This document shows, in pieces, positions 1-64,000 of a stretch of DNA of 64,000 nucleotides (position 1 is the stretch's first letter; the number at the start of each line of letters is the position of its first letter). The notes beneath the pieces were generated by a model. The model worked only from the letters and a program-made list of their open reading frames with translations. It was not told the DNA's origin and ran no database searches. The stretch covers positions 62,001 to 126,000 of the forward strand of contig NZ_JAKVIL010000008.1 in the NCBI RefSeq assembly GCF_022601675.1. The letters are read 5' to 3'. The DNA comes from Ancylobacter gelatini. Lineage in GTDB: Bacteria > Pseudomonadota > Alphaproteobacteria > Rhizobiales > Xanthobacteraceae. A program made the translations under genes and the position numbers.

Positions 1-62
1 CTTGCCGGGCGCGGACTGTACGGACATGGCGTCGAGTGTTCCTCGGTTCTTTTGTAGCCGGC

Positions 63-635
63 TCAGCCCGGCATGACAGGCACTCCCACCACATAGGGGT
101 GGAACCAGAAGGCGAGCGCGGCATAAAGCACGACACCGCCGACCACCGCAACGAGATCGCCGCCCCAGCCCTTGGGCGCGACGGGAAGCGGGGCGCCGCG
201 GCGCTTGGCCTGAATGCGCATATAGACCGCCCAGCCGAGGATGACGAGGCTGAGCACGATGGTCGGCAGGTCGCCATTGGCGAGAAGATGCGCCAGCGCC
301 CAGGTCTTGATCGCCACCAGGAACGGGAATTTCAGCCACGCCTTGATGTGGCTCGGCACCAGTGCCGCCACCGCCGCGATCGAGGCGACGAGCATCAGCA
401 GCAAGGTGAAATGGCGCAGGCCTGTCGGCGGGTCCCACAGCGGCGCCGGGCCGGACGCGCGCCACATGCCGAATCCGTAGGCGATCATCAGCACACCGGC
501 CACCGCCAGAATGCCGTGGATCGCACGATAGGGAACGATGCCGAACTTTTCGACGGCGACGGCGCGCAGGTCGCGGCGGGCGGAGAAGACGTGCACGGCG
601 ACGAACAGAACGAGGCCGGCCAGCATCAGGATCAT
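63..635 (-). CDS. NnrU family integral membrane protein
   Basis: A protein of about 190 aa with roughly six hydrophobic helices, matching the NnrU family in length and in the loop with HIKAWLKFP between helices. NnrU proteins occur near denitrification genes in alphaproteobacteria, but their biochemical role is unsettled. The ATG at 635 is preferred because GGAG lies 6 nt upstream; a GTG four codons earlier (647) has no ribosome binding site. It stands alone here, with no nitrite or nitric oxide reductase genes visible, so a link to denitrification is not supported locally. The family call is solid and the function uncertain. Confidence 0.85.
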   Translation of the reverse strand: MILMLAGLVLFVAVHVFSARRDLRAVAVEKFGIVPYRAIHGILAVAGVLMIAYGFGMWRASGPAPLWDPPTGLRHFTLLLMLVASIAAVAALVPSHIKAWLKFPFLVAIKTWALAHLLANGDLPTIVLSLVILGWAVYMRIQAKRRGAPLPVAPKGWGGDLVAVVGGVVLYAALAFWFHPYVVGVPVMPG

Positions 636-876
636 GGTGCGCTCCACGGGATCGAATTCGCCGCGACACTAGAGAGTTTCCAGAGCGCGCGCCATGGCGC
701 ACGGCCGCGACGTTCGGCTCATGGAAACCGCGCGCTGCGCCGGCCGGGAGCCGGCATCCCGTTCACATCTCGGGGAAATAGCCGCCTCGCCTTAACCTTG
801 AGGCGAGCGAAGTCTCCCACGATCGCCATGGCTGTGTCACATTGCGCATGGGGGTACGACCATACGGGGGGCGCCG

Positions 877-1305
877 ATGACACGCATCGCCGCGGCTATT
901 GCCTGCCTATGCCTGCTGCTCGCCACTCCGGCGGGCGCGAAGGCGTCGGACGTGGTGGCTTATGTCGACATCTCGACCCAGCGCATGGACGTGTGGGTCA
1001 ACGGCGCCCGGCACCATAGCTGGCCGGTCTCCACCGGCCGCCGCGGCCATGGCACGCCGACGGGCACCTACCGCCCGCAGCGCCTGCACAAACGGTACTT
1101 CTCGCGGAAATACTACAATTCGCCGATGCCCTATTCGATCTTCTTCCATGGCGGCTACGCGATACACGGCACCAACGACCTGAACCGGCTCGGGCGCCCG
1201 GCTTCCCATGGCTGCATCCGGCTGCACCCCGGAAATGCGGCGCGCCTGTTCTCGCTGGTCGGCGCCGCCGGCAAGGGCAATACCCGGATCGTCATCACGC
1301 GATAG
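877..1305 (+). CDS. L,D-transpeptidase (YkuD domain), exported
   Basis: A 142-aa protein with a Sec signal peptide (about residues 1-22, ending near AGAKA) followed by a minimal YkuD catalytic domain. The conserved HG in YAIHGTND and the SHGCIRL motif, with its nucleophilic cysteine, are both present near residues 98-118. These periplasmic enzymes form 3-3 peptidoglycan cross-links or attach proteins to peptidoglycan using the cysteine thiol. The protein is short, with no LysM or other binding domain. It appears monocistronic, divergent from the NnrU gene; the 636-876 spacer shows no other gene. Confidence 0.93.
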   Translation: MTRIAAAIACLCLLLATPAGAKASDVVAYVDISTQRMDVWVNGARHHSWPVSTGRRGHGTPTGTYRPQRLHKRYFSRKYYNSPMPYSIFFHGGYAIHGTNDLNRLGRPASHGCIRLHPGNAARLFSLVGAAGKGNTRIVITR

Positions 1306-1391
1306 CGGGCGTATGCGGGGAAACGGCATCGGTGTTATTGTGCCGCACGCCGTCAGGCCTGACGGATGGCAGAAACAGCCGCCGAGGCGTC

Positions 1392-2567
1392 ATGCTGCTC
1401 GACTATTCATCGCTTCTCGCGGGAACCGGGTTCTCCGCCCTGTGCCTCGCGCTGATCCTGTTCGCGAGTTCGATGGCCACCCGCCGGGACGGGTTCCTGC
1501 TGACCTATGCCGTCGCCGCCCTGATGATCGTCGGCGCGGTGATCACCTACAGCATCTATATCAGCGGTCCCGATGACACGCTGATCGTCCTGTCCTTCGG
1601 CCTCATGCTCGCCTGCATGTCGACGCTGCTGGGCGCGGCCCGCCAGTTTCGCCTCGGCGGGCCGCCGTTTCCCATCATCAGCATGGCCGCCATCAGCATA
1701 CCGGTGGCCCTGCTCCCTATCGTGCTCGGCTTCAACGGCATCGGCTTCATCCTCACCAACAGCTTCGCCAGCCTGCTGCTCTGCTTTGCCGCCCTTGAGT
1801 TCTGGCGCGGGCGGGCGGAGGCGCCGATGGCGATCGCCGGCCTGTGCGTGCTCTATCTGGTGGTCGCGATCTCTTTCGCCTGCTGCGCCGGCGTCCTGCT
1901 GGCCGAAGGCAACTGGATCCTGTCGGCAGCGCCGGACAACTGGGCGGAAAAGTTCAACACCATCGCGGTCGTCGCCGCGGTGCCGAGCGTGGGCGCACTG
2001 GCACTCGCGCTGAACCAGACGCGGCTGGCGCGCCAGCATCTCCACAGCGCCATGACCGACCCGCTCACCGGCCTGCTCAACCGGCGCGCCCTGTTTGATG
2101 CGGTCGTCGACACGCCGCTCGCGGGCGACGCCGCCGTGGCGGTGTTCGACATCGACAGTTTCAAGGCGATCAACGACCAGCACGGCCACGCCACCGGAGA
2201 TCGGGTCATCGTCGAATTCGCGCAGGCGATGAACCGCCACTGCGCCGGCAGCGATCTGGCGGCACGGCTCGGTGGCGAGGAATTCGCGCTGGTGCTGCGC
2301 CGGACCACCGCCGACCAGATGGTCGCGCGGGCCGATGCCATCCGCAACGACTTCGCCGCACAGATGGCCGCCACTCATGGCATCCCCTGCACGGCGAGCG
2401 CCGGCATCGCCTTCGTCGGGCCGAACGGCCATCAGTTCGAGGCGACGCTGAACGCCGCCGATGGCCTGCTCTACCAGGCCAAGCGCGAGGGACGGGACCG
2501 CACTCTGATCGCCGCCGTCCGCATCGTGTCGGACCAGAGCGTCAAGCCGTCTTCTTCACGTCCTTGA
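1392..2567 (+). CDS. Membrane diguanylate cyclase (GGDEF domain)
   Basis: An N-terminal half of about six membrane helices (roughly residues 5-210) is followed by a GGDEF domain (about 220-380) with the active-site motif GGEEF in ARLGGEEFAL. It should make cyclic di-GMP from two GTP. The inhibitory I-site RxxD expected just before GGEEF reads AGSD, so product inhibition is probably lost. No EAL domain is present. The ATG at 1392 is chosen; a GTG at 1332 would add 20 residues unlike a membrane-protein start. The 3' end overlaps the convergent prfC gene by 26 bp. The signal sensed is unknown. Confidence 0.9.
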   Translation: MLLDYSSLLAGTGFSALCLALILFASSMATRRDGFLLTYAVAALMIVGAVITYSIYISGPDDTLIVLSFGLMLACMSTLLGAARQFRLGGPPFPIISMAAISIPVALLPIVLGFNGIGFILTNSFASLLLCFAALEFWRGRAEAPMAIAGLCVLYLVVAISFACCAGVLLAEGNWILSAAPDNWAEKFNTIAVVAAVPSVGALALALNQTRLARQHLHSAMTDPLTGLLNRRALFDAVVDTPLAGDAAVAVFDIDSFKAINDQHGHATGDRVIVEFAQAMNRHCAGSDLAARLGGEEFALVLRRTTADQMVARADAIRNDFAAQMAATHGIPCTASAGIAFVGPNGHQFEATLNAADGLLYQAKREGRDRTLIAAVRIVSDQSVKPSSSRP

Positions 2568-4149
2568 TGTCGGAGAAGACGATGCCGGGCCAGCGGTCGC
2601 CGGTGTAGCCGATCATGAAGGCCGACGGGCTGAGGAACACCAGATCGCCGTCGAGGTCCTCGGCGGTGGAGAGGCGGTTGCCGGCGGCGAACTCCTCGAC
2701 CCGCTTGGGATCGGCCGCCGAGACCCAGCGCGCGAGCTGGAATTCCGACATGTCGAAGCCGACCTCCAGCCCGTACTCGGCTTCCAGCCGGTTCTTCAGC
2801 ACGTCGAGCTGCAGCGGGCCGACCACGCCGACCAGCGCCGGCGAACCGTCGGTCGGGCGGAACACCTGCACCACGCCTTCCTCGGCCATTTCCTGAAGCG
2901 CCTGCTTCAGCTTCTTGGCCTTCATCGCGTCGGGGAGCTTCACCCGGCGCAGGATTTCCGGCGCGAAGCTCGGCACGCCGACGAAATTGATCTCCTCGCC
3001 CTCGGTCAGCGTGTCGCCGATGCGCAGATTGCCGTGGTTGGGAATGCCCACCACATCGCCGGCATAGGCCTCTTCGGCCAGCTGGCGGTCCTGCGCGAAG
3101 AAGAATTGCGGGGTGGCGAGGCTCATCGGCTTGCCGGTGCGCACCAGCTTCGCCTTCATGCCGCGCGACATCTTCCCCGAGCACAGCCGGGCGAAGGCGA
3201 TGCGGTCGCGGTGGTTGGGGTCCATGTTCGCCTGGATCTTGAACACGAAGGCCGTCATGCGCGGCTCCTCCGCCTCGACCCGGCGCTTGTCGGCATCCTG
3301 CGCGCGCGGCGGCGGGGCGAAGCGGCCGAGCCCTTCCAGGAGGTCTCCGACGCCGAAATTGCGCAGCGCCGAGCCGAAATAGACCGGCGTCAGGTGGCCT
3401 TCGAGGAAGGAATCGAGCTCGAACGGGTTGCAGCCCTCGCGCACCAGGCCGAGTTCCTCGGCAAGATCCTCGGCGTTCAGCGTGACGTTGAGCGCGGCGA
3501 TCTGCGCGGCGCTCATCTCGCGCAGCGGGCCGGTCTTGCCCTCGTCGCCTTCCAGAAGCCGCACGCCGCCAGTGGCGATGTCCACCGTGCCGACGAAATC
3601 GCGCCCGCGCCCGACCGGCCACGTCATCGGCGTGGTGTCGAGCGCCAGCGTCTTCTCGATCTCGTCGAGGATCTCGAACGGGTCGCGGCTCTCGCGGTCC
3701 ATCTTGTTGATGAAGGTGATGATCGGGATATCGCGCAGCCGGCACACTTCCAGCAGCTTGCGGGTGCGCGCCTCGATGCCCTTGGCGGCGTCGATCACCA
3801 TCACCGCTGCATCGACCGCGGTCAGGGTGCGGTAGGTGTCTTCCGAGAAGTCCTCATGGCCCGGCGTGTCGAGCAGGTTGAAGACATGGCCGCCGAACTC
3901 GAAGGTCATCACCGAGGTCGCGACCGAAATACCGCGCTCGCGCTCGATCGCCATCCAGTCCGAACGCGTGGAACGTCGGTCCTTCTTGGCGCGCACCTGT
4001 CCGGCGAGCTGGATCGCGCCGCCGAACAGCAGCAGCTTTTCGGTCAGCGTGGTCTTGCCCGCATCCGGGTGCGAGATGATCGCGAAAGTGCGGCGCCGCG
4101 CCACTTCGAGCGCGATCGGGGAAGCGGCGGAGTTCGAGAGTGCGTTCAT
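2542..4149 (-). CDS. prfC: Peptide chain release factor 3 (RF3)
   Basis: A translational GTPase of about 535 aa. The G1 loop (SHPDAGKTTL), the G3 motif DTPGHEDF and the G4 motif NKMD are clear, with the RF3-type domains II and III after them, and the length fits the family (about 530 aa). RF3 recycles RF1/RF2 from the ribosome after peptide release. Start choice is uncertain: ATG 4149 gives MNALSNSAAS, while ATG 4161 and TTG 4185 add 4 and 12 residues. None has a strong Shine-Dalgarno. It is convergent with the upstream diguanylate cyclase gene. Confidence 0.95.
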   Translation of the reverse strand: MNALSNSAASPIALEVARRRTFAIISHPDAGKTTLTEKLLLFGGAIQLAGQVRAKKDRRSTRSDWMAIERERGISVATSVMTFEFGGHVFNLLDTPGHEDFSEDTYRTLTAVDAAVMVIDAAKGIEARTRKLLEVCRLRDIPIITFINKMDRESRDPFEILDEIEKTLALDTTPMTWPVGRGRDFVGTVDIATGGVRLLEGDEGKTGPLREMSAAQIAALNVTLNAEDLAEELGLVREGCNPFELDSFLEGHLTPVYFGSALRNFGVGDLLEGLGRFAPPPRAQDADKRRVEAEEPRMTAFVFKIQANMDPNHRDRIAFARLCSGKMSRGMKAKLVRTGKPMSLATPQFFFAQDRQLAEEAYAGDVVGIPNHGNLRIGDTLTEGEEINFVGVPSFAPEILRRVKLPDAMKAKKLKQALQEMAEEGVVQVFRPTDGSPALVGVVGPLQLDVLKNRLEAEYGLEVGFDMSEFQLARWVSAADPKRVEEFAAGNRLSTAEDLDGDLVFLSPSAFMIGYTGDRWPGIVFSDIKDVKKTA

Positions 4150-4354
4150 GCCCGCCGACATGGCAGGGAAGCGTGGCGGGTTCAAGAGGCGCGGAAGGTG
4201 CGGCCGCGCATTTCCGGCACGTGGCGAGCGGGCTCGCCATCGGCGGGCTCAGGCGGGTTTCCGGCGCGCGCGGTTCGGAGCGGGCCAATCCGGGTTGCGC
4301 CGGCCCCGCCGCTTCGGCAGGCTGGGGCTGCCCGCAGCGTGGAGAAGGAAGGCC

Positions 4355-4567
4355 ATGACCGACGCACCGATCAAGGGGCCCGCGTCCTATTTCCCCGCCA
4401 TCGAGAAGAAATATGGCCGTCCGATCGCCGAGTGGCAGCGGATCGTGCGGGCGCATCTGCCGGCCAAGCACATGGAGCTGGTGGCCATGCTGAAGAACGA
4501 CCACGGGATGGGCCGTGGTCACGCCAACGCGCTGGTGGCGCACACGCTTGCGGCGAACGCGACATAG
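4355..4567 (+). CDS. DUF4287 domain protein
   Basis: A 70-aa cytoplasmic protein matching the DUF4287 family, recognisable by the YFPAIEKKYGRP core and the C-terminal GMGRGHANALVAH helix. The start is set by a strong GGAGAAGGA ribosome binding site 5-7 nt upstream of ATG 4355. Related domains are often annotated near DUF5655 or found as stand-alone small proteins; no activity is established to my knowledge. It has no operon partner here and lies between prfC and the ArsC-like gene. Confidence 0.85.
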   Translation: MTDAPIKGPASYFPAIEKKYGRPIAEWQRIVRAHLPAKHMELVAMLKNDHGMGRGHANALVAHTLAANAT

Positions 4568-4607
4568 CGGACGTGTCGCACGCGCCTCCGCTCCGGCGGC
4601 GCTGCCG

Positions 4608-4958
4608 TCAGCCGCCGAACGCGGCCTCATAGACCTCCGGCTTGAAGCCGACGATCAGCGCGCCGTCCTTGTCCAGCACCGGGCGCTTGATCATCGAAGG
4701 CTGCGCTTCCATCAGCGCCAGCGCCTTCGCCTCGTCGATCCCCTGCCTGTCCGCCTCGGGAAGCTTGCGGAAGGTGGTGCCGGCACGGTTCAGCAGCACC
4801 TCCCAGCCGACCTTGCCGGCCCAGGCCTTCAGATGCGCGGCGTCGATGCCCGAAGCCTTGTAGTCGTGGAAGCCGTAAGCCACGCCACGGGCGTCCAGCC
4901 AGGCCCGCGCCTTCTTCATCGTGTCGCAGTTCCTGATTCCGTAGATGGTCACGGCCAT
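4608..4958 (-). CDS. ArsC/Spx-family reductase-like protein (YffB type)
   Basis: A 116-aa ArsC-fold protein. The N-terminal motif IYGIRNCDTMKKA contains the single catalytic-type cysteine followed by DT, as in YffB/Spx-like proteins rather than true arsenate reductases. The segment MIKRPVLDKDG near residue 90 is the conserved arsenate-reductase-family arginine-proline loop. YffB-like proteins are suggested to be glutathione-dependent thiol reductases, but the substrate is unproven. ATG 4958 is chosen because a perfect AGGAGG lies 5 nt upstream; a GTG at 4964 would sit inside that spacing. No ars genes are adjacent. Confidence 0.88.
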   Translation of the reverse strand: MAVTIYGIRNCDTMKKARAWLDARGVAYGFHDYKASGIDAAHLKAWAGKVGWEVLLNRAGTTFRKLPEADRQGIDEAKALALMEAQPSMIKRPVLDKDGALIVGFKPEVYEAAFGG

Positions 4959-5238
4959 GAGCACCTCCTGCCTTGCGCTGCGCGCTGTCTAGAACAAGAG
5001 CCGCGCCAGCGAAATGCCGGCGGTGACGCGCCCTCGCCTATTTCTCCGGCACCGCAGCAAGCGGGCACCAGGACGGATAGACAAAAGAACACGCCCTGTT
5101 TTCAAGGGGATGCGGCCATCTTCCGCCGCGATCGGCACGCGATGCATAGCCGGCAAGGCGCCGGTGGGCTCTATTCTCCTTGTCGCCGGTATCACTTGGC
5201 CTTATGCGGCGAGGACAGTTTTTCCCGGATAGGACAAA

Positions 5239-6267
5239 ATGAGCCAGCGCGGCATCGCCATCATGATCGGCATCTCCACCGCGATCCTCGTCGCGGCGGC
5301 TCTCTTTCTGGCGCGCTCGATCTTCGCGCCGGTGGCCTTCGCCTTCTTCATCATCGCGCTGGTCTGGCCGCTGCAAAGCGCGCTGCAGCGCCCGCTGCCC
5401 AAGCTGCTCGCCCTGTTCATCACGCTGATCGTCACCATCGTCGTGCTGCTGGTGCTGGTCTCCATGACCGCCTGGGGCTTCGGGCGCGCGGCGCAATGGC
5501 TGGTGGCCAATGCCGCGCGGTTCCAGACGCTCTACATGCAGGGCGCGGAATGGCTGGAGGGCCATGGGCTCTATGCCGCCGGCACACTGATGGAGACCTT
5601 CAACGTCTCCTGGCTGATCCGCTTCTTCCAGAGCGTGGCGACGCGGCTGAACGGCATGGTGGGCTTTGCGGTCGTCACCTTCATCTTCGTGATGCTCGGC
5701 CTGCTGGAAATCGACGTGCTCCATCGCAAGCTGGCAAGCGGGGAAGCCGGCGCCTTCGGCCGCAAGCTGCTCGACGCCTCGCGGGAGATCGCCAGCAAGT
5801 TCCGCCGCTACATGCTGGTGCGCACCGCGATGAGCCTGCTCACCGGCCTGGCCATGTGGGGCTTCGCCGCCGCGGCGGGGCTCGACCTCGCCTTTGCCTG
5901 GGGCGTCATCGCCTTCGCGCTGAACTACATTCCGTTCATTGGCCCGCTGGTGGCGACCCTGCTGCCGACCCTGTTCGCGGTCGCGCAGTTCGAAAGCTGG
6001 CAGATGGCGATCGCGGTGTTCGCCGGGATGAACATCATCCAGTTCTTCTCCGGCTCCTATATCGAGCCGCGTATCGCCGGGCGGGCGCTGGCCATGTCGC
6101 CGTTCATCGTGCTGCTGGCGGTGTTCTTCTGGGCGTTCATGTGGGGCCTGCCCGGCGCGTTCATCGGCGTGCCGCTGGTGATCGCCCTGCTCACCGTCTG
6201 CGAGCAGAACGAGGCGAGCCGCCCGATTGCACGCCTGCTGTCCGGCCGCCCGCCGGCCGACGGCTGA
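5239..6267 (+). CDS. AI-2E family transporter (YdiK/PerM type)
   Basis: A 342-aa polytopic membrane protein with an N-terminal pair of helices, a central soluble-looking segment (about residues 80-150) and a C-terminal helix bundle, the layout of the AI-2E/PerM superfamily. The motif LNYIPFIGP near residue 235 is diagnostic. Members include autoinducer-2 exporters and Na+/H+ antiporters, so the substrate cannot be assigned. A ribosome binding site (AGGACAAA) precedes ATG 5239. The next gene starts 21 bp downstream on the same strand, so the two are probably co-transcribed. Confidence 0.88.
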   Translation: MSQRGIAIMIGISTAILVAAALFLARSIFAPVAFAFFIIALVWPLQSALQRPLPKLLALFITLIVTIVVLLVLVSMTAWGFGRAAQWLVANAARFQTLYMQGAEWLEGHGLYAAGTLMETFNVSWLIRFFQSVATRLNGMVGFAVVTFIFVMLGLLEIDVLHRKLASGEAGAFGRKLLDASREIASKFRRYMLVRTAMSLLTGLAMWGFAAAAGLDLAFAWGVIAFALNYIPFIGPLVATLLPTLFAVAQFESWQMAIAVFAGMNIIQFFSGSYIEPRIAGRALAMSPFIVLLAVFFWAFMWGLPGAFIGVPLVIALLTVCEQNEASRPIARLLSGRPPADG

Positions 6268-6288
6268 ACCTTCTGGAGAAAACGCGAC

Positions 6289-7788
6289 ATGCCGCTCAAG
6301 CTGCTGCACCCTGCCCGCCTGCTGCGACTGGCGAAATGGCTGATTTTCGCCGGGGTGATCATGTTCGTCACCTTCCTCGGCACGCGGGTCTGGTTCGCGC
6401 AGAGCGGCGCGCCGCTGGAGCCGTGGCACACCTATGTGCCGCGCGAGATGACCATTGCCGAACTCGACAAGGGCGACTGGGCGACCTTCCTGAAGGAAGA
6501 GGACCGCATCTTCGCCGATGTCACGCGCGAGGTGACGCAGCAGCTGCCGGAGCATGACCGCGTTCCCTCGAACCGCTATTTCACCGGCAGCGTGGTCTAT
6601 CCGCCCTCCTTCGCCCATGACTGGAACCGCTCCTACACGCTGATGCCTGAGGGCGAGCCGAAGGGCGCGGTGGTGCTGCTGCACGGGCTGACGGATTCGC
6701 CCTACAGCCTGCGCCACCTCGCGCAGCGCTACGCCGGCGACGGCTTCGCCGTGGTGGCGCCTCGCATGCCGGGCCACGGCACCGTGCCCGCCGGCCTGAC
6801 CGAGGCGGAATGGGAGGACTGGCTCGCCGCCACACGGCTCGCCATGCGCGAGGCGCGGCGCCTCGCCGGGCCGCAGGGCAAGCTGCACATTGTCGGCTTC
6901 TCCAATGGCGGGGCGCTGGCGCTGAAATACGCGCTCGACGCGCTGGACGATCCCGCGCTCACCCGCCCGGACCGGCTGGTGCTGATCTCGCCGATGATCG
7001 GCATCACGCGCTTTGCCCGCTTCGCCGGGCTCGCTGGCCTTCCCGCCTTCCTGCCTGCCTTCGCCAAGGCGGCGTGGCTCTCGGTGATACCGGAGTTCAA
7101 CCCGTTCAAATACAACTCGTTTCCGGTCAATGGCGCGCGCCAGTCGCACCGGCTGACGCAGGCGCTGCAAGCCTCGATCGCCGCGCACGCGGCGAATGGC
7201 ACGCTCGGCGAGCTTCCGCCGGCCCTCACCTTCCAGTCGGTGATGGACTTCACCGTCTCGACCCGCGCGATCCTGACCGCGTTCTATAACCGCCTGCCGG
7301 ACAATGGCAGCGAGCTGGTGCTGTTCGATCTCAACCGCAACACCAAGCTCGGCCCGCTTCTGGCCACCACCACCTCCCCGGCGGCACTGGCGCGCACGCT
7401 GCCGCCGCTGCCGCGCCGTTTCCGTACCGTGATCATCACCAATATCGACCCGGATACCGGCGAAGTGCTGGAGCGCGTCACCGAGGCGGGCGCCACCCAG
7501 ACCACCGAGCGCCCGCTCGGCCTGTTCTACCCGCCGGACGTGTTCTCGCTGTCGCATGTCGCCCTGCCCTTCCCGTCGAGCGACGGGCTGTACGGGACGG
7601 ACCCCTCCGACGCGCCGGACGAGGATTTCGGGCTGCAACTGGGGGCGATGGCGGTGCGGGGCGAGCGCGGGGCGCTGATCGTCGCCATGGACGCGCTCTC
7701 GCGCATGTCGTCGAACCCGTTCTTCCCCTATGTCCAGCAGCGGGTCGACGAGGGCATCGCCGCCACGCTCAAGGCGCCGGCCCCCTGA
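6289..7788 (+). CDS. Membrane-anchored alpha/beta hydrolase (serine aminopeptidase S33-like)
   Basis: A 499-aa protein with one N-terminal membrane helix (about residues 15-35) and a serine-hydrolase domain. VVLLHGLTDSP (oxyanion region, about residue 125) and the nucleophile elbow GFSNGG (about residue 204) are visible, resembling the monoacylglycerol lipase/S33 group. It is longer than most members because of C-terminal insertions. The active domain would face the periplasm if the helix acts as a signal anchor. GGAGAAA precedes the ATG. It sits 21 bp behind the AI-2E-type permease and ends at a strong hairpin. The natural substrate is unknown. Confidence 0.85.
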   Translation: MPLKLLHPARLLRLAKWLIFAGVIMFVTFLGTRVWFAQSGAPLEPWHTYVPREMTIAELDKGDWATFLKEEDRIFADVTREVTQQLPEHDRVPSNRYFTGSVVYPPSFAHDWNRSYTLMPEGEPKGAVVLLHGLTDSPYSLRHLAQRYAGDGFAVVAPRMPGHGTVPAGLTEAEWEDWLAATRLAMREARRLAGPQGKLHIVGFSNGGALALKYALDALDDPALTRPDRLVLISPMIGITRFARFAGLAGLPAFLPAFAKAAWLSVIPEFNPFKYNSFPVNGARQSHRLTQALQASIAAHAANGTLGELPPALTFQSVMDFTVSTRAILTAFYNRLPDNGSELVLFDLNRNTKLGPLLATTTSPAALARTLPPLPRRFRTVIITNIDPDTGEVLERVTEAGATQTTERPLGLFYPPDVFSLSHVALPFPSSDGLYGTDPSDAPDEDFGLQLGAMAVRGERGALIVAMDALSRMSSNPFFPYVQQRVDEGIAATLKAPAP

Positions 7789-7813
7789 GAGGCATCCGGA
7801 CCGGCCAATGAAA

Positions 7814-7845
7814 ACGGCCGCGCCTCCCGGGGAGGACGCGGCCGT
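7814..7845. terminator. Hairpin between convergent genes
   Basis: A 9-bp perfect outer stem (ACGGCCGCG with CGCGGCCGT) continues into an inner CCTCC/GGAGG stem with one bulged base and a 3-nt loop. It lies 26 bp after the hydrolase stop and before the convergent glycine-zipper gene, so it could terminate both. The T-tract is weak (CTTGT). Confidence 0.7.
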
Positions 7846-7913
7846 CTTGTCATCTGTCCCGGCGCGGCGCGCCAGAGATCTTGCCTAACCCCGCGCGGGG
7901 GGATCTTGCCGGA

Positions 7914-8174
7914 TCAGCAGCGCACCGCGACGCGGTTGCCCCAGCGGTCGCGGGTCCAGCACTCGCGCGGCGAGGTCGCCGCACCGACCACCGCGCCGGT
8001 GGCCGCGCCGACGCCCGCGCCAATGGCCGCGCCCGTGCCGCCGCCGGCAATACCGCCGATGATGGCGCCCGCGCCGCCGCCGATCAGCGCGCCGGTGCCG
8101 GCGCGGCGTTCCGTCGTGGTGCAGCCGGCAACCCCCAGCGCGACCAGCGAAATAACGGCAATCTTCTTGATCAT
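7914..8174 (-). CDS. Glycine-zipper lipoprotein (YMGG-like)
   Basis: An 86-aa precursor with a lipobox (LGVAGC) so that the mature protein would begin at the cysteine and be lipidated. The middle is a run of GxxxG repeats rich in Gly and Ala (about residues 28-68), typical of YMGG/17-kDa-antigen-like zippers that pack in membranes, followed by a short tail with two cysteines (ECWTRDRWGN and the C-terminal residue). ATG 8174 has GGGAG 8 nt upstream; GTG 8183 is an alternative. The role is probably outer-membrane structure; no enzymatic function is visible. Confidence 0.85.
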   Translation of the reverse strand: MIKKIAVISLVALGVAGCTTTERRAGTGALIGGGAGAIIGGIAGGGTGAAIGAGVGAATGAVVGAATSPRECWTRDRWGNRVAVRC

Positions 8175-8261
8175 TCGGTTCACTCCCTAACATCACCCGT
8201 CACGGGTGCATTGCTTCCGCCGCGGCGCGCCCTCCGTCGCAAGCGTGTCAGTCGACCCCTC

Positions 8262-11200
8262 TCAGGCGGTGGCGGGGGCTTCCTTCGGCGTGTCCTTCAT
8301 GGTCGCGACGTAAAGCGCGGGCAGGAAGATCAGCGTCAGCACGGTGGCGACCAGCAGGCCGCCCATGATCGCGAAGGCCATCGGTCCCCAGAACACGGTC
8401 GGCGCGATCGGGATCATGCCGAGCACGGTGGAGACCGCGGTCAGCATGATCGGCGTGAAGCGGGCGCAGGAGGCCGCGGTCACCGCGTCGCGCACATTCT
8501 TGCCGTCGGCACGCTCGGCCTCGATCTGGCCGATCAGGATCACCGCGTTCTTGATGATCATGCCGATCAGCGCCAGCACGCCGAGGATGGCGACGAAGCC
8601 GAGCGGACGGTTCGACAGCAGCAGCGCCATCACCACGCCGATCAGCCCCAGCGGCGCCACGCTGATGACCAGGAAGGTCAGCGAGAAGCGCTTGAGCTGG
8701 AACATAAGCACAGTGAACATGATGAGGATCATCACCGGCACCACCGCCATCACGGAGCCGAGCGCCTCCGCGCTATCCTCTACCGTGCCGCCGACCTCGA
8801 TGCGGTAGCCGAAGGGCAGCGTCTTCGACAGTTCCTCGATCTTCGGCGTGAGCTGCCGCACCACCGTCTCGGGCAGATAGCCGTCAGCGATGTCTGTCAT
8901 CACGGTCAGTGTCGGCAGCCGGTCGCGACGCCATACCAGCGGGTATGTCTGCTCATAATCGAAGGTCGCGAACTGCGAGAGCGGCACGGTGCGCCCTCCC
9001 GGTAGCGGCACCTGAAGCGTGCGCAGCGTGTCGAGCGAAACGCGCTGCTCGTCGGTGGCACGCAGCACCACGTCGACGAGATATATGTCGTCGCGCACCT
9101 GCGTTACCGGCGCGCCGGAAATCACCGTGTTCAGTACCGAGCCGATCGCTTCTGTGGAGAGGCCCAGCAACCGCGCCTGATCCTGATCGACGCGGATGCG
9201 GATCTCACGTGCCGGTTCGATCCAGTCATAACTGACCATACGGGTCAGCGGATCGGAAGCCAGGACCTCGGCGAGCTTCAGCGCGATGTCACGCACCTGC
9301 CCAAGCTCCGGCCCGGCCACGCGGTACTGAATCGGCCAACCCACCGGGGGCCCGAGTTCCAGCGGCGAGACACGGCTGACCACGTTCGGGAAGTCGTTCG
9401 CCAGAACCTTTTCAAGCTTCGCCCGCAAGCGGTCGCGTGCCGCAACGTCCTTGGCCACCACCACGGCCTGCCCGAAGAAGTCGTTCGGCAATTGCGCGTT
9501 GAGCGGCAGGTAGAAGCGGATCGCGCCGCGGCCGACATAGGCGCTCCAATGCTCGACATCCTTGTCGTCGCGCAGCACGTCGTCGAGCCGCTTCATCGCG
9601 GTCTCGGTGGCGTAGATCGAGGAATTCTGCGGCAGGCTGAGATCCACCAGCAGTTCCGGCCGATCGGAAGACGGGAAGAACTGGCGCGGGATCAGCGGCA
9701 TCAGCAGCACCGCGCCGACGAACAGCGCCAGCGTCACGCCCACCGTCACCCAGCGCGCGGTGAGCGCGGCGGAGAGGAAGCCGCGATAGATGCGCATCAC
9801 CCGGCCCGGCTCGCCGCCGGCATTCTTCGGGGCTTTGAGGATCACCATGCCGATCAGCGGCGCGAACAGCACCGCCACCAGCCACGACACCAGCAGCGCG
9901 ATGCTCACCACCGCGAACAGCGTGAAGGTGTACTCGCCCGCCGAGGAGGCGGCGAAGCCCACCGGGACGAAGCCGGCAATGGTCACCAGCGTGCCCGCCA
10001 GCATGGCGAAGGCATAGGTCTTGAAGGCGTAGACCGCCGCCACTTCCTTCTTCTCGCCCAGTGCCAGCCGGCTCAGCGTGGCGTCAGTCGTGGTCATGGC
10101 GTCGTCGACCATCAGCGCCAGCGCGATGATCAGCGCGCCCAGCGAGATGCGCTGCATGTCGATATTAGTCAGCCACATGATGGCGAACACCGCCGCCAGC
10201 GTCAGCGGGATGGTGAGCGCCACCATCAGCCCTGCGCGCACGCCGAGCGCGATGAAGCTCACCACCAGGATGATCGCGATGGCCTGCCACAGCGATTCCA
10301 TGAACTCGGCAATGGCGCCCTGCACCGTCACCGCCTGATCGGCCACCAGATGCGGCTCGATGCCGATCGGCAGGTCGGCGGTGATGATGCGCATCGCCTC
10401 GTCGATATTGCGCCCGAGCGTGAGGATGTCGCCGCCGTCGCGCATGGCGATGGCGAGGCCGATGCCCGGCTGGCCGTTGACGCGGAACAAGGGCTGCGGC
10501 GGATCGACAAAGCCGCGCCGCACCGTCGCGATGTCGGACAGGCGCAGCATCCGCCCGTCGACCGCGAAATTGATGTTGGCGATGTCCTGCTCCGAGCCGA
10601 AGGCGCCGGAAACCTCGATGGCGAGCTTCTCGTCGCCGGTCTGGATGGTGCCGGCCGGCTGCACCACGTTCTGCGCCCGCAGCGCATCGACCAGAGCGGC
10701 GCGGTTGATGCCGAGGCTGGCGAGTTCGCGCATCGAGAATTCGACGAAGATCTGCTCGTCCTGCGCGCCGAGGATCTCGACCTTGGCGACATCCGGCACA
10801 TGCAGCAGCTTTGAGCGCACGCCCTCCACATAGTCGCGCAACTCGCGATGGGTGAAGCCGTCGGCGGTGAAGCCGTAGATCAGGCCGAACGTATCGCCGA
10901 ACTCGTCGTTGAAGCCCGGCCCGATCACCCCGCGCGGCAGGGTGTGGGCCATGTCGCCGACGCTCTTGCGCACATGGTACCAGGTGTCCTTCACCTCCTG
11001 CGCGGAGGCGGCACCATCGAGATTCACGAAGATCGTGGTGACGCCGGGCCGGGTATAGCTGCGCAGGCTGTCGAGATGCGGGGTTTCCTGCAGCGTGCGC
11101 TCGATGCGCTCGGTGACCTGCTGCAGCGTGTCCTCGACGCTGGCGCCGGGCCACGCGGCCTGCACCACCATGGTCTTGATGATGAAGGACGGGTCTTCGG

Positions 11201-11309
11201 CGCGGCCGAGCCGCGTATAGGCGAACAGCCCAGCCCCGACCACGGCCAGCATGAAGAAGATGACCAGCGAGCGCTCGCGAACCGCCCATTCAGAGAGATT
11301 GAAACGCAT
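8262..11309 (-). CDS. RND efflux transporter permease subunit
   Basis: A 1015-aa inner-membrane pump subunit of the AcrB/CzcA superfamily: an N-terminal helix, a large periplasmic loop (about residues 35-330), a helix bundle, a second periplasmic loop and a C-terminal bundle. LMVDDAMTT in helix 4 carries the paired aspartates of the proton relay. The single Asp-Asp pair and overall sequence fit the HAE-type multidrug group better than heavy-metal pumps, but the substrate is not predictable. The start at 11309 overlaps the adaptor stop as TGATG, so the two are translationally coupled. No outer-membrane channel gene lies nearby. Confidence 0.93.
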   Translation of the reverse strand: MRFNLSEWAVRERSLVIFFMLAVVGAGLFAYTRLGRAEDPSFIIKTMVVQAAWPGASVEDTLQQVTERIERTLQETPHLDSLRSYTRPGVTTIFVNLDGAASAQEVKDTWYHVRKSVGDMAHTLPRGVIGPGFNDEFGDTFGLIYGFTADGFTHRELRDYVEGVRSKLLHVPDVAKVEILGAQDEQIFVEFSMRELASLGINRAALVDALRAQNVVQPAGTIQTGDEKLAIEVSGAFGSEQDIANINFAVDGRMLRLSDIATVRRGFVDPPQPLFRVNGQPGIGLAIAMRDGGDILTLGRNIDEAMRIITADLPIGIEPHLVADQAVTVQGAIAEFMESLWQAIAIILVVSFIALGVRAGLMVALTIPLTLAAVFAIMWLTNIDMQRISLGALIIALALMVDDAMTTTDATLSRLALGEKKEVAAVYAFKTYAFAMLAGTLVTIAGFVPVGFAASSAGEYTFTLFAVVSIALLVSWLVAVLFAPLIGMVILKAPKNAGGEPGRVMRIYRGFLSAALTARWVTVGVTLALFVGAVLLMPLIPRQFFPSSDRPELLVDLSLPQNSSIYATETAMKRLDDVLRDDKDVEHWSAYVGRGAIRFYLPLNAQLPNDFFGQAVVVAKDVAARDRLRAKLEKVLANDFPNVVSRVSPLELGPPVGWPIQYRVAGPELGQVRDIALKLAEVLASDPLTRMVSYDWIEPAREIRIRVDQDQARLLGLSTEAIGSVLNTVISGAPVTQVRDDIYLVDVVLRATDEQRVSLDTLRTLQVPLPGGRTVPLSQFATFDYEQTYPLVWRRDRLPTLTVMTDIADGYLPETVVRQLTPKIEELSKTLPFGYRIEVGGTVEDSAEALGSVMAVVPVMILIMFTVLMFQLKRFSLTFLVISVAPLGLIGVVMALLLSNRPLGFVAILGVLALIGMIIKNAVILIGQIEAERADGKNVRDAVTAASCARFTPIMLTAVSTVLGMIPIAPTVFWGPMAFAIMGGLLVATVLTLIFLPALYVATMKDTPKEAPATA

Positions 11310-12424
11310 CACGCCCCCGAACCCAGCAGGCGGACCTTCTGGCCGGGATAGAGCGCCTGAACGCCCGCGCTCACCACCACGTCGCCCTCGGCGAGGCCGG
11401 AGGCGATGGCGACGGTCGCCGGGTTGAAGCGCAGCACCTCGACATTGCGCAGCGAAACGGTGGAGGTGGCGGGATCGACCACCCACACCGCCGGCGCATT
11501 GTTGAAGGCGGTGAGCGAAGAGGCCGGCACCTCGATGGTCGGGGTGCTGTCGAGTTCGACCGCGCCGTTGACGGTGGAGCCGAGCAGCATGGCGGCCGGC
11601 GGATTGTCGAGCCCGACACGCACGCGGAAGGTGCGGGTGACCGGATCGGCCTGCGGCGCCACCTCGCGCACCCGCCCGGTGGCGGTCATGGACGGCTGGT
11701 CGGCCAGCGACACCCTGATGATCGGGCTGGCGGGCACGCTGCGCAGCAATTGCGCCGGCACGTCGAACACCGCGTCGCGTCCACCCTGCCGGGCAAGCTG
11801 GAGGATCATCTGCCCCGCCTGCACCACCTCGCCCGGCTCGGCGCCGCGCGCGGTCACGACGCCGGGGGCGTCGGCTGTCAGTTCGGTGTAGCTGACATTG
11901 TCCTCGGCGATCTTGAGCTGGGCCTCGGCGCTCTCGACCTGCGACTGCGCCGCCAGCATGCCCTGCCGTGCGTCGTCATAGATCGCGCGGGTGGTGAAGC
12001 CGTTGCCAAGCAGGCGCTCCTGCCGGTCGAAATGATTGCTGGCCTGCACCAGCTGGCCCTCGGCGGCGGTGAGCGCGGCGCGGGCGGAGCGCAGGCCGTT
12101 CTGCGCGTTCTGGGGGTCGAGGCGCGCGACCACCTGCCCGGCGGTCACCCGGTCGCCGACATTGGCGAGACGCTCGATCATCCGCCCGGAAACCCGGAAC
12201 GCCAGCGCCGCCTCGTCCTCGGCCTCGACGGTGCCGGTGAGCGTGGCGACGTTGCCGCCAGTGCCCTTCTCCACCGTCACCACCCGGACCGGGCGGACCT
12301 GCGGCGCCTCGGCCTCGCTCTCCGGCGAGCAGGCGCCGAGCAGCAGCGCGGCGGCGGCGGCCAGCGCGACCAGGGGGCGGGGGGCATTGCGGTGATGGAT
12401 CATCGGCATCCTGCGGTTCTTCAT
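11309..12424 (-). CDS. RND efflux periplasmic adaptor (MFP) lipoprotein
   Basis: A 371-aa membrane-fusion protein with a lipobox (LLLGAC) after a hydrophobic signal, so it is probably lipid-anchored. Order of domains: barrel-sandwich half (TVEAEDEAALAFRVSGR), alpha-helical hairpin (about residues 95-160), returning lipoyl half (DAPGVVTARGAEPGEVV), beta-barrel and membrane-proximal domain. It links the permease to an outer-membrane channel encoded elsewhere. Start is uncertain: ATG 12424 is listed, GTG 12430 and internal ATGs near 12400 are possible. It is first in a two-gene operon with the permease. Confidence 0.92.
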   Translation of the reverse strand: MKNRRMPMIHHRNAPRPLVALAAAAALLLGACSPESEAEAPQVRPVRVVTVEKGTGGNVATLTGTVEAEDEAALAFRVSGRMIERLANVGDRVTAGQVVARLDPQNAQNGLRSARAALTAAEGQLVQASNHFDRQERLLGNGFTTRAIYDDARQGMLAAQSQVESAEAQLKIAEDNVSYTELTADAPGVVTARGAEPGEVVQAGQMILQLARQGGRDAVFDVPAQLLRSVPASPIIRVSLADQPSMTATGRVREVAPQADPVTRTFRVRVGLDNPPAAMLLGSTVNGAVELDSTPTIEVPASSLTAFNNAPAVWVVDPATSTVSLRNVEVLRFNPATVAIASGLAEGDVVVSAGVQALYPGQKVRLLGSGA

Positions 12425-12947
12425 ACTCACGATCGACCCATCCGATCTCGGCTGGCGGGGACAGGCAACGCCCCATCATCGCACATGACGACAGGCGCCC
12501 GGTCCGCGCAGCGGGGCGGTATCCTGCGGCCAAGTAGTCATCGCATCAACGACAGTTACAAGTCTCTCTTTCGAACCCACCCACGAGGCGGGGTGGCGCG
12601 GAGGCGGGATCAGGTATCATACTGCCCCTCCCGGCTCGAGCGCCGCGGCAGTCTGGCTGGAAAAAGGCTGGGGACGGCGCCCTTCGTCCATCGCTGCGAC
12701 TTCCGGACATCAGCCTGCGGAAAAAAGTACCCGGGCGCGGCCCGGCGACACCGTGATACGGCCCCGCGTCCCAGATTGGGACGCAGGTGCAAGGCGCCGG
12801 GCGGCATGCGCGGCCGGGCGGGCCGGAGCGGCGCGGCGAATCAGAACTTTCAGGGGCTTGCGGGCGCGGAGGGCTTCATGAGGCGCGTATTGCGCGGCTC
12901 GCACCATGGCACCATAAGTGAGGCCTCGGCACAATGTGGAAGGCGGC
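12425..12947. other. 523-bp intergenic region upstream of the mnh-like operon
   Basis: This divergent spacer separates the RND adaptor from mnhE. I see no credible gene in it. It carries a perfect 8-3-8 inverted repeat (12766-12784) and otherwise featureless GC-rich sequence. Promoters for both flanking operons should lie here. Confidence 0.6.
12766..12784. promoter_or_regulatory. Perfect palindrome, candidate operator
   Basis: GCGTCCCA-gat-TGGGACGC, two perfect 8-bp arms with a 3-nt centre, 163 bp upstream of the mnhE start. It has no T-tract and is not near a gene end, so an operator is more likely than a terminator. The binding protein is unknown. Confidence 0.4.
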
Positions 12948-13490
12948 GTGGCTCGCGGCAGGACAGAAGAGCGCTACCGGCTCGCCAGCGTTGCCTTTCG
13001 GGCGGCGATGTTCCTGTGCGTCTGGCTCGCGCTCACCGGCGGGCGCCGCGCGGACCTGCCGGCGGGCGTGCTGACCGCGCTTGCAGCGACCTGGGCGAGC
13101 CTGCGCCTACAGCCGCCCATGGCCACGCGGCTCAACCTCGCGGCGCTGGCGCGGCTCGCGCTGCGCTTCCTGTGGGGCTCGCTGGTCGCGGGCGTCGATG
13201 TCGCCCGCCGCGCGCTCTCCCCGCGCCTGGCGCTGCGCCCCGGCCTGCTGTTCTATTCCGTGCGCCTGCCGCACGGCCCGGCGCGCGATGCGTTCCGTGC
13301 GATCATGAGTCTCCAGCCCGGCACGCTGCCGACCGAGGACGAGGCGCGCGACGGCTTCCTCATCCATTGCCTCGACACCGACGCGGATGTGCTGGCGGTC
13401 TTCGCGGCGGAAGAGGCGGCGTTCGCACGCGCCGCCGGGATCACGCTGCCATCGAGGACACCTATGCCCGGGAGGCGCTCCGATGGCTGA
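12948..13490 (+). CDS. mnhE: Mnh/Mrp-type antiporter subunit E
   Basis: A 180-aa MnhE/MrpE-family membrane protein: two or three N-terminal helices (FRAAMFLCVWLALTGG region) followed by a cytoplasmic C-terminal domain with the conserved SLQPGTLPTE motif. MrpE is a small subunit of multi-subunit cation/proton antiporters. GTG 12948 is preferred because GGAAGG sits 4 nt upstream; GTG 12918 would add 10 residues. It opens a seven-gene operon in which each gene overlaps the next; its 3' end overlaps mnhF by 8 nt. Confidence 0.88.
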   Translation: MARGRTEERYRLASVAFRAAMFLCVWLALTGGRRADLPAGVLTALAATWASLRLQPPMATRLNLAALARLALRFLWGSLVAGVDVARRALSPRLALRPGLLFYSVRLPHGPARDAFRAIMSLQPGTLPTEDEARDGFLIHCLDTDADVLAVFAAEEAAFARAAGITLPSRTPMPGRRSDG

Positions 13491-13782
13491 ATTCCTGCTC
13501 GGCGCCGCCATGCTGGTCGCGCTGATGATGACGCTGGGCATGCTGGCGCTGCTGCGCGGCCCGGCGCCGGTGGACCGGATGATGGCGGCGCAGCTTCTCG
13601 GCTCCTCCGGCGCGGCGATCTGCCTGCTGGCGGCGACCGCCGCCGACGCGCCGGCGATCGTCGACGTCGCGCTGGTGCTCACTTTGCTCGCCGCCTTCGC
13701 CGCCGCCACCATGAGCCTGAAATCCGGCCGGCTCGCCTCGCGAAGCCTGCGGACGCCCGGCAAGCGGGAGGGCGCGCCATGA
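13483..13782 (+). CDS. mnhF: Mnh/Mrp-type antiporter subunit F
   Basis: A 99-aa protein with three predicted helices and the MrpF-type signature LLRGPAPVDRMMAAQ linking helices 1 and 2. It starts inside the end of mnhE (8-nt overlap) and its stop overlaps mnhG by 4 nt (ATGA), so translation is coupled. As a family it is a structural subunit of the Mrp membrane complex. Confidence 0.9.
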   Translation: MAEFLLGAAMLVALMMTLGMLALLRGPAPVDRMMAAQLLGSSGAAICLLAATAADAPAIVDVALVLTLLAAFAAATMSLKSGRLASRSLRTPGKREGAP

Positions 13783-14087
13783 GCCTCCTCGCCGACCTGT
13801 TCACCATTCTGGCGGTGAGCGCGGGCGTGTTCTTCTTTTTCGCCGGCACGGTCGGGCTGCTGCGCTTTCCCGACACGCTGACCCGGCTGCACGCCCTGAC
13901 CAAGGCCGACAATCTCGGGCTCGGGCTCGTGGTGCTCGGCCTGCTGCCGCAGCTTGGCAGCGTGCTGGCCGGGCTGAAGCTGGTGTTCATCTGGGTGCTG
14001 GTGCAGATCGCCAGCGCCGGCGCCAGCCAGCTCCTCGCCGGGCTCGCCAAGCGCCAGCCGGAGGAAACGCGCGAGGAGGCGCCATGA
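13779..14087 (+). CDS. mnhG: Mnh/Mrp-type antiporter subunit G
   Basis: A 102-aa protein with three helices and the MrpG hallmark GLLRFPDTLTRLHALTKADNLG. It overlaps mnhF and the following gene by 4 nt each (ATGA). The charged C-terminal tail (PEETREE) is short, as in the family. It is a small structural subunit of the same predicted complex. Confidence 0.92.
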   Translation: MSLLADLFTILAVSAGVFFFFAGTVGLLRFPDTLTRLHALTKADNLGLGLVVLGLLPQLGSVLAGLKLVFIWVLVQIASAGASQLLAGLAKRQPEETREEAP

Positions 14088-15019
14088 GCGAGCCTTTCGC
14101 CCTGCTGCTGACGCTGCTGGTGCTGCTCACCGCCGGCTGGATCGTCACGGTGCGCGAGCGCCGGGCGGCGGTGTTCGGCTTCATCGCCTATGGGCTGCTG
14201 CTGGCGCTGGTGTGGATAAGGCTGGCCGCCGTCGACGTGGCGCTGACGGAAGCCGCCATCGGGGGCGGGGCGACCGGCGTGCTGCTGCTGCGGGTATCGG
14301 CCCGGCTCGGCTCGATCCGTGGCATGAGCGCCCCGCCGGGCCTTGCGACGCGCTGGATCGCCGGCGTGCTGTGCGCCGGGGTGAGCCTCGCCCTGATGGC
14401 GCTGGTGCTCGCCTTGCCCGATCCCGCGCCCTCGCTCGCCGCCGCCGCCATGGAGCCGATTGGCCGTACCGGCCTCGGCAATCCGGTCACCGCCGTGCTG
14501 CTGGCCTATCGCGCGCTCGACACCTTCCTTGAGATCATCGTGCTGCTGCTGGCGCTGATCGGGGTGTGGTCTCTGGGCGCGGACCGGTTCTGGGGCGGGG
14601 AGCCGGCGGCGTGGCGCACCGGGCCGCCCTCCCCGGCGCTGGTGTTCCTCGCCCGCGTGCTGCCGCCCTTCGGCATCGTCATCGCGGGCTACCTGTTCTG
14701 GATCGGGGCGGACGAGCCGGGCGGCAAATTTCAGGCGAGCACCATCCTTGCCGCCATGTGGCTGCTGGCGATGATGGCGGGCCTCGCCCCGCCACCGCGC
14801 ACCGGGGCGCGCGGCCTGCGCGCCGCGCTGGTCGCCGGGCCGCTGGTGTTCCTCGCCATCGGCTTCGCCGGCCTCTGGTGGGCCGACGGCTTCCTCGCCT
14901 ACCCCGACGCCTTCGCCAAGCCGTTGATCATCCTGATCGAGGCGGCGCTAGCGGTCTCCATCGTGGCGGCGCTGGCGCTGATGGTGGCGGGGCCGGCGGA
15001 AAGGCTGCCGCGCCGATGA
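14084..15019 (+). CDS. Fused MbhD (DUF4040)-MnhB subunit
   Basis: A 311-aa membrane protein joining two Mrp elements. Residues about 1-80 match the DUF4040/MbhD domain, seen in DVALTEAAIGGGATGVLLL, which in bacterial MrpA is part of the C-terminal extension. Residues about 95-305 resemble the MbhE and MnhB regions (RALDTFLEIIVLLLALIGVW, then GKFQASTILAAMWLL). In ordinary mrp operons these pieces are split between MrpA and MrpB. The gene overlaps its neighbours by 4 nt on both sides. The MbhD call is firm; the exact boundary with the MnhB part is judged by eye. Confidence 0.8.
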   Translation: MSEPFALLLTLLVLLTAGWIVTVRERRAAVFGFIAYGLLLALVWIRLAAVDVALTEAAIGGGATGVLLLRVSARLGSIRGMSAPPGLATRWIAGVLCAGVSLALMALVLALPDPAPSLAAAAMEPIGRTGLGNPVTAVLLAYRALDTFLEIIVLLLALIGVWSLGADRFWGGEPAAWRTGPPSPALVFLARVLPPFGIVIAGYLFWIGADEPGGKFQASTILAAMWLLAMMAGLAPPPRTGARGLRAALVAGPLVFLAIGFAGLWWADGFLAYPDAFAKPLIILIEAALAVSIVAALALMVAGPAERLPRR

Positions 15020-15342
15020 CGCCCCTCGTCTCTGCCGCCACCCTGTTCGGGCTGTGCGCCTCCGGCATGGTGGGCATCGGGCTCTATGGGCTGATCGTGC
15101 TGCCCGACGCCCTGCGCAAGCTGCTGGCCTTCAACATTCTCGGCAGCGGCGTGTTCATCCTGTTCGGCGTGATCGGCCGGCGCGGCGCGGCGGCGGGGCT
15201 GGACGGCGATCCGGTGCCGCAGGCCATCGTCATCACCGGCATCGTCGTCGCCTTCTCCGCCACGGCGCTCGCGGCGACACTGCTGCTGAAGATCTCGGAT
15301 GCCGAGAACGAGCCCGAAGACGGCGGGAAGGACGAGCCATGA
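15016..15342 (+). CDS. mnhC: Mnh/Mrp-type antiporter subunit C (NuoK-like)
   Basis: A 108-aa protein with three membrane helices and the MrpC/NuoK-type pattern GIGLYGLIVLPDALRKLLAFNILGSGVFIL and DPVPQAIVITGIVVAFSATA (each cited in part). The C-terminal tail is acidic. ATG 15016 overlaps the upstream stop by 4 nt and the gene's own stop overlaps mnhD by 4 nt. MrpC corresponds to NuoK of complex I and contributes to the cation/proton path. Confidence 0.9.
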   Translation: MTPLVSAATLFGLCASGMVGIGLYGLIVLPDALRKLLAFNILGSGVFILFGVIGRRGAAAGLDGDPVPQAIVITGIVVAFSATALAATLLLKISDAENEPEDGGKDEP

Positions 15343-16841
15343 TGCCCGTTCCGGTCAACGATGCGGCCAGCCTCCTCCTCGTGCTCGCGGTGCTGCTGCC
15401 GATCCTCGGCCTGTGCGCCATGCTCGGCCTGCGCGGCCTGCATCCCGAGCGCGTCGCCCGCGTCGCGGTGCCGCTCGGCGTCGCGCTGGCGGTGGCGGTC
15501 CTCGTCGAGGTGTGGACCGGCGGACAGGCGCTGCACTACACGCTGGGCGACTGGGAGCCCCCGCTCGGGCTGAGGCTGCGGGCGGACGGGCTGTCGGCGG
15601 TGATGCTGGTGCTCTCCGCCGTGATCATCCTTGCCGCGGCGCTGTTCTCGCAGCGCCAGTTCCGCACGCCGGAGGGCATCGCCGGCGACACGCGGGCGCC
15701 CTTCACCTTCTGGTCGATGCTGATGGCGATGTGGAGCGCGCTCAACCTCGTCTTTCTCGGCGAGGACCTGTTCAATTTCTTCGTGGCGCTGGAGCTGCTC
15801 ACCTTCAGCGCGGTGACGCTGGTGTGCCTCGACGGGCGCACGGCGACGCTGCACGCGGCGCTGCGCTACCTGCTGTTCGCCCTGCTCGGCTCGGTGCTCT
15901 ATCTGCTCGGCGTGGCGCTGATCTATGGCCGCTATGGCGTGCTCGACATCGGGCTGCTGCACGAACTGGTGCAGGCCGATCCGGTGACGCTGGCGGCGGT
16001 GGCGATGATGACGGTGGGGTTGATGGCCAAGGCCTCGCTGTTTCCGCTGCATCTGTGGCTGCCGCCCGCCCATGCCGGCGCGCCACCGGCCGCGAGCGCG
16101 GTGCTCTCCGCGCTGGTGGTGAAGGCGCCGTTCTTCCTCATCCTGCGGCTGTGGTTCGACCTGCTGCCGCCGCTGCCGAGCCCGCTGGCGGGGCAGTTGC
16201 TGGCGGCGCTGGGCGCGGGGGCGATCCTTTTGTGCTCGCTCGTCGCGCTGCGGCAGGCGCGGCTGAAGCTGCTGATCGCCTATTCCACGGTGGCGCAGAT
16301 CGGCTACCTGTTCCTGATGTTCCCGCTGGCGGCGGGTCCGCTCGCCTTCTGGGAGACCATCGGCTGGACCGGCGGCGTGCTGCAACTGGTCTCGCACGCC
16401 TTCGCCAAGGCCGCGATGTTCCTCGCCGCCGGGCTGATCGCCGAGACGCTTGGCCATGACCGGATCGGCGAGTTCGCCGGGCTCGCGCGGCGCCTGCCGG
16501 TGGCCGTCGCCGCCTTCGCGCTGGCGGGGCTGTCGCTGATGGGCCTGCCGCCGAGCGGGGGCTTCAATGCCAAGCTGCTGCTGCTGAGCGCCGCGGCGGC
16601 GAGCGGGCAATGGTGGATCGCCGCCGTGATCCTTGCCGGCGGCATGCTGGCGGCGGGCTATGTGTTCCGCGTGCTCGGCGCGGCGATGGCGGACGGACCC
16701 GCGGGCGAGGCCGGCGGCCCGCCCTCCCCGCTCGCCCGGCAACTCGTGGTGCTGGCGCTCGCCCTGGTGGCGGTGGCGCTCGGCTTCGTGCCGCTCCAGC
16801 CCTTCGCTTTGCTCGGCATCGGTCGCGAGGTCTTGCCATGA
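15339..16841 (+). CDS. mnhD: Mnh/Mrp-type antiporter subunit D (NuoM/NuoN-like)
   Basis: A 500-aa, roughly 14-helix antiporter-like subunit. The key residues of the proton path are in place: glutamate in FFVALELLTF (helix 5), lysine in LMAKASLFPLHLW with the following PPAHAGAPPAASA loop (helix 7), lysine in ALVVKAPFF (helix 8) and lysine in GGFNAKLLL (helix 12). It should be a proton- or cation-translocating subunit. It starts at ATG 15339 overlapping mnhC and ends overlapping the second antiporter-like gene by 4 nt. Confidence 0.92.
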   Translation: MMPVPVNDAASLLLVLAVLLPILGLCAMLGLRGLHPERVARVAVPLGVALAVAVLVEVWTGGQALHYTLGDWEPPLGLRLRADGLSAVMLVLSAVIILAAALFSQRQFRTPEGIAGDTRAPFTFWSMLMAMWSALNLVFLGEDLFNFFVALELLTFSAVTLVCLDGRTATLHAALRYLLFALLGSVLYLLGVALIYGRYGVLDIGLLHELVQADPVTLAAVAMMTVGLMAKASLFPLHLWLPPAHAGAPPAASAVLSALVVKAPFFLILRLWFDLLPPLPSPLAGQLLAALGAGAILLCSLVALRQARLKLLIAYSTVAQIGYLFLMFPLAAGPLAFWETIGWTGGVLQLVSHAFAKAAMFLAAGLIAETLGHDRIGEFAGLARRLPVAVAAFALAGLSLMGLPPSGGFNAKLLLLSAAAASGQWWIAAVILAGGMLAAGYVFRVLGAAMADGPAGEAGGPPSPLARQLVVLALALVAVALGFVPLQPFALLGIGREVLP

Positions 16842-18487
16842 GCGGGAGCCTGAACCTCGCCGGGCTCCTGCTCGCCGCCGCGCCGGGCCTGCCGCTGGCG
16901 CTGCTGGCGAGCGCATTGTGGCGCGGGCCTCGCGCGCGGCTGATGAGGCTGCTGCCCTTCGCGCCGCTGCCGGCATTGCTCGCCGCGCTGCTGGCGCCCG
17001 GGGGCGCGCTGGTGCTGGCGCCCGATCCGCTGCGGCTGACGCTGGCGCTGGACCTGCCCGGCGCCATGCTGCTGGGCGGAGCCGCGCTGCTGTGGAGCCT
17101 CGCCGGCCTCTATGCCGCGAGCTACATGGCCAGGGATGCCCGCCGCACCGGCTTCGCTGCCTGGTGGCTGGCGACCATGGCCGGCAGCCTCGCGCTGTTC
17201 CTGGTGGCGGACCTTGCCAGCTTCTACCTCGCCTTCTCGCTGGCGAGCCTTGCCGCCTATGGCCTCGTCGCCCATGAGCGCACGCCCGCCGCCGGCCGCG
17301 CGGCGACCCTCTACATGGTGCTGGCGCTGCTTGGCGAAGCCTTCCTGCTGCTGGCCTTCGTCATGCTGGCGACCGGGGAAGCGGCCGGCAACCCGATGAT
17401 CGCGGAAGCCGTGGCGCGGCTGCCGACCTCGCCCTGGCGCGGGGCGATCCTCACCCTGCTCATTCTCGGCTTCGCCCTGAAAATGGGATTGGTGCCGCTG
17501 CATGTCTGGATGCCGCTTGCCCACCCTGTCGCGCCGATGCCAGCCTCGGCGGCGCTCAGCGGCATCATCGTCAAGGCGGGCGTGATCGGGTTGATCCGCT
17601 TCCTGCCTTTCGAGGCGGGGCTGGAGACCGCCGGGACGGTGCTGGTCGCGCTCGGCCTGTTCACCGCTTTCTATGCGGTCGCGGTCGGGGTGACGCAGCA
17701 CCACCCCAAGGTGGTGCTCGCCTATTCCACCGTCAGCCAGATGGGGGTGATCGCGGCGGTGCTCGGCGCCGGGCTCGCGCTCGGCGACACGCGGACCGGC
17801 ACGCTCGCCGCCTATTACGCGCTGCACCACCTGCTGGTGAAAGGCGCGCTGTTCCTCGGGGTCGGGGTGGCGGCGGGGCGCGCCCTGCCGTGGCAGCGGG
17901 CGATCATGGCGCTGCTGGCGCTCAGCCTCGCCGGCCTGCCCTTCACCAGCGGCATGCTGGCGAAATATGCGGTGAAGGACCTGTTCGGCGACGGCTTTGC
18001 CCTGCTGCTGGTCACGCTCTCGGCGACGGGAAGCACGCTGCTGATGCTGCATTTCCTGCGTCGCCTCGCCCGTGCGCCGGATGCCAAGCCGGCGGGCACC
18101 GCCCTGCTCGCCCCCTGGCTCGCGGTGGCGGCAAGTTCGCTCGTGGCGCTCTGGGTGCTGTTTCCGGTGGCGAGCGGCGCCGGCTATGGCGCGCTGATCG
18201 CTCCTTCCGCGCTCTGGAAGGCCGCGTGGCCCATGCTGCTCGGCGCCGCGCTGTACCTGCCGCTTCGGCGTCTGGGTGGCCGGCTGCCGCGCATTCCGGA
18301 AGGCGATGCCGTGGTTCTCGGCGAGGCGCTGGTGCCCTTGGCACGGCAGGCGAGTGCCGGCGCCGAGCGGCTCGACGAGCTGATCCGGCGCTGGCCGGTG
18401 GCGGGGGCGCTGCTGGTTCTGGTGATCCTCCTGCTTGGTGCCGCGCTGCAACTCTCCGCGGGAATCGGACCCCTCCGGGCCGGGTGA
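16838..18487 (+). CDS. Second NuoL/NuoM-like antiporter subunit of the mnh-like operon
   Basis: A 549-aa protein with the conserved helix-7/8 signature (ALKMGLVPLHVWMPLAHPVA, then SGIIVKAGVIG) and the lysine in MLAKYAVKD, placing it with MrpA-N/NuoL-type subunits. It probably takes the place of the N-terminal part of MrpA. The helix-5 segment reads FYLAFSLASL, so the usual glutamate is a serine; a glutamate appears one helix later in LALLGEAFL. The protein ends in a single extra helix (LLVLVILLLGAALQL). It is the last gene of the operon. Confidence 0.85.
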   Translation: MSGSLNLAGLLLAAAPGLPLALLASALWRGPRARLMRLLPFAPLPALLAALLAPGGALVLAPDPLRLTLALDLPGAMLLGGAALLWSLAGLYAASYMARDARRTGFAAWWLATMAGSLALFLVADLASFYLAFSLASLAAYGLVAHERTPAAGRAATLYMVLALLGEAFLLLAFVMLATGEAAGNPMIAEAVARLPTSPWRGAILTLLILGFALKMGLVPLHVWMPLAHPVAPMPASAALSGIIVKAGVIGLIRFLPFEAGLETAGTVLVALGLFTAFYAVAVGVTQHHPKVVLAYSTVSQMGVIAAVLGAGLALGDTRTGTLAAYYALHHLLVKGALFLGVGVAAGRALPWQRAIMALLALSLAGLPFTSGMLAKYAVKDLFGDGFALLLVTLSATGSTLLMLHFLRRLARAPDAKPAGTALLAPWLAVAASSLVALWVLFPVASGAGYGALIAPSALWKAAWPMLLGAALYLPLRRLGGRLPRIPEGDAVVLGEALVPLARQASAGAERLDELIRRWPVAGALLVLVILLLGAALQLSAGIGPLRAG

Positions 18488-18583
18488 GAGGTCGCAATGC
18501 TTGAGGGACAGGCGCGGAGCCTGTAACGAGAGGGGCGGCGACGTGCCGTCGGGCAGGCTTGTTCAGACCAGGGTAGCGTCAAG

Positions 18584-19852
18584 GTGTTGCACGCCGGACC
18601 ACAATGCACAGCGGGGAGCGCCCGGCGCTGGACCCGCGCCGTCGCGGCAGCCGTGCTGTGCCTGGCCGTGGCCGCCTGTGCGGGCCGGCCGAATGGCGTG
18701 CTCGGCCCCGTGGCGCAGACCAACCCCGACGCCACCGAAGTCAACATGCTGGTCGCGACCACCCGCGCGCCGTCGGACGACCCGAACGTACGCTACACCG
18801 GCGAGCGCGGCTCCGGCGTCTCGCTCTCGGCCTTCGATATCTCGATCCCCCCGGACGCGAACCGGCAGATCGGTCAGGTGCAATGGCCGCGCAGCCTGCC
18901 GGCGAACCCGATGACCGATTTCGCCACCATCGCGGTCAAGCCGCTGGACGGCAAGAACGCCGCGCGCTCCTGGCTGCGCGAGCACCTGCCGCCGAGCAAG
19001 CGCGTGATGATCTTCGTGCACGGCTTCAACAACCGTTTCGAGGATGCGGTCTACCGCTTCGCCCAGATCACCCATGATTCCGGGGCCGAGGTGGCGCCGG
19101 TGCTGTTCACCTGGCCCTCGCGGGCGCGGGTGTTCGACTATCTGTTCGACCGCGAAAGCACGATCTTCTCGCGCGACGCCTTCGAGCAGGTGGTGTGGGA
19201 GGTCGCGAACGACCCGGACGTCAAGGACGTGACGATCATGGCCCATTCCATGGGCGCGTGGCTCGCCATGGAAGGGCTGCGCCAGATGGCGATCCGGCGC
19301 GGCAGCCTGCCGAAGAAGATCACCAACGTCATCCTCGCCTCGCCCGATGTCGACGTCGACGTGTTCACCACCCAGTGGATGGCGCTGAACCGGCCGTCCG
19401 CGCGCTTCACCCTCTTCGTCTCGCAGAATGACCGGGCGCTTCAGGTCTCGCGGCGCATCGCCGGCAATGTCGAGCGTCTCGGCCAGATCAACGCCGACGA
19501 CCATTATGCCGAACTGACCAAGGCCGGCATCTTCGTGGTCGACCTGACCAGGGTCCGCACCGACGAGACGCTGAATCACGGCGTCTTCGCCTCCTCGCCG
19601 GAGGTGGTGCAACTCATCGGCACACGGCTGGTGAACGGGCAGACCGTGACCGACTCGGAGGTGAGCCTCGGCGACCGCATCGGCGCGGCGGCGATGGGCG
19701 TCGGCCAGACGGTCGGCAGCGCGGCGGGCCTTGCCATCAGCGCGCCGATCGCGGTGTTCGACCCGAAGACGCGGCGCAGCTATGAGGGCCAGATGCAGCA
19801 GCTCGGCCGCTCGGTGAACGAGACCGTGAGCGAGCCCGGCACGCAGCCCTGA
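18584..19852 (+). CDS. Alpha/beta hydrolase lipoprotein (DUF900)
   Basis: A 422-aa exported protein with a lipobox (LAVAAC). The DUF900 esterase core shows MIFVHGFNNRFEDA (oxyanion loop, about residue 145), the nucleophile elbow AHSMGAW (about residue 222) and ASPDVDVDVF with a candidate acid. The tail (about 355-422) is Gly/Ala-rich. DUF900 proteins are predicted esterases of unknown substrate. GTG 18584 is the listed start, TTG 18587 an alternative; no clear Shine-Dalgarno resolves it. A hairpin terminator follows. Confidence 0.85.
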   Translation: MLHAGPQCTAGSARRWTRAVAAAVLCLAVAACAGRPNGVLGPVAQTNPDATEVNMLVATTRAPSDDPNVRYTGERGSGVSLSAFDISIPPDANRQIGQVQWPRSLPANPMTDFATIAVKPLDGKNAARSWLREHLPPSKRVMIFVHGFNNRFEDAVYRFAQITHDSGAEVAPVLFTWPSRARVFDYLFDRESTIFSRDAFEQVVWEVANDPDVKDVTIMAHSMGAWLAMEGLRQMAIRRGSLPKKITNVILASPDVDVDVFTTQWMALNRPSARFTLFVSQNDRALQVSRRIAGNVERLGQINADDHYAELTKAGIFVVDLTRVRTDETLNHGVFASSPEVVQLIGTRLVNGQTVTDSEVSLGDRIGAAAMGVGQTVGSAAGLAISAPIAVFDPKTRRSYEGQMQQLGRSVNETVSEPGTQP

Positions 19853-19877
19853 CGAGTGCGCGCTTCTGAATATGACG

Positions 19878-19902
19878 AAGGCCGGGAGGACATCCCGGCC
19901 TT
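19878..19902 (+). terminator. Rho-independent-type terminator
   Basis: Perfect 10-bp stem AAGGCCGGGA/TCCCGGCCTT with a 5-nt loop, 26 bp after the DUF900 hydrolase stop. It is followed by TTGTT and lies between convergent genes, so it may serve both. Confidence 0.8.
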
Positions 19903-19930
19903 GTTACTCGGCGGCGTGATCCGGCGCCGG

Positions 19931-20254
19931 TCAGCGCTGGCGCACCCAGCGGCCGGGCTCATAGACCCACTGGCCACGGCGCAGCACCCAGCGCGGCCCG
20001 GCATAGACGAAGCCGCGACGGTTTTCCTCCCAATGGCCGGACTGCCATACCCAGCCGGGGCCGCGGCGCCAGTTCCAATGGCCGGGCACCCAGGTATAGC
20101 CCCGGCGCGCCGGGGGGCGCGGCTCGCGGCGCGGCGGCGGCGGAGCGCCGCGCGGGCCGTAATATTGCGCCTCGGCCTCGCTGGAGAGGCCGGCCGCCAG
20201 CGGAATGGCAGCGGCGGAGAACAGGGCCTTGAGCAGGGAGCGGCGGGACAGCAT
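19931..20254 (-). CDS. WXXGXW/YXWGXW repeat protein, exported
   Basis: A 107-aa protein beginning with a twin-arginine-like signal (SRRSLLKALFSAAA) and cleavage after EAEA. The mature part is Pro/Arg-rich and then carries tandem WVPGHWNWR, WVWQSGHWEEN and WVYEPGRWV units, the WXXGXW repeat. Such proteins are common, small and periplasmic or outer-membrane-associated in proteobacteria, with no assigned activity. It follows the gltS gene on the same strand with a 29-bp gap, so read-through is possible. Confidence 0.85.
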   Translation of the reverse strand: MLSRRSLLKALFSAAAIPLAAGLSSEAEAQYYGPRGAPPPPRREPRPPARRGYTWVPGHWNWRRGPGWVWQSGHWEENRRGFVYAGPRWVLRRGQWVYEPGRWVRQR

Positions 20255-20283
20255 CGGCGGTGTCTCTCAGGTCACGGGGACGG

Positions 20284-21489
20284 TCAGCGGGCCAGGAAGC
20301 CGATGATGGCGGCGTTGGCGATATCGATGAAGAAGGCGGACACCAGCGGCAAAATGATGAAGGCCCGCGCGGCCGCGCCATGCGCCTTGGTCACCGCCGT
20401 CATGTTGGCGATGGCGGTCGGCGTGGCGCCGAGCGAGATGCCGGTGAAGCCGGCGGAGATGACCGCCGCCTCGTAGTTCTTCCCCATGGTCGGGAACACC
20501 ACGAAGATGATGTAGGCCACCGCCGCCACGGTCTGGATCGCCAGCACGATGACCAGCGCGATGCCGAGCCCGCCCAGCGTCCAGAGCTGCATGCTCATCA
20601 GCGACATCGCCAGGAACACGTTCAGCGACAGGTCGGAGACCAGCGCCAGCGCGCGGGTGCGCGTCGGCCAGACCATGCGCGGGAACAGGCGCGGCACGGT
20701 ATTGGTCAGCACGATGCCGACCAGCAGGCACACCACGAACATCGGCAGCTTGATCGGCAGCCTCTCGATCAGCCCTTCCAGCACGAAGGCGATCAGGATG
20801 GTGACGTTCAGCACGAGGACCGTGCGCAGCAGGGCGACATGGCTCATGTCGTCACGCTGGCGGTCCTCCAGCCGGTCGGGAAGGCCGACCACCGCATCCT
20901 CGGCGCGCGGGCCCTTGAGCTGATGGCGCTTGAGCAGGAAACTGGCGATCGGGCCGCCGACAAGGCTCGCCACCACAAGGCCGAGCGTCGCCACCGCGAT
21001 GCCGACTTCGAGCGCGTTGGCGATCCCGAAGCGCTGGGAAATCAGCGGCGCCCAGGCAATGGTGGTGCCGTGGCCGCCGATCAGCGAGGCCGAGCCAAGG
21101 AACACGGTCAGCCCCTGCGGCAGGCCGAGCACCGCCACGCTGGTCGCGGCAATGAAGTTCTGCAGCACCAGATAGACCAGTGTCAGCACAAGCAGCACCA
21201 GAAGCGGACGGCCGCCGGAAATCAGGTCGTCCAGCTTGGCGTTGAGGCCGATGCCGGTGAAGAAATACAGCAGCAGCATGTCGCGCGCTTCCAGCGCGAA
21301 GCTGATCTCGACGTCGAAGAACTCATAGGCGATCAGCGTCACCAGCGCCGCGAGCATGCCACCCGTCACCGCCTCGGGGATGTTGAAGCGCCGCAGCGGC
21401 TCGATCGCCCGATTGAGGCCGGCACCGGCGAAGAACACCAGGATGGCGATGGTGAAACTCAGCAGGCCCGGCGTCTGAATGCTGGTCAT
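20284..21489 (-). CDS. gltS: Sodium/glutamate symporter
   Basis: A 401-aa membrane protein with two inverted five-helix repeats typical of GltS. GGHGTTIAWAP (first half) and GFTGISLGATPTAIANM (second half) are the re-entrant loop signatures. It imports glutamate with Na+. ATG 21489 has GAGAG 5 nt upstream; ATG 21501 does not. It is the third gene of a patatin-gntP-gltS run on the minus strand, 49 bp after gntP. Confidence 0.93.
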   Translation of the reverse strand: MTSIQTPGLLSFTIAILVFFAGAGLNRAIEPLRRFNIPEAVTGGMLAALVTLIAYEFFDVEISFALEARDMLLLYFFTGIGLNAKLDDLISGGRPLLVLLVLTLVYLVLQNFIAATSVAVLGLPQGLTVFLGSASLIGGHGTTIAWAPLISQRFGIANALEVGIAVATLGLVVASLVGGPIASFLLKRHQLKGPRAEDAVVGLPDRLEDRQRDDMSHVALLRTVLVLNVTILIAFVLEGLIERLPIKLPMFVVCLLVGIVLTNTVPRLFPRMVWPTRTRALALVSDLSLNVFLAMSLMSMQLWTLGGLGIALVIVLAIQTVAAVAYIIFVVFPTMGKNYEAAVISAGFTGISLGATPTAIANMTAVTKAHGAAARAFIILPLVSAFFIDIANAAIIGFLAR

Positions 21490-21538
21490 GGTCTCTCGCA
21501 TTGGTCGATCGTCTGAAGGGTGGAGCGGCGCCGGAGGC

Positions 21539-23008
21539 TCAGAACGACCCGACGGCGGAGCCGACCATGATCACCGCCACCAGCGCGACGATCGCGCCGA
21601 CAATGCCCACCATGACGATATCGAAATAGCTCTGTTTGTGCGTTGTGCCGCATACCGCGAGCAAAGTCACCACGGCACCATTATGCGGCAGGCTGTCCAG
21701 CGTGCCGGAGCCGATCACCGCCACGCGGTGCAGGAGTGCAGGATCGAGGCCGATCTCGGCGGCGATCTTCATGTAGGTCGGGCCGAGCGAGTCGAGCGCG
21801 ATGGTCAGGCCGCCGGAGGCCGAACCGGTGAGCGCGGCGAGGATGTTGGTCGCGATGGCGAGCGACACCAGCGGCCCGCCCTCGATGCCCAGCACCCATT
21901 GCCGCACCAGCTCGAAGGCCGGCAGCGCGGCCACCACCGCGCCGAAGCCGACCAGGCTCGCCACCGAGAAGATCGGCAGCACCGACGCATTGGCGCCGGC
22001 ATCGATGGTCGAGCGCTTCGAGGGCAGGCGCCGCCAGTTGATGGCGAGCGCGGTGAGGATCGCCGCCAGCAGCGCGGTCGCCACCGACCACACGCCGCCC
22101 ACGGCCGAGAGCGAGATGCCGCCCCAGCGCTCCTCGGCAAGGAACGAAACGTCCATGGCCGGCAGGATCAGCATCGACATCAGCAGATTGACCACCACCA
22201 CCACGATGAGCGGCAGGGCGGCGAGCACGATCGGCGGCTCGGAAAAGGCGTGCATGCCGTTATGGATTTCCGCCGGGTCGAACTCGTGGGCGGTGGTCGC
22301 CCGCTCGCGCACGATCGGATCGTCCGCCGCCGCGTCCACCGGCGCCGGCACGTCGTCGCCGAAGCCCTCGCCGGCAAGGCGCGCCTTCGCTTCCACGCGC
22401 CTCAGCCACCACAGGCCGAAGGCCAGCATGATGACGGAGGCCATGATGCCGAGCCCGGGCGCCGCGAAAGGCGTGGTGCCGAAGAACGGCATGGGGATCG
22501 CGTTCTGGATCGACGGCGTGCCCGGCAGGGCGGACATGGTGAAGGTCGAGGTGCCGAGCGCGATAGCAGCCGGCATCAGCCGGCGCGGAATGTTCGCGGC
22601 GCGGAACAGAGCGAGCCCCATCGGCGCCAGCACGAAGAAGGCGACGAACAGGCTGACGCCGCCATAGGTCACCAGCGCACCGGCCAGCACTACTGCGAGC
22701 ACGGCGCGCTCGGTGCCGAGCTTCTCGGTCATGTAGCGGGCGATGGTGGTCACCGAACCGCTGTCGTCCATGATCTTGCCGAACAGCGCGCCGAGCAGGA
22801 ACAGCGGGAAGAACTGCGCGACGAAGCGCGCGGCGCTCTCCATGAAGGTCTGGGTCCAGCTCGCCAGCAGCGGCTCGCCGGCGAAGGCGGCGGCCACCAG
22901 CGCGCCGATCGGCGCCAGCAGCAATACGCTCCAGCCGCGAAAGGCGAAGAAGATCAGAAGGCCGAGACCGGCAAGGATGCCGAGAAGCCCGAGCGCGTTG
23001 CCCTCCAT
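21539..23008 (-). CDS. GntP-family permease
   Basis: A 489-aa transporter of the gluconate:H+ symporter (GntP) family, seen in GGVSLFVAFFVLAPM, the TSTFTMSALPGTPSIQN segment and the C-terminal GSGTLDSLPHNGAVVTLL motif. About 12-14 helices. GntP homologues move sugar acids, hydroxybutyrate or related anions, so the substrate is open. ATG 23008 lies 5 bp after the patatin gene stop, so the two are probably co-transcribed. Confidence 0.9.
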   Translation of the reverse strand: MEGNALGLLGILAGLGLLIFFAFRGWSVLLLAPIGALVAAAFAGEPLLASWTQTFMESAARFVAQFFPLFLLGALFGKIMDDSGSVTTIARYMTEKLGTERAVLAVVLAGALVTYGGVSLFVAFFVLAPMGLALFRAANIPRRLMPAAIALGTSTFTMSALPGTPSIQNAIPMPFFGTTPFAAPGLGIMASVIMLAFGLWWLRRVEAKARLAGEGFGDDVPAPVDAAADDPIVRERATTAHEFDPAEIHNGMHAFSEPPIVLAALPLIVVVVVNLLMSMLILPAMDVSFLAEERWGGISLSAVGGVWSVATALLAAILTALAINWRRLPSKRSTIDAGANASVLPIFSVASLVGFGAVVAALPAFELVRQWVLGIEGGPLVSLAIATNILAALTGSASGGLTIALDSLGPTYMKIAAEIGLDPALLHRVAVIGSGTLDSLPHNGAVVTLLAVCGTTHKQSYFDIVMVGIVGAIVALVAVIMVGSAVGSF

Positions 23009-23012
23009 CTGC

Positions 23013-24134
23013 TCACACCCCCTCGATGAGTTGATCGATGTCGAGCGTCGAGCGCTTGCCGATGTCGTCGCCGTGCTTGCTGAGGAACTTGGAAGCCGCG
23101 TCGCGCCCCTCGCGGTGGAGCATGTCGAGGAAGTCCTGCTCGGCATTGAGCTTGGACGAATAGCCCAGCGAACCCATCACCTTGTTGTGCACCATATGGA
23201 TGCGCATCTTGGCCCAGAGCGCGCCCTCGGTGTGGCCGGGATCGGCGACCTGGCGCATGAGCGCCATCATGCGCAGCTCCTTCAGCAGCACGGCATTGAA
23301 CGAGACCTCGTTCAGCCGGCTGAGAATGTCGCGCGCCGTGTCGGGCACCCCATCGCGCTCGATCGGGTTGATCGGGATGAGGATGGTGTCGTCGGAATCC
23401 AGCTCGCGCACCAGCGGCGTCATGGTCGGGTTGCCGGCATAGCCGCCATCCCAATAGCTCTCGCCATCGATCTCGATCGCCTGGAACATGGTCGGCAGGC
23501 AGGCGGAGGCCAACAGCACGTCCGGCGTGATGTCGCCGTTGCGAAACACCTTGCCCCGCCCGGTGCGCACGCTGGTGGCGGTAATGAAGAGGCGGATCGG
23601 CGAGAGCTTCAGCGCCTCGAAGTCGATCAGTTCCTCAAGGATGGAGCGCAGCGGATTGGAGCCGCCGGGATTGAGATCATAGGGCGAATAGAGCCGGGAA
23701 ATCAGGTCCATCGCCACGAAGACGGGCGAGGAATCCAGCGTCCATCGCCCGAGCATGCGGTCCACCGGCCCGCGCTGGAACGGGCTGTAGCGCGCGGCCT
23801 CCGACACCTTGGTCCAGAAGCTGCGCAGCGCCTCGCGCGCGCCTTCCGCCCCGCCTCGGGTGAAGCCGTGGGCGAGCACGGCCGCGTTCATGGCGCCGGC
23901 CGAGGTGCCGGAGATGCCGTCGATCTTCAGCCACGGTTCCTCAAGGAAACGGTCCAGCACGCCCCAGGTGAAGGCGCCATGGGAGCCGCCGCCCTGGAGG
24001 GCGAGGTCGACGAGGACCGGCGTGCGGTCCGTCATCTCCGCCGCGGCCTCTCCCGCCTCTGCCGCTGGCGCGGCGGTTGCCTTGTCCGGGGACGGCGAAG
24101 CGGGGCGGAAGGCGGCGGGCTTGGGTGTCGACAT
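23013..24134 (-). CDS. Patatin-like phospholipase
   Basis: A 373-aa predicted lipid acyl hydrolase. After a low-complexity Ala/Pro/Glu-rich start (1-35), the patatin fold shows the oxyanion loop LQGGGSHGAF, the nucleophile serine in GTSAG (Ser78) and the dyad aspartate in WDGGYAGNP. It has no signal peptide. AGGGACGAC precedes ATG 24134. It leads an operon with gntP and gltS. Substrates of bacterial patatins range from phospholipids to polyhydroxyalkanoate; the GntP neighbour makes a storage-polymer role possible but unproven. Confidence 0.9.
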   Translation of the reverse strand: MSTPKPAAFRPASPSPDKATAAPAAEAGEAAAEMTDRTPVLVDLALQGGGSHGAFTWGVLDRFLEEPWLKIDGISGTSAGAMNAAVLAHGFTRGGAEGAREALRSFWTKVSEAARYSPFQRGPVDRMLGRWTLDSSPVFVAMDLISRLYSPYDLNPGGSNPLRSILEELIDFEALKLSPIRLFITATSVRTGRGKVFRNGDITPDVLLASACLPTMFQAIEIDGESYWDGGYAGNPTMTPLVRELDSDDTILIPINPIERDGVPDTARDILSRLNEVSFNAVLLKELRMMALMRQVADPGHTEGALWAKMRIHMVHNKVMGSLGYSSKLNAEQDFLDMLHREGRDAASKFLSKHGDDIGKRSTLDIDQLIEGV

Positions 24135-24428
24135 GTCGTCCCTTCAGGGTGAGGTCGCGCGCAGGGTACCCATATAGGTGCGAGTACCACCAGCCGACTC
24201 CAACGAAAATAAGACATAGGTGCAGCCCAGGCCGGATTTGGTGCCTGAGGCGGCGCCCGGATTTGCCCTGCGTCCCGAGGCTTTGCTTCAGGTCCTCGCC
24301 CGCTGGCGCCGATCCGGCCCGCCGCGGGGGGATCGCCATCACGTGACCTGCAATCCACGCCGCCATGGTGTATGATAAGCTGGTCAGCCGGGCGGCCAAA
24401 GACCCGGTACATGCCCGGGAGCAACGCC

Positions 24429-25307
24429 ATGCACCGCCCAGATTTTCATTTGCCGGACATCCATCTGCCGCATCTGCCGGAAATCCGCCGTCCCCTGCGC
24501 CTCGCCTGGCCGATCGCGCTGGCAGCCTTGTGCCTCGCCTCCACCGCCGCCGCCGCGCAGGAGGCGGGCGCCGACGCCACCTGGCTGTCGCTGCGCCCCG
24601 ACGTGTTCGGCGAGCGCACCATCGAGGCCCAGAGCCCGCTGGTGCGGCTGACGGCCCCCAAGCGCGCCGAGGACGCGGCCATGGTGCCGATCGACGTCGA
24701 GGTGATGCTGCCGGCGGGCGACCCACGCACCATCGCCAAGCTGACCCTGATCGTGGACGAGAACCCGGCCCCGGTCGCCGCCACCTTCACCTTCGGCGGC
24801 GCGCGCCACGATATCGCCCTCGGCACGCGGCTGCGGGTCAACAGCTACAGCTATGTCCGCGCCATCGCCGAGACCAGCGACGGCGGGCTGCACATGGCGG
24901 AAAGCTATGTGAAGGCGTCCGGCGGCTGTTCCGCCCCGGCGATGAAGGACGAGGAAGCGGCGCTGAAGAATATCGGCCAGATGAAGCTGCGCGTGGCCAA
25001 TGACGGCCAGACGGGCGACGCCACTCAGGCGAACCGCGTCTCGCGCATCCAGCTCATGATCCGCCACCCCAACTATTCCGGCCTGCAGATCGACCCGATC
25101 ACGCGGCTCTACACGCCCGCCATGTTCGTCGACGACATCGTGGTGAAGCAGGGCGAGGAGCTGGTGTTTTCGATGCAGGGCGGCATCTCGCTGAGCGAGG
25201 ATCCGGCGATCCGCTTTTCCTACGAGCCTACCGGCGGCGCGCTTCAGGTCGAGGCCGCCGACACTGAGGGCCGCAAGTTCGAGGGCGAACTCAAGCCGGC
25301 GGGTTGA
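24429..25307 (+). CDS. Quinoprotein dehydrogenase-associated SoxYZ-like carrier
   Basis: A 292-aa exported protein with SoxY-like and SoxZ-like halves. The SoxY part (about 50-170) ends in a carrier-cysteine motif SGGCSAPA; the SoxZ part (about 190-290) contains IQLMIRHPNYSGLQIDP. This fusion belongs to a family that co-occurs with PQQ dehydrogenases and with the metallohydrolase at 47025-48008. It is thought to be part of a quinoprotein relay, but the carried group is unknown. ATG 24429 is chosen from a GGGAG upstream and the signal that follows. It converges on the PQQ operon. Confidence 0.9.
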   Translation: MHRPDFHLPDIHLPHLPEIRRPLRLAWPIALAALCLASTAAAAQEAGADATWLSLRPDVFGERTIEAQSPLVRLTAPKRAEDAAMVPIDVEVMLPAGDPRTIAKLTLIVDENPAPVAATFTFGGARHDIALGTRLRVNSYSYVRAIAETSDGGLHMAESYVKASGGCSAPAMKDEEAALKNIGQMKLRVANDGQTGDATQANRVSRIQLMIRHPNYSGLQIDPITRLYTPAMFVDDIVVKQGEELVFSMQGGISLSEDPAIRFSYEPTGGALQVEAADTEGRKFEGELKPAG

Positions 25308-25323
25308 GGCCTGCGCGCCGTCA

Positions 25324-25351
25324 TCCCGGACGGCGGCAGGCCGATCCGGGA
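25324..25351. terminator. Palindromic hairpin between convergent genes
   Basis: TCCCGGA-CGGC then GCCG-a-TCCGGGA form a two-part stem in a sequence starting TCATCCCGGACGGC, a dispersed palindrome type common in Hyphomicrobiales. It separates the SoxYZ-like gene from the end of the PQQ operon and may terminate both. Confidence 0.6.
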
Positions 25352-25358
25352 GCCCGCC

Positions 25359-25808
25359 TCAGCGAAAGCAGGTGAACTCGGCTTCGGCCTGCGCGCGGCG
25401 CAGGTCCGCCACGATGTCGCGGAACATCGCCGTGTTGCGGAACAGTTCCGAGGACTGCCCCGCCACCTGCCCGACCGACAGGATGGTCTCGGCCTCGACA
25501 TATTTCTCATAGGGCAGGATGGTGGCGATGGTGTCGATCGAGCAGGAGCATTTCTCCAGCGCCTGCCGGGTCTGCCCGTTCGCCGCCATGCAGCCGAACA
25601 CGTAATCGGCGCGGGCGACGGTGGGGTAATCATTGATCAGGCCCGCCGCCGCTCCCTGCGCCGGGTTCATGCTTTGGCCGGTGATCGGACCTGCCGGCCC
25701 GGCCACGGTGTTCGCCCCGCCCTGCGCGCGCAGCGAAGCGCCCGGCAGCGCCGCGAGCGGCGCGGCGCACAGGGCGAGAAGGACGAGGCGCCTGAAGAAC
25801 GGGTTCAT
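25359..25808 (-). CDS. Unknown secreted four-cysteine protein of the PQQ operon
   Basis: A 149-aa protein with a Sec signal peptide (about 1-28) and a mature helical domain with four cysteines (in VFGCM, EKCSCS and FTCFR), probably two disulfides in the periplasm. I do not recognise a named family. It overlaps the gene before it by 4 nt (ATGA) and is the last gene of the apparent pqqABCDE unit, so a role linked to PQQ use or a periplasmic quinoprotein is inferred from position only. Confidence 0.75.
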   Translation of the reverse strand: MNPFFRRLVLLALCAAPLAALPGASLRAQGGANTVAGPAGPITGQSMNPAQGAAAGLINDYPTVARADYVFGCMAANGQTRQALEKCSCSIDTIATILPYEKYVEAETILSVGQVAGQSSELFRNTAMFRDIVADLRRAQAEAEFTCFR

Positions 25809-26497
25809 TTGGGCGCTCCCTCTTTCGCCGCCGTCGCGGCAGGGCCGGTGCCGGTCAGCGTCAGGCTGGTCTCGATCAGGTTGCCGCTGCCATCGGCCTT
25901 GGGCGTCACCACGGTGATGGAATAAAGCCCGCCGGGAATCGCCTCTGAGAACAGGAATTCGTAGCGCCGGCCCGCCAGCTCCAGCAGCTTGTCCTTGTTG
26001 GGATCGTCGGCGAAGGGCGTCATGGTCAGCTTCCAGCCCTCGACGGCGCGGCCGTCGAAATCGATCCGCGCCGGCTCGACCTTGCCGGTCGCGATGTGGT
26101 CGCGGACCCGGTTGCGCAGGTAGAACGGGCTGCCCTTGGACAGCTGCGCCATCTCCTTGACGTCACGCTCCAGCAGGATCAGCGAGACCGGGTTGCCGTT
26201 CAGCGTCGGGAACGGTCCGGCCTCGGCATGACGCTCGCCGCGGGTGATGTCGACCTCGGCGACGCGCCGGGCGGGATCGCTCGGCTCGGCGGTGACGTTC
26301 ATCGCCAGCGTCTCGTCGAAGCTCTCGCCGAGCTTCGCTTCGTCGGTCTTGTGGTGATAGGCGTAATCGATGCGCGTACCCGGCGCGACATTCGACAGAT
26401 AGGGCGTATCGAAGAACAGTTTCGTGGCGGACGGGTCCGCAATCGCGGAGCCGCCGGCGAGCAATAGGGCACAGAGCCCGAAAGCGAGCGATTTCAT
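25805..26497 (-). CDS. Unknown periplasmic protein downstream of pqqE
   Basis: A 230-aa protein with a clear signal peptide (cleavage after SAIA) and a soluble, probably beta-rich mature part (about 21-230) without cysteines or catalytic motifs that I recognise. It begins 51 bp after pqqE and overlaps the next gene by 4 nt, so it is probably transcribed with pqqABCDE. The context points to handling of PQQ or of a quinoprotein in the periplasm, but nothing in the sequence proves this. Confidence 0.75.
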   Translation of the reverse strand: MKSLAFGLCALLLAGGSAIADPSATKLFFDTPYLSNVAPGTRIDYAYHHKTDEAKLGESFDETLAMNVTAEPSDPARRVAEVDITRGERHAEAGPFPTLNGNPVSLILLERDVKEMAQLSKGSPFYLRNRVRDHIATGKVEPARIDFDGRAVEGWKLTMTPFADDPNKDKLLELAGRRYEFLFSEAIPGGLYSITVVTPKADGSGNLIETSLTLTGTGPAATAAKEGAPK

Positions 26498-26548
26498 GGA
26501 CGGGTCATCTCTCCCTGCTCGGCCGGCTGTTTTTATGGTCTCGGCCGA

Positions 26549-27709
26549 TTACTGCGACGTCTCCGGCACCGTGAAGCGCCGGTAATCATACTGGTCCACG
26601 CCCGCCGCCGCGTCCTCCTCGGCCAGCGCCAGCAGATGGGCGTGGAGCGGGGATTTGTGGCAGGCCGGATCGGTGGCGCTGGCATCGCCAGCGATCGCCA
26701 TGGCCTGGCAGCGGCAGCCGCCCCAGTCCTTCTCCTTGCGCTCGCAGGACTGGCACAGCTCCGGCATCCAGTCCGTTCCGCGGAAGGCGTTGAAGGCCGG
26801 TGAGTCCAGCCAGATCTCGCTGAGCGAATGCTCAGCGACGTTCCAGAAATCGAGGCCGGGAATGGTCTCGGCGGCGTGGCACGGCAGGACCTTGCCGGAC
26901 GGCGTGACGTTGAGCGACTGCCGGCCCCAGCCATTCATGCAGGGCTTGGGATATTTGGCATAATAATCCGGCACCACGGCGTCGATGGTCAGGATGCCGT
27001 CGAGGCGCACCCGTGCCTCGTCCACGATCTCCAGCGCCTTGAACACCTGCTCGCGCGTCGGCATCAGCGCGGCGCGGTTGCGCAGCGCCCAGCCGTAATA
27101 TTGCGCGTGGGCGATCTCGATGCGCCGCGCGCCGAGCCGCTGCGCCAGTTCGAGAAAATCCGGGATCTGGTGGATATTGGCGCGGTGCACCACCGCGTTC
27201 ACCGTGAGCGGCAGGCCGAGCCGGCGCACCTCGCGGGCGACGGCCAGCTTGCGCTCGAACGCGTCCTTCATGTTCGAGACATGGGCGGTCATCGCCGCGT
27301 CCGCGCCCTGGAAGGAGAGCTGCACATGGTCGACACCGGCATCGGCGAGGCTTTGCAGCCGCTCCGCGGTGACGCCGACGCCGGCGGTGATCAGGTTGGT
27401 GTAGAGCCCGACCTCCACGCAATGACGGATCATCGCCTCAAGATCGCGCCGCGCCGTCGGCTCGCCGCCGGACAGATGCACCTGAAGCACGCCGAGCTTC
27501 GCCGCCTCCTCGAACACCCGCAGCCAGGTCGCGGTGTCGAGTTCGACATTGCGCCGGTCGAGTTCGACCGGGTTCGAGCAATATGGGCATTGCAGGGGGC
27601 AGCGATGCGTCAGCTCGGCCAGCATGCCATAGGGCGCGGGCGGCTTGGGGCGCACCAGCGCCTTGGCCTGCCCGGCGAGATCCGCGAGCGAGGGGGTCGC
27701 GACGTTCAT
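26549..27709 (-). CDS. pqqE: PQQ biosynthesis radical SAM enzyme PqqE
   Basis: A 386-aa radical SAM protein with the N-terminal cluster motif CPLQCPYC (CxxxCxxC) and a C-terminal SPASM domain holding further cysteines ([27 protein letters not shown]). PqqE forms the carbon-carbon bond between the Glu and Tyr side chains of PqqA, with PqqD as peptide chaperone. Its start overlaps pqqD by 4 nt and has GAGG upstream. Length is normal for the family. Confidence 0.97.
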
Positions 27710-27993
27710 CCCGAAACCTCCACCATGCCCTTGTCGACGAGGCCCTTGAGGAAGTCGTCGACATCGGCCTCGACCCGTTCGCGCTCAACCGTGAACGCCT
27801 GGGCCAGTTCATCGACGATGCCGGCAATGCTGCGCTCGCCATCCACCCGGCGCAGGATTTCCACCGCGACCGGATCGGGATTGAGCACGCGCTCCGGCGC
27901 CAGCAGCACCCACTGGCCGCGCGCCTCGTCATGGCGCAGGCGGACGCCGCGCGCGAGCTTCGGGGTGCCGGTCGGTGCGAAATGCTGGCCCAT
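27706..27993 (-). CDS. pqqD: PQQ biosynthesis peptide chaperone PqqD
   Basis: A 95-aa RiPP-recognition-element protein that binds PqqA and presents it to PqqE. The PqqD pattern is seen in [22 protein letters not shown] and the [16 protein letters not shown] helix (each quoted in part). ATG 27993 directly abuts the pqqC stop (TGAATG) and the 3' end overlaps pqqE, so the three are tightly coupled. Confidence 0.95.
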
Positions 27994-28755
27994 TCAGGTC
28001 TCCCGCGGCGCGGAGGCGCCTGAGCCCTCCTTCGGCACGAACGCGCCGGGATAGGCCATCTTCGGATCGACATAAGCGAAATAGAGCGCATCGAGCTGCA
28101 CCCACAGCACGTCGCACTTGAACTCCAGCGCGCGGATCGCCGCCTGCTGCTGCTCCGGCGTGCGGGCGTGCCGCTTCACATAATCGAGCGCGAAATCGGC
28201 ATCGCGCGGCGCCTGCGTCAGGCGCTTGTCGAAATAGGCCAGCGTGTCCTTGGAGACGAAATCGTAATTGGCGAGCATCCCGGCCACCCGCTCGCCGATG
28301 ATGCCCGGCGAGAACATCTCGGTGAGCGAGGAGGCGATCGCCTCCAAGAGGCTCTTGTCACGCACGAAATGCACATAGGCGTCGACCGCGAAACGCGTCG
28401 CCGGCAGCAGGCCCTGCAGCGAGGTCACGTAGTCGCGCGGAAGCCCGAGGCTGTCGGTGAGCGTGAGCCAGCGGGCGATGCCGCCCTCGCCTTCATGGTC
28501 GCCGTCATGATCGATGATGCGCTGGCGCCAGACCCGGCGCAGCTCGGCATCCTCCATCCGGGCGAGGACGGAGGAATCCTTCACCGGGATCATCGCCTGA
28601 TAGTAATAGCGGTTTAGCGCCCAGGCCTGGACCTGACCGAAATCGAGCTTGCCGCCGTGCAGCAGCTTATGGAACGGGTGAAGGCTGTGATAGCGGCGGG
28701 TGCCGACATCGCGCAGGCGCGCTTCGAGTTCGGCAGGCGAGAGGAGCGTGGTCAT
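27994..28755 (-). CDS. pqqC: Pyrroloquinoline-quinone synthase PqqC
   Basis: A 253-aa all-helical oxidase that carries out the final ring closure and eight-electron oxidation giving PQQ. Conserved segments include RYHSLHPFHKLLHGGKL, RYYYQAMIPVKDS and DHDGDHEGEGGI, which contain active-site His, Tyr and Arg residues. ATG 28755 overlaps the pqqB stop by 4 nt; 12 codons further upstream remain open but lie within pqqB. Confidence 0.96.
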   Translation of the reverse strand: MTTLLSPAELEARLRDVGTRRYHSLHPFHKLLHGGKLDFGQVQAWALNRYYYQAMIPVKDSSVLARMEDAELRRVWRQRIIDHDGDHEGEGGIARWLTLTDSLGLPRDYVTSLQGLLPATRFAVDAYVHFVRDKSLLEAIASSLTEMFSPGIIGERVAGMLANYDFVSKDTLAYFDKRLTQAPRDADFALDYVKRHARTPEQQQAAIRALEFKCDVLWVQLDALYFAYVDPKMAYPGAFVPKEGSGASAPRET

Positions 28756-29687
28756 AACACGATGTCCATTCCGTCTTCGGCGATTTCCCATCCCGCCCGG
28801 TTGGCCGCCAGCCGCTCGTCCGAGCCATCGATCAGCACCGGGTTGGTATTGTTGATGTGCACGTAGATCTTGCGGCCGACATTGAGCCCGGCGAAGGCGG
28901 CCATTGAGCCCTCCGCACCGTCCATGGACATGTGGCCCATGCGGCGGCCGGTCTTGGTGCCGACGCCGGCCAGCACCATCTCGTCATCGCGCCACAGCGT
29001 GCCGTCGAACAGCACGGCGTCGGCGCCGTCGATACGGGCACGCAGGGCGTCGGTCATGCGCGCGCAGCCGGGAATGAACAGCACCCGCGCCCCGCCCGCC
29101 CGCAGTTCGACGCCGATCGTCTGCTCGCCTTCGATCGCGGTCTGGACCTCGCCATGAGCGCGAATGTCGCCGCTTTCGAGATAAAGCGCGATCTTGCCGG
29201 GAACGGGGAAAATCTCGGCGACGACGCCCTCGACCAGATCGAAGGAGGTACCGAGTTCCACCGGCTTGCGGGCCACAACCTCCGGCGCCAGCACATCGAA
29301 GGCGGCGCTTGCCCGCAGCACGTCATGCACGGCGGGCGTGGCCAGCAACGTGAAAGGCTGCGCCTCCCTGAGGCTCAGCAGACCCGCCACATGATCGATA
29401 TCGGCATTGGTCAGCAACACGGTTGCCACCGGGCTGTGGCGCAGGGCTTTCGGGTGCAGGGCCGGCAAGCCCTGGATCTGCGAAAGGATTTCCGGCGCGC
29501 AGTTCACCAGAGCCCAATTCCTGCCATCGGCGCTCACGGCCATGGAAGTTTGAGTCCGGCGGCGAACGCGCGGATCGTTCTCCCAGGCGAGTGCACATAC
29601 TCGGCACCGGCAGTTCCACTGAGGATAGCCGCCGCCGGCAGCCGAGCCGAGCATGGCAAGACGAAGGCGGGGCGACGTGGTGAGCAT
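28752..29687 (-). CDS. pqqB: PQQ biosynthesis protein PqqB
   Basis: A 311-aa metallo-beta-lactamase-fold protein. The N-terminal LGSAAGGGYPQWNCRCRVC motif and NADIDHVAGLLSLRE are characteristic of PqqB. It acts on the cross-linked PqqA-derived intermediate, probably as a hydroxylase of the Tyr-derived ring. It begins 35 bp after pqqA and no strong Shine-Dalgarno is evident, which fits the usual higher expression of pqqA than of the rest. Confidence 0.95.
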   Translation of the reverse strand: MLTTSPRLRLAMLGSAAGGGYPQWNCRCRVCALAWENDPRVRRRTQTSMAVSADGRNWALVNCAPEILSQIQGLPALHPKALRHSPVATVLLTNADIDHVAGLLSLREAQPFTLLATPAVHDVLRASAAFDVLAPEVVARKPVELGTSFDLVEGVVAEIFPVPGKIALYLESGDIRAHGEVQTAIEGEQTIGVELRAGGARVLFIPGCARMTDALRARIDGADAVLFDGTLWRDDEMVLAGVGTKTGRRMGHMSMDGAEGSMAAFAGLNVGRKIYVHINNTNPVLIDGSDERLAANRAGWEIAEDGMDIVL

Positions 29688-29722
29688 TGAGATGCCGCGC
29701 GCGCCGGCCCGCCGTCAGTCGA

Positions 29723-29800
29723 TCAGAAGTCCGCCGGATAGTAGGCGTTGACTTCCATGCCGACGCAGACTTCCACAATGCGAGGAGTATTCCAGGCCAT
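29723..29800 (-). CDS. pqqA: PQQ precursor peptide PqqA
   Basis: A 25-codon gene, too short for ordinary ORF calling. The peptide begins MAWNTPRIVEVCVGMEVNAY and has the conserved Glu16 and Tyr20 (E-x3-Y), the two residues cross-linked and excised to form PQQ. An AGGAGG ribosome binding site lies 5 nt upstream of ATG 29800. It is the first gene of the pqq operon, with a direct-repeat box 36 nt further upstream. Confidence 0.97.
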   Translation of the reverse strand: MAWNTPRIVEVCVGMEVNAYYPADF

Positions 29801-29836
29801 TTCTTCCTCCTGACGTTCTTTGTCTCTTGATGATCT

Positions 29837-29853
29837 CATAAGAAGTTCATAAG
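29837..29853 (-). promoter_or_regulatory. Direct-repeat box upstream of pqqA
   Basis: On the gene-sense strand CTTATGAACTTCTTATG: two CTTATG units with an 11-nt period, 36 nt before the pqqA ATG. Near-copies in the same orientation lie at 37056-37072 and 44687-44703. Tandem half-sites one helical turn apart are typical of OmpR-family regulators, and one is encoded directly upstream. Binding is inferred. Confidence 0.65.
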
Positions 29854-29997
29854 AGAACAGTTGAATTAACGGCTTTTCACACCGCTAGACTAGTGTGGCT
29901 ACTCTGGCCTGAATCGTCAAGAACGCCTCAAGGAATAGTGACAGGTCGACATTATACCAATATTGCAGTGCACTATTCGTCACGCGAATATTTGAAG

Positions 29998-30687
29998 TCA
30001 TTCCGTCGGCGGCTCGAACATGAAGCCGCGGCCGCGCACGGTGACGATCATGTTGCCGCCCTCCGGCGTCACGTCCGCGAGCTTGTGCCGGAGGTAGCCG
30101 ACATAGACGTCGACCACGTTCAGCGAGGCGCCGCCATGGCCGGCCCACAGGGCGGCGAAGATGTCCGGACGCGCCAGCGGCTCGCCGGCATGGCGCATCA
30201 GCAGCGCCAGCAGTTCGACCTCGCGCTCGGTGAAGCGCACGCGCGTGGCACCGGCCTGCACCTGGCGCGTGTCGAGATCGAGCGTGAGCGGGCCGACGGT
30301 GAGCGTGCGCGGCTCGCCATCCGCGCTGGAGCGCCGCAGCGCCTGCACCTTCACCCGCGCCAGCAATTCCTCGAAGGCGAAGGGCTTGACGATATAGTCG
30401 TCCGCCCCGGCCAGCAGCCCCTCGGTGCGCTCGTTCACGCTGGAGCGGGCGGAGAGCATGATGATCGGCGCGGTCTGGCCGCCGGCCCGCAGCGCCTTGC
30501 ACACCTCGATCCCCGAGCGGCCGGGCAGCATGACATCGAGGATGATGGCCTCCAGCGCGGCGCCGTTCGCCGCCTTCAGCGCCTGTTCGCCATCGGCCAC
30601 CAGTTCGACCTGGTAGCTCTCGGCCGCGAAGCCGCGCCGCAGCAGGGAGCCGATATCGGCGTCGTCCTCGACGATGAGAATAGTCAC
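29998..30687 (-). CDS. OmpR-family response regulator
   Basis: A 229-aa regulator. The receiver domain (1-115) has the acidic pair VEDD, phospho-acceptor Asp51 (LDVMLPG), the switch Ser (MLSARS) and Lys101 (VKPF). The C-terminal winged-helix (about 128-228) has the OmpR-type RFTEREVELLALLMRH and VVDVYVGYLRHKL motifs. GTG 30687 overlaps the kinase stop by 4 nt. It precedes pqqA by about 200 bp on the same strand, making it the leading candidate to bind the repeat boxes at pqqA, the lut-like operon and xoxG. Confidence 0.93.
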   Translation of the reverse strand: MTILIVEDDADIGSLLRRGFAAESYQVELVADGEQALKAANGAALEAIILDVMLPGRSGIEVCKALRAGGQTAPIIMLSARSSVNERTEGLLAGADDYIVKPFAFEELLARVKVQALRRSSADGEPRTLTVGPLTLDLDTRQVQAGATRVRFTEREVELLALLMRHAGEPLARPDIFAALWAGHGGASLNVVDVYVGYLRHKLADVTPEGGNMIVTVRGRGFMFEPPTE

Positions 30688-32327
30688 TGCGCGGCCTCCA
30701 GCGTCTCGTCCGGTACCGTGAGCGGCAGGCGGATGGTAACGCGCGTTCCCGCCGCGCCATCGGCCTCGCTGCCGGTCCGACTCTCGATCTCTATGGTTCC
30801 GCCATGACGGTCGACGATCCATTTGGCAAGGGCCAGCCCGATGCCGAAGCCGTTGCCCTCGCTCGTCTGCCCCGCCCCGCGCCAGAACCGTTCGAACACA
30901 TGCGGCAATTCCTCCGGCGGAATGCCGCTGCCCTCGTCATTCACGCTGAGCACCACCTGACCGTCCTGCAGCCGGCCGGAGATGGTCACGCGGCTGCCGG
31001 GGGCGGAATGGCGCAGGGCGTTGGCGACCAGCCCATCCAGCGTCTGGCGGAGCCAGTCATGATCGCCATCGGCCACGAGGTCCTCGGGCGCATCGGTCTC
31101 AAGCGCCACGCCCGCCGCGCGCGCCACCGGGCGCATGCTCTCGCGCACCTCGTCGATCAGCCCGGCGACCGGGAACAGCGAGCGCTCCAGTTCGATCTGC
31201 CCGCTTTCGGAACGGGCGATACGCAGCAGGTCCTCGACGCGGCGATGCAGCTTGCGCGCACGGTTCTGGATCACCAGCAAGGCCGCGCGCATGTCGTCGG
31301 CTCGCGGCTCCGCCGGGCGCAGCGACACCTCGGCCTCGCCGAGAATCACGGTGAGCGGCGTGCGCAGCTCATGGCTCACATCGGTGAAAAATCGCCGGCG
31401 CGCGACATCGATCGAGGACAGCCGCACATTGGCGGCCCGCAGTTCCGCTGTGCGTGAATCGACGGTCTCCTGCAGGTGCCGCTGGTCCGCCACCAGCCGC
31501 GCCTCGCGGCGGGCCAGATGCGCGGCCATGCGGTTGAACCGCGCCATGGCAAGGCTCAGTTCGTCATGGCCGGTGACCAGAAGGCGGGTGTCGGAGCGCC
31601 CGCGCGCAATGGCCGAGGCGGCGGTGGCGACATCCGAGACACGGCGCAGCAGCGAGCGGGCGAGAAGCTGGTAGAGCGCGACCGCCAGAACGATCGCGGC
31701 GGCGACGCCCAGCAGCCCCCAGCGCATGGTGCGCACGCGCAGCGCCTCGACCTCGTCCTGCGCCGCCTGCGCCGCCATGCGCTCCTCTTCCATCGCATGG
31801 CCGAGCGGCGCGCCGAAGCCGGCGGCGAAGACATCGAGCGCGATTCGTACGCCGACCGCGGGATTGTCCTGCGTCAGCGCGGCCCGAACCTGACGGTCCA
31901 TCACCTCGAACTGGGCGCGAAGCCGGGCGACGATGCGGCTGCGCGCGGCCATAAGCGTGCGCTGCTCCTCGTCGCCGAGCCGCATCACATCGGCGGCGAG
32001 CGTGGTCTCGAAACGCTCGAAGGCGATATCGGTGCGCTGGCGCGCGGCGTTCAGCCCGTCGCGGCCAAGCCCCCGCCCCTCCTGCGCGGCCTGCAACGCC
32101 ACCAGCGCGTAATCGCCGATACGGCCGGAGACGGCGGACAGCAGGTCCAGCCGCTTCTGCGCGGACACCAGCCGGTCGAGCTGCAGGCTTGCCGCGCCGA
32201 GCGTGAACACCAGCAACCCCGCCGAGGCGGCCGTGACCAGCACGGCGACCACCAGCAGCAGCGCCATGCGCGCGCGCAGCGACGACAAAAACCGCGCGCG
32301 TAACGAAGACAGTAAGACGCGCCCCAT
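30684..32327 (-). CDS. Membrane sensor histidine kinase
   Basis: A 547-aa kinase: membrane helix about 21-47, a roughly 155-residue helical periplasmic sensor (48-202), second helix about 203-224, HAMP domain (to about 275), short coiled coil, dimerisation domain with His319 in FTDVSHELRTPL, and an ATPase domain with NALRHSA, NDEGSGIP and GFGIGLAL. The periplasmic domain has no cysteine or heme motif. It is translationally coupled to the response regulator. Position suggests it senses a periplasmic signal tied to methanol oxidation, perhaps a lanthanide, PQQ or alcohol; this is inference. Confidence 0.92.
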   Translation of the reverse strand: MGRVLLSSLRARFLSSLRARMALLLVVAVLVTAASAGLLVFTLGAASLQLDRLVSAQKRLDLLSAVSGRIGDYALVALQAAQEGRGLGRDGLNAARQRTDIAFERFETTLAADVMRLGDEEQRTLMAARSRIVARLRAQFEVMDRQVRAALTQDNPAVGVRIALDVFAAGFGAPLGHAMEEERMAAQAAQDEVEALRVRTMRWGLLGVAAAIVLAVALYQLLARSLLRRVSDVATAASAIARGRSDTRLLVTGHDELSLAMARFNRMAAHLARREARLVADQRHLQETVDSRTAELRAANVRLSSIDVARRRFFTDVSHELRTPLTVILGEAEVSLRPAEPRADDMRAALLVIQNRARKLHRRVEDLLRIARSESGQIELERSLFPVAGLIDEVRESMRPVARAAGVALETDAPEDLVADGDHDWLRQTLDGLVANALRHSAPGSRVTISGRLQDGQVVLSVNDEGSGIPPEELPHVFERFWRGAGQTSEGNGFGIGLALAKWIVDRHGGTIEIESRTGSEADGAAGTRVTIRLPLTVPDETLEAAQ

Positions 32328-32449
32328 GCGGGTAACTTCCCGAAGCTTTTCCTTTAGGAAGCGGGAATGATTTCACGTCTTCACCGCCTGCGCACGCCGC
32401 AGTGCAACAGGAGCGCGCTATAGCAGGGCCGCGCCGGGGAAAAGGCCGG

Positions 32450-32659
32450 TCAGATCTCGCGGCCGCCGGCGCCCGGCCGGCCACAGCGCCACTTGGTGAC
32501 GCGCCATTTGGGATGGCTCTCGCTCCACTCGGCAATCACGGGGAGCGCACCCATCATGCACTGGACCGGAATCGTCGGCTGTTCAAGATTGACGGAAACG
32601 GCCTCCTCCCGGCAGGTGCCGGGATTGGTGATGAGGCAGATGGACAAAATCAATTCCAT
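32450..32659 (-). CDS. Small conserved hypothetical protein with paired cysteines
   Basis: A 69-aa protein beginning MELILSICLITNPGTC, with four cysteines (ICL, GTCREE, VQCMM, WRCGR) and the segment WSESHPKWRVTKWRC. Similar short proteins occur in many alphaproteobacteria as I recall them, but no function is known to me. The N-terminus is hydrophobic but is a poor signal peptide. It stands alone on the minus strand between the kinase gene and fae. Confidence 0.7.
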   Translation of the reverse strand: MELILSICLITNPGTCREEAVSVNLEQPTIPVQCMMGALPVIAEWSESHPKWRVTKWRCGRPGAGGREI

Positions 32660-33169
32660 AACGGGTCCCTAAGGCGTGAGGACAGCCTGCCCGTGCGTTT
32701 CCCAATGCGTTCGGCCGAACGTCACTCTAACGCAAGAGGCAGCAATTTCCCCCTGGTCCGACCCTTAAGCGCAGTCCAAGCAAACGCAATGCCATATGCG
32801 CCCCCTGATTGCAGAAAAGCCGCCCGGCGCCGGCATCGGACCGCCCGGCGGAGCGCGGCCAAGGATTGAGCGCGGCCCGGCGAAAAAGGCTATTAATTAG
32901 CCATTGCCCGAATAGGTGCAGACCGCTTGCCGTTACGGACGGCTCCGACCGGGAGACCCGCGACAAAAGGCGGAAATGCCTGTCATGCACGGAAGATTCC
33001 CTTGCAGGCTAAGGCGAAGCGGCTCTAGTCTCTCACCCGTGACGTGTCTGGTCGAGCTATCGGGCCAACCGGTTTGGTGTTTCAAACGCTGCAACAAAGA
33101 TAGCCGGGACATTCTGGGAGAGGGACGGTTCCTGTCTCTCGATTATGCAACCCGTTCGGGAGGAATTAG
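32660..33169. other. 510-bp region upstream of fae
   Basis: I see no gene here. It contains an imperfect AT-rich palindrome (GGCTATTAATTAGCC, 32888-32902) and, at its end, a strong GGGAGGAAT ribosome binding site for fae. The CTTATG direct repeat found at pqqA is absent, so fae may be controlled differently. Confidence 0.55.
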
Positions 33170-33676
33170 ATGGCCAAGATCAATAAGGTAATGATCGGCG
33201 AGTCGCTGGTCGGCGACGGCAACGAGGTCGCCCACATCGACCTCATCATCGGACCGCGCGGCAGCGCGGCCGAGAGTGCCTTCGTCAATGCGCTCACCAA
33301 CAACAAGGACGGCTTCACCTCGCTTCTCGCGGTGGTCACGCCGAACCTGCTCGCCAAGCCCAACACGATCCTGTTCAACAAGGTGACGATCAAGGACGCC
33401 CGTCAGGCCGTCCAGATGTTCGGCCCCGCCCAGTACGCCGTGGCCAAGGCCGTGGTGGACTGCGTTGCCGACGGCACCATCCCGGAAGACGAAGCCGACG
33501 ACCTGTTCATCTCGGTCGGCGTGTTCATCCACTGGGAAGCGGCCGACGACGCCAAGATCCAGCAGTTCAACTATGAAGCGACCAAGGAAGCCCTCAAGCG
33601 CGCCGTGAACGGCGAGCCGAAGGTCAAGGACGTGGTCGCGCAGGCCTCCTCCGCCAAGCACCCCTTCGCCGCTTAG
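33170..33676 (+). CDS. fae: Formaldehyde-activating enzyme
   Basis: A 168-aa protein that catalyses condensation of formaldehyde with tetrahydromethanopterin to methylene-H4MPT. The family core is unmistakable: [18 protein letters not shown] with the active-site histidine (His22 here), [12 protein letters not shown] and [14 protein letters not shown]. It is cytoplasmic and usually very abundant in methylotrophs, which suits the strong Shine-Dalgarno and dedicated terminator. It ties the window to H4MPT-linked C1 oxidation, as does beta-RFAP synthase at 48720. Confidence 0.98.
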
Positions 33677-33837
33677 ATCGGGGACAACCCTGGGCAGACA
33701 AAAGCTCCGCCCGCGGCCCAATATCCGAAGGGCCTGCTCCAGCGGTTGGCGGCGATCTTTCTGAACAAGTGACGGCGGCGGGTCCGCCTCGATATTCTCA
33801 GACGAAGGGCCACTCCCCTTCAGCCAGCCGACTTCAG

Positions 33838-33866
33838 AGCCCGGGGCCTCGCGCCTCGGGCTTTTT
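33838..33866 (+). terminator. Rho-independent terminator downstream of fae
   Basis: A 10-bp stem (AGCCCGGGGC with GCCTCGGGCT, one mismatch), 5-nt loop and a TTTTT run. It lies 160 bp after fae and just before the convergent ABC ATPase gene. Confidence 0.85.
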
Positions 33867-33892
33867 CATTCCAGCCTTCGGGACATCGCGCC

Positions 33893-34594
33893 TCAGGGCG
33901 CCGCCTTCTTCACCGTGCCGCGGCGAATGGCGTCGAAGCGCACCGCCGGGTCGACCGGCACATCCCTGGCGATGCGCGCCGGCGTGCCCTCCAGCGTCAC
34001 GATCCGCGTCGCCACCTCCAGCGCCTCGCGCCGGTCATGGGTGACGAACATCACGGTCGCCGGGTGCCTCTCCAGCAGCGCGCGCAACAGTTCGCGCAGG
34101 CGGAACGCGTTGGCCTCGTCGAGCGAGACGAAGGGCTCGTCCATCAGCAGCAGGTCGGGGGCGATCACGAAGGCCCGCGCCAGCGCGACCCGCCGCTGCT
34201 GGCCGAGCGAGAGCCGCTCGGGATAGGCGCCGGCGAGATCGGCAAGCCCGACCTCCGCCAGCATCGCCAGCGCGCTCGCCCGCCCGGCCTCGCCCTCCGG
34301 CAAGGGCAGCGCGACATTCTCCAGCACGGTGCGCCACGGCAGCAGGCGCGGATTCTGGAAGGCATAGCCGATGCGCGGCTTGGTCCCCGAAAAGTTCACC
34401 CGCCCGGTAAACGCCGTGTCGAGGCCGGCGACGATGTTCAGCAGCGTGGTTTTGCCGAGGCCGGATGCGCCGAGCAGGACCAGGAACTCGCGGTCGCGCA
34501 CCTCCAGCCGGAAGTCGCGGAACACCAGCCGCTCAGGACCGCCCGCGACGGCCGCAAAGCGCTTCTCGCGAATGTCGATGCGAATCTCGCTCAT
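33893..34594 (-). CDS. ABC importer ATP-binding protein (SsuB/NrtD-like)
   Basis: A 233-aa ATPase with Walker A GASGLGKTTL, a variant signature LSLGQQRR (instead of LSGGQ), Walker B LLLMDEPFVSLDE and the switch histidine in FVTHDRREA. Sequence and partners match nitrate/sulfonate/taurine-type importers. ATG 34594 overlaps the permease stop by 4 nt. It is the last gene of a DUF3280-binding protein-permease-ATPase operon. Confidence 0.88.
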   Translation of the reverse strand: MSEIRIDIREKRFAAVAGGPERLVFRDFRLEVRDREFLVLLGASGLGKTTLLNIVAGLDTAFTGRVNFSGTKPRIGYAFQNPRLLPWRTVLENVALPLPEGEAGRASALAMLAEVGLADLAGAYPERLSLGQQRRVALARAFVIAPDLLLMDEPFVSLDEANAFRLRELLRALLERHPATVMFVTHDRREALEVATRIVTLEGTPARIARDVPVDPAVRFDAIRRGTVKKAAP

Positions 34595-35340
34595 CGCCGC
34601 CACCGGTTCGCCCGCCGCTCCAGCGGCTGGATCAGCGCGATCTCGATGACCTGCACCACGGCGGTGAATGCCAGCGCATAGGCCAGCACCATCGGCACAT
34701 CGAACATCTGGAACGCGGTCTGCAGCTCGAAGCCGACGCCGTTGGAGCGCCCGAGCAACTCCACCACCAGCACGATCTTCCAGGTCAGCGCGAGGCCGGA
34801 GCGGGCGCTGGCGGTGAAGAACGGGGCGAGTTGCGGCAGCACCACATGGCGCAGCGCGCGGGCGCGCGGCACGGCGAACACCCGCGCCATCTCGTCGAGG
34901 TCGCGCGAGAGTGCGGCGGCGCCCTCGCGCATGGTCACCGCGACATTGGGAATCTTGTTCACCGCCACCGCCGTGATCGCCGCCGCCTCGGTGAGGCCGA
35001 ACCAGACATAGCAGAGGATGATGATCACCAGCGCCGGCAGGTTGAGCAGCACCAGAACCCACGGCCCGAACACCGCGTCCAGCTGTTTCGAACGTCCGAG
35101 AACGATGCCGATCACTGAACCGATCGCCATGGCGAGGAAGAAGCTCACCGCCACCCGCGCCAGCGTGATCGCGATGTTGCGCGGCAGCTCCCCGTCCGCC
35201 GAGGCGCGGATCATGGCGCGCACCACCTGCGGCGGTCCCGGCAGCAGCGGCGAGGCGACCAGCAGCGCCGCGACCTGCCACGCCAGTATCAGCGCCAGCA
35301 GCGAGCCGAGAGTCACCGCGAGACGCGCCGCTCCACTCAC
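34591..35340 (-). CDS. ABC importer permease (SsuC/TauC-like)
   Basis: A 249-aa permease with about six helices and the binding-protein-dependent EAA-type loop (ARVFAVPRARALRHVVLPQLAPFF, cited in part). GTG 35340 is preferred, with GAGG about 6 nt upstream and 7 bp after the binding-protein gene stop. With its partners it should form a complete importer; the substrate is not known. Confidence 0.87.
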   Translation of the reverse strand: MSGAARLAVTLGSLLALILAWQVAALLVASPLLPGPPQVVRAMIRASADGELPRNIAITLARVAVSFFLAMAIGSVIGIVLGRSKQLDAVFGPWVLVLLNLPALVIIILCYVWFGLTEAAAITAVAVNKIPNVAVTMREGAAALSRDLDEMARVFAVPRARALRHVVLPQLAPFFTASARSGLALTWKIVLVVELLGRSNGVGFELQTAFQMFDVPMVLAYALAFTAVVQVIEIALIQPLERRANRWRR

Positions 35341-35347
35341 GCCCGCC

Positions 35348-36349
35348 TCACTCGCCGACCGGCATGAACAGGCCGCGATCATAGGCGGCATTGGGGCCGA
35401 GCAGCGCCGGCCCGCCGAGACTGGCGAGCACCTCGTAGAGCCGGGCGCAGGAGGCGCGCTCGGCCTCGCCGAAGCTGCCGGGAATGCCCGAGCGGTAATA
35501 ATCGCGCAGCTTGACGAACTCCGCCTCGTCCGTCGCCTGCATCAGCGGGCGCACCGGCTCCCATGCCGCATCCGAGGTCGCGAGCACCTTGTTGGTCGCC
35601 GCCGCCGCGCGCAGGAAGGCGGCCAGCGCCGCGCCCTTCTCCCCCATGATCGCCCCGCGCCAGACGAAGCCGACCAGCGGGGGAACGGGCGCGATGCCCA
35701 GCCCCGTGATCACCTGCGTCATGTCCATGAGGCGAGCAAAGCCGCGCGCATCGAGCCGCGCCGCATAGGGCCAGAAGGTGAGCACCGCATCGACACGCTC
35801 GAGCGCCAGTTGCTCGCTCACCAGCGGCGCGGCACCGAACACCGGCTCGACGATGTCCGCCAGTTCGACGCCCAGCGTCGCCTTGGCATAGGCGCGCAGC
35901 AGCAGCCAGCTCTTGTCCAGCGGCCCGCCCGCGACGCCGATCTTGCGGCCCTTGAGGTCGCCGAGCGTCTTCACCGGCCCGCCCGGCGCCACCATCACCG
36001 CGCCGAGCGCGTTGGAAAACGGCGCGAACTGCATGCGCTCGCCATCATTGCGCCGGCGCATCGCCCACAGCCAGTCGGTGACGATGAGGTCGACATCGCC
36101 GGCCTGCAACGCGACGGTGGTGGCCTGCCCGGAGGCGAAATCCACGCTCTCGACGCTGAGCTTTTCCCGCGCGGCCTGCCCCTGCGCCGTCATCGCCGCC
36201 ATCAGCCAGTTCAGCGTGCCGAATTTCAGCGCGCCGACCCGCAAGGAAAGAGCTGGCGCCTGCGCGTGCACCGGCGCGGCGACGCCGGAGAGCGCGCAGA
36301 GCGAGGCGGTCGCCAGCAGCGCGCGGCGTGAGAGCGTCACGGTCATCAC
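35348..36349 (-). CDS. ABC substrate-binding protein (SsuA/NMT1-like)
   Basis: A 333-aa exported protein with a twin-arginine-like signal (SRRALLATAS, cleavage after VHA). The mature part is a two-lobed type-2 binding protein: LRVGALKFGTLNWL, LQAGDVDLIVTDW and LGDLKGRKIGVAGG fit the nitrate/sulfonate/thiamine-precursor (NMT1) superfamily. The ATG overlaps the DUF3280 stop by 4 nt. Its neighbours and the divergent PQQ-associated operon suggest a ligand relevant to methanol oxidation, but common ligands of this family are sulfonates and nitrate. Confidence 0.85.
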   Translation of the reverse strand: MMTVTLSRRALLATASLCALSGVAAPVHAQAPALSLRVGALKFGTLNWLMAAMTAQGQAAREKLSVESVDFASGQATTVALQAGDVDLIVTDWLWAMRRRNDGERMQFAPFSNALGAVMVAPGGPVKTLGDLKGRKIGVAGGPLDKSWLLLRAYAKATLGVELADIVEPVFGAAPLVSEQLALERVDAVLTFWPYAARLDARGFARLMDMTQVITGLGIAPVPPLVGFVWRGAIMGEKGAALAAFLRAAAATNKVLATSDAAWEPVRPLMQATDEAEFVKLRDYYRSGIPGSFGEAERASCARLYEVLASLGGPALLGPNAAYDRGLFMPVGE

Positions 36350-36897
36350 GGCGCTCCCTTGCCGGTCATGGGCGGATCAAGCAGCCGGTTGCGCACCAGA
36401 TAGGAGATGCCGCGCAGCCAGGCTTCATCGGTGTTGTTGCGAATATCGGCGCTGGCGGCGCGCAGCACCCGCCCGTCGGACACGTCGCGCACCTGGAAAT
36501 TGATGTTGAGGATGAGGTTCGAGACCTTCTGCACCAGCCCGATCACCTCGATATCCGCGCCCAGATCCCGCGCAATGGCCAGCTCGCAGCCATTGCAGTT
36601 GCGCAGCGGCGACGCCTTGTCGAGGCGCGCGGCCTGCGGCGCGAGATCGACCACGGTATAGCCGGCCTGCGCCAGACGCTGGCGCAGATCCTGCGAAATC
36701 AGCGCGAGCCGCTTCGCCTCCTCGGGTTTGGGCCCGCGGATATCGGCCTCGGTGCTGGTGTCCAGCAGCTCGAAATCGAACACGGCGACGCGGGTTGCCG
36801 CCTGCGCGGCAGGGATCAAGCCGGCGGGAGCCAGCAGCAACAGGGCAAGGGCGGCGCGGGCTGCGAGGGCAGCCGCGCGGCGATGGCGGGTGATCAT
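36346..36897 (-). CDS. DUF3280 exported protein
   Basis: A 183-aa exported protein with a long N-terminal hydrophobic signal (AALAARAALALLLLAPAG region). The mature domain begins with TRVAVFDFELLDTS and contains CNGCELAIARDLGADIEVIG, a pattern I assign to DUF3280/DUF2380, related to components that assemble in the periplasm. Two cysteines (CNGC) are spaced for a disulfide or metal. ATG 36897 is used; an upstream ATG (36963) would put 22 odd residues before the signal. It opens the ABC operon that diverges from the lut-like operon. Confidence 0.75.
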   Translation of the reverse strand: MITRHRRAAALAARAALALLLLAPAGLIPAAQAATRVAVFDFELLDTSTEADIRGPKPEEAKRLALISQDLRQRLAQAGYTVVDLAPQAARLDKASPLRNCNGCELAIARDLGADIEVIGLVQKVSNLILNINFQVRDVSDGRVLRAASADIRNNTDEAWLRGISYLVRNRLLDPPMTGKGAP

Positions 36898-37026
36898 CTC
36901 GGGTCGCCTCCCGGCGGCGAACGTGTTGTCCGGCGGCTTGGCGCCGCTCTGGTAGGCGATCATAGCTGCCGGCCGGAACGCTGCAACTGATATCGATCAC
37001 GTCCGCGTCATGAATACAGACAGTAA

Positions 37027-37045
37027 ATCCTTAAATATAAAGGAT
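37027..37045. promoter_or_regulatory. Inverted repeat ATCCTT-n7-AAGGAT
   Basis: Perfect 6-bp arms with an A/T-only 7-nt centre, just upstream of the direct-repeat box. It could be a second operator, or the promoter of the leftward operon. It has no counterpart at pqqA or xoxG that I can see. Confidence 0.4.
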
Positions 37046-37055
37046 AGACGCGCGT

Positions 37056-37072
37056 CTTATTAATTTCTTATG
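37056..37072 (+). promoter_or_regulatory. Direct-repeat box upstream of the lut-like operon
   Basis: CTTATTAATTTCTTATG: two CTTAT units with an 11-nt period, 15 of 17 positions identical to the pqqA box, in the same orientation to its gene and 95 nt before the first start codon. A likely activator or repressor site shared with pqqA and xoxG. Confidence 0.65.
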
Positions 37073-37167
37073 TTTTCTATTGTGTTGATACCAGAGTTTT
37101 ATTTGGTACATTTCTTCCCGAGGAGGAAGCGGAAAGCTTCCCGACAAACAAAATCGCCTGGGATGAA

Positions 37168-38403
37168 ATGCTGATGGGACTGAAAACGAACGCCGCCGGC
37201 GTGGCGCTGGCGTTTGTCTGCGCCTTTGGCACCGCACTGCCGGCGCTGGCGCAGAACGCAGCGCCGCCGCTTGGCCCGAAAGCCGCCGCCGTCATCGCTC
37301 CCGAGCAGACGTTCCGCATCGGCGTGGTGCGGCAGATTCCCGAGCCGCCGCCCTGGATCGCCCCGCTCCAGATGCCGCCCGACGATCTCGGCATCGCCGG
37401 CGCCGAACTCGGCATACGCGACAATCTCACCAGCGGCCGCTTCGTGAAGCTCGACTACAAGCTCAGCACCGAGGTCGTCCCGACTGGGGAGGACCCTTTG
37501 CCGGCAGTCGAGAAGCTGGTGGCGGACGGCAACAACTTCATCCTGCTGGATGTGCTGGCGAAGGATCTGGTGCGCATCGCCGATGCGGTTAAGGACAAGG
37601 ATGTCATCCTGATCAATGTCGGCGCCACGGATGACGTGCTGCGCCAGCAGGACTGCCGGGCGAATGTGTTCCACATCGCCCCCAGCCGCGCCATGCTCAC
37701 CGACGCGCTGGCGCAGTTCCTCGTGACCAAGCGCTGGCTGAACTGGTTCCTGATGACCGGCCGCACCGATGCGGACAAGCTCTATGCCGAGGCGCTGAAG
37801 CGTTCGGCGAAGAAGTTCGGCGCCAAGATCGTCGCGGAGAAGACCTGGGATTACGGCCCGGACGCCCGCGCCACCGCGCAGGCCGAGGTGCCGCGCGGCA
37901 CCCAGGTCGGCGAGTACGACATGCTGGTGGTGGCGGACGAACTCGGCGAGTTCGGCGATATCCTGCCCTATAACACCTGGCTGTCGCGCCCCATTGCCGG
38001 GACGCAGGGTCTGATGCCGCTGTCCTGGCACCCGACCATGGAGAACTGGGGCGCCTCGCAACTCCAGAGCCGCTTCTTCAAGCAGCACAAGCGACTGATG
38101 CAGCCGCTGGATTTCCAGATGTGGGAAGGCGTGTTCTCCATCGGCTCGGCGAGCCTGAAGACGCGCTCCAGCGACCCGGCCAAGGTGAAGGCGCAGATGC
38201 TGGCGCCCGACTACGACCTGCCGGTGTTCAAGGGCGTCGCCGCCAGCTTCCGCCCATGGGACCAGCAATTGCGCCAGCCGATCCTGCTGACCCATGCCAC
38301 CAACACGGTGACGCTCTCGCCGCAGTCCGGCTTCCTGCACCAGCGCACACCGCTCGACACGCTCGGCGTCGATCAGCCGGAAAGCGTCTGCAAACTGAAT
38401 TAA
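37168..38403 (+). CDS. PQQ-dependent alcohol dehydrogenase-associated ABC substrate-binding protein
   Basis: A 411-aa periplasmic binding protein with a signal peptide (cleavage after ALA) and a two-lobed, branched-chain-amino-acid-receptor-like fold. It matches the PQQ-associated binding protein family (TIGR03863-type), which accompanies the propeller, ATPase and permease downstream. In Methylorubrum (lut) and Pseudomonas putida (ped) similar clusters are tied to lanthanide uptake or response. The ligand here is unproven. ATG 37168 or 37174 could start it. It is first in the operon, under the direct-repeat box. Confidence 0.88.
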   Translation: MLMGLKTNAAGVALAFVCAFGTALPALAQNAAPPLGPKAAAVIAPEQTFRIGVVRQIPEPPPWIAPLQMPPDDLGIAGAELGIRDNLTSGRFVKLDYKLSTEVVPTGEDPLPAVEKLVADGNNFILLDVLAKDLVRIADAVKDKDVILINVGATDDVLRQQDCRANVFHIAPSRAMLTDALAQFLVTKRWLNWFLMTGRTDADKLYAEALKRSAKKFGAKIVAEKTWDYGPDARATAQAEVPRGTQVGEYDMLVVADELGEFGDILPYNTWLSRPIAGTQGLMPLSWHPTMENWGASQLQSRFFKQHKRLMQPLDFQMWEGVFSIGSASLKTRSSDPAKVKAQMLAPDYDLPVFKGVAASFRPWDQQLRQPILLTHATNTVTLSPQSGFLHQRTPLDTLGVDQPESVCKLN

Positions 38404-38440
38404 ATCAACGAGATAAATCAGAAACGCTCAGGAGGAACGA

Positions 38441-39430
38441 ATGAAACGCCACCTCACGCTCTCCACCGGCCTTTTGGCGCTGGCGGGAGTGCTGATCGTC
38501 GACGCCGCCCCTGCCTTCGCGCAGGCCCGCGCCTTCGTCTCCAACGAGCGCGACCACACGATGAGCGTGATCGACATGGACACGCTCAAGGTGATCGACA
38601 CCATAAAAACCGGACGCCGGCCGCGCGGCATCATCGCCAGCCCGGACGGCAAGCTGATCTATCTGTGCGCCTCCGACGACAACCGGGTCGAGGTCTACGA
38701 CGCCAAGACGCTTAAGCTGGTCAAGACGCTGCGCTCGGGGCCGGACCCGGAGCTGTTCGTGCTGCACCCCTCCGGCAACCCGCTCTACATCGCCAATGAA
38801 GACGACAACATGGTCACGGTGGTGAATGTCGAGAACAACGATCTGATCGCGGAAATCCCGGTCGGCGTCGAGCCCGAGGGCATGGGTATCAGCCCGGACG
38901 GCAAGTTCATGGTGAACACCTCCGAGACCACCAACATGGCCCATGTGGTGGACACCGCGACCAACGAGATCATCGAGAACATCCTCGTCGATTCCCGCCC
39001 GCGCATCGCCGAGTTCTCGGCCGACGGCAAGCAGCTCTGGGTTTCGGCGGAAGTCGGCGGCACGGTGGCGGTGGTCGATCCGACCGATGGCTGGAAGATC
39101 ATCAAGAAGATCAGCTTCAAGATCCCCGGCGTGAATGACGACGCCATCCAGCCGGTCGGCGTGCGCCTCACCAAGGACGGCTCCAAGGCCTTCATCGCGC
39201 TCGGCCCGGCGAATCGCGTGGCGGTGGTCGATGCCAAGACGCTGGAAGTCGAGAAGTACCTGCTAGTCGGCCAGCGCGTCTGGCAGCTCGGCTTCACGCC
39301 GGACGAGAAGTTCCTGATTTCGACCAACGGCAACTCGAACGACATCTCGATCATCGATGTCGCCAGCGAGAAGGTCACCAAATCCGTGCCCGTCGGCCGC
39401 CTGCCGTGGGGCGTGGTCGTGGTGCCGTGA
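38441..39430 (+). CDS. PQQ-dependent catabolism-associated beta-propeller protein
   Basis: A 329-aa exported protein (signal cleaved after AFA) made of YVTN/NHL-type propeller repeats, e.g. AFVSNERDHTMSVIDMDTL, LYIANEDDNMVTVVNV and KFLISTNGNSNDISIID. It fits TIGR03866, which travels with PQQ alcohol dehydrogenase systems. Propellers of this kind are scaffolds or binding modules, so a role in docking ligand or dehydrogenase in the periplasm is likely but unproven. AGGAGG precedes the ATG. Second gene of the operon. Confidence 0.9.
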   Translation: MKRHLTLSTGLLALAGVLIVDAAPAFAQARAFVSNERDHTMSVIDMDTLKVIDTIKTGRRPRGIIASPDGKLIYLCASDDNRVEVYDAKTLKLVKTLRSGPDPELFVLHPSGNPLYIANEDDNMVTVVNVENNDLIAEIPVGVEPEGMGISPDGKFMVNTSETTNMAHVVDTATNEIIENILVDSRPRIAEFSADGKQLWVSAEVGGTVAVVDPTDGWKIIKKISFKIPGVNDDAIQPVGVRLTKDGSKAFIALGPANRVAVVDAKTLEVEKYLLVGQRVWQLGFTPDEKFLISTNGNSNDISIIDVASEKVTKSVPVGRLPWGVVVVP

Positions 39431-39477
39431 CGCCTGAAACTTCAACCAGACAAAACAATGTTCCGGGAGGACAACCA

Positions 39478-39924
39478 ATGACGTACCGCACCACCGCCGC
39501 CCCCCTCGTCCGCACCCTCGTCGCCGCCGCTTTGCTGGCCGTCTCCGGCACCGCCTTCGCCGCCGGCGACCTGACGCTGAAGCCGACCGAGCTGAAGCCG
39601 CTGAAGGTCGGCCTCGGCGATGCCGGCTACGGCGTCTCGGAGAAGACCTACAATCTGGAGACCGGCAAGGCCTACAGCCTCGAAATATCCTCGACCGGCA
39701 AGAAGGAATGCGCCTGGCAGGCGCCCGCCTTCTTCCAGAGCATCTTCCTGCGCAAGGTCGAGGTCGAGGAGGTCGAGATCAAGGCGATCGGCCTCACCGA
39801 GATCGAGATGGAACAGGAAGGCGAGGCCGAGCTGTTCTTCGTGCCGCTCAAGCCGGGCACCTATCCCTGGTTCTGCAAGGGCATGGACGAGCGCGGCATG
39901 AAGGGCGAATTCGTGGTGAAGTGA
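39478..39924 (+). CDS. Cupredoxin-like periplasmic protein lacking histidine
   Basis: A 148-aa exported protein (signal to about AFA, residue 23) with a cupredoxin-type beta-sandwich ending in PGTYPWFCKGMDERGMKGEF, where a blue-copper protein would have Cys-His-Met ligands. The Cys and Met remain, but the whole protein has no histidine, so a normal type-1 copper site is impossible. A strongly acidic stretch (VEVEEVEIKAIGLTEIEMEQ) precedes it. ATG 39478 is preceded by GGGAGGACAACC. It may bind another metal or no metal. It sits third in the lut-like operon. Confidence 0.82.
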   Translation: MTYRTTAAPLVRTLVAAALLAVSGTAFAAGDLTLKPTELKPLKVGLGDAGYGVSEKTYNLETGKAYSLEISSTGKKECAWQAPAFFQSIFLRKVEVEEVEIKAIGLTEIEMEQEGEAELFFVPLKPGTYPWFCKGMDERGMKGEFVVK

Positions 39925-39964
39925 GCCGCCTGGACGCGCAGGTCGCGACTGCGACATGATTTGT

Positions 39965-39989
39965 CATCCCCGGGCCAACCCCGGGGATG
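39965..39989. repeat. Dispersed CATCCCCGGG palindrome inside the operon
   Basis: CATCCCCGGG and CCCGGGGATG form a 10-bp stem with a 5-nt loop between the cupredoxin-like gene and the ABC ATPase gene. This is a common scattered palindrome in Hyphomicrobiales. It may reduce read-through or stabilise the upstream mRNA. Confidence 0.7.
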
Positions 39990-40037
39990 ATGGCGTCCTC
40001 AGACCATCAAGGCCACCCGCCTCCAAGGAGAAACCTC

Positions 40038-40802
40038 GTGCCTCAGGCCGCGGCCAGCCTCTCTCCCGCTCTCGCCATCGAGGGCGTCAGCCATAGTTTC
40101 GGGGCGCGCAAGGCACTGGACGCCGTGAGCTTTTCGGTCGCCGCCGGCAGCTTCACCGCCCTGCTCGGGCCCAACGGCGCGGGCAAGACCACGCTGTTCT
40201 CGCTGGTGACCCGGCTTTACGAAAATCGCAGCGGCACCATCCATGTGCTCGGCCACGATGTGCGGGTCGAGCCGGCGGCGGCGCTGGCGAAGCTCGGCGT
40301 GGTGTTCCAGGCGCGCACGCTGGACCTCGAACTGAGCGTCATGCAGAACCTCGTCTATCATGCCACGCTGCACGGCATGGGCTTCGCGAGCGCCCGCCGC
40401 CGCGCGCTTGAGGTGCTGGCACAGGCCAGCCTTGCCGAGCGCGCGCGCGACAAGGTGCGCAACCTCTCCGGCGGTCAGATGCGCCGGGTCGAGATCGCCC
40501 GCGCGCTGATGCACCGCCCCCGCCTGCTGCTGCTGGACGAGCCGACCGTCGGCCTCGACATCGCCTCCCGCGCGGCGCTGGTGGAGCAGGTGCGCCGGCT
40601 GGTGGCCGAGGAGGGAATCGGCGTGTTGTGGGCAACCCACATCATCGAGGAGATCGCGCCCGGCGACCGGGTGATCGTGCTGCATCGCGGCCGGGTGCGC
40701 GCGCAGGGCGACTATGAGGACCTGCTGCGGCGGACGGCCACGGAAGACATCTCCGCCGCCTTCCTCAGCCTCGTCGACGACGGCGCGGGAGAAGCGGCAT
40801 GA
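40038..40802 (+). CDS. PQQ-associated ABC transporter ATP-binding protein
   Basis: A 254-aa ATPase with Walker A GPNGAGKTTL, signature LSGGQMRR, Walker B LLLLDEPTVGLD and the switch histidine WATHIIEE. It belongs to the exporter/DrrA-like group, TIGR03864-type, rather than to importer ATPases. GTG 40038 is the start, with AAGGAG 7 nt upstream. It overlaps the permease by 4 nt. An ABC-2 type ATPase working with a periplasmic binding protein is unusual and hints at a non-classical transporter. Confidence 0.9.
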   Translation: MPQAAASLSPALAIEGVSHSFGARKALDAVSFSVAAGSFTALLGPNGAGKTTLFSLVTRLYENRSGTIHVLGHDVRVEPAAALAKLGVVFQARTLDLELSVMQNLVYHATLHGMGFASARRRALEVLAQASLAERARDKVRNLSGGQMRRVEIARALMHRPRLLLLDEPTVGLDIASRAALVEQVRRLVAEEGIGVLWATHIIEEIAPGDRVIVLHRGRVRAQGDYEDLLRRTATEDISAAFLSLVDDGAGEAA

Positions 40803-41638
40803 GTGCGTCCCGCTTCCGGCTGCCGCTTTCCGGCTACGCGATCTGCATGGCCGGCATCTGCTGGCGCGAGGGGCTGCGCTTTCTCAACCAGCGCGGCCGC
40901 TTCCTCTCGGCGCTGGTGCGCCCGCTGGTGTGGCTGTTCATCTTCGCCGCCGGCTTCCGCTCCGTGCTGGGCGTCTCGATCATCCCGCCCTACGAGACCT
41001 ATGTGCTCTACGAGGTCTATGTGACCCCGGGGCTGGTGGCGATGATCCAGCTGTTCAACGGCCTGCAGTCCTCGCTCTCCATGGTCTATGACCGCGAAGT
41101 GGGGGCGATGCGCATTCTGCTGGTCAGCCCCTATCCGCGCTGGTTCCTGCTGGTGTCGAAGCTCACCGCCGGCATCTGCGTGTCGCTGCTCCAGGTCTAT
41201 GCCTTTCTATTGGTGGCGTGGTTCTGGGAGGTCGAGCTGCCGCCCGTCGGCTACCTCACCGTGCTGCCGGCGCTGCTGCTCACCGGCATGATGCTCGGCG
41301 CCATGGGGCTCGTCATGTCGTCGGTGTTCCGGCAGATGGAGAACTTCGCCAGCGTAATGAACTTCGTGATCTTCCCGATGTTCTTCGCCTCCTCCGCGCT
41401 CTATCCGCTGTGGCGCGTGCAGGAGAGCAGCCTCGTCCTGTGGTGGATCTGCACGCTCAATCCCTTCACCTATGCGGTCGAACTGATCCGCTTCGCGCTC
41501 TACGGGCAGTTCGAGCCCTTCGCGGCGCTGGTGGTGGGATCATGTGCGATTCTGTTCCTCGCCGGCTCGATCCTGGCCTATGATCCCTCCGCCGGGATCA
41601 TGGCCCGCAGGGGCGGGCCGGATGCGGGAAAACAATAA
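40799..41638 (+). CDS. PQQ-associated ABC transporter permease (ABC-2 type)
   Basis: A 279-aa ABC-2-type permease with six helices; the region EVGAMRILLVSPYPRWFLLVSK and FPMFFASSALYPLW are characteristic (each cited in part). It matches the PedC-like TIGR03861 family of PQQ alcohol oxidation systems. ABC-2 permeases usually export, so this operon may export a ligand or chelator rather than import. ATG 40799 overlaps the ATPase stop. Confidence 0.9.
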   Translation: MSASRFRLPLSGYAICMAGICWREGLRFLNQRGRFLSALVRPLVWLFIFAAGFRSVLGVSIIPPYETYVLYEVYVTPGLVAMIQLFNGLQSSLSMVYDREVGAMRILLVSPYPRWFLLVSKLTAGICVSLLQVYAFLLVAWFWEVELPPVGYLTVLPALLLTGMMLGAMGLVMSSVFRQMENFASVMNFVIFPMFFASSALYPLWRVQESSLVLWWICTLNPFTYAVELIRFALYGQFEPFAALVVGSCAILFLAGSILAYDPSAGIMARRGGPDAGKQ

Positions 41639-41682
41639 TGAAATCACGGCCATCAGAGCCGGGTGATGTCGAGGAGATGTCC

Positions 41683-42324
41683 ATGATCACACGCATGCCG
41701 CCTCACCGGATCGCGGTCGCGCCCCTGTCCTGTGGCGCCGCGCTGGCCGCCCTGCTGGTCGCCGGCCCCGCTGCCGCCGCTGCCCCTGTCGGCCTGTGGC
41801 CCTGCATCCAGCCCAAGGTCGCGACGCTGGCCAGCGGGCAGATGTGGGCCGGCCCGCCGATCGAGAATCTCGACTGGCACGCCGACGCCGACGTCGCCGA
41901 ATTGGTGCCGGTGCTCGCCGCCCGGCGCACCTCCATCGAGGACGCCACGCAGCACATAGAGAGCTTCGCGCAGGATGCCGGCGCTGACCGCAACGCCAAG
42001 CTCACTTTGCTGTTCGCCGGCACGTTCGAGCAGATCAACGCCCTGCGCTCACGCATCATGGAAGGCATCGAGCGCTACTCCCAGCATCAGCTCGACCTCT
42101 CACAGCGCATCAAGCAGGAAAGCCTGGACCTCGCGCACAAGAAGAAGGCGGCCGACACTGCCGCTGACAAGGCGCAGGTCGCCCAGCTCGAGCAGCAGGT
42201 GCTGTGGGACACCCGCATTTATGACACCCGTGCGCAGGCCATGACCGCGGTGTGCGAAAGCCCGGTGATCCTCGACCAGCGCGCCTTCGCCATCGCCCGC
42301 GCGATCCAGAACGTCATGCAGTAG
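41683..42324 (+). CDS. Unknown secreted coiled-coil protein of the lut-like operon
   Basis: A 213-aa protein with a signal peptide (cleavage about GPAAAAA) and a helical mature part. DAGADRNAKLTLLFAGTFEQIN is followed by a long predicted coiled coil (about 130-185; HKKKAADTAADKAQVAQLEQ). Two cysteines remain (PCIQPK, AVCESP). I do not recognise a family, though it resembles lut-cluster exported proteins in position. ATG 41683 has GAGGAG 6 nt upstream; ATG 41638, overlapping the permease stop, is the alternative. It is the last gene of the operon. Confidence 0.75.
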   Translation: MITRMPPHRIAVAPLSCGAALAALLVAGPAAAAAPVGLWPCIQPKVATLASGQMWAGPPIENLDWHADADVAELVPVLAARRTSIEDATQHIESFAQDAGADRNAKLTLLFAGTFEQINALRSRIMEGIERYSQHQLDLSQRIKQESLDLAHKKKAADTAADKAQVAQLEQQVLWDTRIYDTRAQAMTAVCESPVILDQRAFAIARAIQNVMQ

Positions 42325-42471
42325 CGGACGGCGCGGCGCGCCACCGCGACGACGATCAGCAGGAGAAGGAGCCGCCCGCCGAGCCTGTGCGCGTGATCGC
42401 CGGTACCGGCAAGGCGGGAGGCGGCAGGGCGACGGATGAGATGCCGTTCGCGGCCCGCAAAAAGCCGCTGT

Positions 42472-43140
42472 TCAGGGTCGCGGTGTCGCCTGCTCCAGGG
42501 GCAGGCCGGTCTTCGCCCAGCCGTCGCTCCCGGCGGGGTACCAGGAGACCGCGCTGTAGCCATAATCCATGGCGCGCTTGGCCGCGTTCCACGACATCCA
42601 GCAATCCGTCAGACAGTAAAACACCATGGGCGCATCCCGCCGCCCCTCGGTGAGATCACCCAGGCTCTTGCGGAACCAAGCGTCCATCTCGGGGCTCAGC
42701 GCGCCATAGCCGACATTGGGAAGCCACACGCTGCCGGGAATATGGTCGCGCCGCTTGTCGCGCCAGATCGTGCCGGGCGGAAGATTAGTCGGCTTCACGT
42801 CGCGCGGCATCACGTCGAGGAACAGCGCGCCTTTCGCCCGCCACAGCGCCTCGGCGGCGGCCGTGTCGAGCACGGCCGCCCCGCGCAGCGTCGGAGGGGT
42901 GGGGGCGCGATAGCTGTCCATACGGTAGCCGTCGGGCTCAGGCACCACCTCCGCGCTGACGGCTGGCCGCTGCGAGAATGCCAGCATGACCGCGAGCAGC
43001 CCGGCCATACCCAGCCACGCCAGCCGCTTGAGCGAGATGTCGCCGCGCGCGGGTCTCGTCTCGGGCCTCGTCTCGTGCATCGTCTCTTGCGCGGCGGCCC
43101 GGCGTGCTTGCGCTTCCCGTTCCGACGCGCGCGCGCTCAT
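42472..43140 (-). CDS. Rhodanese-like PQQ catabolism-associated Cys-Trp motif protein
   Basis: A 222-aa exported protein with an N-terminal helix (about 39-60) and a rhodanese-like domain. The cysteine motif reads YCLTDCWMSWNAAKRA, with two cysteines before a tryptophan, the hallmark of the TIGR03865 family found with PQQ dehydrogenases. It could handle a thiol or redox step in dehydrogenase or cytochrome maturation. It begins by overlapping xoxJ by 4 nt, so it belongs to the xoxG-xoxJ transcript. Confidence 0.87.
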   Translation of the reverse strand: MSARASEREAQARRAAAQETMHETRPETRPARGDISLKRLAWLGMAGLLAVMLAFSQRPAVSAEVVPEPDGYRMDSYRAPTPPTLRGAAVLDTAAAEALWRAKGALFLDVMPRDVKPTNLPPGTIWRDKRRDHIPGSVWLPNVGYGALSPEMDAWFRKSLGDLTEGRRDAPMVFYCLTDCWMSWNAAKRAMDYGYSAVSWYPAGSDGWAKTGLPLEQATPRP

Positions 43141-44012
43141 GGTGAGGTGGCCTTTGGAGAGGCACCATCCGGGGTGGCCCCGCCTGGTGCGGCACCGATG
43201 AGCTTGTTCCGGTCATCCAGCAGCGGCACGCCGTAATCGAGCAGGATCCGGTTGATCGCCGCCTGCTCCTGCCCGATGAAGCCGTTGAGCTGGTGCTTCC
43301 AGTTCAGCTCGCCCGGCCTTATGCCGAAGGTGATGCGGTAGATCAGCGAGGGATCGCCCGTCTCCTTCACCAGCGGCACCACGTTCAGCGGCAGTTCGGA
43401 GCGCTTGGCATAGTAGCCCCCGATCGGGCCCCACATGATGGCGCCGTCCACCGTGCCGGAATCGACATCATTGATCATGGTCTCCGCCGGATTCTCGAAA
43501 CGGCGGTCCACCATCAGCGAGTAGGGCCGCGCCAGCGCCAGCAGGCCGTTGCGCGCCAGAAGGTCGGCCGGCGGCGTACCGGCGACGACGCCGATCCGGT
43601 GCCCCTTCAACCGCGGATCGGACAGGGTGTCGACCCCCTCCAGATCGCCGCCCTTGCGCGTCACCAGCACCCAGGCGGAGCGGTAATAGGGGTTGGTATT
43701 GAGCACCGGGTCGCCGCCGGCGACATAGCCCATCACGATGTCGCAGCGCTTGGCACCAAGCGTCATGCGATAGAATCCGGTCGCCTGCGGAAACCAGGTG
43801 TAGTCGAGCGCGAGGCCCAGCTTCTCGCCAAGCAGTTCGGCGATCTTGTTCTCGAAACCCTCGCCCTCCTGATTGGTGAAGGGCATGTTGGCAGGGTCGG
43901 CGCACACGCGCAGCGTCGAGCGATCCACGAGATCGGAGACCTGCGCGCGCGCCGGCCCACCGGCGAAAAGCGCGAGCGCGACAGCGCCCGCTATGCCGGC
44001 GAGACGACGCAT
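43137..44012 (-). CDS. xoxJ: XoxJ periplasmic solute-binding-like protein
   Basis: A 291-aa exported protein (signal cleaved after ARA) of the type-2 substrate-binding fold: LRVCADPANMPFTNQEGEG at the N-terminus and GFENKIAELLGEKLGL are standard for XoxJ/MxaJ. XoxJ is required for methanol oxidation and is thought to help mature or activate XoxF. The position after xoxG, 4 bp from its stop, is the usual xoxFGJ order. The C-terminus is extended (GGATPDGASPKATS). Confidence 0.93.
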   Translation of the reverse strand: MRRLAGIAGAVALALFAGGPARAQVSDLVDRSTLRVCADPANMPFTNQEGEGFENKIAELLGEKLGLALDYTWFPQATGFYRMTLGAKRCDIVMGYVAGGDPVLNTNPYYRSAWVLVTRKGGDLEGVDTLSDPRLKGHRIGVVAGTPPADLLARNGLLALARPYSLMVDRRFENPAETMINDVDSGTVDGAIMWGPIGGYYAKRSELPLNVVPLVKETGDPSLIYRITFGIRPGELNWKHQLNGFIGQEQAAINRILLDYGVPLLDDRNKLIGAAPGGATPDGASPKATSP

Positions 44013-44016
44013 CGCG

Positions 44017-44589
44017 TCAGCCCGGGCGACCGAAGCACTGGTTCTCATTGGCAGTGTACGCCTTCGTCTTGTCCTCGCGCTTGCTCGGACGCACGCGATC
44101 GAGCGCCCCGTCGGCGCGGGCCTTGAGATAGATGTAGATGTCGTCGAGATAACACATGACGTTGTTGTTCTCGCCGAAGGCCGGCATGACCTGGTTCTGC
44201 GAGGAATTGACCTCCCTCTTGCCGTTGACCACGATCTCCATGAACTTCTCATAGCTCATGGTCTTGAGCGAATTGGCGAGGGCCGGCGCATAGCTGGAGC
44301 CCATGCCATCGGGACCGTGGCAGACATGGCATTCAGCGTGATAGCGCCGGTAGCCGCTATAGGCGTACCAGTCGATCGTGCCGTCGGGCTGGATGAAATA
44401 GGTCGGCGTGCCATCCGGCAGCGTGTACTTACCGAGCTCGTCCTTGGTCTTTCCCCCCTCCGGCGCAGCAGCCGCAGCCGTCGCGTCCTGCGCCACGGCG
44501 GCGACCGGAACCATGAGGGAGAGGCCAAGCAGCAGGGCGGATGCCGGAAGAACACCGGAAACAAGCCATCCGCGGATCTTATTTTTCAT
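44017..44589 (-). CDS. xoxG: XoxG-type cytochrome c (electron acceptor of XoxF)
   Basis: A 190-aa periplasmic c-type cytochrome with a signal peptide (cleavage after VAQ) and one heme site CHVCH (Cys87, Cys90, His91). A methionine in NQVMPAFG (Met135) is a good axial ligand. Two further cysteines (MCYLDD, NQCFGR) fit the methanol-metabolism cytochrome family with four cysteines. It should accept electrons from XoxF. ATG 44589 has GGAG upstream; 37 further codons upstream are not signal-like. A direct-repeat box lies 97 nt upstream. Confidence 0.94.
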   Translation of the reverse strand: MKNKIRGWLVSGVLPASALLLGLSLMVPVAAVAQDATAAAAAPEGGKTKDELGKYTLPDGTPTYFIQPDGTIDWYAYSGYRRYHAECHVCHGPDGMGSSYAPALANSLKTMSYEKFMEIVVNGKREVNSSQNQVMPAFGENNNVMCYLDDIYIYLKARADGALDRVRPSKREDKTKAYTANENQCFGRPG

Positions 44590-44686
44590 GAAGCACACTC
44601 CTGGAGGCGCCGCTCGGGGGCGCCGATCACGAGGCAGGTGGAGGATCTGATGCGCGCCAGCGCGGCGCATCGCGATGTGGAATTCT

Positions 44687-44703
44687 TCTAAGAAATTCAT
44701 AAG
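44687..44703 (-). promoter_or_regulatory. Direct-repeat box upstream of xoxG
   Basis: On the gene-sense strand CTTATGAATTTCTTAGA: matches the pqqA box at 14 of 17 positions, with the same 11-nt period, lying 97 nt before the xoxG start. It is the third copy in the window and separates xoxG regulation from that of xoxF. Confidence 0.6.
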
Positions 44704-44723
44704 GCCAAGGGTGCCGAGACGCC

Positions 44724-44760
44724 GGGGCCTGGCCCATCGGATTTCCGACGGCCAGGCCCC
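44724..44760. terminator. Long hairpin between xoxF and xoxG
   Basis: GGGGCCTGGCC pairs with GGCCAGGCCCC (11 bp); inside, TCGG and CCGA form a second short stem. There is no T-tract. It may terminate or stabilise the xoxF message and so set the xoxF:xoxG ratio. Confidence 0.65.
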
Positions 44761-44829
44761 AAGCAGGCAATCCCCGTGTTCAGGTGAAGTCCGGCCGGCG
44801 CGGCCCGAGGAGCCCGCCGGCCGCTTCGA

Positions 44830-46629
44830 TCAGTCCGGCACCGCGAAGACGGTGAGCTGGCCACCCAGGTTGGTGTAGTTGCTCAGCGCCGCATAGCCGC
44901 CCACGGCCCCCAAGCCGGCATTCGGGTCGGTCAGGCCGGCCGCAAGGCCGATACCCGCCCAGCCGCCGACACCCGAGAGCACGGCGATGTACTGCTTGCC
45001 CTTGTGCTCGTAGGTGGTGACGTTGCCGATGATGCCCGACGGGGTCTTGAACTTGTAGAGTTCCTTGCCCGTCTTGGCGTCGACCGCCTTCAGGTAGCCT
45101 TCCAGCGTGCCGTAGAACACCACGTCGCCGGCGGTGGCGAGAGCGCCCGACCACACCGAGAACGGCTCGGGCAGCGACCACACGATCTTGCCCTTGGTGT
45201 TGTCCCAGGCGATGAAGTTGCCCATGCCGCCATGGCTGTTCGGCGCGGGGAACATCGACAGGGTGGCGCCGACATAGGGCTGGCCCGCAGTGTAGCTCAC
45301 GCGGAACGGCTCATAGTCCATGCAGACGTGGTTGGTGGGCACGTAGAACAGGTTGGTCTTGGGCGAGAACGCCGCCGGCTGCTGGTCCTTGGTGCCGAGC
45401 GCCGCCGGGCAGATGCCCTTGGTGTTCACGTCTTCTTCGAGCGTCTGGTACTGCTTGACGAGGAGCGGGCGACCAAAGGTCGGGCTGCTCTTGTCCATGT
45501 CGATCTTGGACGCCCAGTTCACGGCCGGATCGAACTTCTCGGCCACGAGCAGTTCGCCGGTCACGCGGTCGAGCGTGTAGCCGAAGCCGTTGCGGTCGAA
45601 GTGGGTGAGCAGCTTGCGCGGCTGACCGTTGACCTGCTGATCGGTGAGGATCATCTCGTTGACGCCGTCATAGTCCCACTGGTCATGGGGCGTCATCTGG
45701 TAGACCCACTTCGCCACGCCGGTATCGGCGTCACGGGCGAAAATGGTCATCGACCACTTGTTGTCGCCGGGGCGCTGGGACGGGTTCCAGGTCGAGGGGT
45801 TGCCCGAGCCGTAATAGACGAGGTTGGTTTCGGGGTCATAGGAATACCAGCCCCAGGTGCAACCGCCGCCGATCTTCCACTGGTCGCCTTCCCAGCTCTT
45901 CAGCGAGGAATCCTTGCCGACCGGCTTGCCGAGGACCGTGGTCTTTTCCGGGTCCATCAGCATTTCGTCGTCCGGGCCCATCGAGTAGGCGCGCCAGGAG
46001 ACCTTGCCGGACTTCATGTCATAGGCGGTGACGTGGCAGCGCACGCCGAACTCGCCGCCGGAGATACCGACGATGACCTTGTCCTTCACCGGCATGACGG
46101 TGGCGGTGTTGGTCTCGCCCTTCTTCGGGTCGCCATTGATGGCCGACCACTTCTCCTGGCCGGTCTTGGCATCGAGCGCCACCAGCTTGGTGTCGGCCTG
46201 GTGCAGGAAGATCGTGCCGTCGGCATAGGCAAGGCCGCGGTTAACCGTGTCGCAGCACATCACCGGAATGACGTCCGGGTCCTGCTTCGGCTCGTATTTC
46301 CACATGATGCGCCCCTCATTGTTGAGGTCGAGCGCATAGACGATGTTGGGGAACGGCGTGTGGACATACATGATGTCGCCGATCACCAGCGGACCACCTT
46401 CATGGCCGCGCAACACGCCGGTGGAGAAGCCCCAGGCCACCTGCATCTTGCCGACATTGCCGGCGTTGATCTTGTCCAGCTTGGAATAACGGGTATTGGC
46501 GTAGTCACCCGTCTGAATGCCCCATTGCTTGGGGTCGTTGATGATCTTCATCAGCCCGTCATTGGCCACAGCGGGCCAAGCATAGGCCGCCGCAACACTC
46601 ATCAGTGCTGCCGCAATTACCTTGCGCAT
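44830..46629 (-). CDS. xoxF: Lanthanide-dependent methanol dehydrogenase XoxF
   Basis: A 599-aa PQQ-dependent methanol dehydrogenase with signal peptide (about 1-22) and an eight-bladed propeller. The adjacent-cysteine pair is Cys125-Cys126; metal-ligand positions include Glu193 (GGEFG) and Asn277 (GSGNPST); the diagnostic Asp-Tyr-Asp motif (Asp319 and Asp321 in QWDYDGVNE) replaces the Asp-Phe-Ala type of calcium enzymes and marks a lanthanide enzyme. It oxidises methanol, and possibly formaldehyde, in the periplasm. ATG 46629 has AGGAGGAG upstream. No mxaF is visible. Confidence 0.97.
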
Positions 46630-47024
46630 GCTTATCTCCTCCTGAACGCGATCCTCCGGGACCAACCCGTCTACAGGCTGATCCGGCGCGGCTTTATGCC
46701 GTTCTGACCATTCGTCCTCGGCAGCGTGTCACGACCGGCTGGGGGAGAGGCAGCCGGATCTCACGGGGGCATCTGCCCCAAGCTGGCCTACGAGCCGGAT
46801 CACGGAAACTAGGTCTCCGATAACCGTTGAAGCCGACGACGTAAGTGAGGCTAGTCTGAATTTTTCAGGCGCGCAATAAAAACACTTAAGAGAAATCGGT
46901 CTTATTATGATTTTGCTGCACGTGCGAATTGGTATACATTATTATCAGGCCGGTTGCTTGAGCGCTTTCAAGCGTTCGCGGGCTTTCATGCTGCGATGGC
47001 TTGCTTATGCTGCAATGCAGTAAA
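46630..47024. other. 395-bp upstream region of xoxF
   Basis: This region is AT-rich near 46870-46950 and contains an inverted repeat GCTTGA-n6-TCAAGC (46956-46973) close to the end of the metallohydrolase gene. I see no gene. There is no convincing copy of the CTTATG direct repeat; nearby TAAG words (46842, 46886) are not at an 11-nt period. The xoxF promoter should lie here. Confidence 0.55.
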
Positions 47025-48008
47025 TCACTCCCACTCGACTTCGTGATAGGCCGCGATGGCGTTGCGCGGGTTGAACTCGTCGAACAGTGCCCAGTTCGGT
47101 CGTTCCGACTGGGCCACACCTTCCGGCGCATCCGCCATGGTGGCGCCCTCTGAAATCAGCCGCCGCACGTCGGCGCGCACCTGTTCGAGATAGCGCCGCT
47201 CATCCGCGCTGGCCGACGGCCAGACCATGCTGGCCGGGCCATGTCCCGGCACCACGCGCGGCGCCTTCCGCTCGACGAGCACGTCCAGCAGCGCAAGCCA
47301 GCCATTGAGACTGCCGTCCAGCGTGGGGATATGGCCGGAGAACAGCAGATCGCCGAGGAACCAGGTTTCGCTGGCCATGTCGCGGACGGTCAGGTCGTTG
47401 TCGGTGTGGGCGGTGGGATGGGCTTCGAGCCGAATCGGACGGTTGCCGAGATCCAGTTCCAGCGCGCGCTCGACGAGAAGGTCCGGCAGAACGATTCGCG
47501 TGCCGCGCGCAGCGGGGCCCAGCAGCCGCTCGACTTGAGCGAGATAGGTCTCGGCGCGCATCGACAGCGCGCGGGGCATTTTCGCGTGCGCCACGAATCG
47601 CGCGCCGGTGGCCTCGAAGGCGGCGTTTCCCAGCGTGTGGTCGGGGTGCATATGGGTGTTGATGACGTAGCGGAGCGGGAGCTCCGTCACCCCGCGAGCG
47701 GCTGCAAGCATGCGCTCGCCGGCGAGGCGGCTATTGCCGGTATCGATGATGGCACAGGCTTCCGAGCCCACCACCAGCCCCATATTCGCGATGGCGCCGT
47801 CGTTTTCCGGCGCGAGCAGCTCATAGGGCGCCCGATAGACGAACACACCGTCGGCGACGCGCTCCAGCGGTAGCGGAGCAGCGGGATCGCCATCGGCCGA
47901 CCCGCTCTCCGCGAGCGTCTGTGCCGCCACAGGCAGGTTTGCACCCGCCGCCAGGGCGGCGGCGAGTGTCAAAAGGTGCCGCCGATTCGGCCGAAGCGGA
48001 TCGGCCAT
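47025..48008 (-). CDS. Quinoprotein relay system zinc metallohydrolase
   Basis: A 327-aa exported metallo-beta-lactamase-fold protein. It has a twin-arginine-like signal (NRRHLLTLAAALAAG) and the zinc motif THMHPDH (HxHxDH), with later ligand histidines in HPTAHTDND, FSGHIP and VPGHGPA. It matches the family that co-occurs with SoxYZ-like carriers and PQQ dehydrogenases, like the carrier at 24429-25307. A relay between dehydrogenase and carrier is proposed; chemistry is unknown. ATG 48008 has GGAGG 7 nt upstream. Confidence 0.9.
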   Translation of the reverse strand: MADPLRPNRRHLLTLAAALAAGANLPVAAQTLAESGSADGDPAAPLPLERVADGVFVYRAPYELLAPENDGAIANMGLVVGSEACAIIDTGNSRLAGERMLAAARGVTELPLRYVINTHMHPDHTLGNAAFEATGARFVAHAKMPRALSMRAETYLAQVERLLGPAARGTRIVLPDLLVERALELDLGNRPIRLEAHPTAHTDNDLTVRDMASETWFLGDLLFSGHIPTLDGSLNGWLALLDVLVERKAPRVVPGHGPASMVWPSASADERRYLEQVRADVRRLISEGATMADAPEGVAQSERPNWALFDEFNPRNAIAAYHEVEWE

Positions 48009-48060
48009 CGCGCAACCTCCATCCCGCAGCCCCGCCCGGTCTGCCGGGCGGCGGCCGGGA

Positions 48061-48456
48061 TCACTTCTTGACGCCGTTCAGGTCGAACTGCGCGAGATAG
48101 GCCAGCAGGTCGGCGCGATCCTGGTCCTTCGGCAGTCCGGCGAACACCATCTTCACGCCGGGCATGAAGCCCTTCGGGTTCTGCAGGTACTGGCTCAGCA
48201 CGTCGGCGGTCCACACATCGCCCTTGGCGTTGTGCTCCAGCAGCGTGTCCGAATATTTGAAGCCCTCGACCGACCCCATCTTGCGGTCGATGATGCCGTT
48301 CAGTTCAGGCCCCACCTTGTTCTTCGCGCCCTCGCCGACAGCGTGGCAGGCCATGCATTTCTTGAAGACGTTCGCGCCTTTGGTGGCGTCGCCATCAGCC
48401 AGTGCGGCGGTGGAACCAGCTGCCAGCAGGGCGGCGGTGATCAGAAGCCGGTACAT
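48061..48456 (-). CDS. Periplasmic class I cytochrome c
   Basis: A 131-aa precursor (signal cleaved after ALA) with one heme site in CMACHAVG and a candidate Met ligand in GVKMVFAGLP, the class I cytochrome c2/c550 pattern. It is short and soluble. It lies 52 bp before the metallohydrolase gene on the same strand and close to xoxF, so it may take electrons from XoxG and pass them to the terminal oxidase. GGAAGGAAAAAC precedes the ATG. Confidence 0.92.
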   Translation of the reverse strand: MYRLLITAALLAAGSTAALADGDATKGANVFKKCMACHAVGEGAKNKVGPELNGIIDRKMGSVEGFKYSDTLLEHNAKGDVWTADVLSQYLQNPKGFMPGVKMVFAGLPKDQDRADLLAYLAQFDLNGVKK

Positions 48457-48719
48457 GTTTTTCCTTCCCAGGCATCATTATGCGAGCGTGCCGTCGACTG
48501 CGGCACTTCATCGAAGGTCGCACCGCGACGGGCGTCCTGATATTAGAATGATCACAGAACGTGAAAGGTCCAGCCCCAAAAGAATCGCCGCCTTGCCGTG
48601 GGCCGTTTCGCCGCAGCTTATGCCGCTATTTGCAATCATTGATTGCGTTTTTGCTCCGCGTCACGGCCGCTTGTCCTGCGCCCCGCGCTCGCCCTACGAT
48701 GAGGCGTGAGGAAACGCCC

Positions 48720-49745
48720 GTGAACGAAACCACGCTCAAGCGGACCGCGGCACCCGACAGCGAACGCGACGCCACGATCCGCGTGGTGGCGCCGGCGCGG
48801 CTGCATCTCGGCTTTCTGGACCTTGCCGGCACGCTCGGCCGACGCTTCGGCAGCCTCGGGCTGACGCTGGAGCGGCCTTGTCTGGTGCTGCGGCTGCGCC
48901 CCTCGCCGACGCTGGACGCCAGCGGCCCGGACGCCGACCGCGCCAGGCGTGCCGCCGAGAAGGCTTTGGGCTGGCTCGGCATTTCCGGCGGGGCCGACAT
49001 CACCATCGACACCGCCCTGCCCCCGCATGCCGGGCTTGGCTCCGGCACCCAGCTCGCCCTCGCGGTCTCAGCCGGCATGGCGGCGCTGCACCGACGCGAC
49101 ATGAGCCTGCGCGAGATCGGCGCCGCGCTCGGGCGGGGAGCACGTTCGGCGATCGGGATCGGGGCCTTCACCGAGGGAGGCTTTCTGCTCGATGGCGGCA
49201 AGAAACTGAACTCTCAAGACAATTCCGCGCCTCCCCTACTGGCGCGCCATGCCTTTCCCAGCCACTGGCGGGTGATCCTCGCTTATGATCACGGCCATAG
49301 CGGCCTCTCCGGGACGGATGAGGTCACGGCCATGGACACGCTGCCACCCTTCCCCGATTCGCTTGCCGGCCACCTCGCCAGGCTCACGCTGATGCAGGCG
49401 CTGCCGGCGCTGGTCGAGGAGGAGATCGGCCCGTTCGGTGCCGCCATCGGCGAAATCCAGCACCGGCTCGGCGAGCATTACGCGCAGGCGCAGGGCGGGC
49501 GCTACACCAGCGCGGCGGTGGGCGAGGCGATGGGCTGGCTGGAGTCGCAGGGCATCGCCGGTGTCGGCCAGAGTTCCTGGGGGCCGACCGGCTTCGCCTT
49601 CATCGGCGATGCCGCGCAGGCCGAGCGGCTTCTCGACGCGCTGCGCCAGCGCTATGCCGGGCACGCCACGCTGCGCTTCGACTGCGTGCGCGGGCGGAAC
49701 GCCGGCGCGCAGATCGAACGGCTTGCGCCGTCACCAGCCGCCTGA
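48720..49745 (+). CDS. Beta-ribofuranosylaminobenzene 5'-phosphate synthase
   Basis: A 341-aa GHMP-kinase-superfamily enzyme. It joins 4-hydroxybenzoate or para-aminobenzoate to PRPP in the first committed step of methanopterin synthesis. Motifs: VVAPARLHLGFLDLAG at the N-terminus, the GHMP loop PPHAGLGSGTQLALAVSAG (about 105-125) and SSWGPTGFAF near the end. GTG 48720 is chosen with GAGG 8 nt upstream; ATG 48699 is an alternative. It abuts the ATP-grasp gene and supports an H4MPT C1 pathway with Fae. Confidence 0.9.
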   Translation: MNETTLKRTAAPDSERDATIRVVAPARLHLGFLDLAGTLGRRFGSLGLTLERPCLVLRLRPSPTLDASGPDADRARRAAEKALGWLGISGGADITIDTALPPHAGLGSGTQLALAVSAGMAALHRRDMSLREIGAALGRGARSAIGIGAFTEGGFLLDGGKKLNSQDNSAPPLLARHAFPSHWRVILAYDHGHSGLSGTDEVTAMDTLPPFPDSLAGHLARLTLMQALPALVEEEIGPFGAAIGEIQHRLGEHYAQAQGGRYTSAAVGEAMGWLESQGIAGVGQSSWGPTGFAFIGDAAQAERLLDALRQRYAGHATLRFDCVRGRNAGAQIERLAPSPAA

Positions 49746-50870
49746 ATGCAATCTGAGCGCGCATTCGACATTGCCGTGATCGGACTGTCCGCGCGCGCCC
49801 TGGTGACGGCGGCCCGGCGCGCCGGGCTCGCGGCGCTGGCGCTCGACCTGTTCGCCGACATGGATACCCTTCGCCTCGCGGCCAAGAGCGTGACGCTGCG
49901 GCGCGGGCGGGGGCTGACGATCGAGGCGGCCGATCTGCTCGACCAGCTCGCCCGCCATATCGGCCCGGATACGCCGGTCGTGCTGTCCAGCGGCTTCGAG
50001 CACCGGCCACGGCTGGTCGAGCGGCTGGCGAGCCGGTTTTCGCTCATGGGCAGCGACGCCCGGACGCTGCGGCTTCTCAAGCAGCCCCGCGCCTTCGCCG
50101 AGTTGCTCGCCGAACTCGACATCCCGCATCCGCGCCTGTTCGAGCGGGAAGCGCCGGCGGGCGTCCCGGCCCTCGCCAAGCGCGTTGGCGGGGCGGGCGG
50201 CCAGCATATCCGTCCCGCGCGGCGGGTGAGCGGGCGGCAGCGTTATCTGCAGGAGCGTCTGCCGGGGCGCGCCGTCTCCGCGCTTTTTCTCGGCGACCGG
50301 CGGAGCGCCCGGTTGATCGGCTTTTCCGAGCAATGGTGTGATCCGGCACCCGGCGTCCCGTTCCGCTATGGCGGCGCGGCCGGCCCGATCCAGCTCGAAC
50401 CGCCGATGGAACATGCGATCGCGGCCGCGCTGGAGCGGGTCACCAACGCCGCCGGCATTGCCGGCCTTGCCAGCGCCGACCTGATCGTGGACGGATCGCG
50501 CTGGCATCTCATCGAGATCAACCCGCGCCCCGGCGCCAGCCTGGATGTGTTCGACCATCCCCCGCTGCCGCCGCTGCTGCGGCTGCATCTGGAAGCCTGT
50601 GCGGGGCACCTGCCGGCACCGCCCGCAGCCCTCCCCCCGCCCCGCGCGGCCGGCCTGCTCTATGCGCCCGTGCCATTCACGCTGGGCGCGGAGCCGCTAC
50701 CGGAGTGGGTGGCCGACTGCCCGCCGCAGGGCGCGGCGTTCCGTGCCGGCGACCCGGTGTGCACGGTGTTCGCCACCGGCGACAGCGCCGGGCAGGCCCG
50801 CTCGGCCGCGCAGGACCGTGCGCGCGCACTCATGAGCCGGCTTATCTGCGCGGATGGCGCGGCGGGCTGA
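49746..50870 (+). CDS. ATP-grasp protein of the H4MPT gene set
   Basis: A 374-aa ATP-grasp-fold ligase. The C-terminal catalytic segment SADLIVDGSRWHLIEINPRPGASLDVF carries the metal-binding Glu and Asn of this fold; LAKRVGGAGGQHI is the flexible ATP-binding loop (about residues 140-152). Its start abuts the beta-RFAP synthase stop (TGA-ATG). ATP-grasp genes next to beta-RFAP synthase are typical of methylotroph H4MPT clusters, where they may add a glutamate-like group to the cofactor. That role is inferred. Confidence 0.82.
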   Translation: MQSERAFDIAVIGLSARALVTAARRAGLAALALDLFADMDTLRLAAKSVTLRRGRGLTIEAADLLDQLARHIGPDTPVVLSSGFEHRPRLVERLASRFSLMGSDARTLRLLKQPRAFAELLAELDIPHPRLFEREAPAGVPALAKRVGGAGGQHIRPARRVSGRQRYLQERLPGRAVSALFLGDRRSARLIGFSEQWCDPAPGVPFRYGGAAGPIQLEPPMEHAIAAALERVTNAAGIAGLASADLIVDGSRWHLIEINPRPGASLDVFDHPPLPPLLRLHLEACAGHLPAPPAALPPPRAAGLLYAPVPFTLGAEPLPEWVADCPPQGAAFRAGDPVCTVFATGDSAGQARSAAQDRARALMSRLICADGAAG

Positions 50871-50975
50871 GGCCGCCTCCGTTCGTGCGGACGCACGATG
50901 CCCGCGCATTGAGAGGTTCTAATGCGGCGAAGAGGGCGTTACCTTTCGTCCGGGGGCAGCTTCGAGAGGTAACCT

Positions 50976-53255
50976 ATGTCCAAGAACTCTCCAGAAGGCG
51001 TCAAGCCGTTTTCCGGTCCTGCGGGGGGATGGGAAGCACTGGCTGCGGTGGCGCAGGCCGTCCGGCACGAGATGGAATCCGACGCGTCCAACACGCGCGC
51101 GCTGCTGCACATGAACCAACCGAACGGCTTCGACTGTCCGGGCTGTGCCTGGCCGGACCCCAAGCACACCTCGTCTTTCGAGTTCTGCGAGAACGGCGCC
51201 AAGGCCGTGACCTGGGAGGCCACCTGGAAGCGGGTGACGCCGGAGTTCTTCGCCGCGCACACGGTTTCCGAACTGTGGAGCTGGAGCGACCATGCTCTGG
51301 AGGATGCCGGGCGTGTCACCACCCCGCTGCGCTACGACGCGGCCACCGATCATTTCGTGCCGGTGTCGTGGGAGGAGGCCTTCGCCGGCATCGCGGCCCG
51401 GCTCAACGCGCTCGATTCGCCCGACAGGGCCGAGTTCTACACCTCCGGCCGCGCCTCGAACGAGGCCGCCTTCATGTATCAGCTTCTGGCGCGGGAGTTC
51501 GGCACCAACAACTTCCCCGACTGTTCCAACATGTGCCACGAGCCGACCAGCGTCGGCCTGCCGCAATCGATCGGCATCGGCAAGGGGACTGTGTCGCTGG
51601 AGGACTTCGACCACGCCGATGCCATTTTCTGCATCGGGCACAACCCCGGAACCAATCACCCGCGCATGCTGACCAGCCTGCGCGCGGCCTCCAAGCGCGG
51701 CGTGCCGATCATCGTCGCCAATCCGCTGAAGGAGCGCGGGCTGGAACGCTTCGCCGCGCCGCAAGACCCGGTAGAGATGGCGACGTTCTCCTCGACCCGC
51801 CTCGCCTCGGCCTATCATCAGGTGAAGGTCGGCGGTGACGTCGCCATGCTCAAGGGCATGATGAAGGCGCTGCTGGCGGCCGATGCCGTCAATCTCGGCA
51901 CCGGCGGCGACGGCCTGCTGGATCGCGCCTTCATCGCCGAGCACACCTCCGGCTTCGAGGAACTGAAGGCCGACGTTGAGGAGACGACATGGGAGGAGAT
52001 CGAGCATCGCTCGGGCCTCACCCGCGCCGCGATCGAGAGCATGGCGGAAGTCTACTGGAACGCCGAGCGCGTGATCGCCTGCTATGGCATGGGCATCACC
52101 CAGCACCGCCACGGCACGGAGAATGTGCGCCAGATCGCCAACCTGCTGCTGCTGCGCGGCAATATGGGCAAGCCGGGCGCCGGCATCTGCCCGCTGCGCG
52201 GCCATTCCAATGTGCAGGGCGACCGCACCGTCGGCATCACGGAAATTCCCACCGAAGCGTTTCTGGCGCGGCTCGACACGGCGTTCGGCATCACCTCGCC
52301 CCGCAAGCACGGCCATAATGCGGTCGACGCGCTGGCGGCGATCGGCAACGGCGAATCGCGGGCCTTCATCGGGCTGGGTGGAAATTTCGCGGTGGCGATG
52401 CCGGACCCGGACTTCGCCTTCCCCGCGTTCCGCAAGCTCGACCTCAACGTGCAGATCGTCACCAAGCTGAACCGCACCACGCTGCTGACCGCGACGCACA
52501 GCTATGTGCTGCCCTGCCTGGGACGCACCGAGCGCGACCTGCGCAACGGCGTGCTTCAGGCGGTGACCATCGAGGATTCGATGTCGATGGTGCATGCCTC
52601 GCGCGGCACGCTGAACCCGGCCTCGGACCAGTTGCTGTCGGAAATCGCGATCATCGCCGGCATCGCGCGGGCGACGCTGCCGTCGAGCCCGGTCGACTGG
52701 GAGGGCCTGAGCACCGAATATGACCGCATCCGCGACAAGATCGAGGCGGTGATACCGGGCTTCGACAAATACAACGAGCGCATCCGCATACCCGGCGGCT
52801 TCCGCCTGCCGCTGCCGCCCACCGAGCGCAAGTGGCACACCGCCAGCGGCAAGGCGAACTTCCTCGCGGAAGCCGGCACCGACGAGGACGACGACCGCGA
52901 CGAGGGCACGCTGGTGTGCACCACGCTGCGCAGCCACGACCAGTACAACACCACCATTTACGGCCTGAACGACCGCTATCGCGGCATCACCGGCCGGCGC
53001 GACGTGGTGTTTGTCAACGCCGACGACCTCGAAGCGCTGGGCCTCGCCCATGGCGACAAGGTGGATCTGGTGGCGGGCAAGGGCCAGGTGCTGGCGGGGC
53101 AGACCGCCGTCGCCTACCCGATCGCGCGCGGCTCGATCGGCGCCTATTACCCGGAGGCCAATCTTCTGGTGGCGGCGGGGGATTACGACCGCGAATGCGG
53201 CGTGCCGGCCTACAAGTCGATCCCGGTGAAGCTGCGCGCCCATAGCGCCGCGTGA
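50976..53255 (+). CDS. FdhF/YdeP-family molybdopterin oxidoreductase
   Basis: A 759-aa molybdo-bis-MGD oxidoreductase, close to the TIGR01701-type family that includes methylotroph Fdh4A-like proteins and E. coli YdeP. An N-terminal iron-sulfur motif is seen as Cys54, Cys57 and Cys71 (CPGCAWP, FEFCENG); only three cysteines are obvious. Cys187 in SNMCHEPTS is the likely Mo ligand, with no selenocysteine. GLGGNFAVAMPD and RSHDQYNTTIYGLNDRYRG are pterin-binding segments (cited in part). Formate oxidation is plausible from context, but substrate and electron acceptor are unproven and no partner subunit is adjacent. Confidence 0.88.
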   Translation: MSKNSPEGVKPFSGPAGGWEALAAVAQAVRHEMESDASNTRALLHMNQPNGFDCPGCAWPDPKHTSSFEFCENGAKAVTWEATWKRVTPEFFAAHTVSELWSWSDHALEDAGRVTTPLRYDAATDHFVPVSWEEAFAGIAARLNALDSPDRAEFYTSGRASNEAAFMYQLLAREFGTNNFPDCSNMCHEPTSVGLPQSIGIGKGTVSLEDFDHADAIFCIGHNPGTNHPRMLTSLRAASKRGVPIIVANPLKERGLERFAAPQDPVEMATFSSTRLASAYHQVKVGGDVAMLKGMMKALLAADAVNLGTGGDGLLDRAFIAEHTSGFEELKADVEETTWEEIEHRSGLTRAAIESMAEVYWNAERVIACYGMGITQHRHGTENVRQIANLLLLRGNMGKPGAGICPLRGHSNVQGDRTVGITEIPTEAFLARLDTAFGITSPRKHGHNAVDALAAIGNGESRAFIGLGGNFAVAMPDPDFAFPAFRKLDLNVQIVTKLNRTTLLTATHSYVLPCLGRTERDLRNGVLQAVTIEDSMSMVHASRGTLNPASDQLLSEIAIIAGIARATLPSSPVDWEGLSTEYDRIRDKIEAVIPGFDKYNERIRIPGGFRLPLPPTERKWHTASGKANFLAEAGTDEDDDRDEGTLVCTTLRSHDQYNTTIYGLNDRYRGITGRRDVVFVNADDLEALGLAHGDKVDLVAGKGQVLAGQTAVAYPIARGSIGAYYPEANLLVAAGDYDRECGVPAYKSIPVKLRAHSAA

Positions 53256-53258
53256 GCG

Positions 53259-53282
53259 GGCGGCCGGGCAGAACCGGCCGCC
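53259..53282 (+). terminator. Hairpin after the YdeP-type gene
   Basis: GGCGGCCGG and CCGGCCGCC form a 9-bp stem with a 6-nt loop 3 bp after the stop codon. There is no T-tract. Confidence 0.6.
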
Positions 53283-53298
53283 GGACGCCGCTCATCAT

Positions 53299-53311
53299 TT
53301 CCATTATGGAA
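53299..53311. promoter_or_regulatory. Palindrome TTCCATTATGGAA upstream of doxX
   Basis: A 13-bp perfect palindrome about 87 bp before the doxX-type start, a possible operator for the quinone-detoxification operon. No regulator gene is adjacent. Confidence 0.4.
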
Positions 53312-53319
53312 GGAAACTT

Positions 53320-53357
53320 CCCCTCCCGGACCGGATAATCATCCGTATCGGGAGGGG
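53320..53357 (+). promoter_or_regulatory. Compound hairpin in the doxX leader
   Basis: CCCCTCCCG pairs with CGGGAGGGG (9 bp), and inside it CGGAT pairs with ATCCG around a 4-nt loop. It ends 40 bp before the doxX ATG. It could be a leader structure or operator; no T-run follows. Confidence 0.4.
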
Positions 53358-53397
53358 TCATCTTCCGCGGCAGCTCACACCCCAACCGGAGGCTGCC

Positions 53398-53811
53398 ATG
53401 ATCGACACCCGTACCGCCCCCTATGCCGCGCTGCTGCTGCGCCTCACGCTCGGCATCCTGTTCCTCGCTCATGCCGGGCTGAAGATCTTCGTGTTCACCC
53501 CCGCCGGCACTGCCGGCTTCTTCGGCTCGATCGGCCTGCCCGGCTGGCTGGCCTATGTCACCATCCTGTGGGAACTCGTCGGCGCGGCCGCGCTGATTCT
53601 CGGCCTTTGGCCGCGCATCGCGGCGCTGGCGCTGATCCCGATCCTCGTGGGCGCCATCGCCACCGTGCACGGGCCGGCGGGTTTCTTCTTCAGCAACCCC
53701 AATGGCGGCTGGGAATATCTGGCGCTGTGGATCGTCGCGCTGCTCGCGCTGGCGCTCACCGGCGACGGCCCCTTCGCTCTCAAGCCGAGCGGCAAGGCCG
53801 GTTCGCGCTAG
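53398..53811 (+). CDS. DoxX-family membrane protein (CatD-like)
   Basis: A 137-aa protein with four membrane helices and the DoxX pattern LLRLTLGILFLAHAGLKIF and WELVGAAALILGLWPR (cited in part). DoxX/CatD proteins occur with ring-cleaving dioxygenases in quinone stress operons; in B. subtilis catD precedes catE. Here it is followed 27 bp downstream by a CatE-like VOC protein, then a glutathionyl-hydroquinone reductase. AGGCTGCC precedes the ATG. Confidence 0.88.
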   Translation: MIDTRTAPYAALLLRLTLGILFLAHAGLKIFVFTPAGTAGFFGSIGLPGWLAYVTILWELVGAAALILGLWPRIAALALIPILVGAIATVHGPAGFFFSNPNGGWEYLALWIVALLALALTGDGPFALKPSGKAGSR

Positions 53812-53838
53812 GATCTGCCGACGCCGAGGAGAATTGCC

Positions 53839-54687
53839 ATGACCGTTTCAGCCGTCTCTGACTCCGCAAAACCCGCCCCGAGCGGCGACACGTCCTTTGC
53901 CATGGGCCGCGTCGCACTCACCGTGAACGACCTCGAACAGGTCGCGGGCTTCTACCGGCAGGCGCTCGGTCTGCACCTGCTGCGGCAGGATGGCGAGACG
54001 GCCGAACTCGGTACGCAGGGCGCGGTGCTGCTGGAGCTGCGCGCCGACCGCGCGGCCCGGCGGCGCTCCCCCCGCGAGGCGGGCCTGTTCCACACCGCCT
54101 TCCTGCTGCCGACCCGCGCCGATCTCGGGCGCTGGACAAAGCACGCCATGGAAACGCGCCCGCCGGTGGTCGGCGCCTCCGACCATCTGGTGAGCGAGGC
54201 GATCTATCTTACCGACCCGGAAGGCAATGGCGTGGAAATCTATGCCGACCGGCCGGCGTCAGACTGGCGCTGGAGCGAGGGAACGGTGCAGATGGCCACC
54301 GAGGCGCTCGACCTGCAAAGCCTCGTGGCGGCGGCGGGCGCGGCGCCCTGGCAGGGCTTCCCGGAAGGCGCCAGCGTCGGCCATGTCCATCTTCAGGTGG
54401 GCGCGCTCGGCCCGGCCGAGGCTTTCTATGCCGACAGGCTGGGCCTCGACATTACCTGCCGCTATCCCGGCGGCACGTTCTACGCCGCGAACGGCTATCA
54501 TCACCACATCGCGACCAATATCTGGAACAGCCGCGGCGCGGGGGAGCGGGCCTACCCCTCCACCGGCCTCGCGGAAGTCGAGATCCGGCTCGGCGCCGCG
54601 CGGCTTGCGGGCCTCGCCGGCGCGGCGACGGCGCGGCTGGAACTGGCCGACCCGTGGGGTACGCGCATCGCGCTGGTGGCGGCCTGA
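53839..54687 (+). CDS. VOC-family extradiol dioxygenase-like protein (CatE-like)
   Basis: A 282-aa, two-module VOC protein. The second module carries three candidate Fe ligands: His in GHVHLQV, His in YHHHIATN and Glu in LELADPWG, as in catechol-2,3-dioxygenases; the first module has lost its matching first histidine (VALTVND). It should open catechol or hydroquinone rings. GAGGAG precedes the ATG. It lies between doxX and a GSH-dependent reductase gene, so quinone removal is likely. Confidence 0.87.
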   Translation: MTVSAVSDSAKPAPSGDTSFAMGRVALTVNDLEQVAGFYRQALGLHLLRQDGETAELGTQGAVLLELRADRAARRRSPREAGLFHTAFLLPTRADLGRWTKHAMETRPPVVGASDHLVSEAIYLTDPEGNGVEIYADRPASDWRWSEGTVQMATEALDLQSLVAAAGAAPWQGFPEGASVGHVHLQVGALGPAEAFYADRLGLDITCRYPGGTFYAANGYHHHIATNIWNSRGAGERAYPSTGLAEVEIRLGAARLAGLAGAATARLELADPWGTRIALVAA

Positions 54688-54700
54688 GAGGAGCGACGCA

Positions 54701-55666
54701 ATGCTGGTCGACGGCAAATGGACAGCGGACTGGCACCCCGTGCAGGCGACCGATGCCAAGGGTGGCTTCGTGCGCCAGACCTCCGGCTTCCGCCATGTCG
54801 TGACACCGGACGGCGGCTCGGGCTTCAGGGCCGAGGCCGGGCGCTATCACCTCTATGTCGCGCTCATCTGCCCGTGGGCCTCGCGCACGCTGATCGCGCG
54901 CCGGCTGAAAGGCCTGGACGAGGTGGTGTCGGTGTCGATCGTCGAACCCGCCCTCACCGATCAGGGCTGGCGCTTCGGCGACACTCCCGGCGCGACGCCG
55001 GACAGCGTGAACGGCGCCACCTATCTGCATGAGCTCTACACCCGCGCCGACCCGCATTACACCGGCCGGGCCACCGTGCCAGTGCTGTGGGACAAGGCGC
55101 GCGGCACCATCGTGAACAATGAATCCGCCGATATTCTCCGCATCTTCAACGAAGGCTTCGGCGCGCTTGCCGACGATGCGCTCGACCTCTACCCGCCCGC
55201 CCTGCGGGCCGAGATCGACGCGCTCAACGCCGCGATCTATCCGCGCCTGAATAACGGGGTCTATCGCGCGGGATTCGCCACCACGCAGATCGCCTATGAG
55301 GAAGCCTTCGCGGATGTGTTCGCCACGCTGGACCAGCTGGAGGCGCGCTTGAGCGATGGCCGGCTTTTCCTCACCGGCGAGCGGCTGACCGAGGCGGATA
55401 TCCGCCTCTTCGTTACGCTGGTGCGCTTCGATGCCGCCTATTTCGGCCTGTTCAAGTGCAATCTGCGCCGGCTGGCCGACTATGCCGGGCTGCACGGCTA
55501 CATGATGCGCGTGCTCGACATTCCCGGCGTGCGGGAGACGGTGAGCATCGACCACATCAAGCGCGGCTACTACTCGATCAAGGCGCTGAACCCGAACGGC
55601 ATCATCCCGCTCGGGCCGGATCTTCCGGGGCTGGCGCCGGTCCGTCTCGCGGACCGGCCGGCCTGA
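54701..55666 (+). CDS. Glutathionyl-hydroquinone reductase (Xi-class GST)
   Basis: A 321-aa Xi-class glutathione transferase of the YqjG/ECM4 family. The catalytic cysteine is Cys57 in ICPWASRT; VNNESADILRIFN is the glutathione-binding segment, and the C-terminal helical domain includes YPRLNNGVYRAGFA. The enzyme reduces glutathionyl-hydroquinones to hydroquinones with GSH. ATG 54701 has GAGGAG upstream and follows the VOC gene by 13 bp, forming a doxX-VOC-GHR operon. Confidence 0.93.
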   Translation: MLVDGKWTADWHPVQATDAKGGFVRQTSGFRHVVTPDGGSGFRAEAGRYHLYVALICPWASRTLIARRLKGLDEVVSVSIVEPALTDQGWRFGDTPGATPDSVNGATYLHELYTRADPHYTGRATVPVLWDKARGTIVNNESADILRIFNEGFGALADDALDLYPPALRAEIDALNAAIYPRLNNGVYRAGFATTQIAYEEAFADVFATLDQLEARLSDGRLFLTGERLTEADIRLFVTLVRFDAAYFGLFKCNLRRLADYAGLHGYMMRVLDIPGVRETVSIDHIKRGYYSIKALNPNGIIPLGPDLPGLAPVRLADRPA

Positions 55667-55672
55667 GCGCGC

Positions 55673-56446
55673 TCAGCCATTGCCCTGCCCGGCGGCCTTG
55701 AGGATCAGCCCGGCCACCGCGTCGGGATGCGAGATCAGCGAGAGGTGGCTCGATTGCAGCTCGATCGTGGTCGCGTTCATGCGCTTGGCCATGAAGCGTT
55801 CGAGATCGGGGTTGATGGTGCGGTCTTCAGTCGAGACCGCGTAGAAGCTCGGCTTGTGGCGCCACGCCGCCTCGGTGGTGCGCCCGGTGAGCAGCGCCTT
55901 GTGGAATGGCTGCTGGACGGCATAGAGCACCTTGGCCTTCGCCTCGGGCAGGTCGCCGGCGAAATCGCGCAGGAAGGCTTCCTCGCTCAATCGCCCCTCA
56001 TCGCCGTCGAACAGGATACCGGCGGAAGCCGGCGGGGTCGGGAAGGTCTTGGCGAGCGCGGTATAGTCCTCGCCGGCATCGGGGGCACGGGCGGCGATGT
56101 ATACCAGCGCGGAGACATTCGGCGCCATGCCGGCCTGCGTCACGATCATGCCGGAGAAGGAATGGCCGACCAGCACGGTCGGTCCGTCCTGCCGCGCCAG
56201 AACGCGGTTGGTCTCCGCCACCGCCTCGTCCAGCGTGGTCAGGGGATTCTGCACCGACGTGACGTTGAGGCCGCGCGCCTGAAGGCGGGCGATCACCTCG
56301 GACCAGCACGACCCGTCGGCGAACAGGCCATGCACCAGCACGACGTTGCGCACTGGGGGAACGGCCTGCGCGGCGGCGATGCGCGGCAGGACGGAGACGG
56401 CGGCCCCTGCGGCGAGCAGGGAAACGAAATGACGGCGGTTCATCAT
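55673..56446 (-). CDS. Exported alpha/beta hydrolase
   Basis: A 257-aa hydrolase with a twin-arginine-like signal (NRRHFVSLLAAG, cleavage after AQA). The fold is marked by VLVHGLFADGSCW, the nucleophile elbow VGHSFSGM and the catalytic histidine in QSSHLSLISHPD. It belongs to the salicylate-esterase/EstC-like group of small alpha/beta hydrolases. ATG 56446 is preferred (GGGAG about 9 nt upstream). It is convergent with the GHR gene, 6 bp apart. Confidence 0.85.
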   Translation of the reverse strand: MMNRRHFVSLLAAGAAVSVLPRIAAAQAVPPVRNVVLVHGLFADGSCWSEVIARLQARGLNVTSVQNPLTTLDEAVAETNRVLARQDGPTVLVGHSFSGMIVTQAGMAPNVSALVYIAARAPDAGEDYTALAKTFPTPPASAGILFDGDEGRLSEEAFLRDFAGDLPEAKAKVLYAVQQPFHKALLTGRTTEAAWRHKPSFYAVSTEDRTINPDLERFMAKRMNATTIELQSSHLSLISHPDAVAGLILKAAGQGNG

Positions 56447-56578
56447 GATGACAGCTCCCGTTGCCGGAAGGTCCGGCGGTGAATTCCGAACACGCGATGC
56501 GCGTATCGTCATCCTGACGGGTGAGGCCGCCCCGGTCTTGCGGCAATGCCGGCCGGGCAGCGCATTCGCACGCCGCCG

Positions 56579-57052
56579 CTACGCCACCACCGGAACCGCC
56601 AGCGCCCCGAGCGTCGCCACCACATCCGCGGGATCGAGCCGGAGTTGAAGGCCGCGCTGGCCGCCATTCACATAGACCAGCGCATGGGCCATCGCCTGCG
56701 CCTCGATAGCGGTCGGCACCCGCTTCATCTGGCCGAACGGGCTGATGCCGCCGACCTTGAAGCCGGTGACGCGCTCGGCATCGGTGGGCTTCATCATCTG
56801 CGCCGCCTTGCCGCCGAACGCGCTGGCGAGCTTCTTCATCGAGACCTCGCGATCGGACGGCACGATTACGCAGACCGGCTTGCCGTCGACCAGTGCCATC
56901 AGCGTCTTGAGCACCCGCGCCGGCTCCTCGCCGATCGCCTCCGCCGCCTGAAGGCCGATATGCTCGGCATCGGGGTCGTAGTCATAGCTGTGGACCGTGA
57001 AGGCGATCCCGGCCTGCTCCAGCGCCCGGGTGGCGCGCGTGGCTTTTGACAT
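56579..57052 (-). CDS. ybaK: Cys-tRNA(Pro)/Cys-tRNA(Cys) deacylase YbaK
   Basis: A 157-aa YbaK/EbsC protein that hydrolyses mischarged Cys-tRNA(Pro). The core ARVLKTLMALVDGKPVCVIVPSD and the GGISPFGQ motif with its preceding lysine (FKVGGISP) are present. Length is normal. It is divergent from marR, and no operon partner is seen. Confidence 0.95.
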   Translation of the reverse strand: MSKATRATRALEQAGIAFTVHSYDYDPDAEHIGLQAAEAIGEEPARVLKTLMALVDGKPVCVIVPSDREVSMKKLASAFGGKAAQMMKPTDAERVTGFKVGGISPFGQMKRVPTAIEAQAMAHALVYVNGGQRGLQLRLDPADVVATLGALAVPVVA

Positions 57053-57169
57053 GAGGACCTCCCGCCCTTCTCCCGCCAGCGATCGCTAAGCGAGGGCGCG
57101 CGCGTGTTCAAGGGCGGAGCGCCCGATGCAGGCGGGCAATGCACCGCGCGCATGGACAAGCGAACGACG

Positions 57170-57183
57170 CGGGTATATACACG
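57170..57183. promoter_or_regulatory. Putative MarR operator at the marR start
   Basis: CGGGTATATACACG is the same kind of sequence, with imperfect dyad symmetry, as the palindrome before the MFS gene (57604-57621). It ends 4 nt before ATG 57188, so binding would block autogenous expression. TATATAC could also act as a -10-like element. Confidence 0.5.
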
Positions 57184-57187
57184 CTTC

Positions 57188-57589
57188 ATGTCCACAAGCT
57201 GCCACTGCAACCTGCTGCGCCTCGCGACCCGCAAGGTTTCCGCCCGCTACGATGCCGCGCTGGCGCCGCTCGGCATCAACATCGCGCAATATTCGCTGCT
57301 GCGGAAAATCGAGCGCCACCAGCCGGTAAGCCTGACCGCGCTCGGCAAGCTGACGGAACTCGACCGCTCGACCATCGGGCGCAATGTGCGCGTGGTCGAG
57401 CGCCTGGGACTGGTCGCCACGTCACGCGGCGAGGACGACCAGCGCGAGGCCGTGGTCGCGCTGACACCGGCGGGAGGAGAGCTTCTCGCGCAGGCCGTTC
57501 CGCGCTGGCAGGAGTGCCAGGCCGAGCTTGAGGCCAAGGTCGGCACCGCAAGTCTCGATGCCTTGTCGCAGATCGTGGCCGCCGTCTGA
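57188..57589 (+). CDS. MarR-family transcriptional regulator
   Basis: A 133-aa winged-helix protein of the MarR family (SARYDAALAPLGINIAQYSLLR, then LTELDRSTIGRNVRVVERLGLVATSRGEDDQRE, cited in part, with the DxRxx wing). ATG 57188 gives MSTSCHCNLL; ATG 57152 would put the operator-like palindrome inside the gene. Two cysteines at positions 5 and 7 could sense oxidants. It precedes an MFS gene by 47 bp on the same strand; both have a similar palindrome, suggesting it controls both. Confidence 0.88.
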   Translation: MSTSCHCNLLRLATRKVSARYDAALAPLGINIAQYSLLRKIERHQPVSLTALGKLTELDRSTIGRNVRVVERLGLVATSRGEDDQREAVVALTPAGGELLAQAVPRWQECQAELEAKVGTASLDALSQIVAAV

Positions 57590-57603
57590 TTTTATGAACC
57601 TCA

Positions 57604-57621
57604 TACGGGCATATACCCGTA
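57604..57621. promoter_or_regulatory. Palindromic operator before the MFS gene
   Basis: TACGGGCATATACCCGTA: 6-bp perfect arms, 16 of 18 positions symmetric, ending 15 nt before the MFS start. It shares CGGG-YATATA with the marR site. A MarR operator is the simplest reading. Confidence 0.6.
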
Positions 57622-57636
57622 AAAAAGGACCCGCTA

Positions 57637-58938
57637 ATGAGCCCGCTGCCCCCGGCCGCGAATGCCGCGCTTCCCGCCTTCTTCGCCCGCCGCGGCATCT
57701 ATTATGGCTGGGTGGTCGCGGGCGTGACCTTCCTGACCATGCTGGTCACCGCCGGCGCGGTCGGCGCGCCGGGTGTTTTGATCGGCCCGCTCCAGGCTGA
57801 ATTCGGCTGGGAGACCGCCGACATCTCCTCGGGCTTCGCGGTGCGGCTGGTGCTGTTCGGGCTGATGGGTCCGTTCGCCGCCGCCTTCATGAACCGTTTC
57901 GGCCTGCGCCCGGTGGCCACCGTCGCGCTCGCGCTCATCGGCGCCGGCGTGCTCGGCTCGTTCTTCATGACCAAGGTCTGGCATTTGCTGCTGCTCTGGG
58001 GCGTCGTGGTCGGCTTCGGCACCGGCCTCACCGCCATGGTGCTCGGCGCCACCGTCGCCACGCGCTGGTTCGCGCAGCGGCGCGGCCTCGTCATGGGCCT
58101 GCTGACCGCCAGTACCGCGACCGGGCAGCTCGTGTTCCTGCCCCTGCTGGCGCAGCTCACCGAAGCCGTCGGCTGGCGCGGGGCGCTGACCTTCGTACTC
58201 GCCATGCTGCTGGTCGCCGCCATCGTCGTGCTGGTGCTGATGCGGGACCGGCCGTCCGATCTCGGCCTGCTGCCCTATGGCGCCAGCACGCCGACGCCGA
58301 ACCCGGCCCATCCCACGACCTTCACCGCCATGCTGGCCTCGCCGCTTCTGGCGCTGCGCGACGCCTCGAAGTCCCGCACCTTCTGGGTGTTGTTCGGCAC
58401 CTTCTTCGTGTGCGGCGCCTCGACCAACGGGCTGGTGCAGACCCATTTCGTCTCGCTCTGCGGCGATTACGGGCTCGCGGCGGTGACGGCGGCAAGCATG
58501 CTCGCCTTGATCGGCGTGTTCGATTTCATCGGCACGGTCGGGTCCGGCTGGCTCTCCGACCGGGTGGACAGCCGCTGGCTGCTGTTCTGGTATTACGGCC
58601 TGCGCGGCCTGTCGCTGATCTACCTGACCTATAGCGATTTCAGCTTCTACGGCCTGTCGATCTTCGCGGTTTTCTACGGCCTCGACTGGGTGGCGACGGT
58701 GCCGCCGACGGTGAAGCTCGCCGCCGAGAAGTTCGGCGACCGCGCCAATCTGGTGTTCGGCTGGATCTTCGCCGGCCACCAGCTCGGCGCGGCCTCCGCG
58801 GCCTATGGCGCCGGCTTCAGCCGGACCTTCTACCAGACCTACCTGCCGGCCTTCTTCGTCGCCGGCGTTCTGTGCCTCGTCGCCGCCATTGCCATCGTCG
58901 CGGTGCGCGAGCGCCGTCCGTCTGCCGTTGCGGCATGA
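57637..58938 (+). CDS. MFS transporter (monocarboxylate/OFA-like)
   Basis: A 433-aa, 12-helix major facilitator protein. GIYYGWVVAGVTFLTMLVTAG at the start and the loop 2-3 and 8-9 regions (AAFMNRFGLRP, DRVDSRWL) resemble oxalate/formate or monocarboxylate transporters. Substrate is not predictable; regulation by the adjacent MarR protein suggests an inducible exporter or importer of a small organic acid. AAGGAC lies upstream of ATG 57637. Confidence 0.9.
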   Translation: MSPLPPAANAALPAFFARRGIYYGWVVAGVTFLTMLVTAGAVGAPGVLIGPLQAEFGWETADISSGFAVRLVLFGLMGPFAAAFMNRFGLRPVATVALALIGAGVLGSFFMTKVWHLLLLWGVVVGFGTGLTAMVLGATVATRWFAQRRGLVMGLLTASTATGQLVFLPLLAQLTEAVGWRGALTFVLAMLLVAAIVVLVLMRDRPSDLGLLPYGASTPTPNPAHPTTFTAMLASPLLALRDASKSRTFWVLFGTFFVCGASTNGLVQTHFVSLCGDYGLAAVTAASMLALIGVFDFIGTVGSGWLSDRVDSRWLLFWYYGLRGLSLIYLTYSDFSFYGLSIFAVFYGLDWVATVPPTVKLAAEKFGDRANLVFGWIFAGHQLGAASAAYGAGFSRTFYQTYLPAFFVAGVLCLVAAIAIVAVRERRPSAVAA

Positions 58939-59009
58939 CTGGCGCCGGGCCCGCCTTGGGCGATAGAACGGGTCGGACCAGCAGCACCACCGGGGCGATC
59001 GGCTCTTCC

Positions 59010-60362
59010 ATGGATCACAGCATCGATCGCCGCACCCAGCGCCTCATCGAGGCGCCCATCGTGCCGCTGCTGATCCGCCTCGCCTGGCCGAATGTGCTGA
59101 TCATGCTGGCGCAGGCCTCCACCGGCCTGATCGAGACCTGGTGGGTGGCGCGGCTCGGCACCGATGCGCTCGCGGGCATGGCGCTGGTGTTTCCCGCCTT
59201 CATGCTGATGACCGCGATTTCCGCCGGTGCCATGGGCGGGGGCATCTCCTCCGCGGTCGCGCGCGCGCTCGGCTCGGGGGACCGCGCCACGGCGGACGCG
59301 CTGGTGCTGCACGCGCTCGTCATCAGCCTGATGTTCGGTCTGGGCTTCTCGGCGATTTTCCTGCTGTTCGGGCGCCCGATCTACGCTTTCCTCGGCGGCG
59401 CGGGCGGGGAGCTGGAGGCGGCGCTCCTCTACTCCAACACGCTGTTCGCCGGCATCGTGCTGATCTGGCTGATGAACGGGCTTGCCAGCATCATTCGCGG
59501 CACCGGCAACATGCTGTTTCCCGCGAGCGTGATCTGCGGCGGGGTGGTGTTCCTGATCCCGGCCTCGCCGATGCTGATCTTCGGCTTCGGCCCGATTCCG
59601 GCGCTGGGCATTGCCGGCGGGGCGGTGGCGCTGCTCGCCTATTTCGCCGGCGGCACGCTGGCCATGGCCTGGTACATCCTGTCCGGCCGCAACCCGGCGC
59701 GGCTGACCTTCGTGCGCCTGCGCTGGGCGCCGCTCGCCAGCATCCTGCGCATCGGCATGCTCTCGGCCTTCACCTCGCTGCAGACCAACATCACCATTGC
59801 CGGCGCCACCGCGCTGGTCGCCGCCTCGGCCGGTGTCGAGGCGGTGGCCGGCTTCGGCACCGGGGTGCGGCTGGAATATCTGCTGCTGCCGCTGATCTTC
59901 GGCATGGGCGCGCCGATGGTCGCCATGGTCGGCACCAATATCGGCGCCGGACACGGCGACCGGGCGATGAAGATCGCCTGGGCCGGGGCGGGGCTGACCT
60001 TCGTGCTGACCGAGACCATCGGCGTTGCGGCGGCGCTGTTCCCGGAGGCGTGGCTGTCGATGTTCAGCGCGGAGCCGGAGATGATCGCGGCGGGCAGCGC
60101 CTATCTGCGGGTGGTCGGCCCGTTCTACGGCTTCTTCGGGCTCGGCCTGTCGCTTTACTTCGCCTGTCAGGGCGCGGGGCGGCTGTTCTGGCCGATCGTC
60201 GCCGGGATCGCGCGCATCGTCATCGCGCTCGGCGGCGGCTGGCTGGTGCTGGCGCTGACCGGCTCGCTCTACGCGCTGTTCGCCGCCCTGTCACTGGCGC
60301 TGGTGGTCTATGGCCTCACCATCGCGGCGGCGATCCGCTCGGGCGCGTGGCTGCGGATTTAG
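59010..60362 (+). CDS. MATE-family efflux transporter
   Basis: A 450-aa MATE protein with 12 helices in two homologous halves; IPLLIRLAWPNVLIML-type start and SILRIGMLSAFTSLQTNI repeat the family pattern (cited approximately in the first case). It should export cationic drugs or metabolites with Na+ or H+. ATG 59010 is selected; ATG 58935, overlapping the MFS stop as ATGA, would add 25 residues. It probably belongs to the marR-MFS transcript. Its TAG stop begins a palindromic repeat. Confidence 0.9.
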   Translation: MDHSIDRRTQRLIEAPIVPLLIRLAWPNVLIMLAQASTGLIETWWVARLGTDALAGMALVFPAFMLMTAISAGAMGGGISSAVARALGSGDRATADALVLHALVISLMFGLGFSAIFLLFGRPIYAFLGGAGGELEAALLYSNTLFAGIVLIWLMNGLASIIRGTGNMLFPASVICGGVVFLIPASPMLIFGFGPIPALGIAGGAVALLAYFAGGTLAMAWYILSGRNPARLTFVRLRWAPLASILRIGMLSAFTSLQTNITIAGATALVAASAGVEAVAGFGTGVRLEYLLLPLIFGMGAPMVAMVGTNIGAGHGDRAMKIAWAGAGLTFVLTETIGVAAALFPEAWLSMFSAEPEMIAAGSAYLRVVGPFYGFFGLGLSLYFACQGAGRLFWPIVAGIARIVIALGGGWLVLALTGSLYALFAALSLALVVYGLTIAAAIRSGAWLRI

Positions 60363-60477
60363 AGCATTTTCCGCGAAAGTTGATCGACTTTCACGAAGAG
60401 AAAATGCTCCAGCTCTTTGAATCGAGAGCACTTTCTTATCGATCAGACGATTCCGTCTGATCGGAAAGGGCTCTCGA
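60362..60477. repeat. Compound palindromic repeat (two nested hairpins)
   Basis: Hairpin 1 (60362-60409): GAGCATTTT with AAAATGCTC, enclosing GAAAGT/ACTTTC. Hairpin 2 (60422-60477): TCGAGAGC with GCTCTCGA, enclosing GATCAGACG/CGTCTGATC around a 4-nt loop. The GAGCATTTT...AAAATGCTC type is a known scattered palindrome of Hyphomicrobiales genomes. It fills the gap between convergent genes and may terminate both. Confidence 0.8.
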
Positions 60478-60480
60478 CGC

Positions 60481-60918
60481 CTACAGCCGTGCCCGCGTGG
60501 TGCGCGGGGTGGCGAGCAGCAGATTGGTCTCGGACGCCATGATGCCCGGGATCAGCCGGATGCGGCGCAGGATCGCGTCGAGGTCAGCGAGGCTCTCGGT
60601 GCCGAGTTCGACGATGAGGTCCCACTTTCCGTTGGTGGTGTGCACCGCCGAGATTTCCGGGAAGCCGCCGAGCACATCCACCACCCGGTCCGCGGTGCGC
60701 CCTTCCAGTTCGATCATCATGATGCCGCGTACCGGCATGGCGATGGCGTCGGCGCGCAGGATCACCGTGTAGCCGACAATATCGCCCTCGCACTCCATGC
60801 GCTCGATCCGCGCCCGCACCGTGGCGCGCGACACCCCGGTTTCCAGCGCGAGATCCGAGACGCTGCGCCGCCCGTCATGGCGCAGCAGCGCGAGCAGCTT
60901 CTGGTCGAGATCGTCCAT
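60481..60918 (-). CDS. Lrp/AsnC-family transcriptional regulator
   Basis: A 145-aa regulator with an N-terminal helix-turn-helix (LALETGVSRATVRARIERM, about 21-40) and a C-terminal ligand-sensing RAM domain (VRGIMMIELEGRTADRVVDVLGG, cited in part). ATG 60918 (MDDLDQKLL) is the standard family start; ATG 60936 adds six residues. It is divergent from the arginase-ornithine cyclodeaminase operon, so it is likely to be its arginine- or ornithine-responsive regulator. Confidence 0.9.
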   Translation of the reverse strand: MDDLDQKLLALLRHDGRRSVSDLALETGVSRATVRARIERMECEGDIVGYTVILRADAIAMPVRGIMMIELEGRTADRVVDVLGGFPEISAVHTTNGKWDLIVELGTESLADLDAILRRIRLIPGIMASETNLLLATPRTTRARL

Positions 60919-61057
60919 GCCCCACCGTTTCAACATCCTGCCGTTCTGGCAGATTATGCCATCACTTTGATAAATTCATCTGCGCTAATTGCCAATATTC
61001 AATGTTCATTCCGCCAGCGACCGTCGCTAGGCTTTTGCCATGACACCGGAGACCGAC

Positions 61058-61984
61058 ATGCCGCGCACCTGCATCCTTCTCGGCGCCCCCGTACAGGAGG
61101 GCACCGGCCGCCTCGGCTGCGACATGGGGCCGAGCGCCTTCCGCGCCGCCGGCATCGCCGGCGCGCTGCGCGCGCTCGACTATGAGGTGATCGACCGCGG
61201 CAACCTCGCCCCGGCCGACGCGCCCGCGCTCGCCCATGGCAATCCGGCGATCAAGTCGCTCCGCGAGGTGGTCGGCTGGACCAAGGTTCTGTCTGAGGCG
61301 GTCTATGAGGCCAGCGCGGAAGGCGTACCAATCACGCTCGGCGGCGATCACTGCCTCGCGGCCGGCACGCTGTCCGGCCTGTCGCGCCGCGCGGCGGAGC
61401 TGGGGCGCCCGCTTTTCGTGCTCTGGCTCGACGCCCACCCGGACCTGCACACGCTGGACAGCACCGAGAGCGGAAATCTGCACGGCGTGCCAATGGCCTA
61501 TGCCACCGGCCAACCCGGCTTCGCGGGCATCTTCCCCCCGCTCCACGCCCCGCTCGACCCCTCGCGCATCTGCATGATGGGCATTCGCAGCGTCGACCCG
61601 GCCGAGCGCCGCACCATCGCGCGCTCCGGCATCACCGTGCACGACATGCGGGCCATCGACGAGTTCGGCTTCGCCGCGCTGCTGCGCCCCTTCCTCCAGC
61701 GCGTGGAGGATGAGGACGGGCTGCTCCATGTCAGCCTCGACGTCGATTTCCTCGACCCGGACATCGCGCCGGGCGTCGGCACCACTGTGCCGGGCGGGGC
61801 GACCTTCCGCGAGGCGCATCTGGTGATGGAGATGCTGCATGAGAGCGAGCGCGTGAGCAGCATCGACCTGGTGGAGCTCAACCCCTTCCTCGACGAACGC
61901 GGACGCACCGCGCGGCTGATGGTCGATCTGGTCGGCAGCCTGATGGGCCGGCGCGTGCTCGACCGGCCCACACGGAGTTATTGA
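61058..61984 (+). CDS. rocF: Arginase
   Basis: A 308-aa ureohydrolase. The Mn ligands are visible: His98 (GGDHC), Asp125, His127 and Asp129 (DAHPDLH), Asp228 and Asp230 (SLDVDFLDP). It splits arginine into ornithine and urea. ATG 61058 has GGAG 8 nt upstream and is preferred over ATG 61040, which has none. It is followed 3 bp later by ornithine cyclodeaminase, making a two-step arginine-to-proline route. Confidence 0.93.
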   Translation: MPRTCILLGAPVQEGTGRLGCDMGPSAFRAAGIAGALRALDYEVIDRGNLAPADAPALAHGNPAIKSLREVVGWTKVLSEAVYEASAEGVPITLGGDHCLAAGTLSGLSRRAAELGRPLFVLWLDAHPDLHTLDSTESGNLHGVPMAYATGQPGFAGIFPPLHAPLDPSRICMMGIRSVDPAERRTIARSGITVHDMRAIDEFGFAALLRPFLQRVEDEDGLLHVSLDVDFLDPDIAPGVGTTVPGGATFREAHLVMEMLHESERVSSIDLVELNPFLDERGRTARLMVDLVGSLMGRRVLDRPTRSY

Positions 61985-61987
61985 GCC

Positions 61988-63061
61988 ATGAGCGACGGGC
62001 GACACCTCAACATCGTGCCTTTCGTCAGCGTCGACAACATGATGAAGCTGGTCAACGCCATCGGCGTCGAGCGCTTCCTCGTCGAACTGGCGGGCTTCAT
62101 CGAGGCGGATTTCCGGCGCTGGGAGCTGTTCGACAAGACCCCGCGCATCGCCTCGCACTCCAGCGACGGGGTGATCGAGCTGATGCCGACCAGCGACGGC
62201 GCGGTCTACGGCTTCAAATATGTCAACGGCCACCCCAAGAACACCCGCGACGGCCGCCAGACCGTGACCGCCTTCGGCGTGCTGGCGGAAGTCGCGTCCG
62301 GCTATCCCGTGCTGCTCTCCGAGATGACCATCCTCACCGCGCTGCGCACCGCCGCGACCTCGGCCATGGCGGCGACATACCTCGCCCCTAAGGGGGCGCG
62401 CACCATGGCGATCATCGGCAATGGCGCGCAGTCCGAGTTCCAGGCGCTGGCCTTCAAGGCCATTCTCGGCGTGGACCGGCTGCGGCTCTACGACCTCGAC
62501 CGGAGCGCGAGCGAGAAATGCGCGCGCAATCTCGACGGGCTCGGCTTCGACATCGCGATCTGTTCCTCCGGCGAGGAGGCGCTGGCAGGCGCTCAGATCG
62601 TCACCACCGTCACGGCCGACAAGCAATACGCCACCATCCTGACCGACAACATGGTCGGCGAGGGTCTGCACATCAACGCGGTCGGCGGCGATTGCCCCGG
62701 CAAGACCGAGCTGGCGGCGGACATTCTCAGGCGCTCCGACATCTTCGTGGAATTCCCGCCGCAGACCCGGATCGAGGGCGAAATCCAGCAGCTCGCACAC
62801 GATCACCCGGTCACCGAGCTGTGGCGGGTGGTCGCGGGCGCGGCGCCGGGCCGGCGCGATCCCCGGCAGATCACGCTGTTCGATTCCGTGGGCTTCGCGA
62901 TCGAGGACTTCTCGGCCCTGCGCTATGTGCGCGAAAAGCTTGCGGGGACACGCTTCTACGAGGAGCTGGACCTGCTCGCCGACCCCGACGAGCCGCGCGA
63001 CCTGTTCGGCATGCTGCTGCGCGCCAAGGCCGCGCCGCAGGGCACACCCGCCGCCGCCTGA
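61988..63061 (+). CDS. ocd: Ornithine cyclodeaminase
   Basis: A 357-aa NAD-dependent OCD/mu-crystallin-family enzyme that converts ornithine to proline and ammonia. The segment MAIIGNGAQSEFQALAFKAI is the Rossmann dinucleotide loop; GGDCPGKTELAADILRRSDIF and the N-terminal KYVNGHPKN lysine fit the active site. It starts 3 bp after the arginase stop. Nothing appears missing in length or motifs. Confidence 0.94.
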   Translation: MSDGRHLNIVPFVSVDNMMKLVNAIGVERFLVELAGFIEADFRRWELFDKTPRIASHSSDGVIELMPTSDGAVYGFKYVNGHPKNTRDGRQTVTAFGVLAEVASGYPVLLSEMTILTALRTAATSAMAATYLAPKGARTMAIIGNGAQSEFQALAFKAILGVDRLRLYDLDRSASEKCARNLDGLGFDIAICSSGEEALAGAQIVTTVTADKQYATILTDNMVGEGLHINAVGGDCPGKTELAADILRRSDIFVEFPPQTRIEGEIQQLAHDHPVTELWRVVAGAAPGRRDPRQITLFDSVGFAIEDFSALRYVREKLAGTRFYEELDLLADPDEPRDLFGMLLRAKAAPQGTPAAA

Positions 63062-63182
63062 GCCCGGCGAGGAAGCCATGGATCGGGGACGTCAGGCTGC
63101 GGTCAGCTAGCCCCCCGATGGTCACGGTGCGGACGGCCTCCGGGTCCGGACGCGTGTCCCGTGTCCAATCCAGGGCTTCCCC

Positions 63183-64000
63183 GTGCTCGCTCCCTCCCAG
63201 ACTGCCGTCCTCACCACGGTCATCGTTCCCACCCTCAACGAAGTCGACAATATTGACGTGCTGCTTGCCGCGATCTTCGCGCAGGCAAATCCCGGCCTCG
63301 CCTTCGAGGTGCTGGTCGCCGATGGCGGCTCCACCGACGGCACGGTCGAGCGGGTGCGCGAATGGGAGAAGGCGGCGCAGGTGCGCCTCGTCGCCAGTGG
63401 TGGCGGGCGGGGCCTCGCCGGCGACGTGCTGTGCGCGGCGCGGCAGGCGCGGACCGATATCGTCGTGGTGATGGATGCCGATCTCAGCCACCCGCCCGAG
63501 CGGCTGGAAGCGCTGGTGGCGCCGTTGCTCGACGGCAGTTGCGACATGGCGGTCGGCAGCCGCTACGTGCCGGGCGGGGCGACGCCGGACTGGCCGCTGC
63601 GGCGACTGCTGCTCTCGCGGCTCGGCGGGCTGCTGGCCTGGCCGCTGACCGAGCTCAAGGACCCGATGTCCGGCTTCTTCGCGGTGCGCCGCGAGCGGCT
63701 GCTCGCGGTCGACCCGGAAGCCGCCGGCTTCAAGATAGGGCTGGAGGTCATCGCCCATGGCGGCGGCGCGCTGAAGGTACGCGAGGTGCCGATCGTGTTC
63801 CCCGACCGCATCCACGGCGAATCCAAGATCGGCAAGGCGCAGATGGTCGCCTATCTGCGCCGGCTGCTGGTGCTGGCCGGCGGCGCGGTCTCGGCCGGCG
63901 GCGCCGCGCGCTTCGCGCTGGTGGGGCTAATCGGCATGGCGGTCGATCTGCTGGTCTTCGAGCTGCTGTTCGCGCTCCATGCCGGGCTGATGACCGCGCA
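63183..64000 (+). CDS. GT2 glycosyltransferase with GtrA domain (partial at window end)
   Basis: An incomplete gene running off the window. The N-terminal GT2 domain resembles dolichyl/undecaprenyl-phosphate mannosyltransferase: TVIVPTLNEVDNIDVLL, DGGSTDGTVE, the metal-binding VMDADLSHPP and the C-terminal DRIHGESKIG. It continues into a GtrA-like membrane domain (ARFALVGLIGMAVDLLVFEL). Such fusions move a sugar from nucleotide to lipid phosphate for envelope glycans. GTG 63183 has AGGG upstream; the true start needs checking. The 3' end is not in the window. Confidence 0.85.
   Translation, partial: MLAPSQTAVLTTVIVPTLNEVDNIDVLLAAIFAQANPGLAFEVLVADGGSTDGTVERVREWEKAAQVRLVASGGGRGLAGDVLCAARQARTDIVVVMDADLSHPPERLEALVAPLLDGSCDMAVGSRYVPGGATPDWPLRRLLLSRLGGLLAWPLTELKDPMSGFFAVRRERLLAVDPEAAGFKIGLEVIAHGGGALKVREVPIVFPDRIHGESKIGKAQMVAYLRRLLVLAGGAVSAGGAARFALVGLIGMAVDLLVFELLFALHAGLMTA

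Follow-up and report, generated by a model that had tools for sequence, protein, structure and literature searches.

In Ancylobacter gelatini and its relatives, a box of two CTTAT half-sites, 11 nt apart in direct orientation, marks a small regulon of methanol, PQQ and lanthanide-uptake genes whose conservation extends across the 30 congeneric genomes examined. On comparative grounds, the OmpR/PhoB-family response regulator encoded beside pqqA very probably binds this ‘MxbM box’, working with an MxbD-like kinase.

Three copies of the box lie in the window, the whole 64,000-nt stretch of DNA that was analysed (Table 1). The core word, CTTATNANNTTCTTAT, spans 16 nt and is precise enough to serve as a search word. 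The three 17-mers picked out by a sequence-only reading are present exactly where it placed them, and 13 of their 17 positions are invariant. The gap from box to start codon is 36 nt at pqqA (ATG at 29800), 95 nt at the lutA-like gene (start 37168) and 97 nt at xoxG (start 44589), the last two as that reading had given them. Its statement that the copies share one orientation relative to their genes holds for these three but not in general: the mxaF-proximal box and the pqqA box of family f35 are on the opposite strand. The three copies thus exist as described, and they exceed what chance would give. With up to three mismatches, a degenerate pattern finds three sites in the window where shuffles predict 0.05, odds that are post hoc because the pattern was fitted to these copies; in the whole 4.3-Mb assembly it matches 11 times, against 8 for the reversed pattern. 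The only exact matches in the assembly (three) are the pqqA, lutA and xoxG copies, and the next-best match, with two mismatches, lies upstream of mxaF on another contig.

Table 1 Features of the window that bear on the box
Feature	Position	Strand	Remark
pqqB	28752..29687	-	TIGR02108 above cut-off
pqqA (MAWNTPRIVEVCVGMEVNAYYPADF)	29726..29800	-	
pqqA leader	29814..29887	-	first hairpin predicted in this genome
Box at pqqA, CTTATGAACTTCTTATG, 11-nt direct repeat	29837..29853	-	0 mismatches to CTTATNANNTTCTTAT here
Predicted pqqA promoter, TTGACG-N17-CACACT	29892..29920	-	prediction; start near 29885
OmpR/PhoB-family response regulator, MxbM-like, proposed binder	29998..30687	-	229 residues; profile matches, synteny
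Sensor histidine kinase, MxbD-like probable partner	30684..32327	-	profile matches, synteny
Box at lutA-like operon, CTTATTAATTTCTTATG	37056..37072	+	0 mismatches in 30/30 congeneric genomes
Predicted lutA promoter, begins TTGATA	37085..37113	+	prediction; off consensus here
lutA-like substrate-binding protein, first operon gene	37168..38403	+	TIGR03863 above cut-off
Beta-propeller protein of lutA-like operon	38441..39430	+	TIGR03866 above cut-off
ABC ATP-binding subunit of lutA-like operon	39987..40802	+	TIGR03864 above cut-off
ABC permease of lutA-like operon	40799..41638	+	TIGR03861 above cut-off
xoxG-like c-type cytochrome	44017..44589	-	TIGR03874 above cut-off
Box between xoxF and xoxG, CTTATGAATTTCTTAGA	44687..44703	-	weaker copy; 1-3 mismatches in 30/30
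xoxF-like PQQ methanol dehydrogenase	44830..46632	-	TIGR03075 above cut-off

The congeneric sample comprised 30 genomes, our own included, and the 29 further ones served as an independent test; conservation in them bears out the view that the copies are hard to explain by chance. Allowing one mismatch, CTTATNANNTTCTTAT matched 101 times in the 30 genomes, against 21 for the reversed pattern: 30 at pqqA, 30 at lutA, 29 at mxaF, 2 at xoxG, 2 beside the kinase gene and 8 elsewhere. The pqqA, lutA, mxaF and xoxG promoters together thus account for 91 of the 101 genome-wide matches. The word is therefore not scattered over many unrelated promoters, the outcome that the sequence-only reading had named as refuting its proposal, and that reading's idea of a regulon motif across functionally linked promoters is supported. 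When the upstream stretches themselves were scanned, the best match had 0 or 1 mismatch at pqqA and none at lutA (each 30/30 genomes), 0 or 1 at the distal mxaF copy (27/27 congeners with mxaF) and 1-3 at xoxG (30/30), the weakest case. Across 59 distinct congeneric sites, both halves of the box carry high information. The most important proposed target, mxaF, is outside the window. Its upstream region holds a box close to mxaF and the distal copy, with a divergent gene on the other side. The xoxF-like gene is the second of two mxaF matches in this genome (E<=1e-100); its promoter has no box with fewer than two mismatches in the congeners, just half-site-like conserved words.

The sequence-only reading had also noted an OmpR-type regulator directly upstream of pqqA. 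That gene is there, and synteny and sequence indicate that it is probably the counterpart of MxbM, not an unknown regulator, and that the adjoining kinase gene probably encodes the counterpart of MxbD. The profile search matched the regulator to 92 families, and the 25 listed were all below their cut-offs. The regulator is 57% and 54% identical to those of Methylobacterium loci L015 and L016, where it has the same gene position; both this position and the 54-57% identity speak for a probable orthology to MxbM. The kinase and regulator genes stand directly upstream of pqqA in the window as in L015 and L016; the order kinase-regulator-box-pqqA is also found in those two loci, where the box is weak (score 9.5). 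All 30 congeners carry the regulator, but across the order it is present in just 35 of 397 genomes. Within its segment WAGHGGASLNVVDVYVGYLRHKL, which we take to contain the recognition helix, 17 of the 23 positions each show one and the same residue in no fewer than 95% of 64 regulator sequences, at least two genomes being counted twice. The gene order in L015 and L016 agrees with published work, where mxbM adjoins pqqA (PMC9320726, Table 2). Published accounts describe MxbDM as required for expressing mxaF and for the lanthanide switch, and MxbM for xox repression (PMC5784242, PMC11845868, PMC7391723). The pair described here resembles MxbDM of Methylorubrum and Methylobacterium in gene position, in a related regulator and in the functions of its candidate targets (methanol oxidation, PQQ, lanthanides); what is added here is a set of four candidate direct targets that share a defined box.

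Outside the genus, the box goes with the regulator. Scoring used a weight matrix built solely from congeneric pqqA, lutA and mxaF sites. At mxaF, 46 genomes were scored (49 mxaF-like genomes minus G000 and G009 of our own genus and G386, a partial match). The box beat local shuffles (p<0.05) in 19 of the 24 with the regulator and in 1 of the 22 lacking it, co-occurrence counts that, like those for pqqA and lutA, are phylogenetically non-independent (6 genera with and 10 without, own genus included). The A+T content of these regions is similar, 0.43 with and 0.42 without the regulator, and the five regulator-bearing regions that failed all belong to one genus, g39. At pqqA, the box scored better than shuffles in all 29 of the genomes scored that carry the regulator (score >=7.3) and in 0 of the 7 that lack it (score <=3.2); the 29 leave out L179 and L180 of our own genus, and loci in which pqqA was missing or weak were set aside (L258, L276, L278, L280, L282 and regulator loci without pqqA). 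At lutA, among the best 30 of 51 lutA-like matches, the shuffled 95% value of 6.1 was exceeded in 14 of 22 scorable cases with the regulator, 8 being below it, and in 0 of 6 without; L291 and L292 share coordinates and were counted once, and L293 was left out since its contig ends just upstream of the gene. The proposal that the adjacent OmpR-family regulator is the binder therefore survives these comparative tests. With up to two mismatches, the pattern of the sequence-only reading matched 45 times in 16 genomes of other families, against 70 for its reverse, and was not enriched in that set; the tight form CTTAKGATCTTCTTA, also with up to two mismatches, matched 21 times in 10 Methylobacterium-like genomes, against 28 for its reverse, and at that setting was not enriched there. 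Seven of these 21 are at pqqA and one at mxaF, and this tight pattern had no match near an MCP gene; the MCP gene mtpC is described as depending on MxbD in M. aquaticum (PMC10613068).

One possible alternative is that the box is bound by a different regulator, inherited along with the MxbM-like protein, and that the OmpR-type regulator acts only indirectly. In M. extorquens, MxcQE and MxaB are reported to be part of a regulatory cascade (PMC9291206, PMC6115532). Such a candidate would have to track the box over families f28, f35, f42 and f50 (and f45 at lutA), as the MxbM-like regulator does; in f35, pqqA boxes are present although the regulator adjoins neither pqqA nor mxaF, and the f42 and f50 loci keep the order regulator-box-pqqA. 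We therefore consider this alternative improbable.

The pqqA copy raises a second alternative, namely that it acts chiefly as RNA, forming part of a hairpin in the leader close to the ribosome-binding site, and that its likeness to the other copies is partly incidental. The pqqA -35 element is TTGACG in 30/30 congeners. The predicted start lies upstream of the box in all 30, and the box begins at about +33 (+32 to +34 in 30/30, assuming 17 nt between the -35 and the -10 and transcription starting 7 nt downstream of the latter). A second leader hairpin encloses the box in most congeners; it is absent from the minimum-energy fold of this genome. Because the MAFFT alignment misplaces its arms, the hairpin was tested by exchanging arms: in 28 distinct leaders the stretches on either side of the box pair with each other and covary, with a mean stem of 5.8 against 4.4 after exchange, and 0 of 2000 permutations reached the observed stem. 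Applied to that alignment of 29 leaders as it stood, RNAalifold gave five pairs, no covariation and no such hairpin, and no Rfam structured RNA matched the window at gathering score. The word also recurs at lutA and mxaF, copies elsewhere use either strand, and the box follows a DNA-binding regulator, all of which makes a mainly RNA role improbable. It is tempting to speculate that one MxbM box directly ties the supply of PQQ and the uptake of lanthanides to both methanol dehydrogenases, the calcium and the lanthanide one, and that its pqqA copy is a composite DNA/RNA device. In such a device, the regulator site would be nested at a constant +33 within a covarying hairpin of the leader, immediately ahead of the ribosome-binding site, and the same bases would serve to control transcription and to shape the mRNA, possibly in several families; we regard this extended model as tentative and rather unlikely as a whole, the more so as the fold predicted for this genome lacks the second hairpin.

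A NarL/LuxR-type regulator is encoded with a UhpB-type kinase beside mxaF on contig C18, in a system that we take to resemble MxaYX, and could also be the binder, since the two genes are transcribed away from mxaF and the stretch between them and mxaF contains boxes. However, this system does not track the box. MxaX-like homologues (E<=1e-40; that of G266 just 43% identical) occur in all 22 mxaF genomes that have neither the OmpR-type regulator nor the box, the score within 1500 nt upstream of mxaF being at most 3.1 in 22/22, whereas G023, G043 and G178 have the OmpR-type regulator and the box, yet no MxaX-like homologue was found in them. MxaX was rejected as the binder by this two-way dissociation of presence and absence, which leaves it very little likelihood. 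A chance AT-rich word, in favour of which one could cite the post hoc fitting of the pattern to three copies from a single window, is refuted by conservation at three promoters in 30/30 genomes with only 8 of 101 matches elsewhere, and its probability is negligible.

An 11-nt direct repeat fits OmpR-family dimers better than NarL/LuxR-type regulators. The PhoB-type tandem boxes of OmpR/PhoB-family regulators consist of two half-sites in direct orientation with an 11-bp period; the box described here shares the direct repeat and its period, and differs in its CTTAT half-site and its methanol-oxidation regulon. The suggestion of the sequence-only reading that half-sites at this distance suit OmpR-family dimers agrees with the spacing, about one helix turn. 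We propose a model in which the phosphorylated MxbM-like regulator would bind as a head-to-tail dimer, with one CTTAT half-site per subunit. The box would thereby bring four functions into one small regulon: PQQ synthesis through pqqA, the calcium methanol dehydrogenase through mxaF and its divergent neighbour, the uptake of lanthanides through lutA and, through xoxG, the cytochrome of the lanthanide dehydrogenase. The sequences show the box, its near restriction to these promoters within the genus, its co-occurrence with the regulator over several families and its constant spacing at lutA and pqqA; binding, its dependence on phosphorylation and the sign of regulation are inferred. At lutA, TTGA starts 13 nt after the 16-nt box core in 30/30 congeners, and the predicted promoter reads TTGAAT-N17-TAGAGT in 13 of the 30. 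The core lies at about -64 to -49, a constant 13 nt upstream of the predicted -35, which is the position expected of an activator. The mxaF-proximal box has a leader position similar to that at pqqA, past the predicted or published start. These two boxes may be repression or roadblock sites, or may represent a less usual activating position. The downstream boxes at pqqA and mxaF misfit plain activation, though MxbDM is needed for mxaF expression.

No published DNA site of MxbM was found in the parts of the open-licence literature that we searched. In M. extorquens AM1, the upstream regulatory sequence of the mox genes reported by Zhang, FitzGerald and Lidstrom in 2005 is likewise a cis element common to methanol-oxidation promoters; it is reportedly a multiple A-tract, which would differ from the CTTAT repeat found here.

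It was known from mutants that MxbDM runs the methanol/lanthanide switch, and the box now adds a candidate direct site. Its constant promoter geometry lets direct MxbM targets be listed and tested, and separates these sites from the second regulatory system beside mxaF. Lanthanide uptake and PQQ synthesis are added as probable direct targets, and the box provides a search word for regulon members among related methylotrophs. It also raises a puzzle: the regulator is needed for expression, yet its candidate sites at pqqA and mxaF lie downstream of the start.

All three 17-mers described by the sequence-only reading are in the window letter for letter; the word that they represent has two CTTAT half-sites 11 nt apart. 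The three copies share 13 of 17 positions, and the distances of 95 nt to the lutA-like gene and 97 nt to xoxG are correct; the pqqA box lies 36 nt from its start codon. A degenerate pattern allowing up to three mismatches finds only these copies in 64 kb (shuffles expect 0.05), and a weight-matrix scan of the window exceeds a score of 6 at the same three sites only. Across the whole 4.3-Mb assembly this pattern gives 11 matches, compared with 8 for the reversed pattern. The exact matches number three, all being the window copies at pqqA, the lutA-like gene and xoxG. The fourth-best match, with 2 mismatches, falls in an intergenic region of another contig, C18, together with a 3-mismatch match 281 bp off in the opposite sense. 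This region is upstream of mxaF: the adjoining gene encodes a PQQ methanol dehydrogenase, and genes for MoxJ and cytochrome cL come after it. The strongest functional partner thus lies outside the window.

Coordinates of the box copies and associated features
Feature	Location	Position	Strand	Detail
pqqA box	window	29853-29837	-	start codon at 29800
lutA-like gene box	window	37056-37072	+	start codon at 37168
xoxG box	window	44703-44687	-	start codon at 44589
pqqA leader	window	29814-29887	-	congeneric loci L122-L151
OmpR-type regulator	window	29998-30687	-	
Kinase	window	30684-32327	-	
Genes for an SsuA-like binding protein and an ABC ATPase	window	33893-36349	-	
Word upstream of xoxF	window	46899-46921	+	about 267 nt before xoxF
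Extra box	locus L136	4090-4111		
Small exported-protein gene	locus L136	3500-3991	-	
Divergent gene beside mxaF	locus L012, contig C18	9116-9634	-	

Across 30 genomes of the genus, that of the window included, the best upstream match to CTTATNANNTTCTTAT has no mismatch at lutA, 0 or 1 at pqqA and 1-3 at xoxG in every genome. An mxaF orthologue is found in 27 of the 30 (92-100% identity, one at 85%); in G021, G023 and G043 the search gives matches near 50% only. Upstream of mxaF, a distal copy lying 414-446 nt from the ATG differs from the word at no more than one position in 27/27, and an inverted second copy, at 132-158 nt, at three positions at most in 22/27. The claim of a single orientation relative to the gene thus holds for the three window copies and fails for the inverted mxaF copy and for the pqqA boxes of family f35, which lie on the other strand. 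With at most one mismatch, the 30 whole genomes contain 101 matches to CTTATNANNTTCTTAT, against 21 for the reversed pattern: 30 at pqqA, 30 at lutA, 29 at mxaF, 2 at xoxG and 2 next to the kinase gene, leaving 8 at other places, each of these with one mismatch. The proposal of a regulon motif is therefore upheld, with few sites at unrelated positions, and the box is a real, small, conserved regulon word. An extra box occurs upstream of the kinase gene in 9/30 congeneric loci (1.0-1.2 kb, one at 2.1 kb); no such box scores above 6 in the window. In L136, the one locus opened, it is upstream of a small exported-protein gene.

The window has the order kinase, OmpR-type regulator, box, pqqA, and the kinase-regulator-pqqA order recurs in several other genomes and in Methylobacterium loci L015 and L016; the box of these two loci is weak, scoring 9.5, yet above shuffles. 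Since mxbM adjoins pqqA in M. extorquens DM4 (PMC9320726, Table 2), the regulator and kinase are taken as putative counterparts of MxbM and MxbD. The regulator has one match in each of the 30 genus genomes; among 397 genomes drawn from the order it is found in 35, and mxaF in 49. For genomes of other genera, we compared the best box score of 46 mxaF upstream regions with local shuffles (p<0.05). Within 1500 nt upstream of mxaF, the 22 genomes without the regulator score at most 3.1. The mxaF box beats shuffles in 19/24 with the regulator and 1/22 without, with median best scores of 14.3 and -8.9 and upstream A+T of 0.43 and 0.42, respectively; the five failing regions with the regulator are all from genus g39. 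The pqqA box beats shuffles in 29/29 scored genomes with the regulator (at least 7.3) and 0/7 without (at most 3.2), and the lutA box exceeds 6.1 (95% of shuffles) in 14/22 scorable genomes versus 0/6. The genomes behind these counts are related: taken by genus, with the window's own genus included, 6 have the regulator and 10 lack it. In family f35 the regulator is beside neither pqqA nor mxaF and pqqA boxes are present, so linkage alone does not explain the association. The regulator stretch WAGHGGASLNVVDVYVGYLRHKL, which presumably holds the recognition helix, has 17 of 23 residues that are identical in 95% or more of 64 sequences, a set in which at least two genomes are represented twice, as expected if these regulators read one word.

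The box might instead be the site of the NarL-type regulator whose gene, with that of a UhpB-type kinase, adjoins mxaF, a pair we take to resemble the MxaYX system. However, homologues (E<=1e-40) occur in 48 of 51 genomes searched, including 22/22 mxaF genomes lacking both the OmpR-type regulator and the box (among these, that of G266 at 43% identity only), and none was found in G023, G043 and G178, which have both. Given this two-way mismatch, the box does not track the NarL-type regulator, which we rejected as its binder.

At lutA, a TTGA begins 13 nt past the 16-nt box core in 30/30 genus genomes; the full form TTGAAT-N17-TAGAGT is present in 13/30, the rest differing in -10 or spacer, and the window promoter is the furthest from consensus among the 30. 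This predicted promoter puts the core at about -64 to -49, which would be an activator position. At pqqA, TTGACG is upstream in 30/30; assuming a 17-nt spacer, CANNNT comes next in 30/30, which places the beginning of the box at +32 to +34 relative to the predicted start. The inverted mxaF copy is downstream of a conserved AAGACA-like element, and the distal one is separated by 5 nt from the start codon predicted for a divergent gene. By eye, this gene has no ribosome-binding site. In M. extorquens the start of the mxaF promoter is about 168 nt upstream of the ATG (PMC9320726), and in 7/8 genomes of the Methylobacterium-like family f42 one of the two best mxaF sites is at 102-139 nt. Given these differing positions, no single plain activator model accounts for every site, and at pqqA and mxaF the box may serve either repression or activation. 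According to published work, mxaF expression needs MxbDM and xox repression needs MxbM (PMC5784242, PMC11845868, PMC7391723). In M. aquaticum, pqqA is described as up on methanol whether or not lanthanum is present, and pqqBCDE only when it is absent, which speaks against simple repression at pqqA.

When each pqqA leader is folded on its own, two hairpins are predicted for most of the 30 genus genomes, as judged by eye; the fold of the window leader has the first and lacks the second. In most congeners the predicted second hairpin pairs the flanks of the box, enclosing it just before the ribosome-binding site, with covarying stems that stand in for one another (TTGGCTT/AAGCCAA, TCAATCT/AGATTGA, TGCCT/AGGCA, TGATCT/AGATCA). 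Over 28 distinct leaders, the own stem averages 5.8 bp versus 4.4 with exchanged 3' arms, and 0 of 2000 permutations were as high. RNAalifold on the unadjusted leader alignment did not find the second hairpin, and no Rfam family matched within the window. Folds of individual Methylobacterium-like leaders also suggest stems that surround the box. In locus L321, from a Methylobacterium-like genome, a box is followed by two tandem pqqA copies.

Elsewhere in the window, a word like TCTTATTATGATTTTGCTGCA upstream of xoxF recurs in many congeners; it is half-site-like and has no 11-nt partner. The xoxF-like matches in G022, G012, G043, G005, G042 and G010 contain one TGA within the aligned range, which may simply be the usual stop codon with the alignment running past it, since these alignments end at residues 614-618. 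The SsuA-like and ABC ATPase genes that lie between kinase and lutA-like operon fall below the cut-offs of the families among the matches listed.

The MxbM regulator and its phenotype are already known. A 2005 study of AM1, judging by its title, reportedly describes an upstream mox regulatory sequence. In the open-licence literature searched, we found neither an MxbM site nor lutA and pqqA named as direct targets. Judged from the sequence comparisons, the conserved word is very probably the MxbM box.
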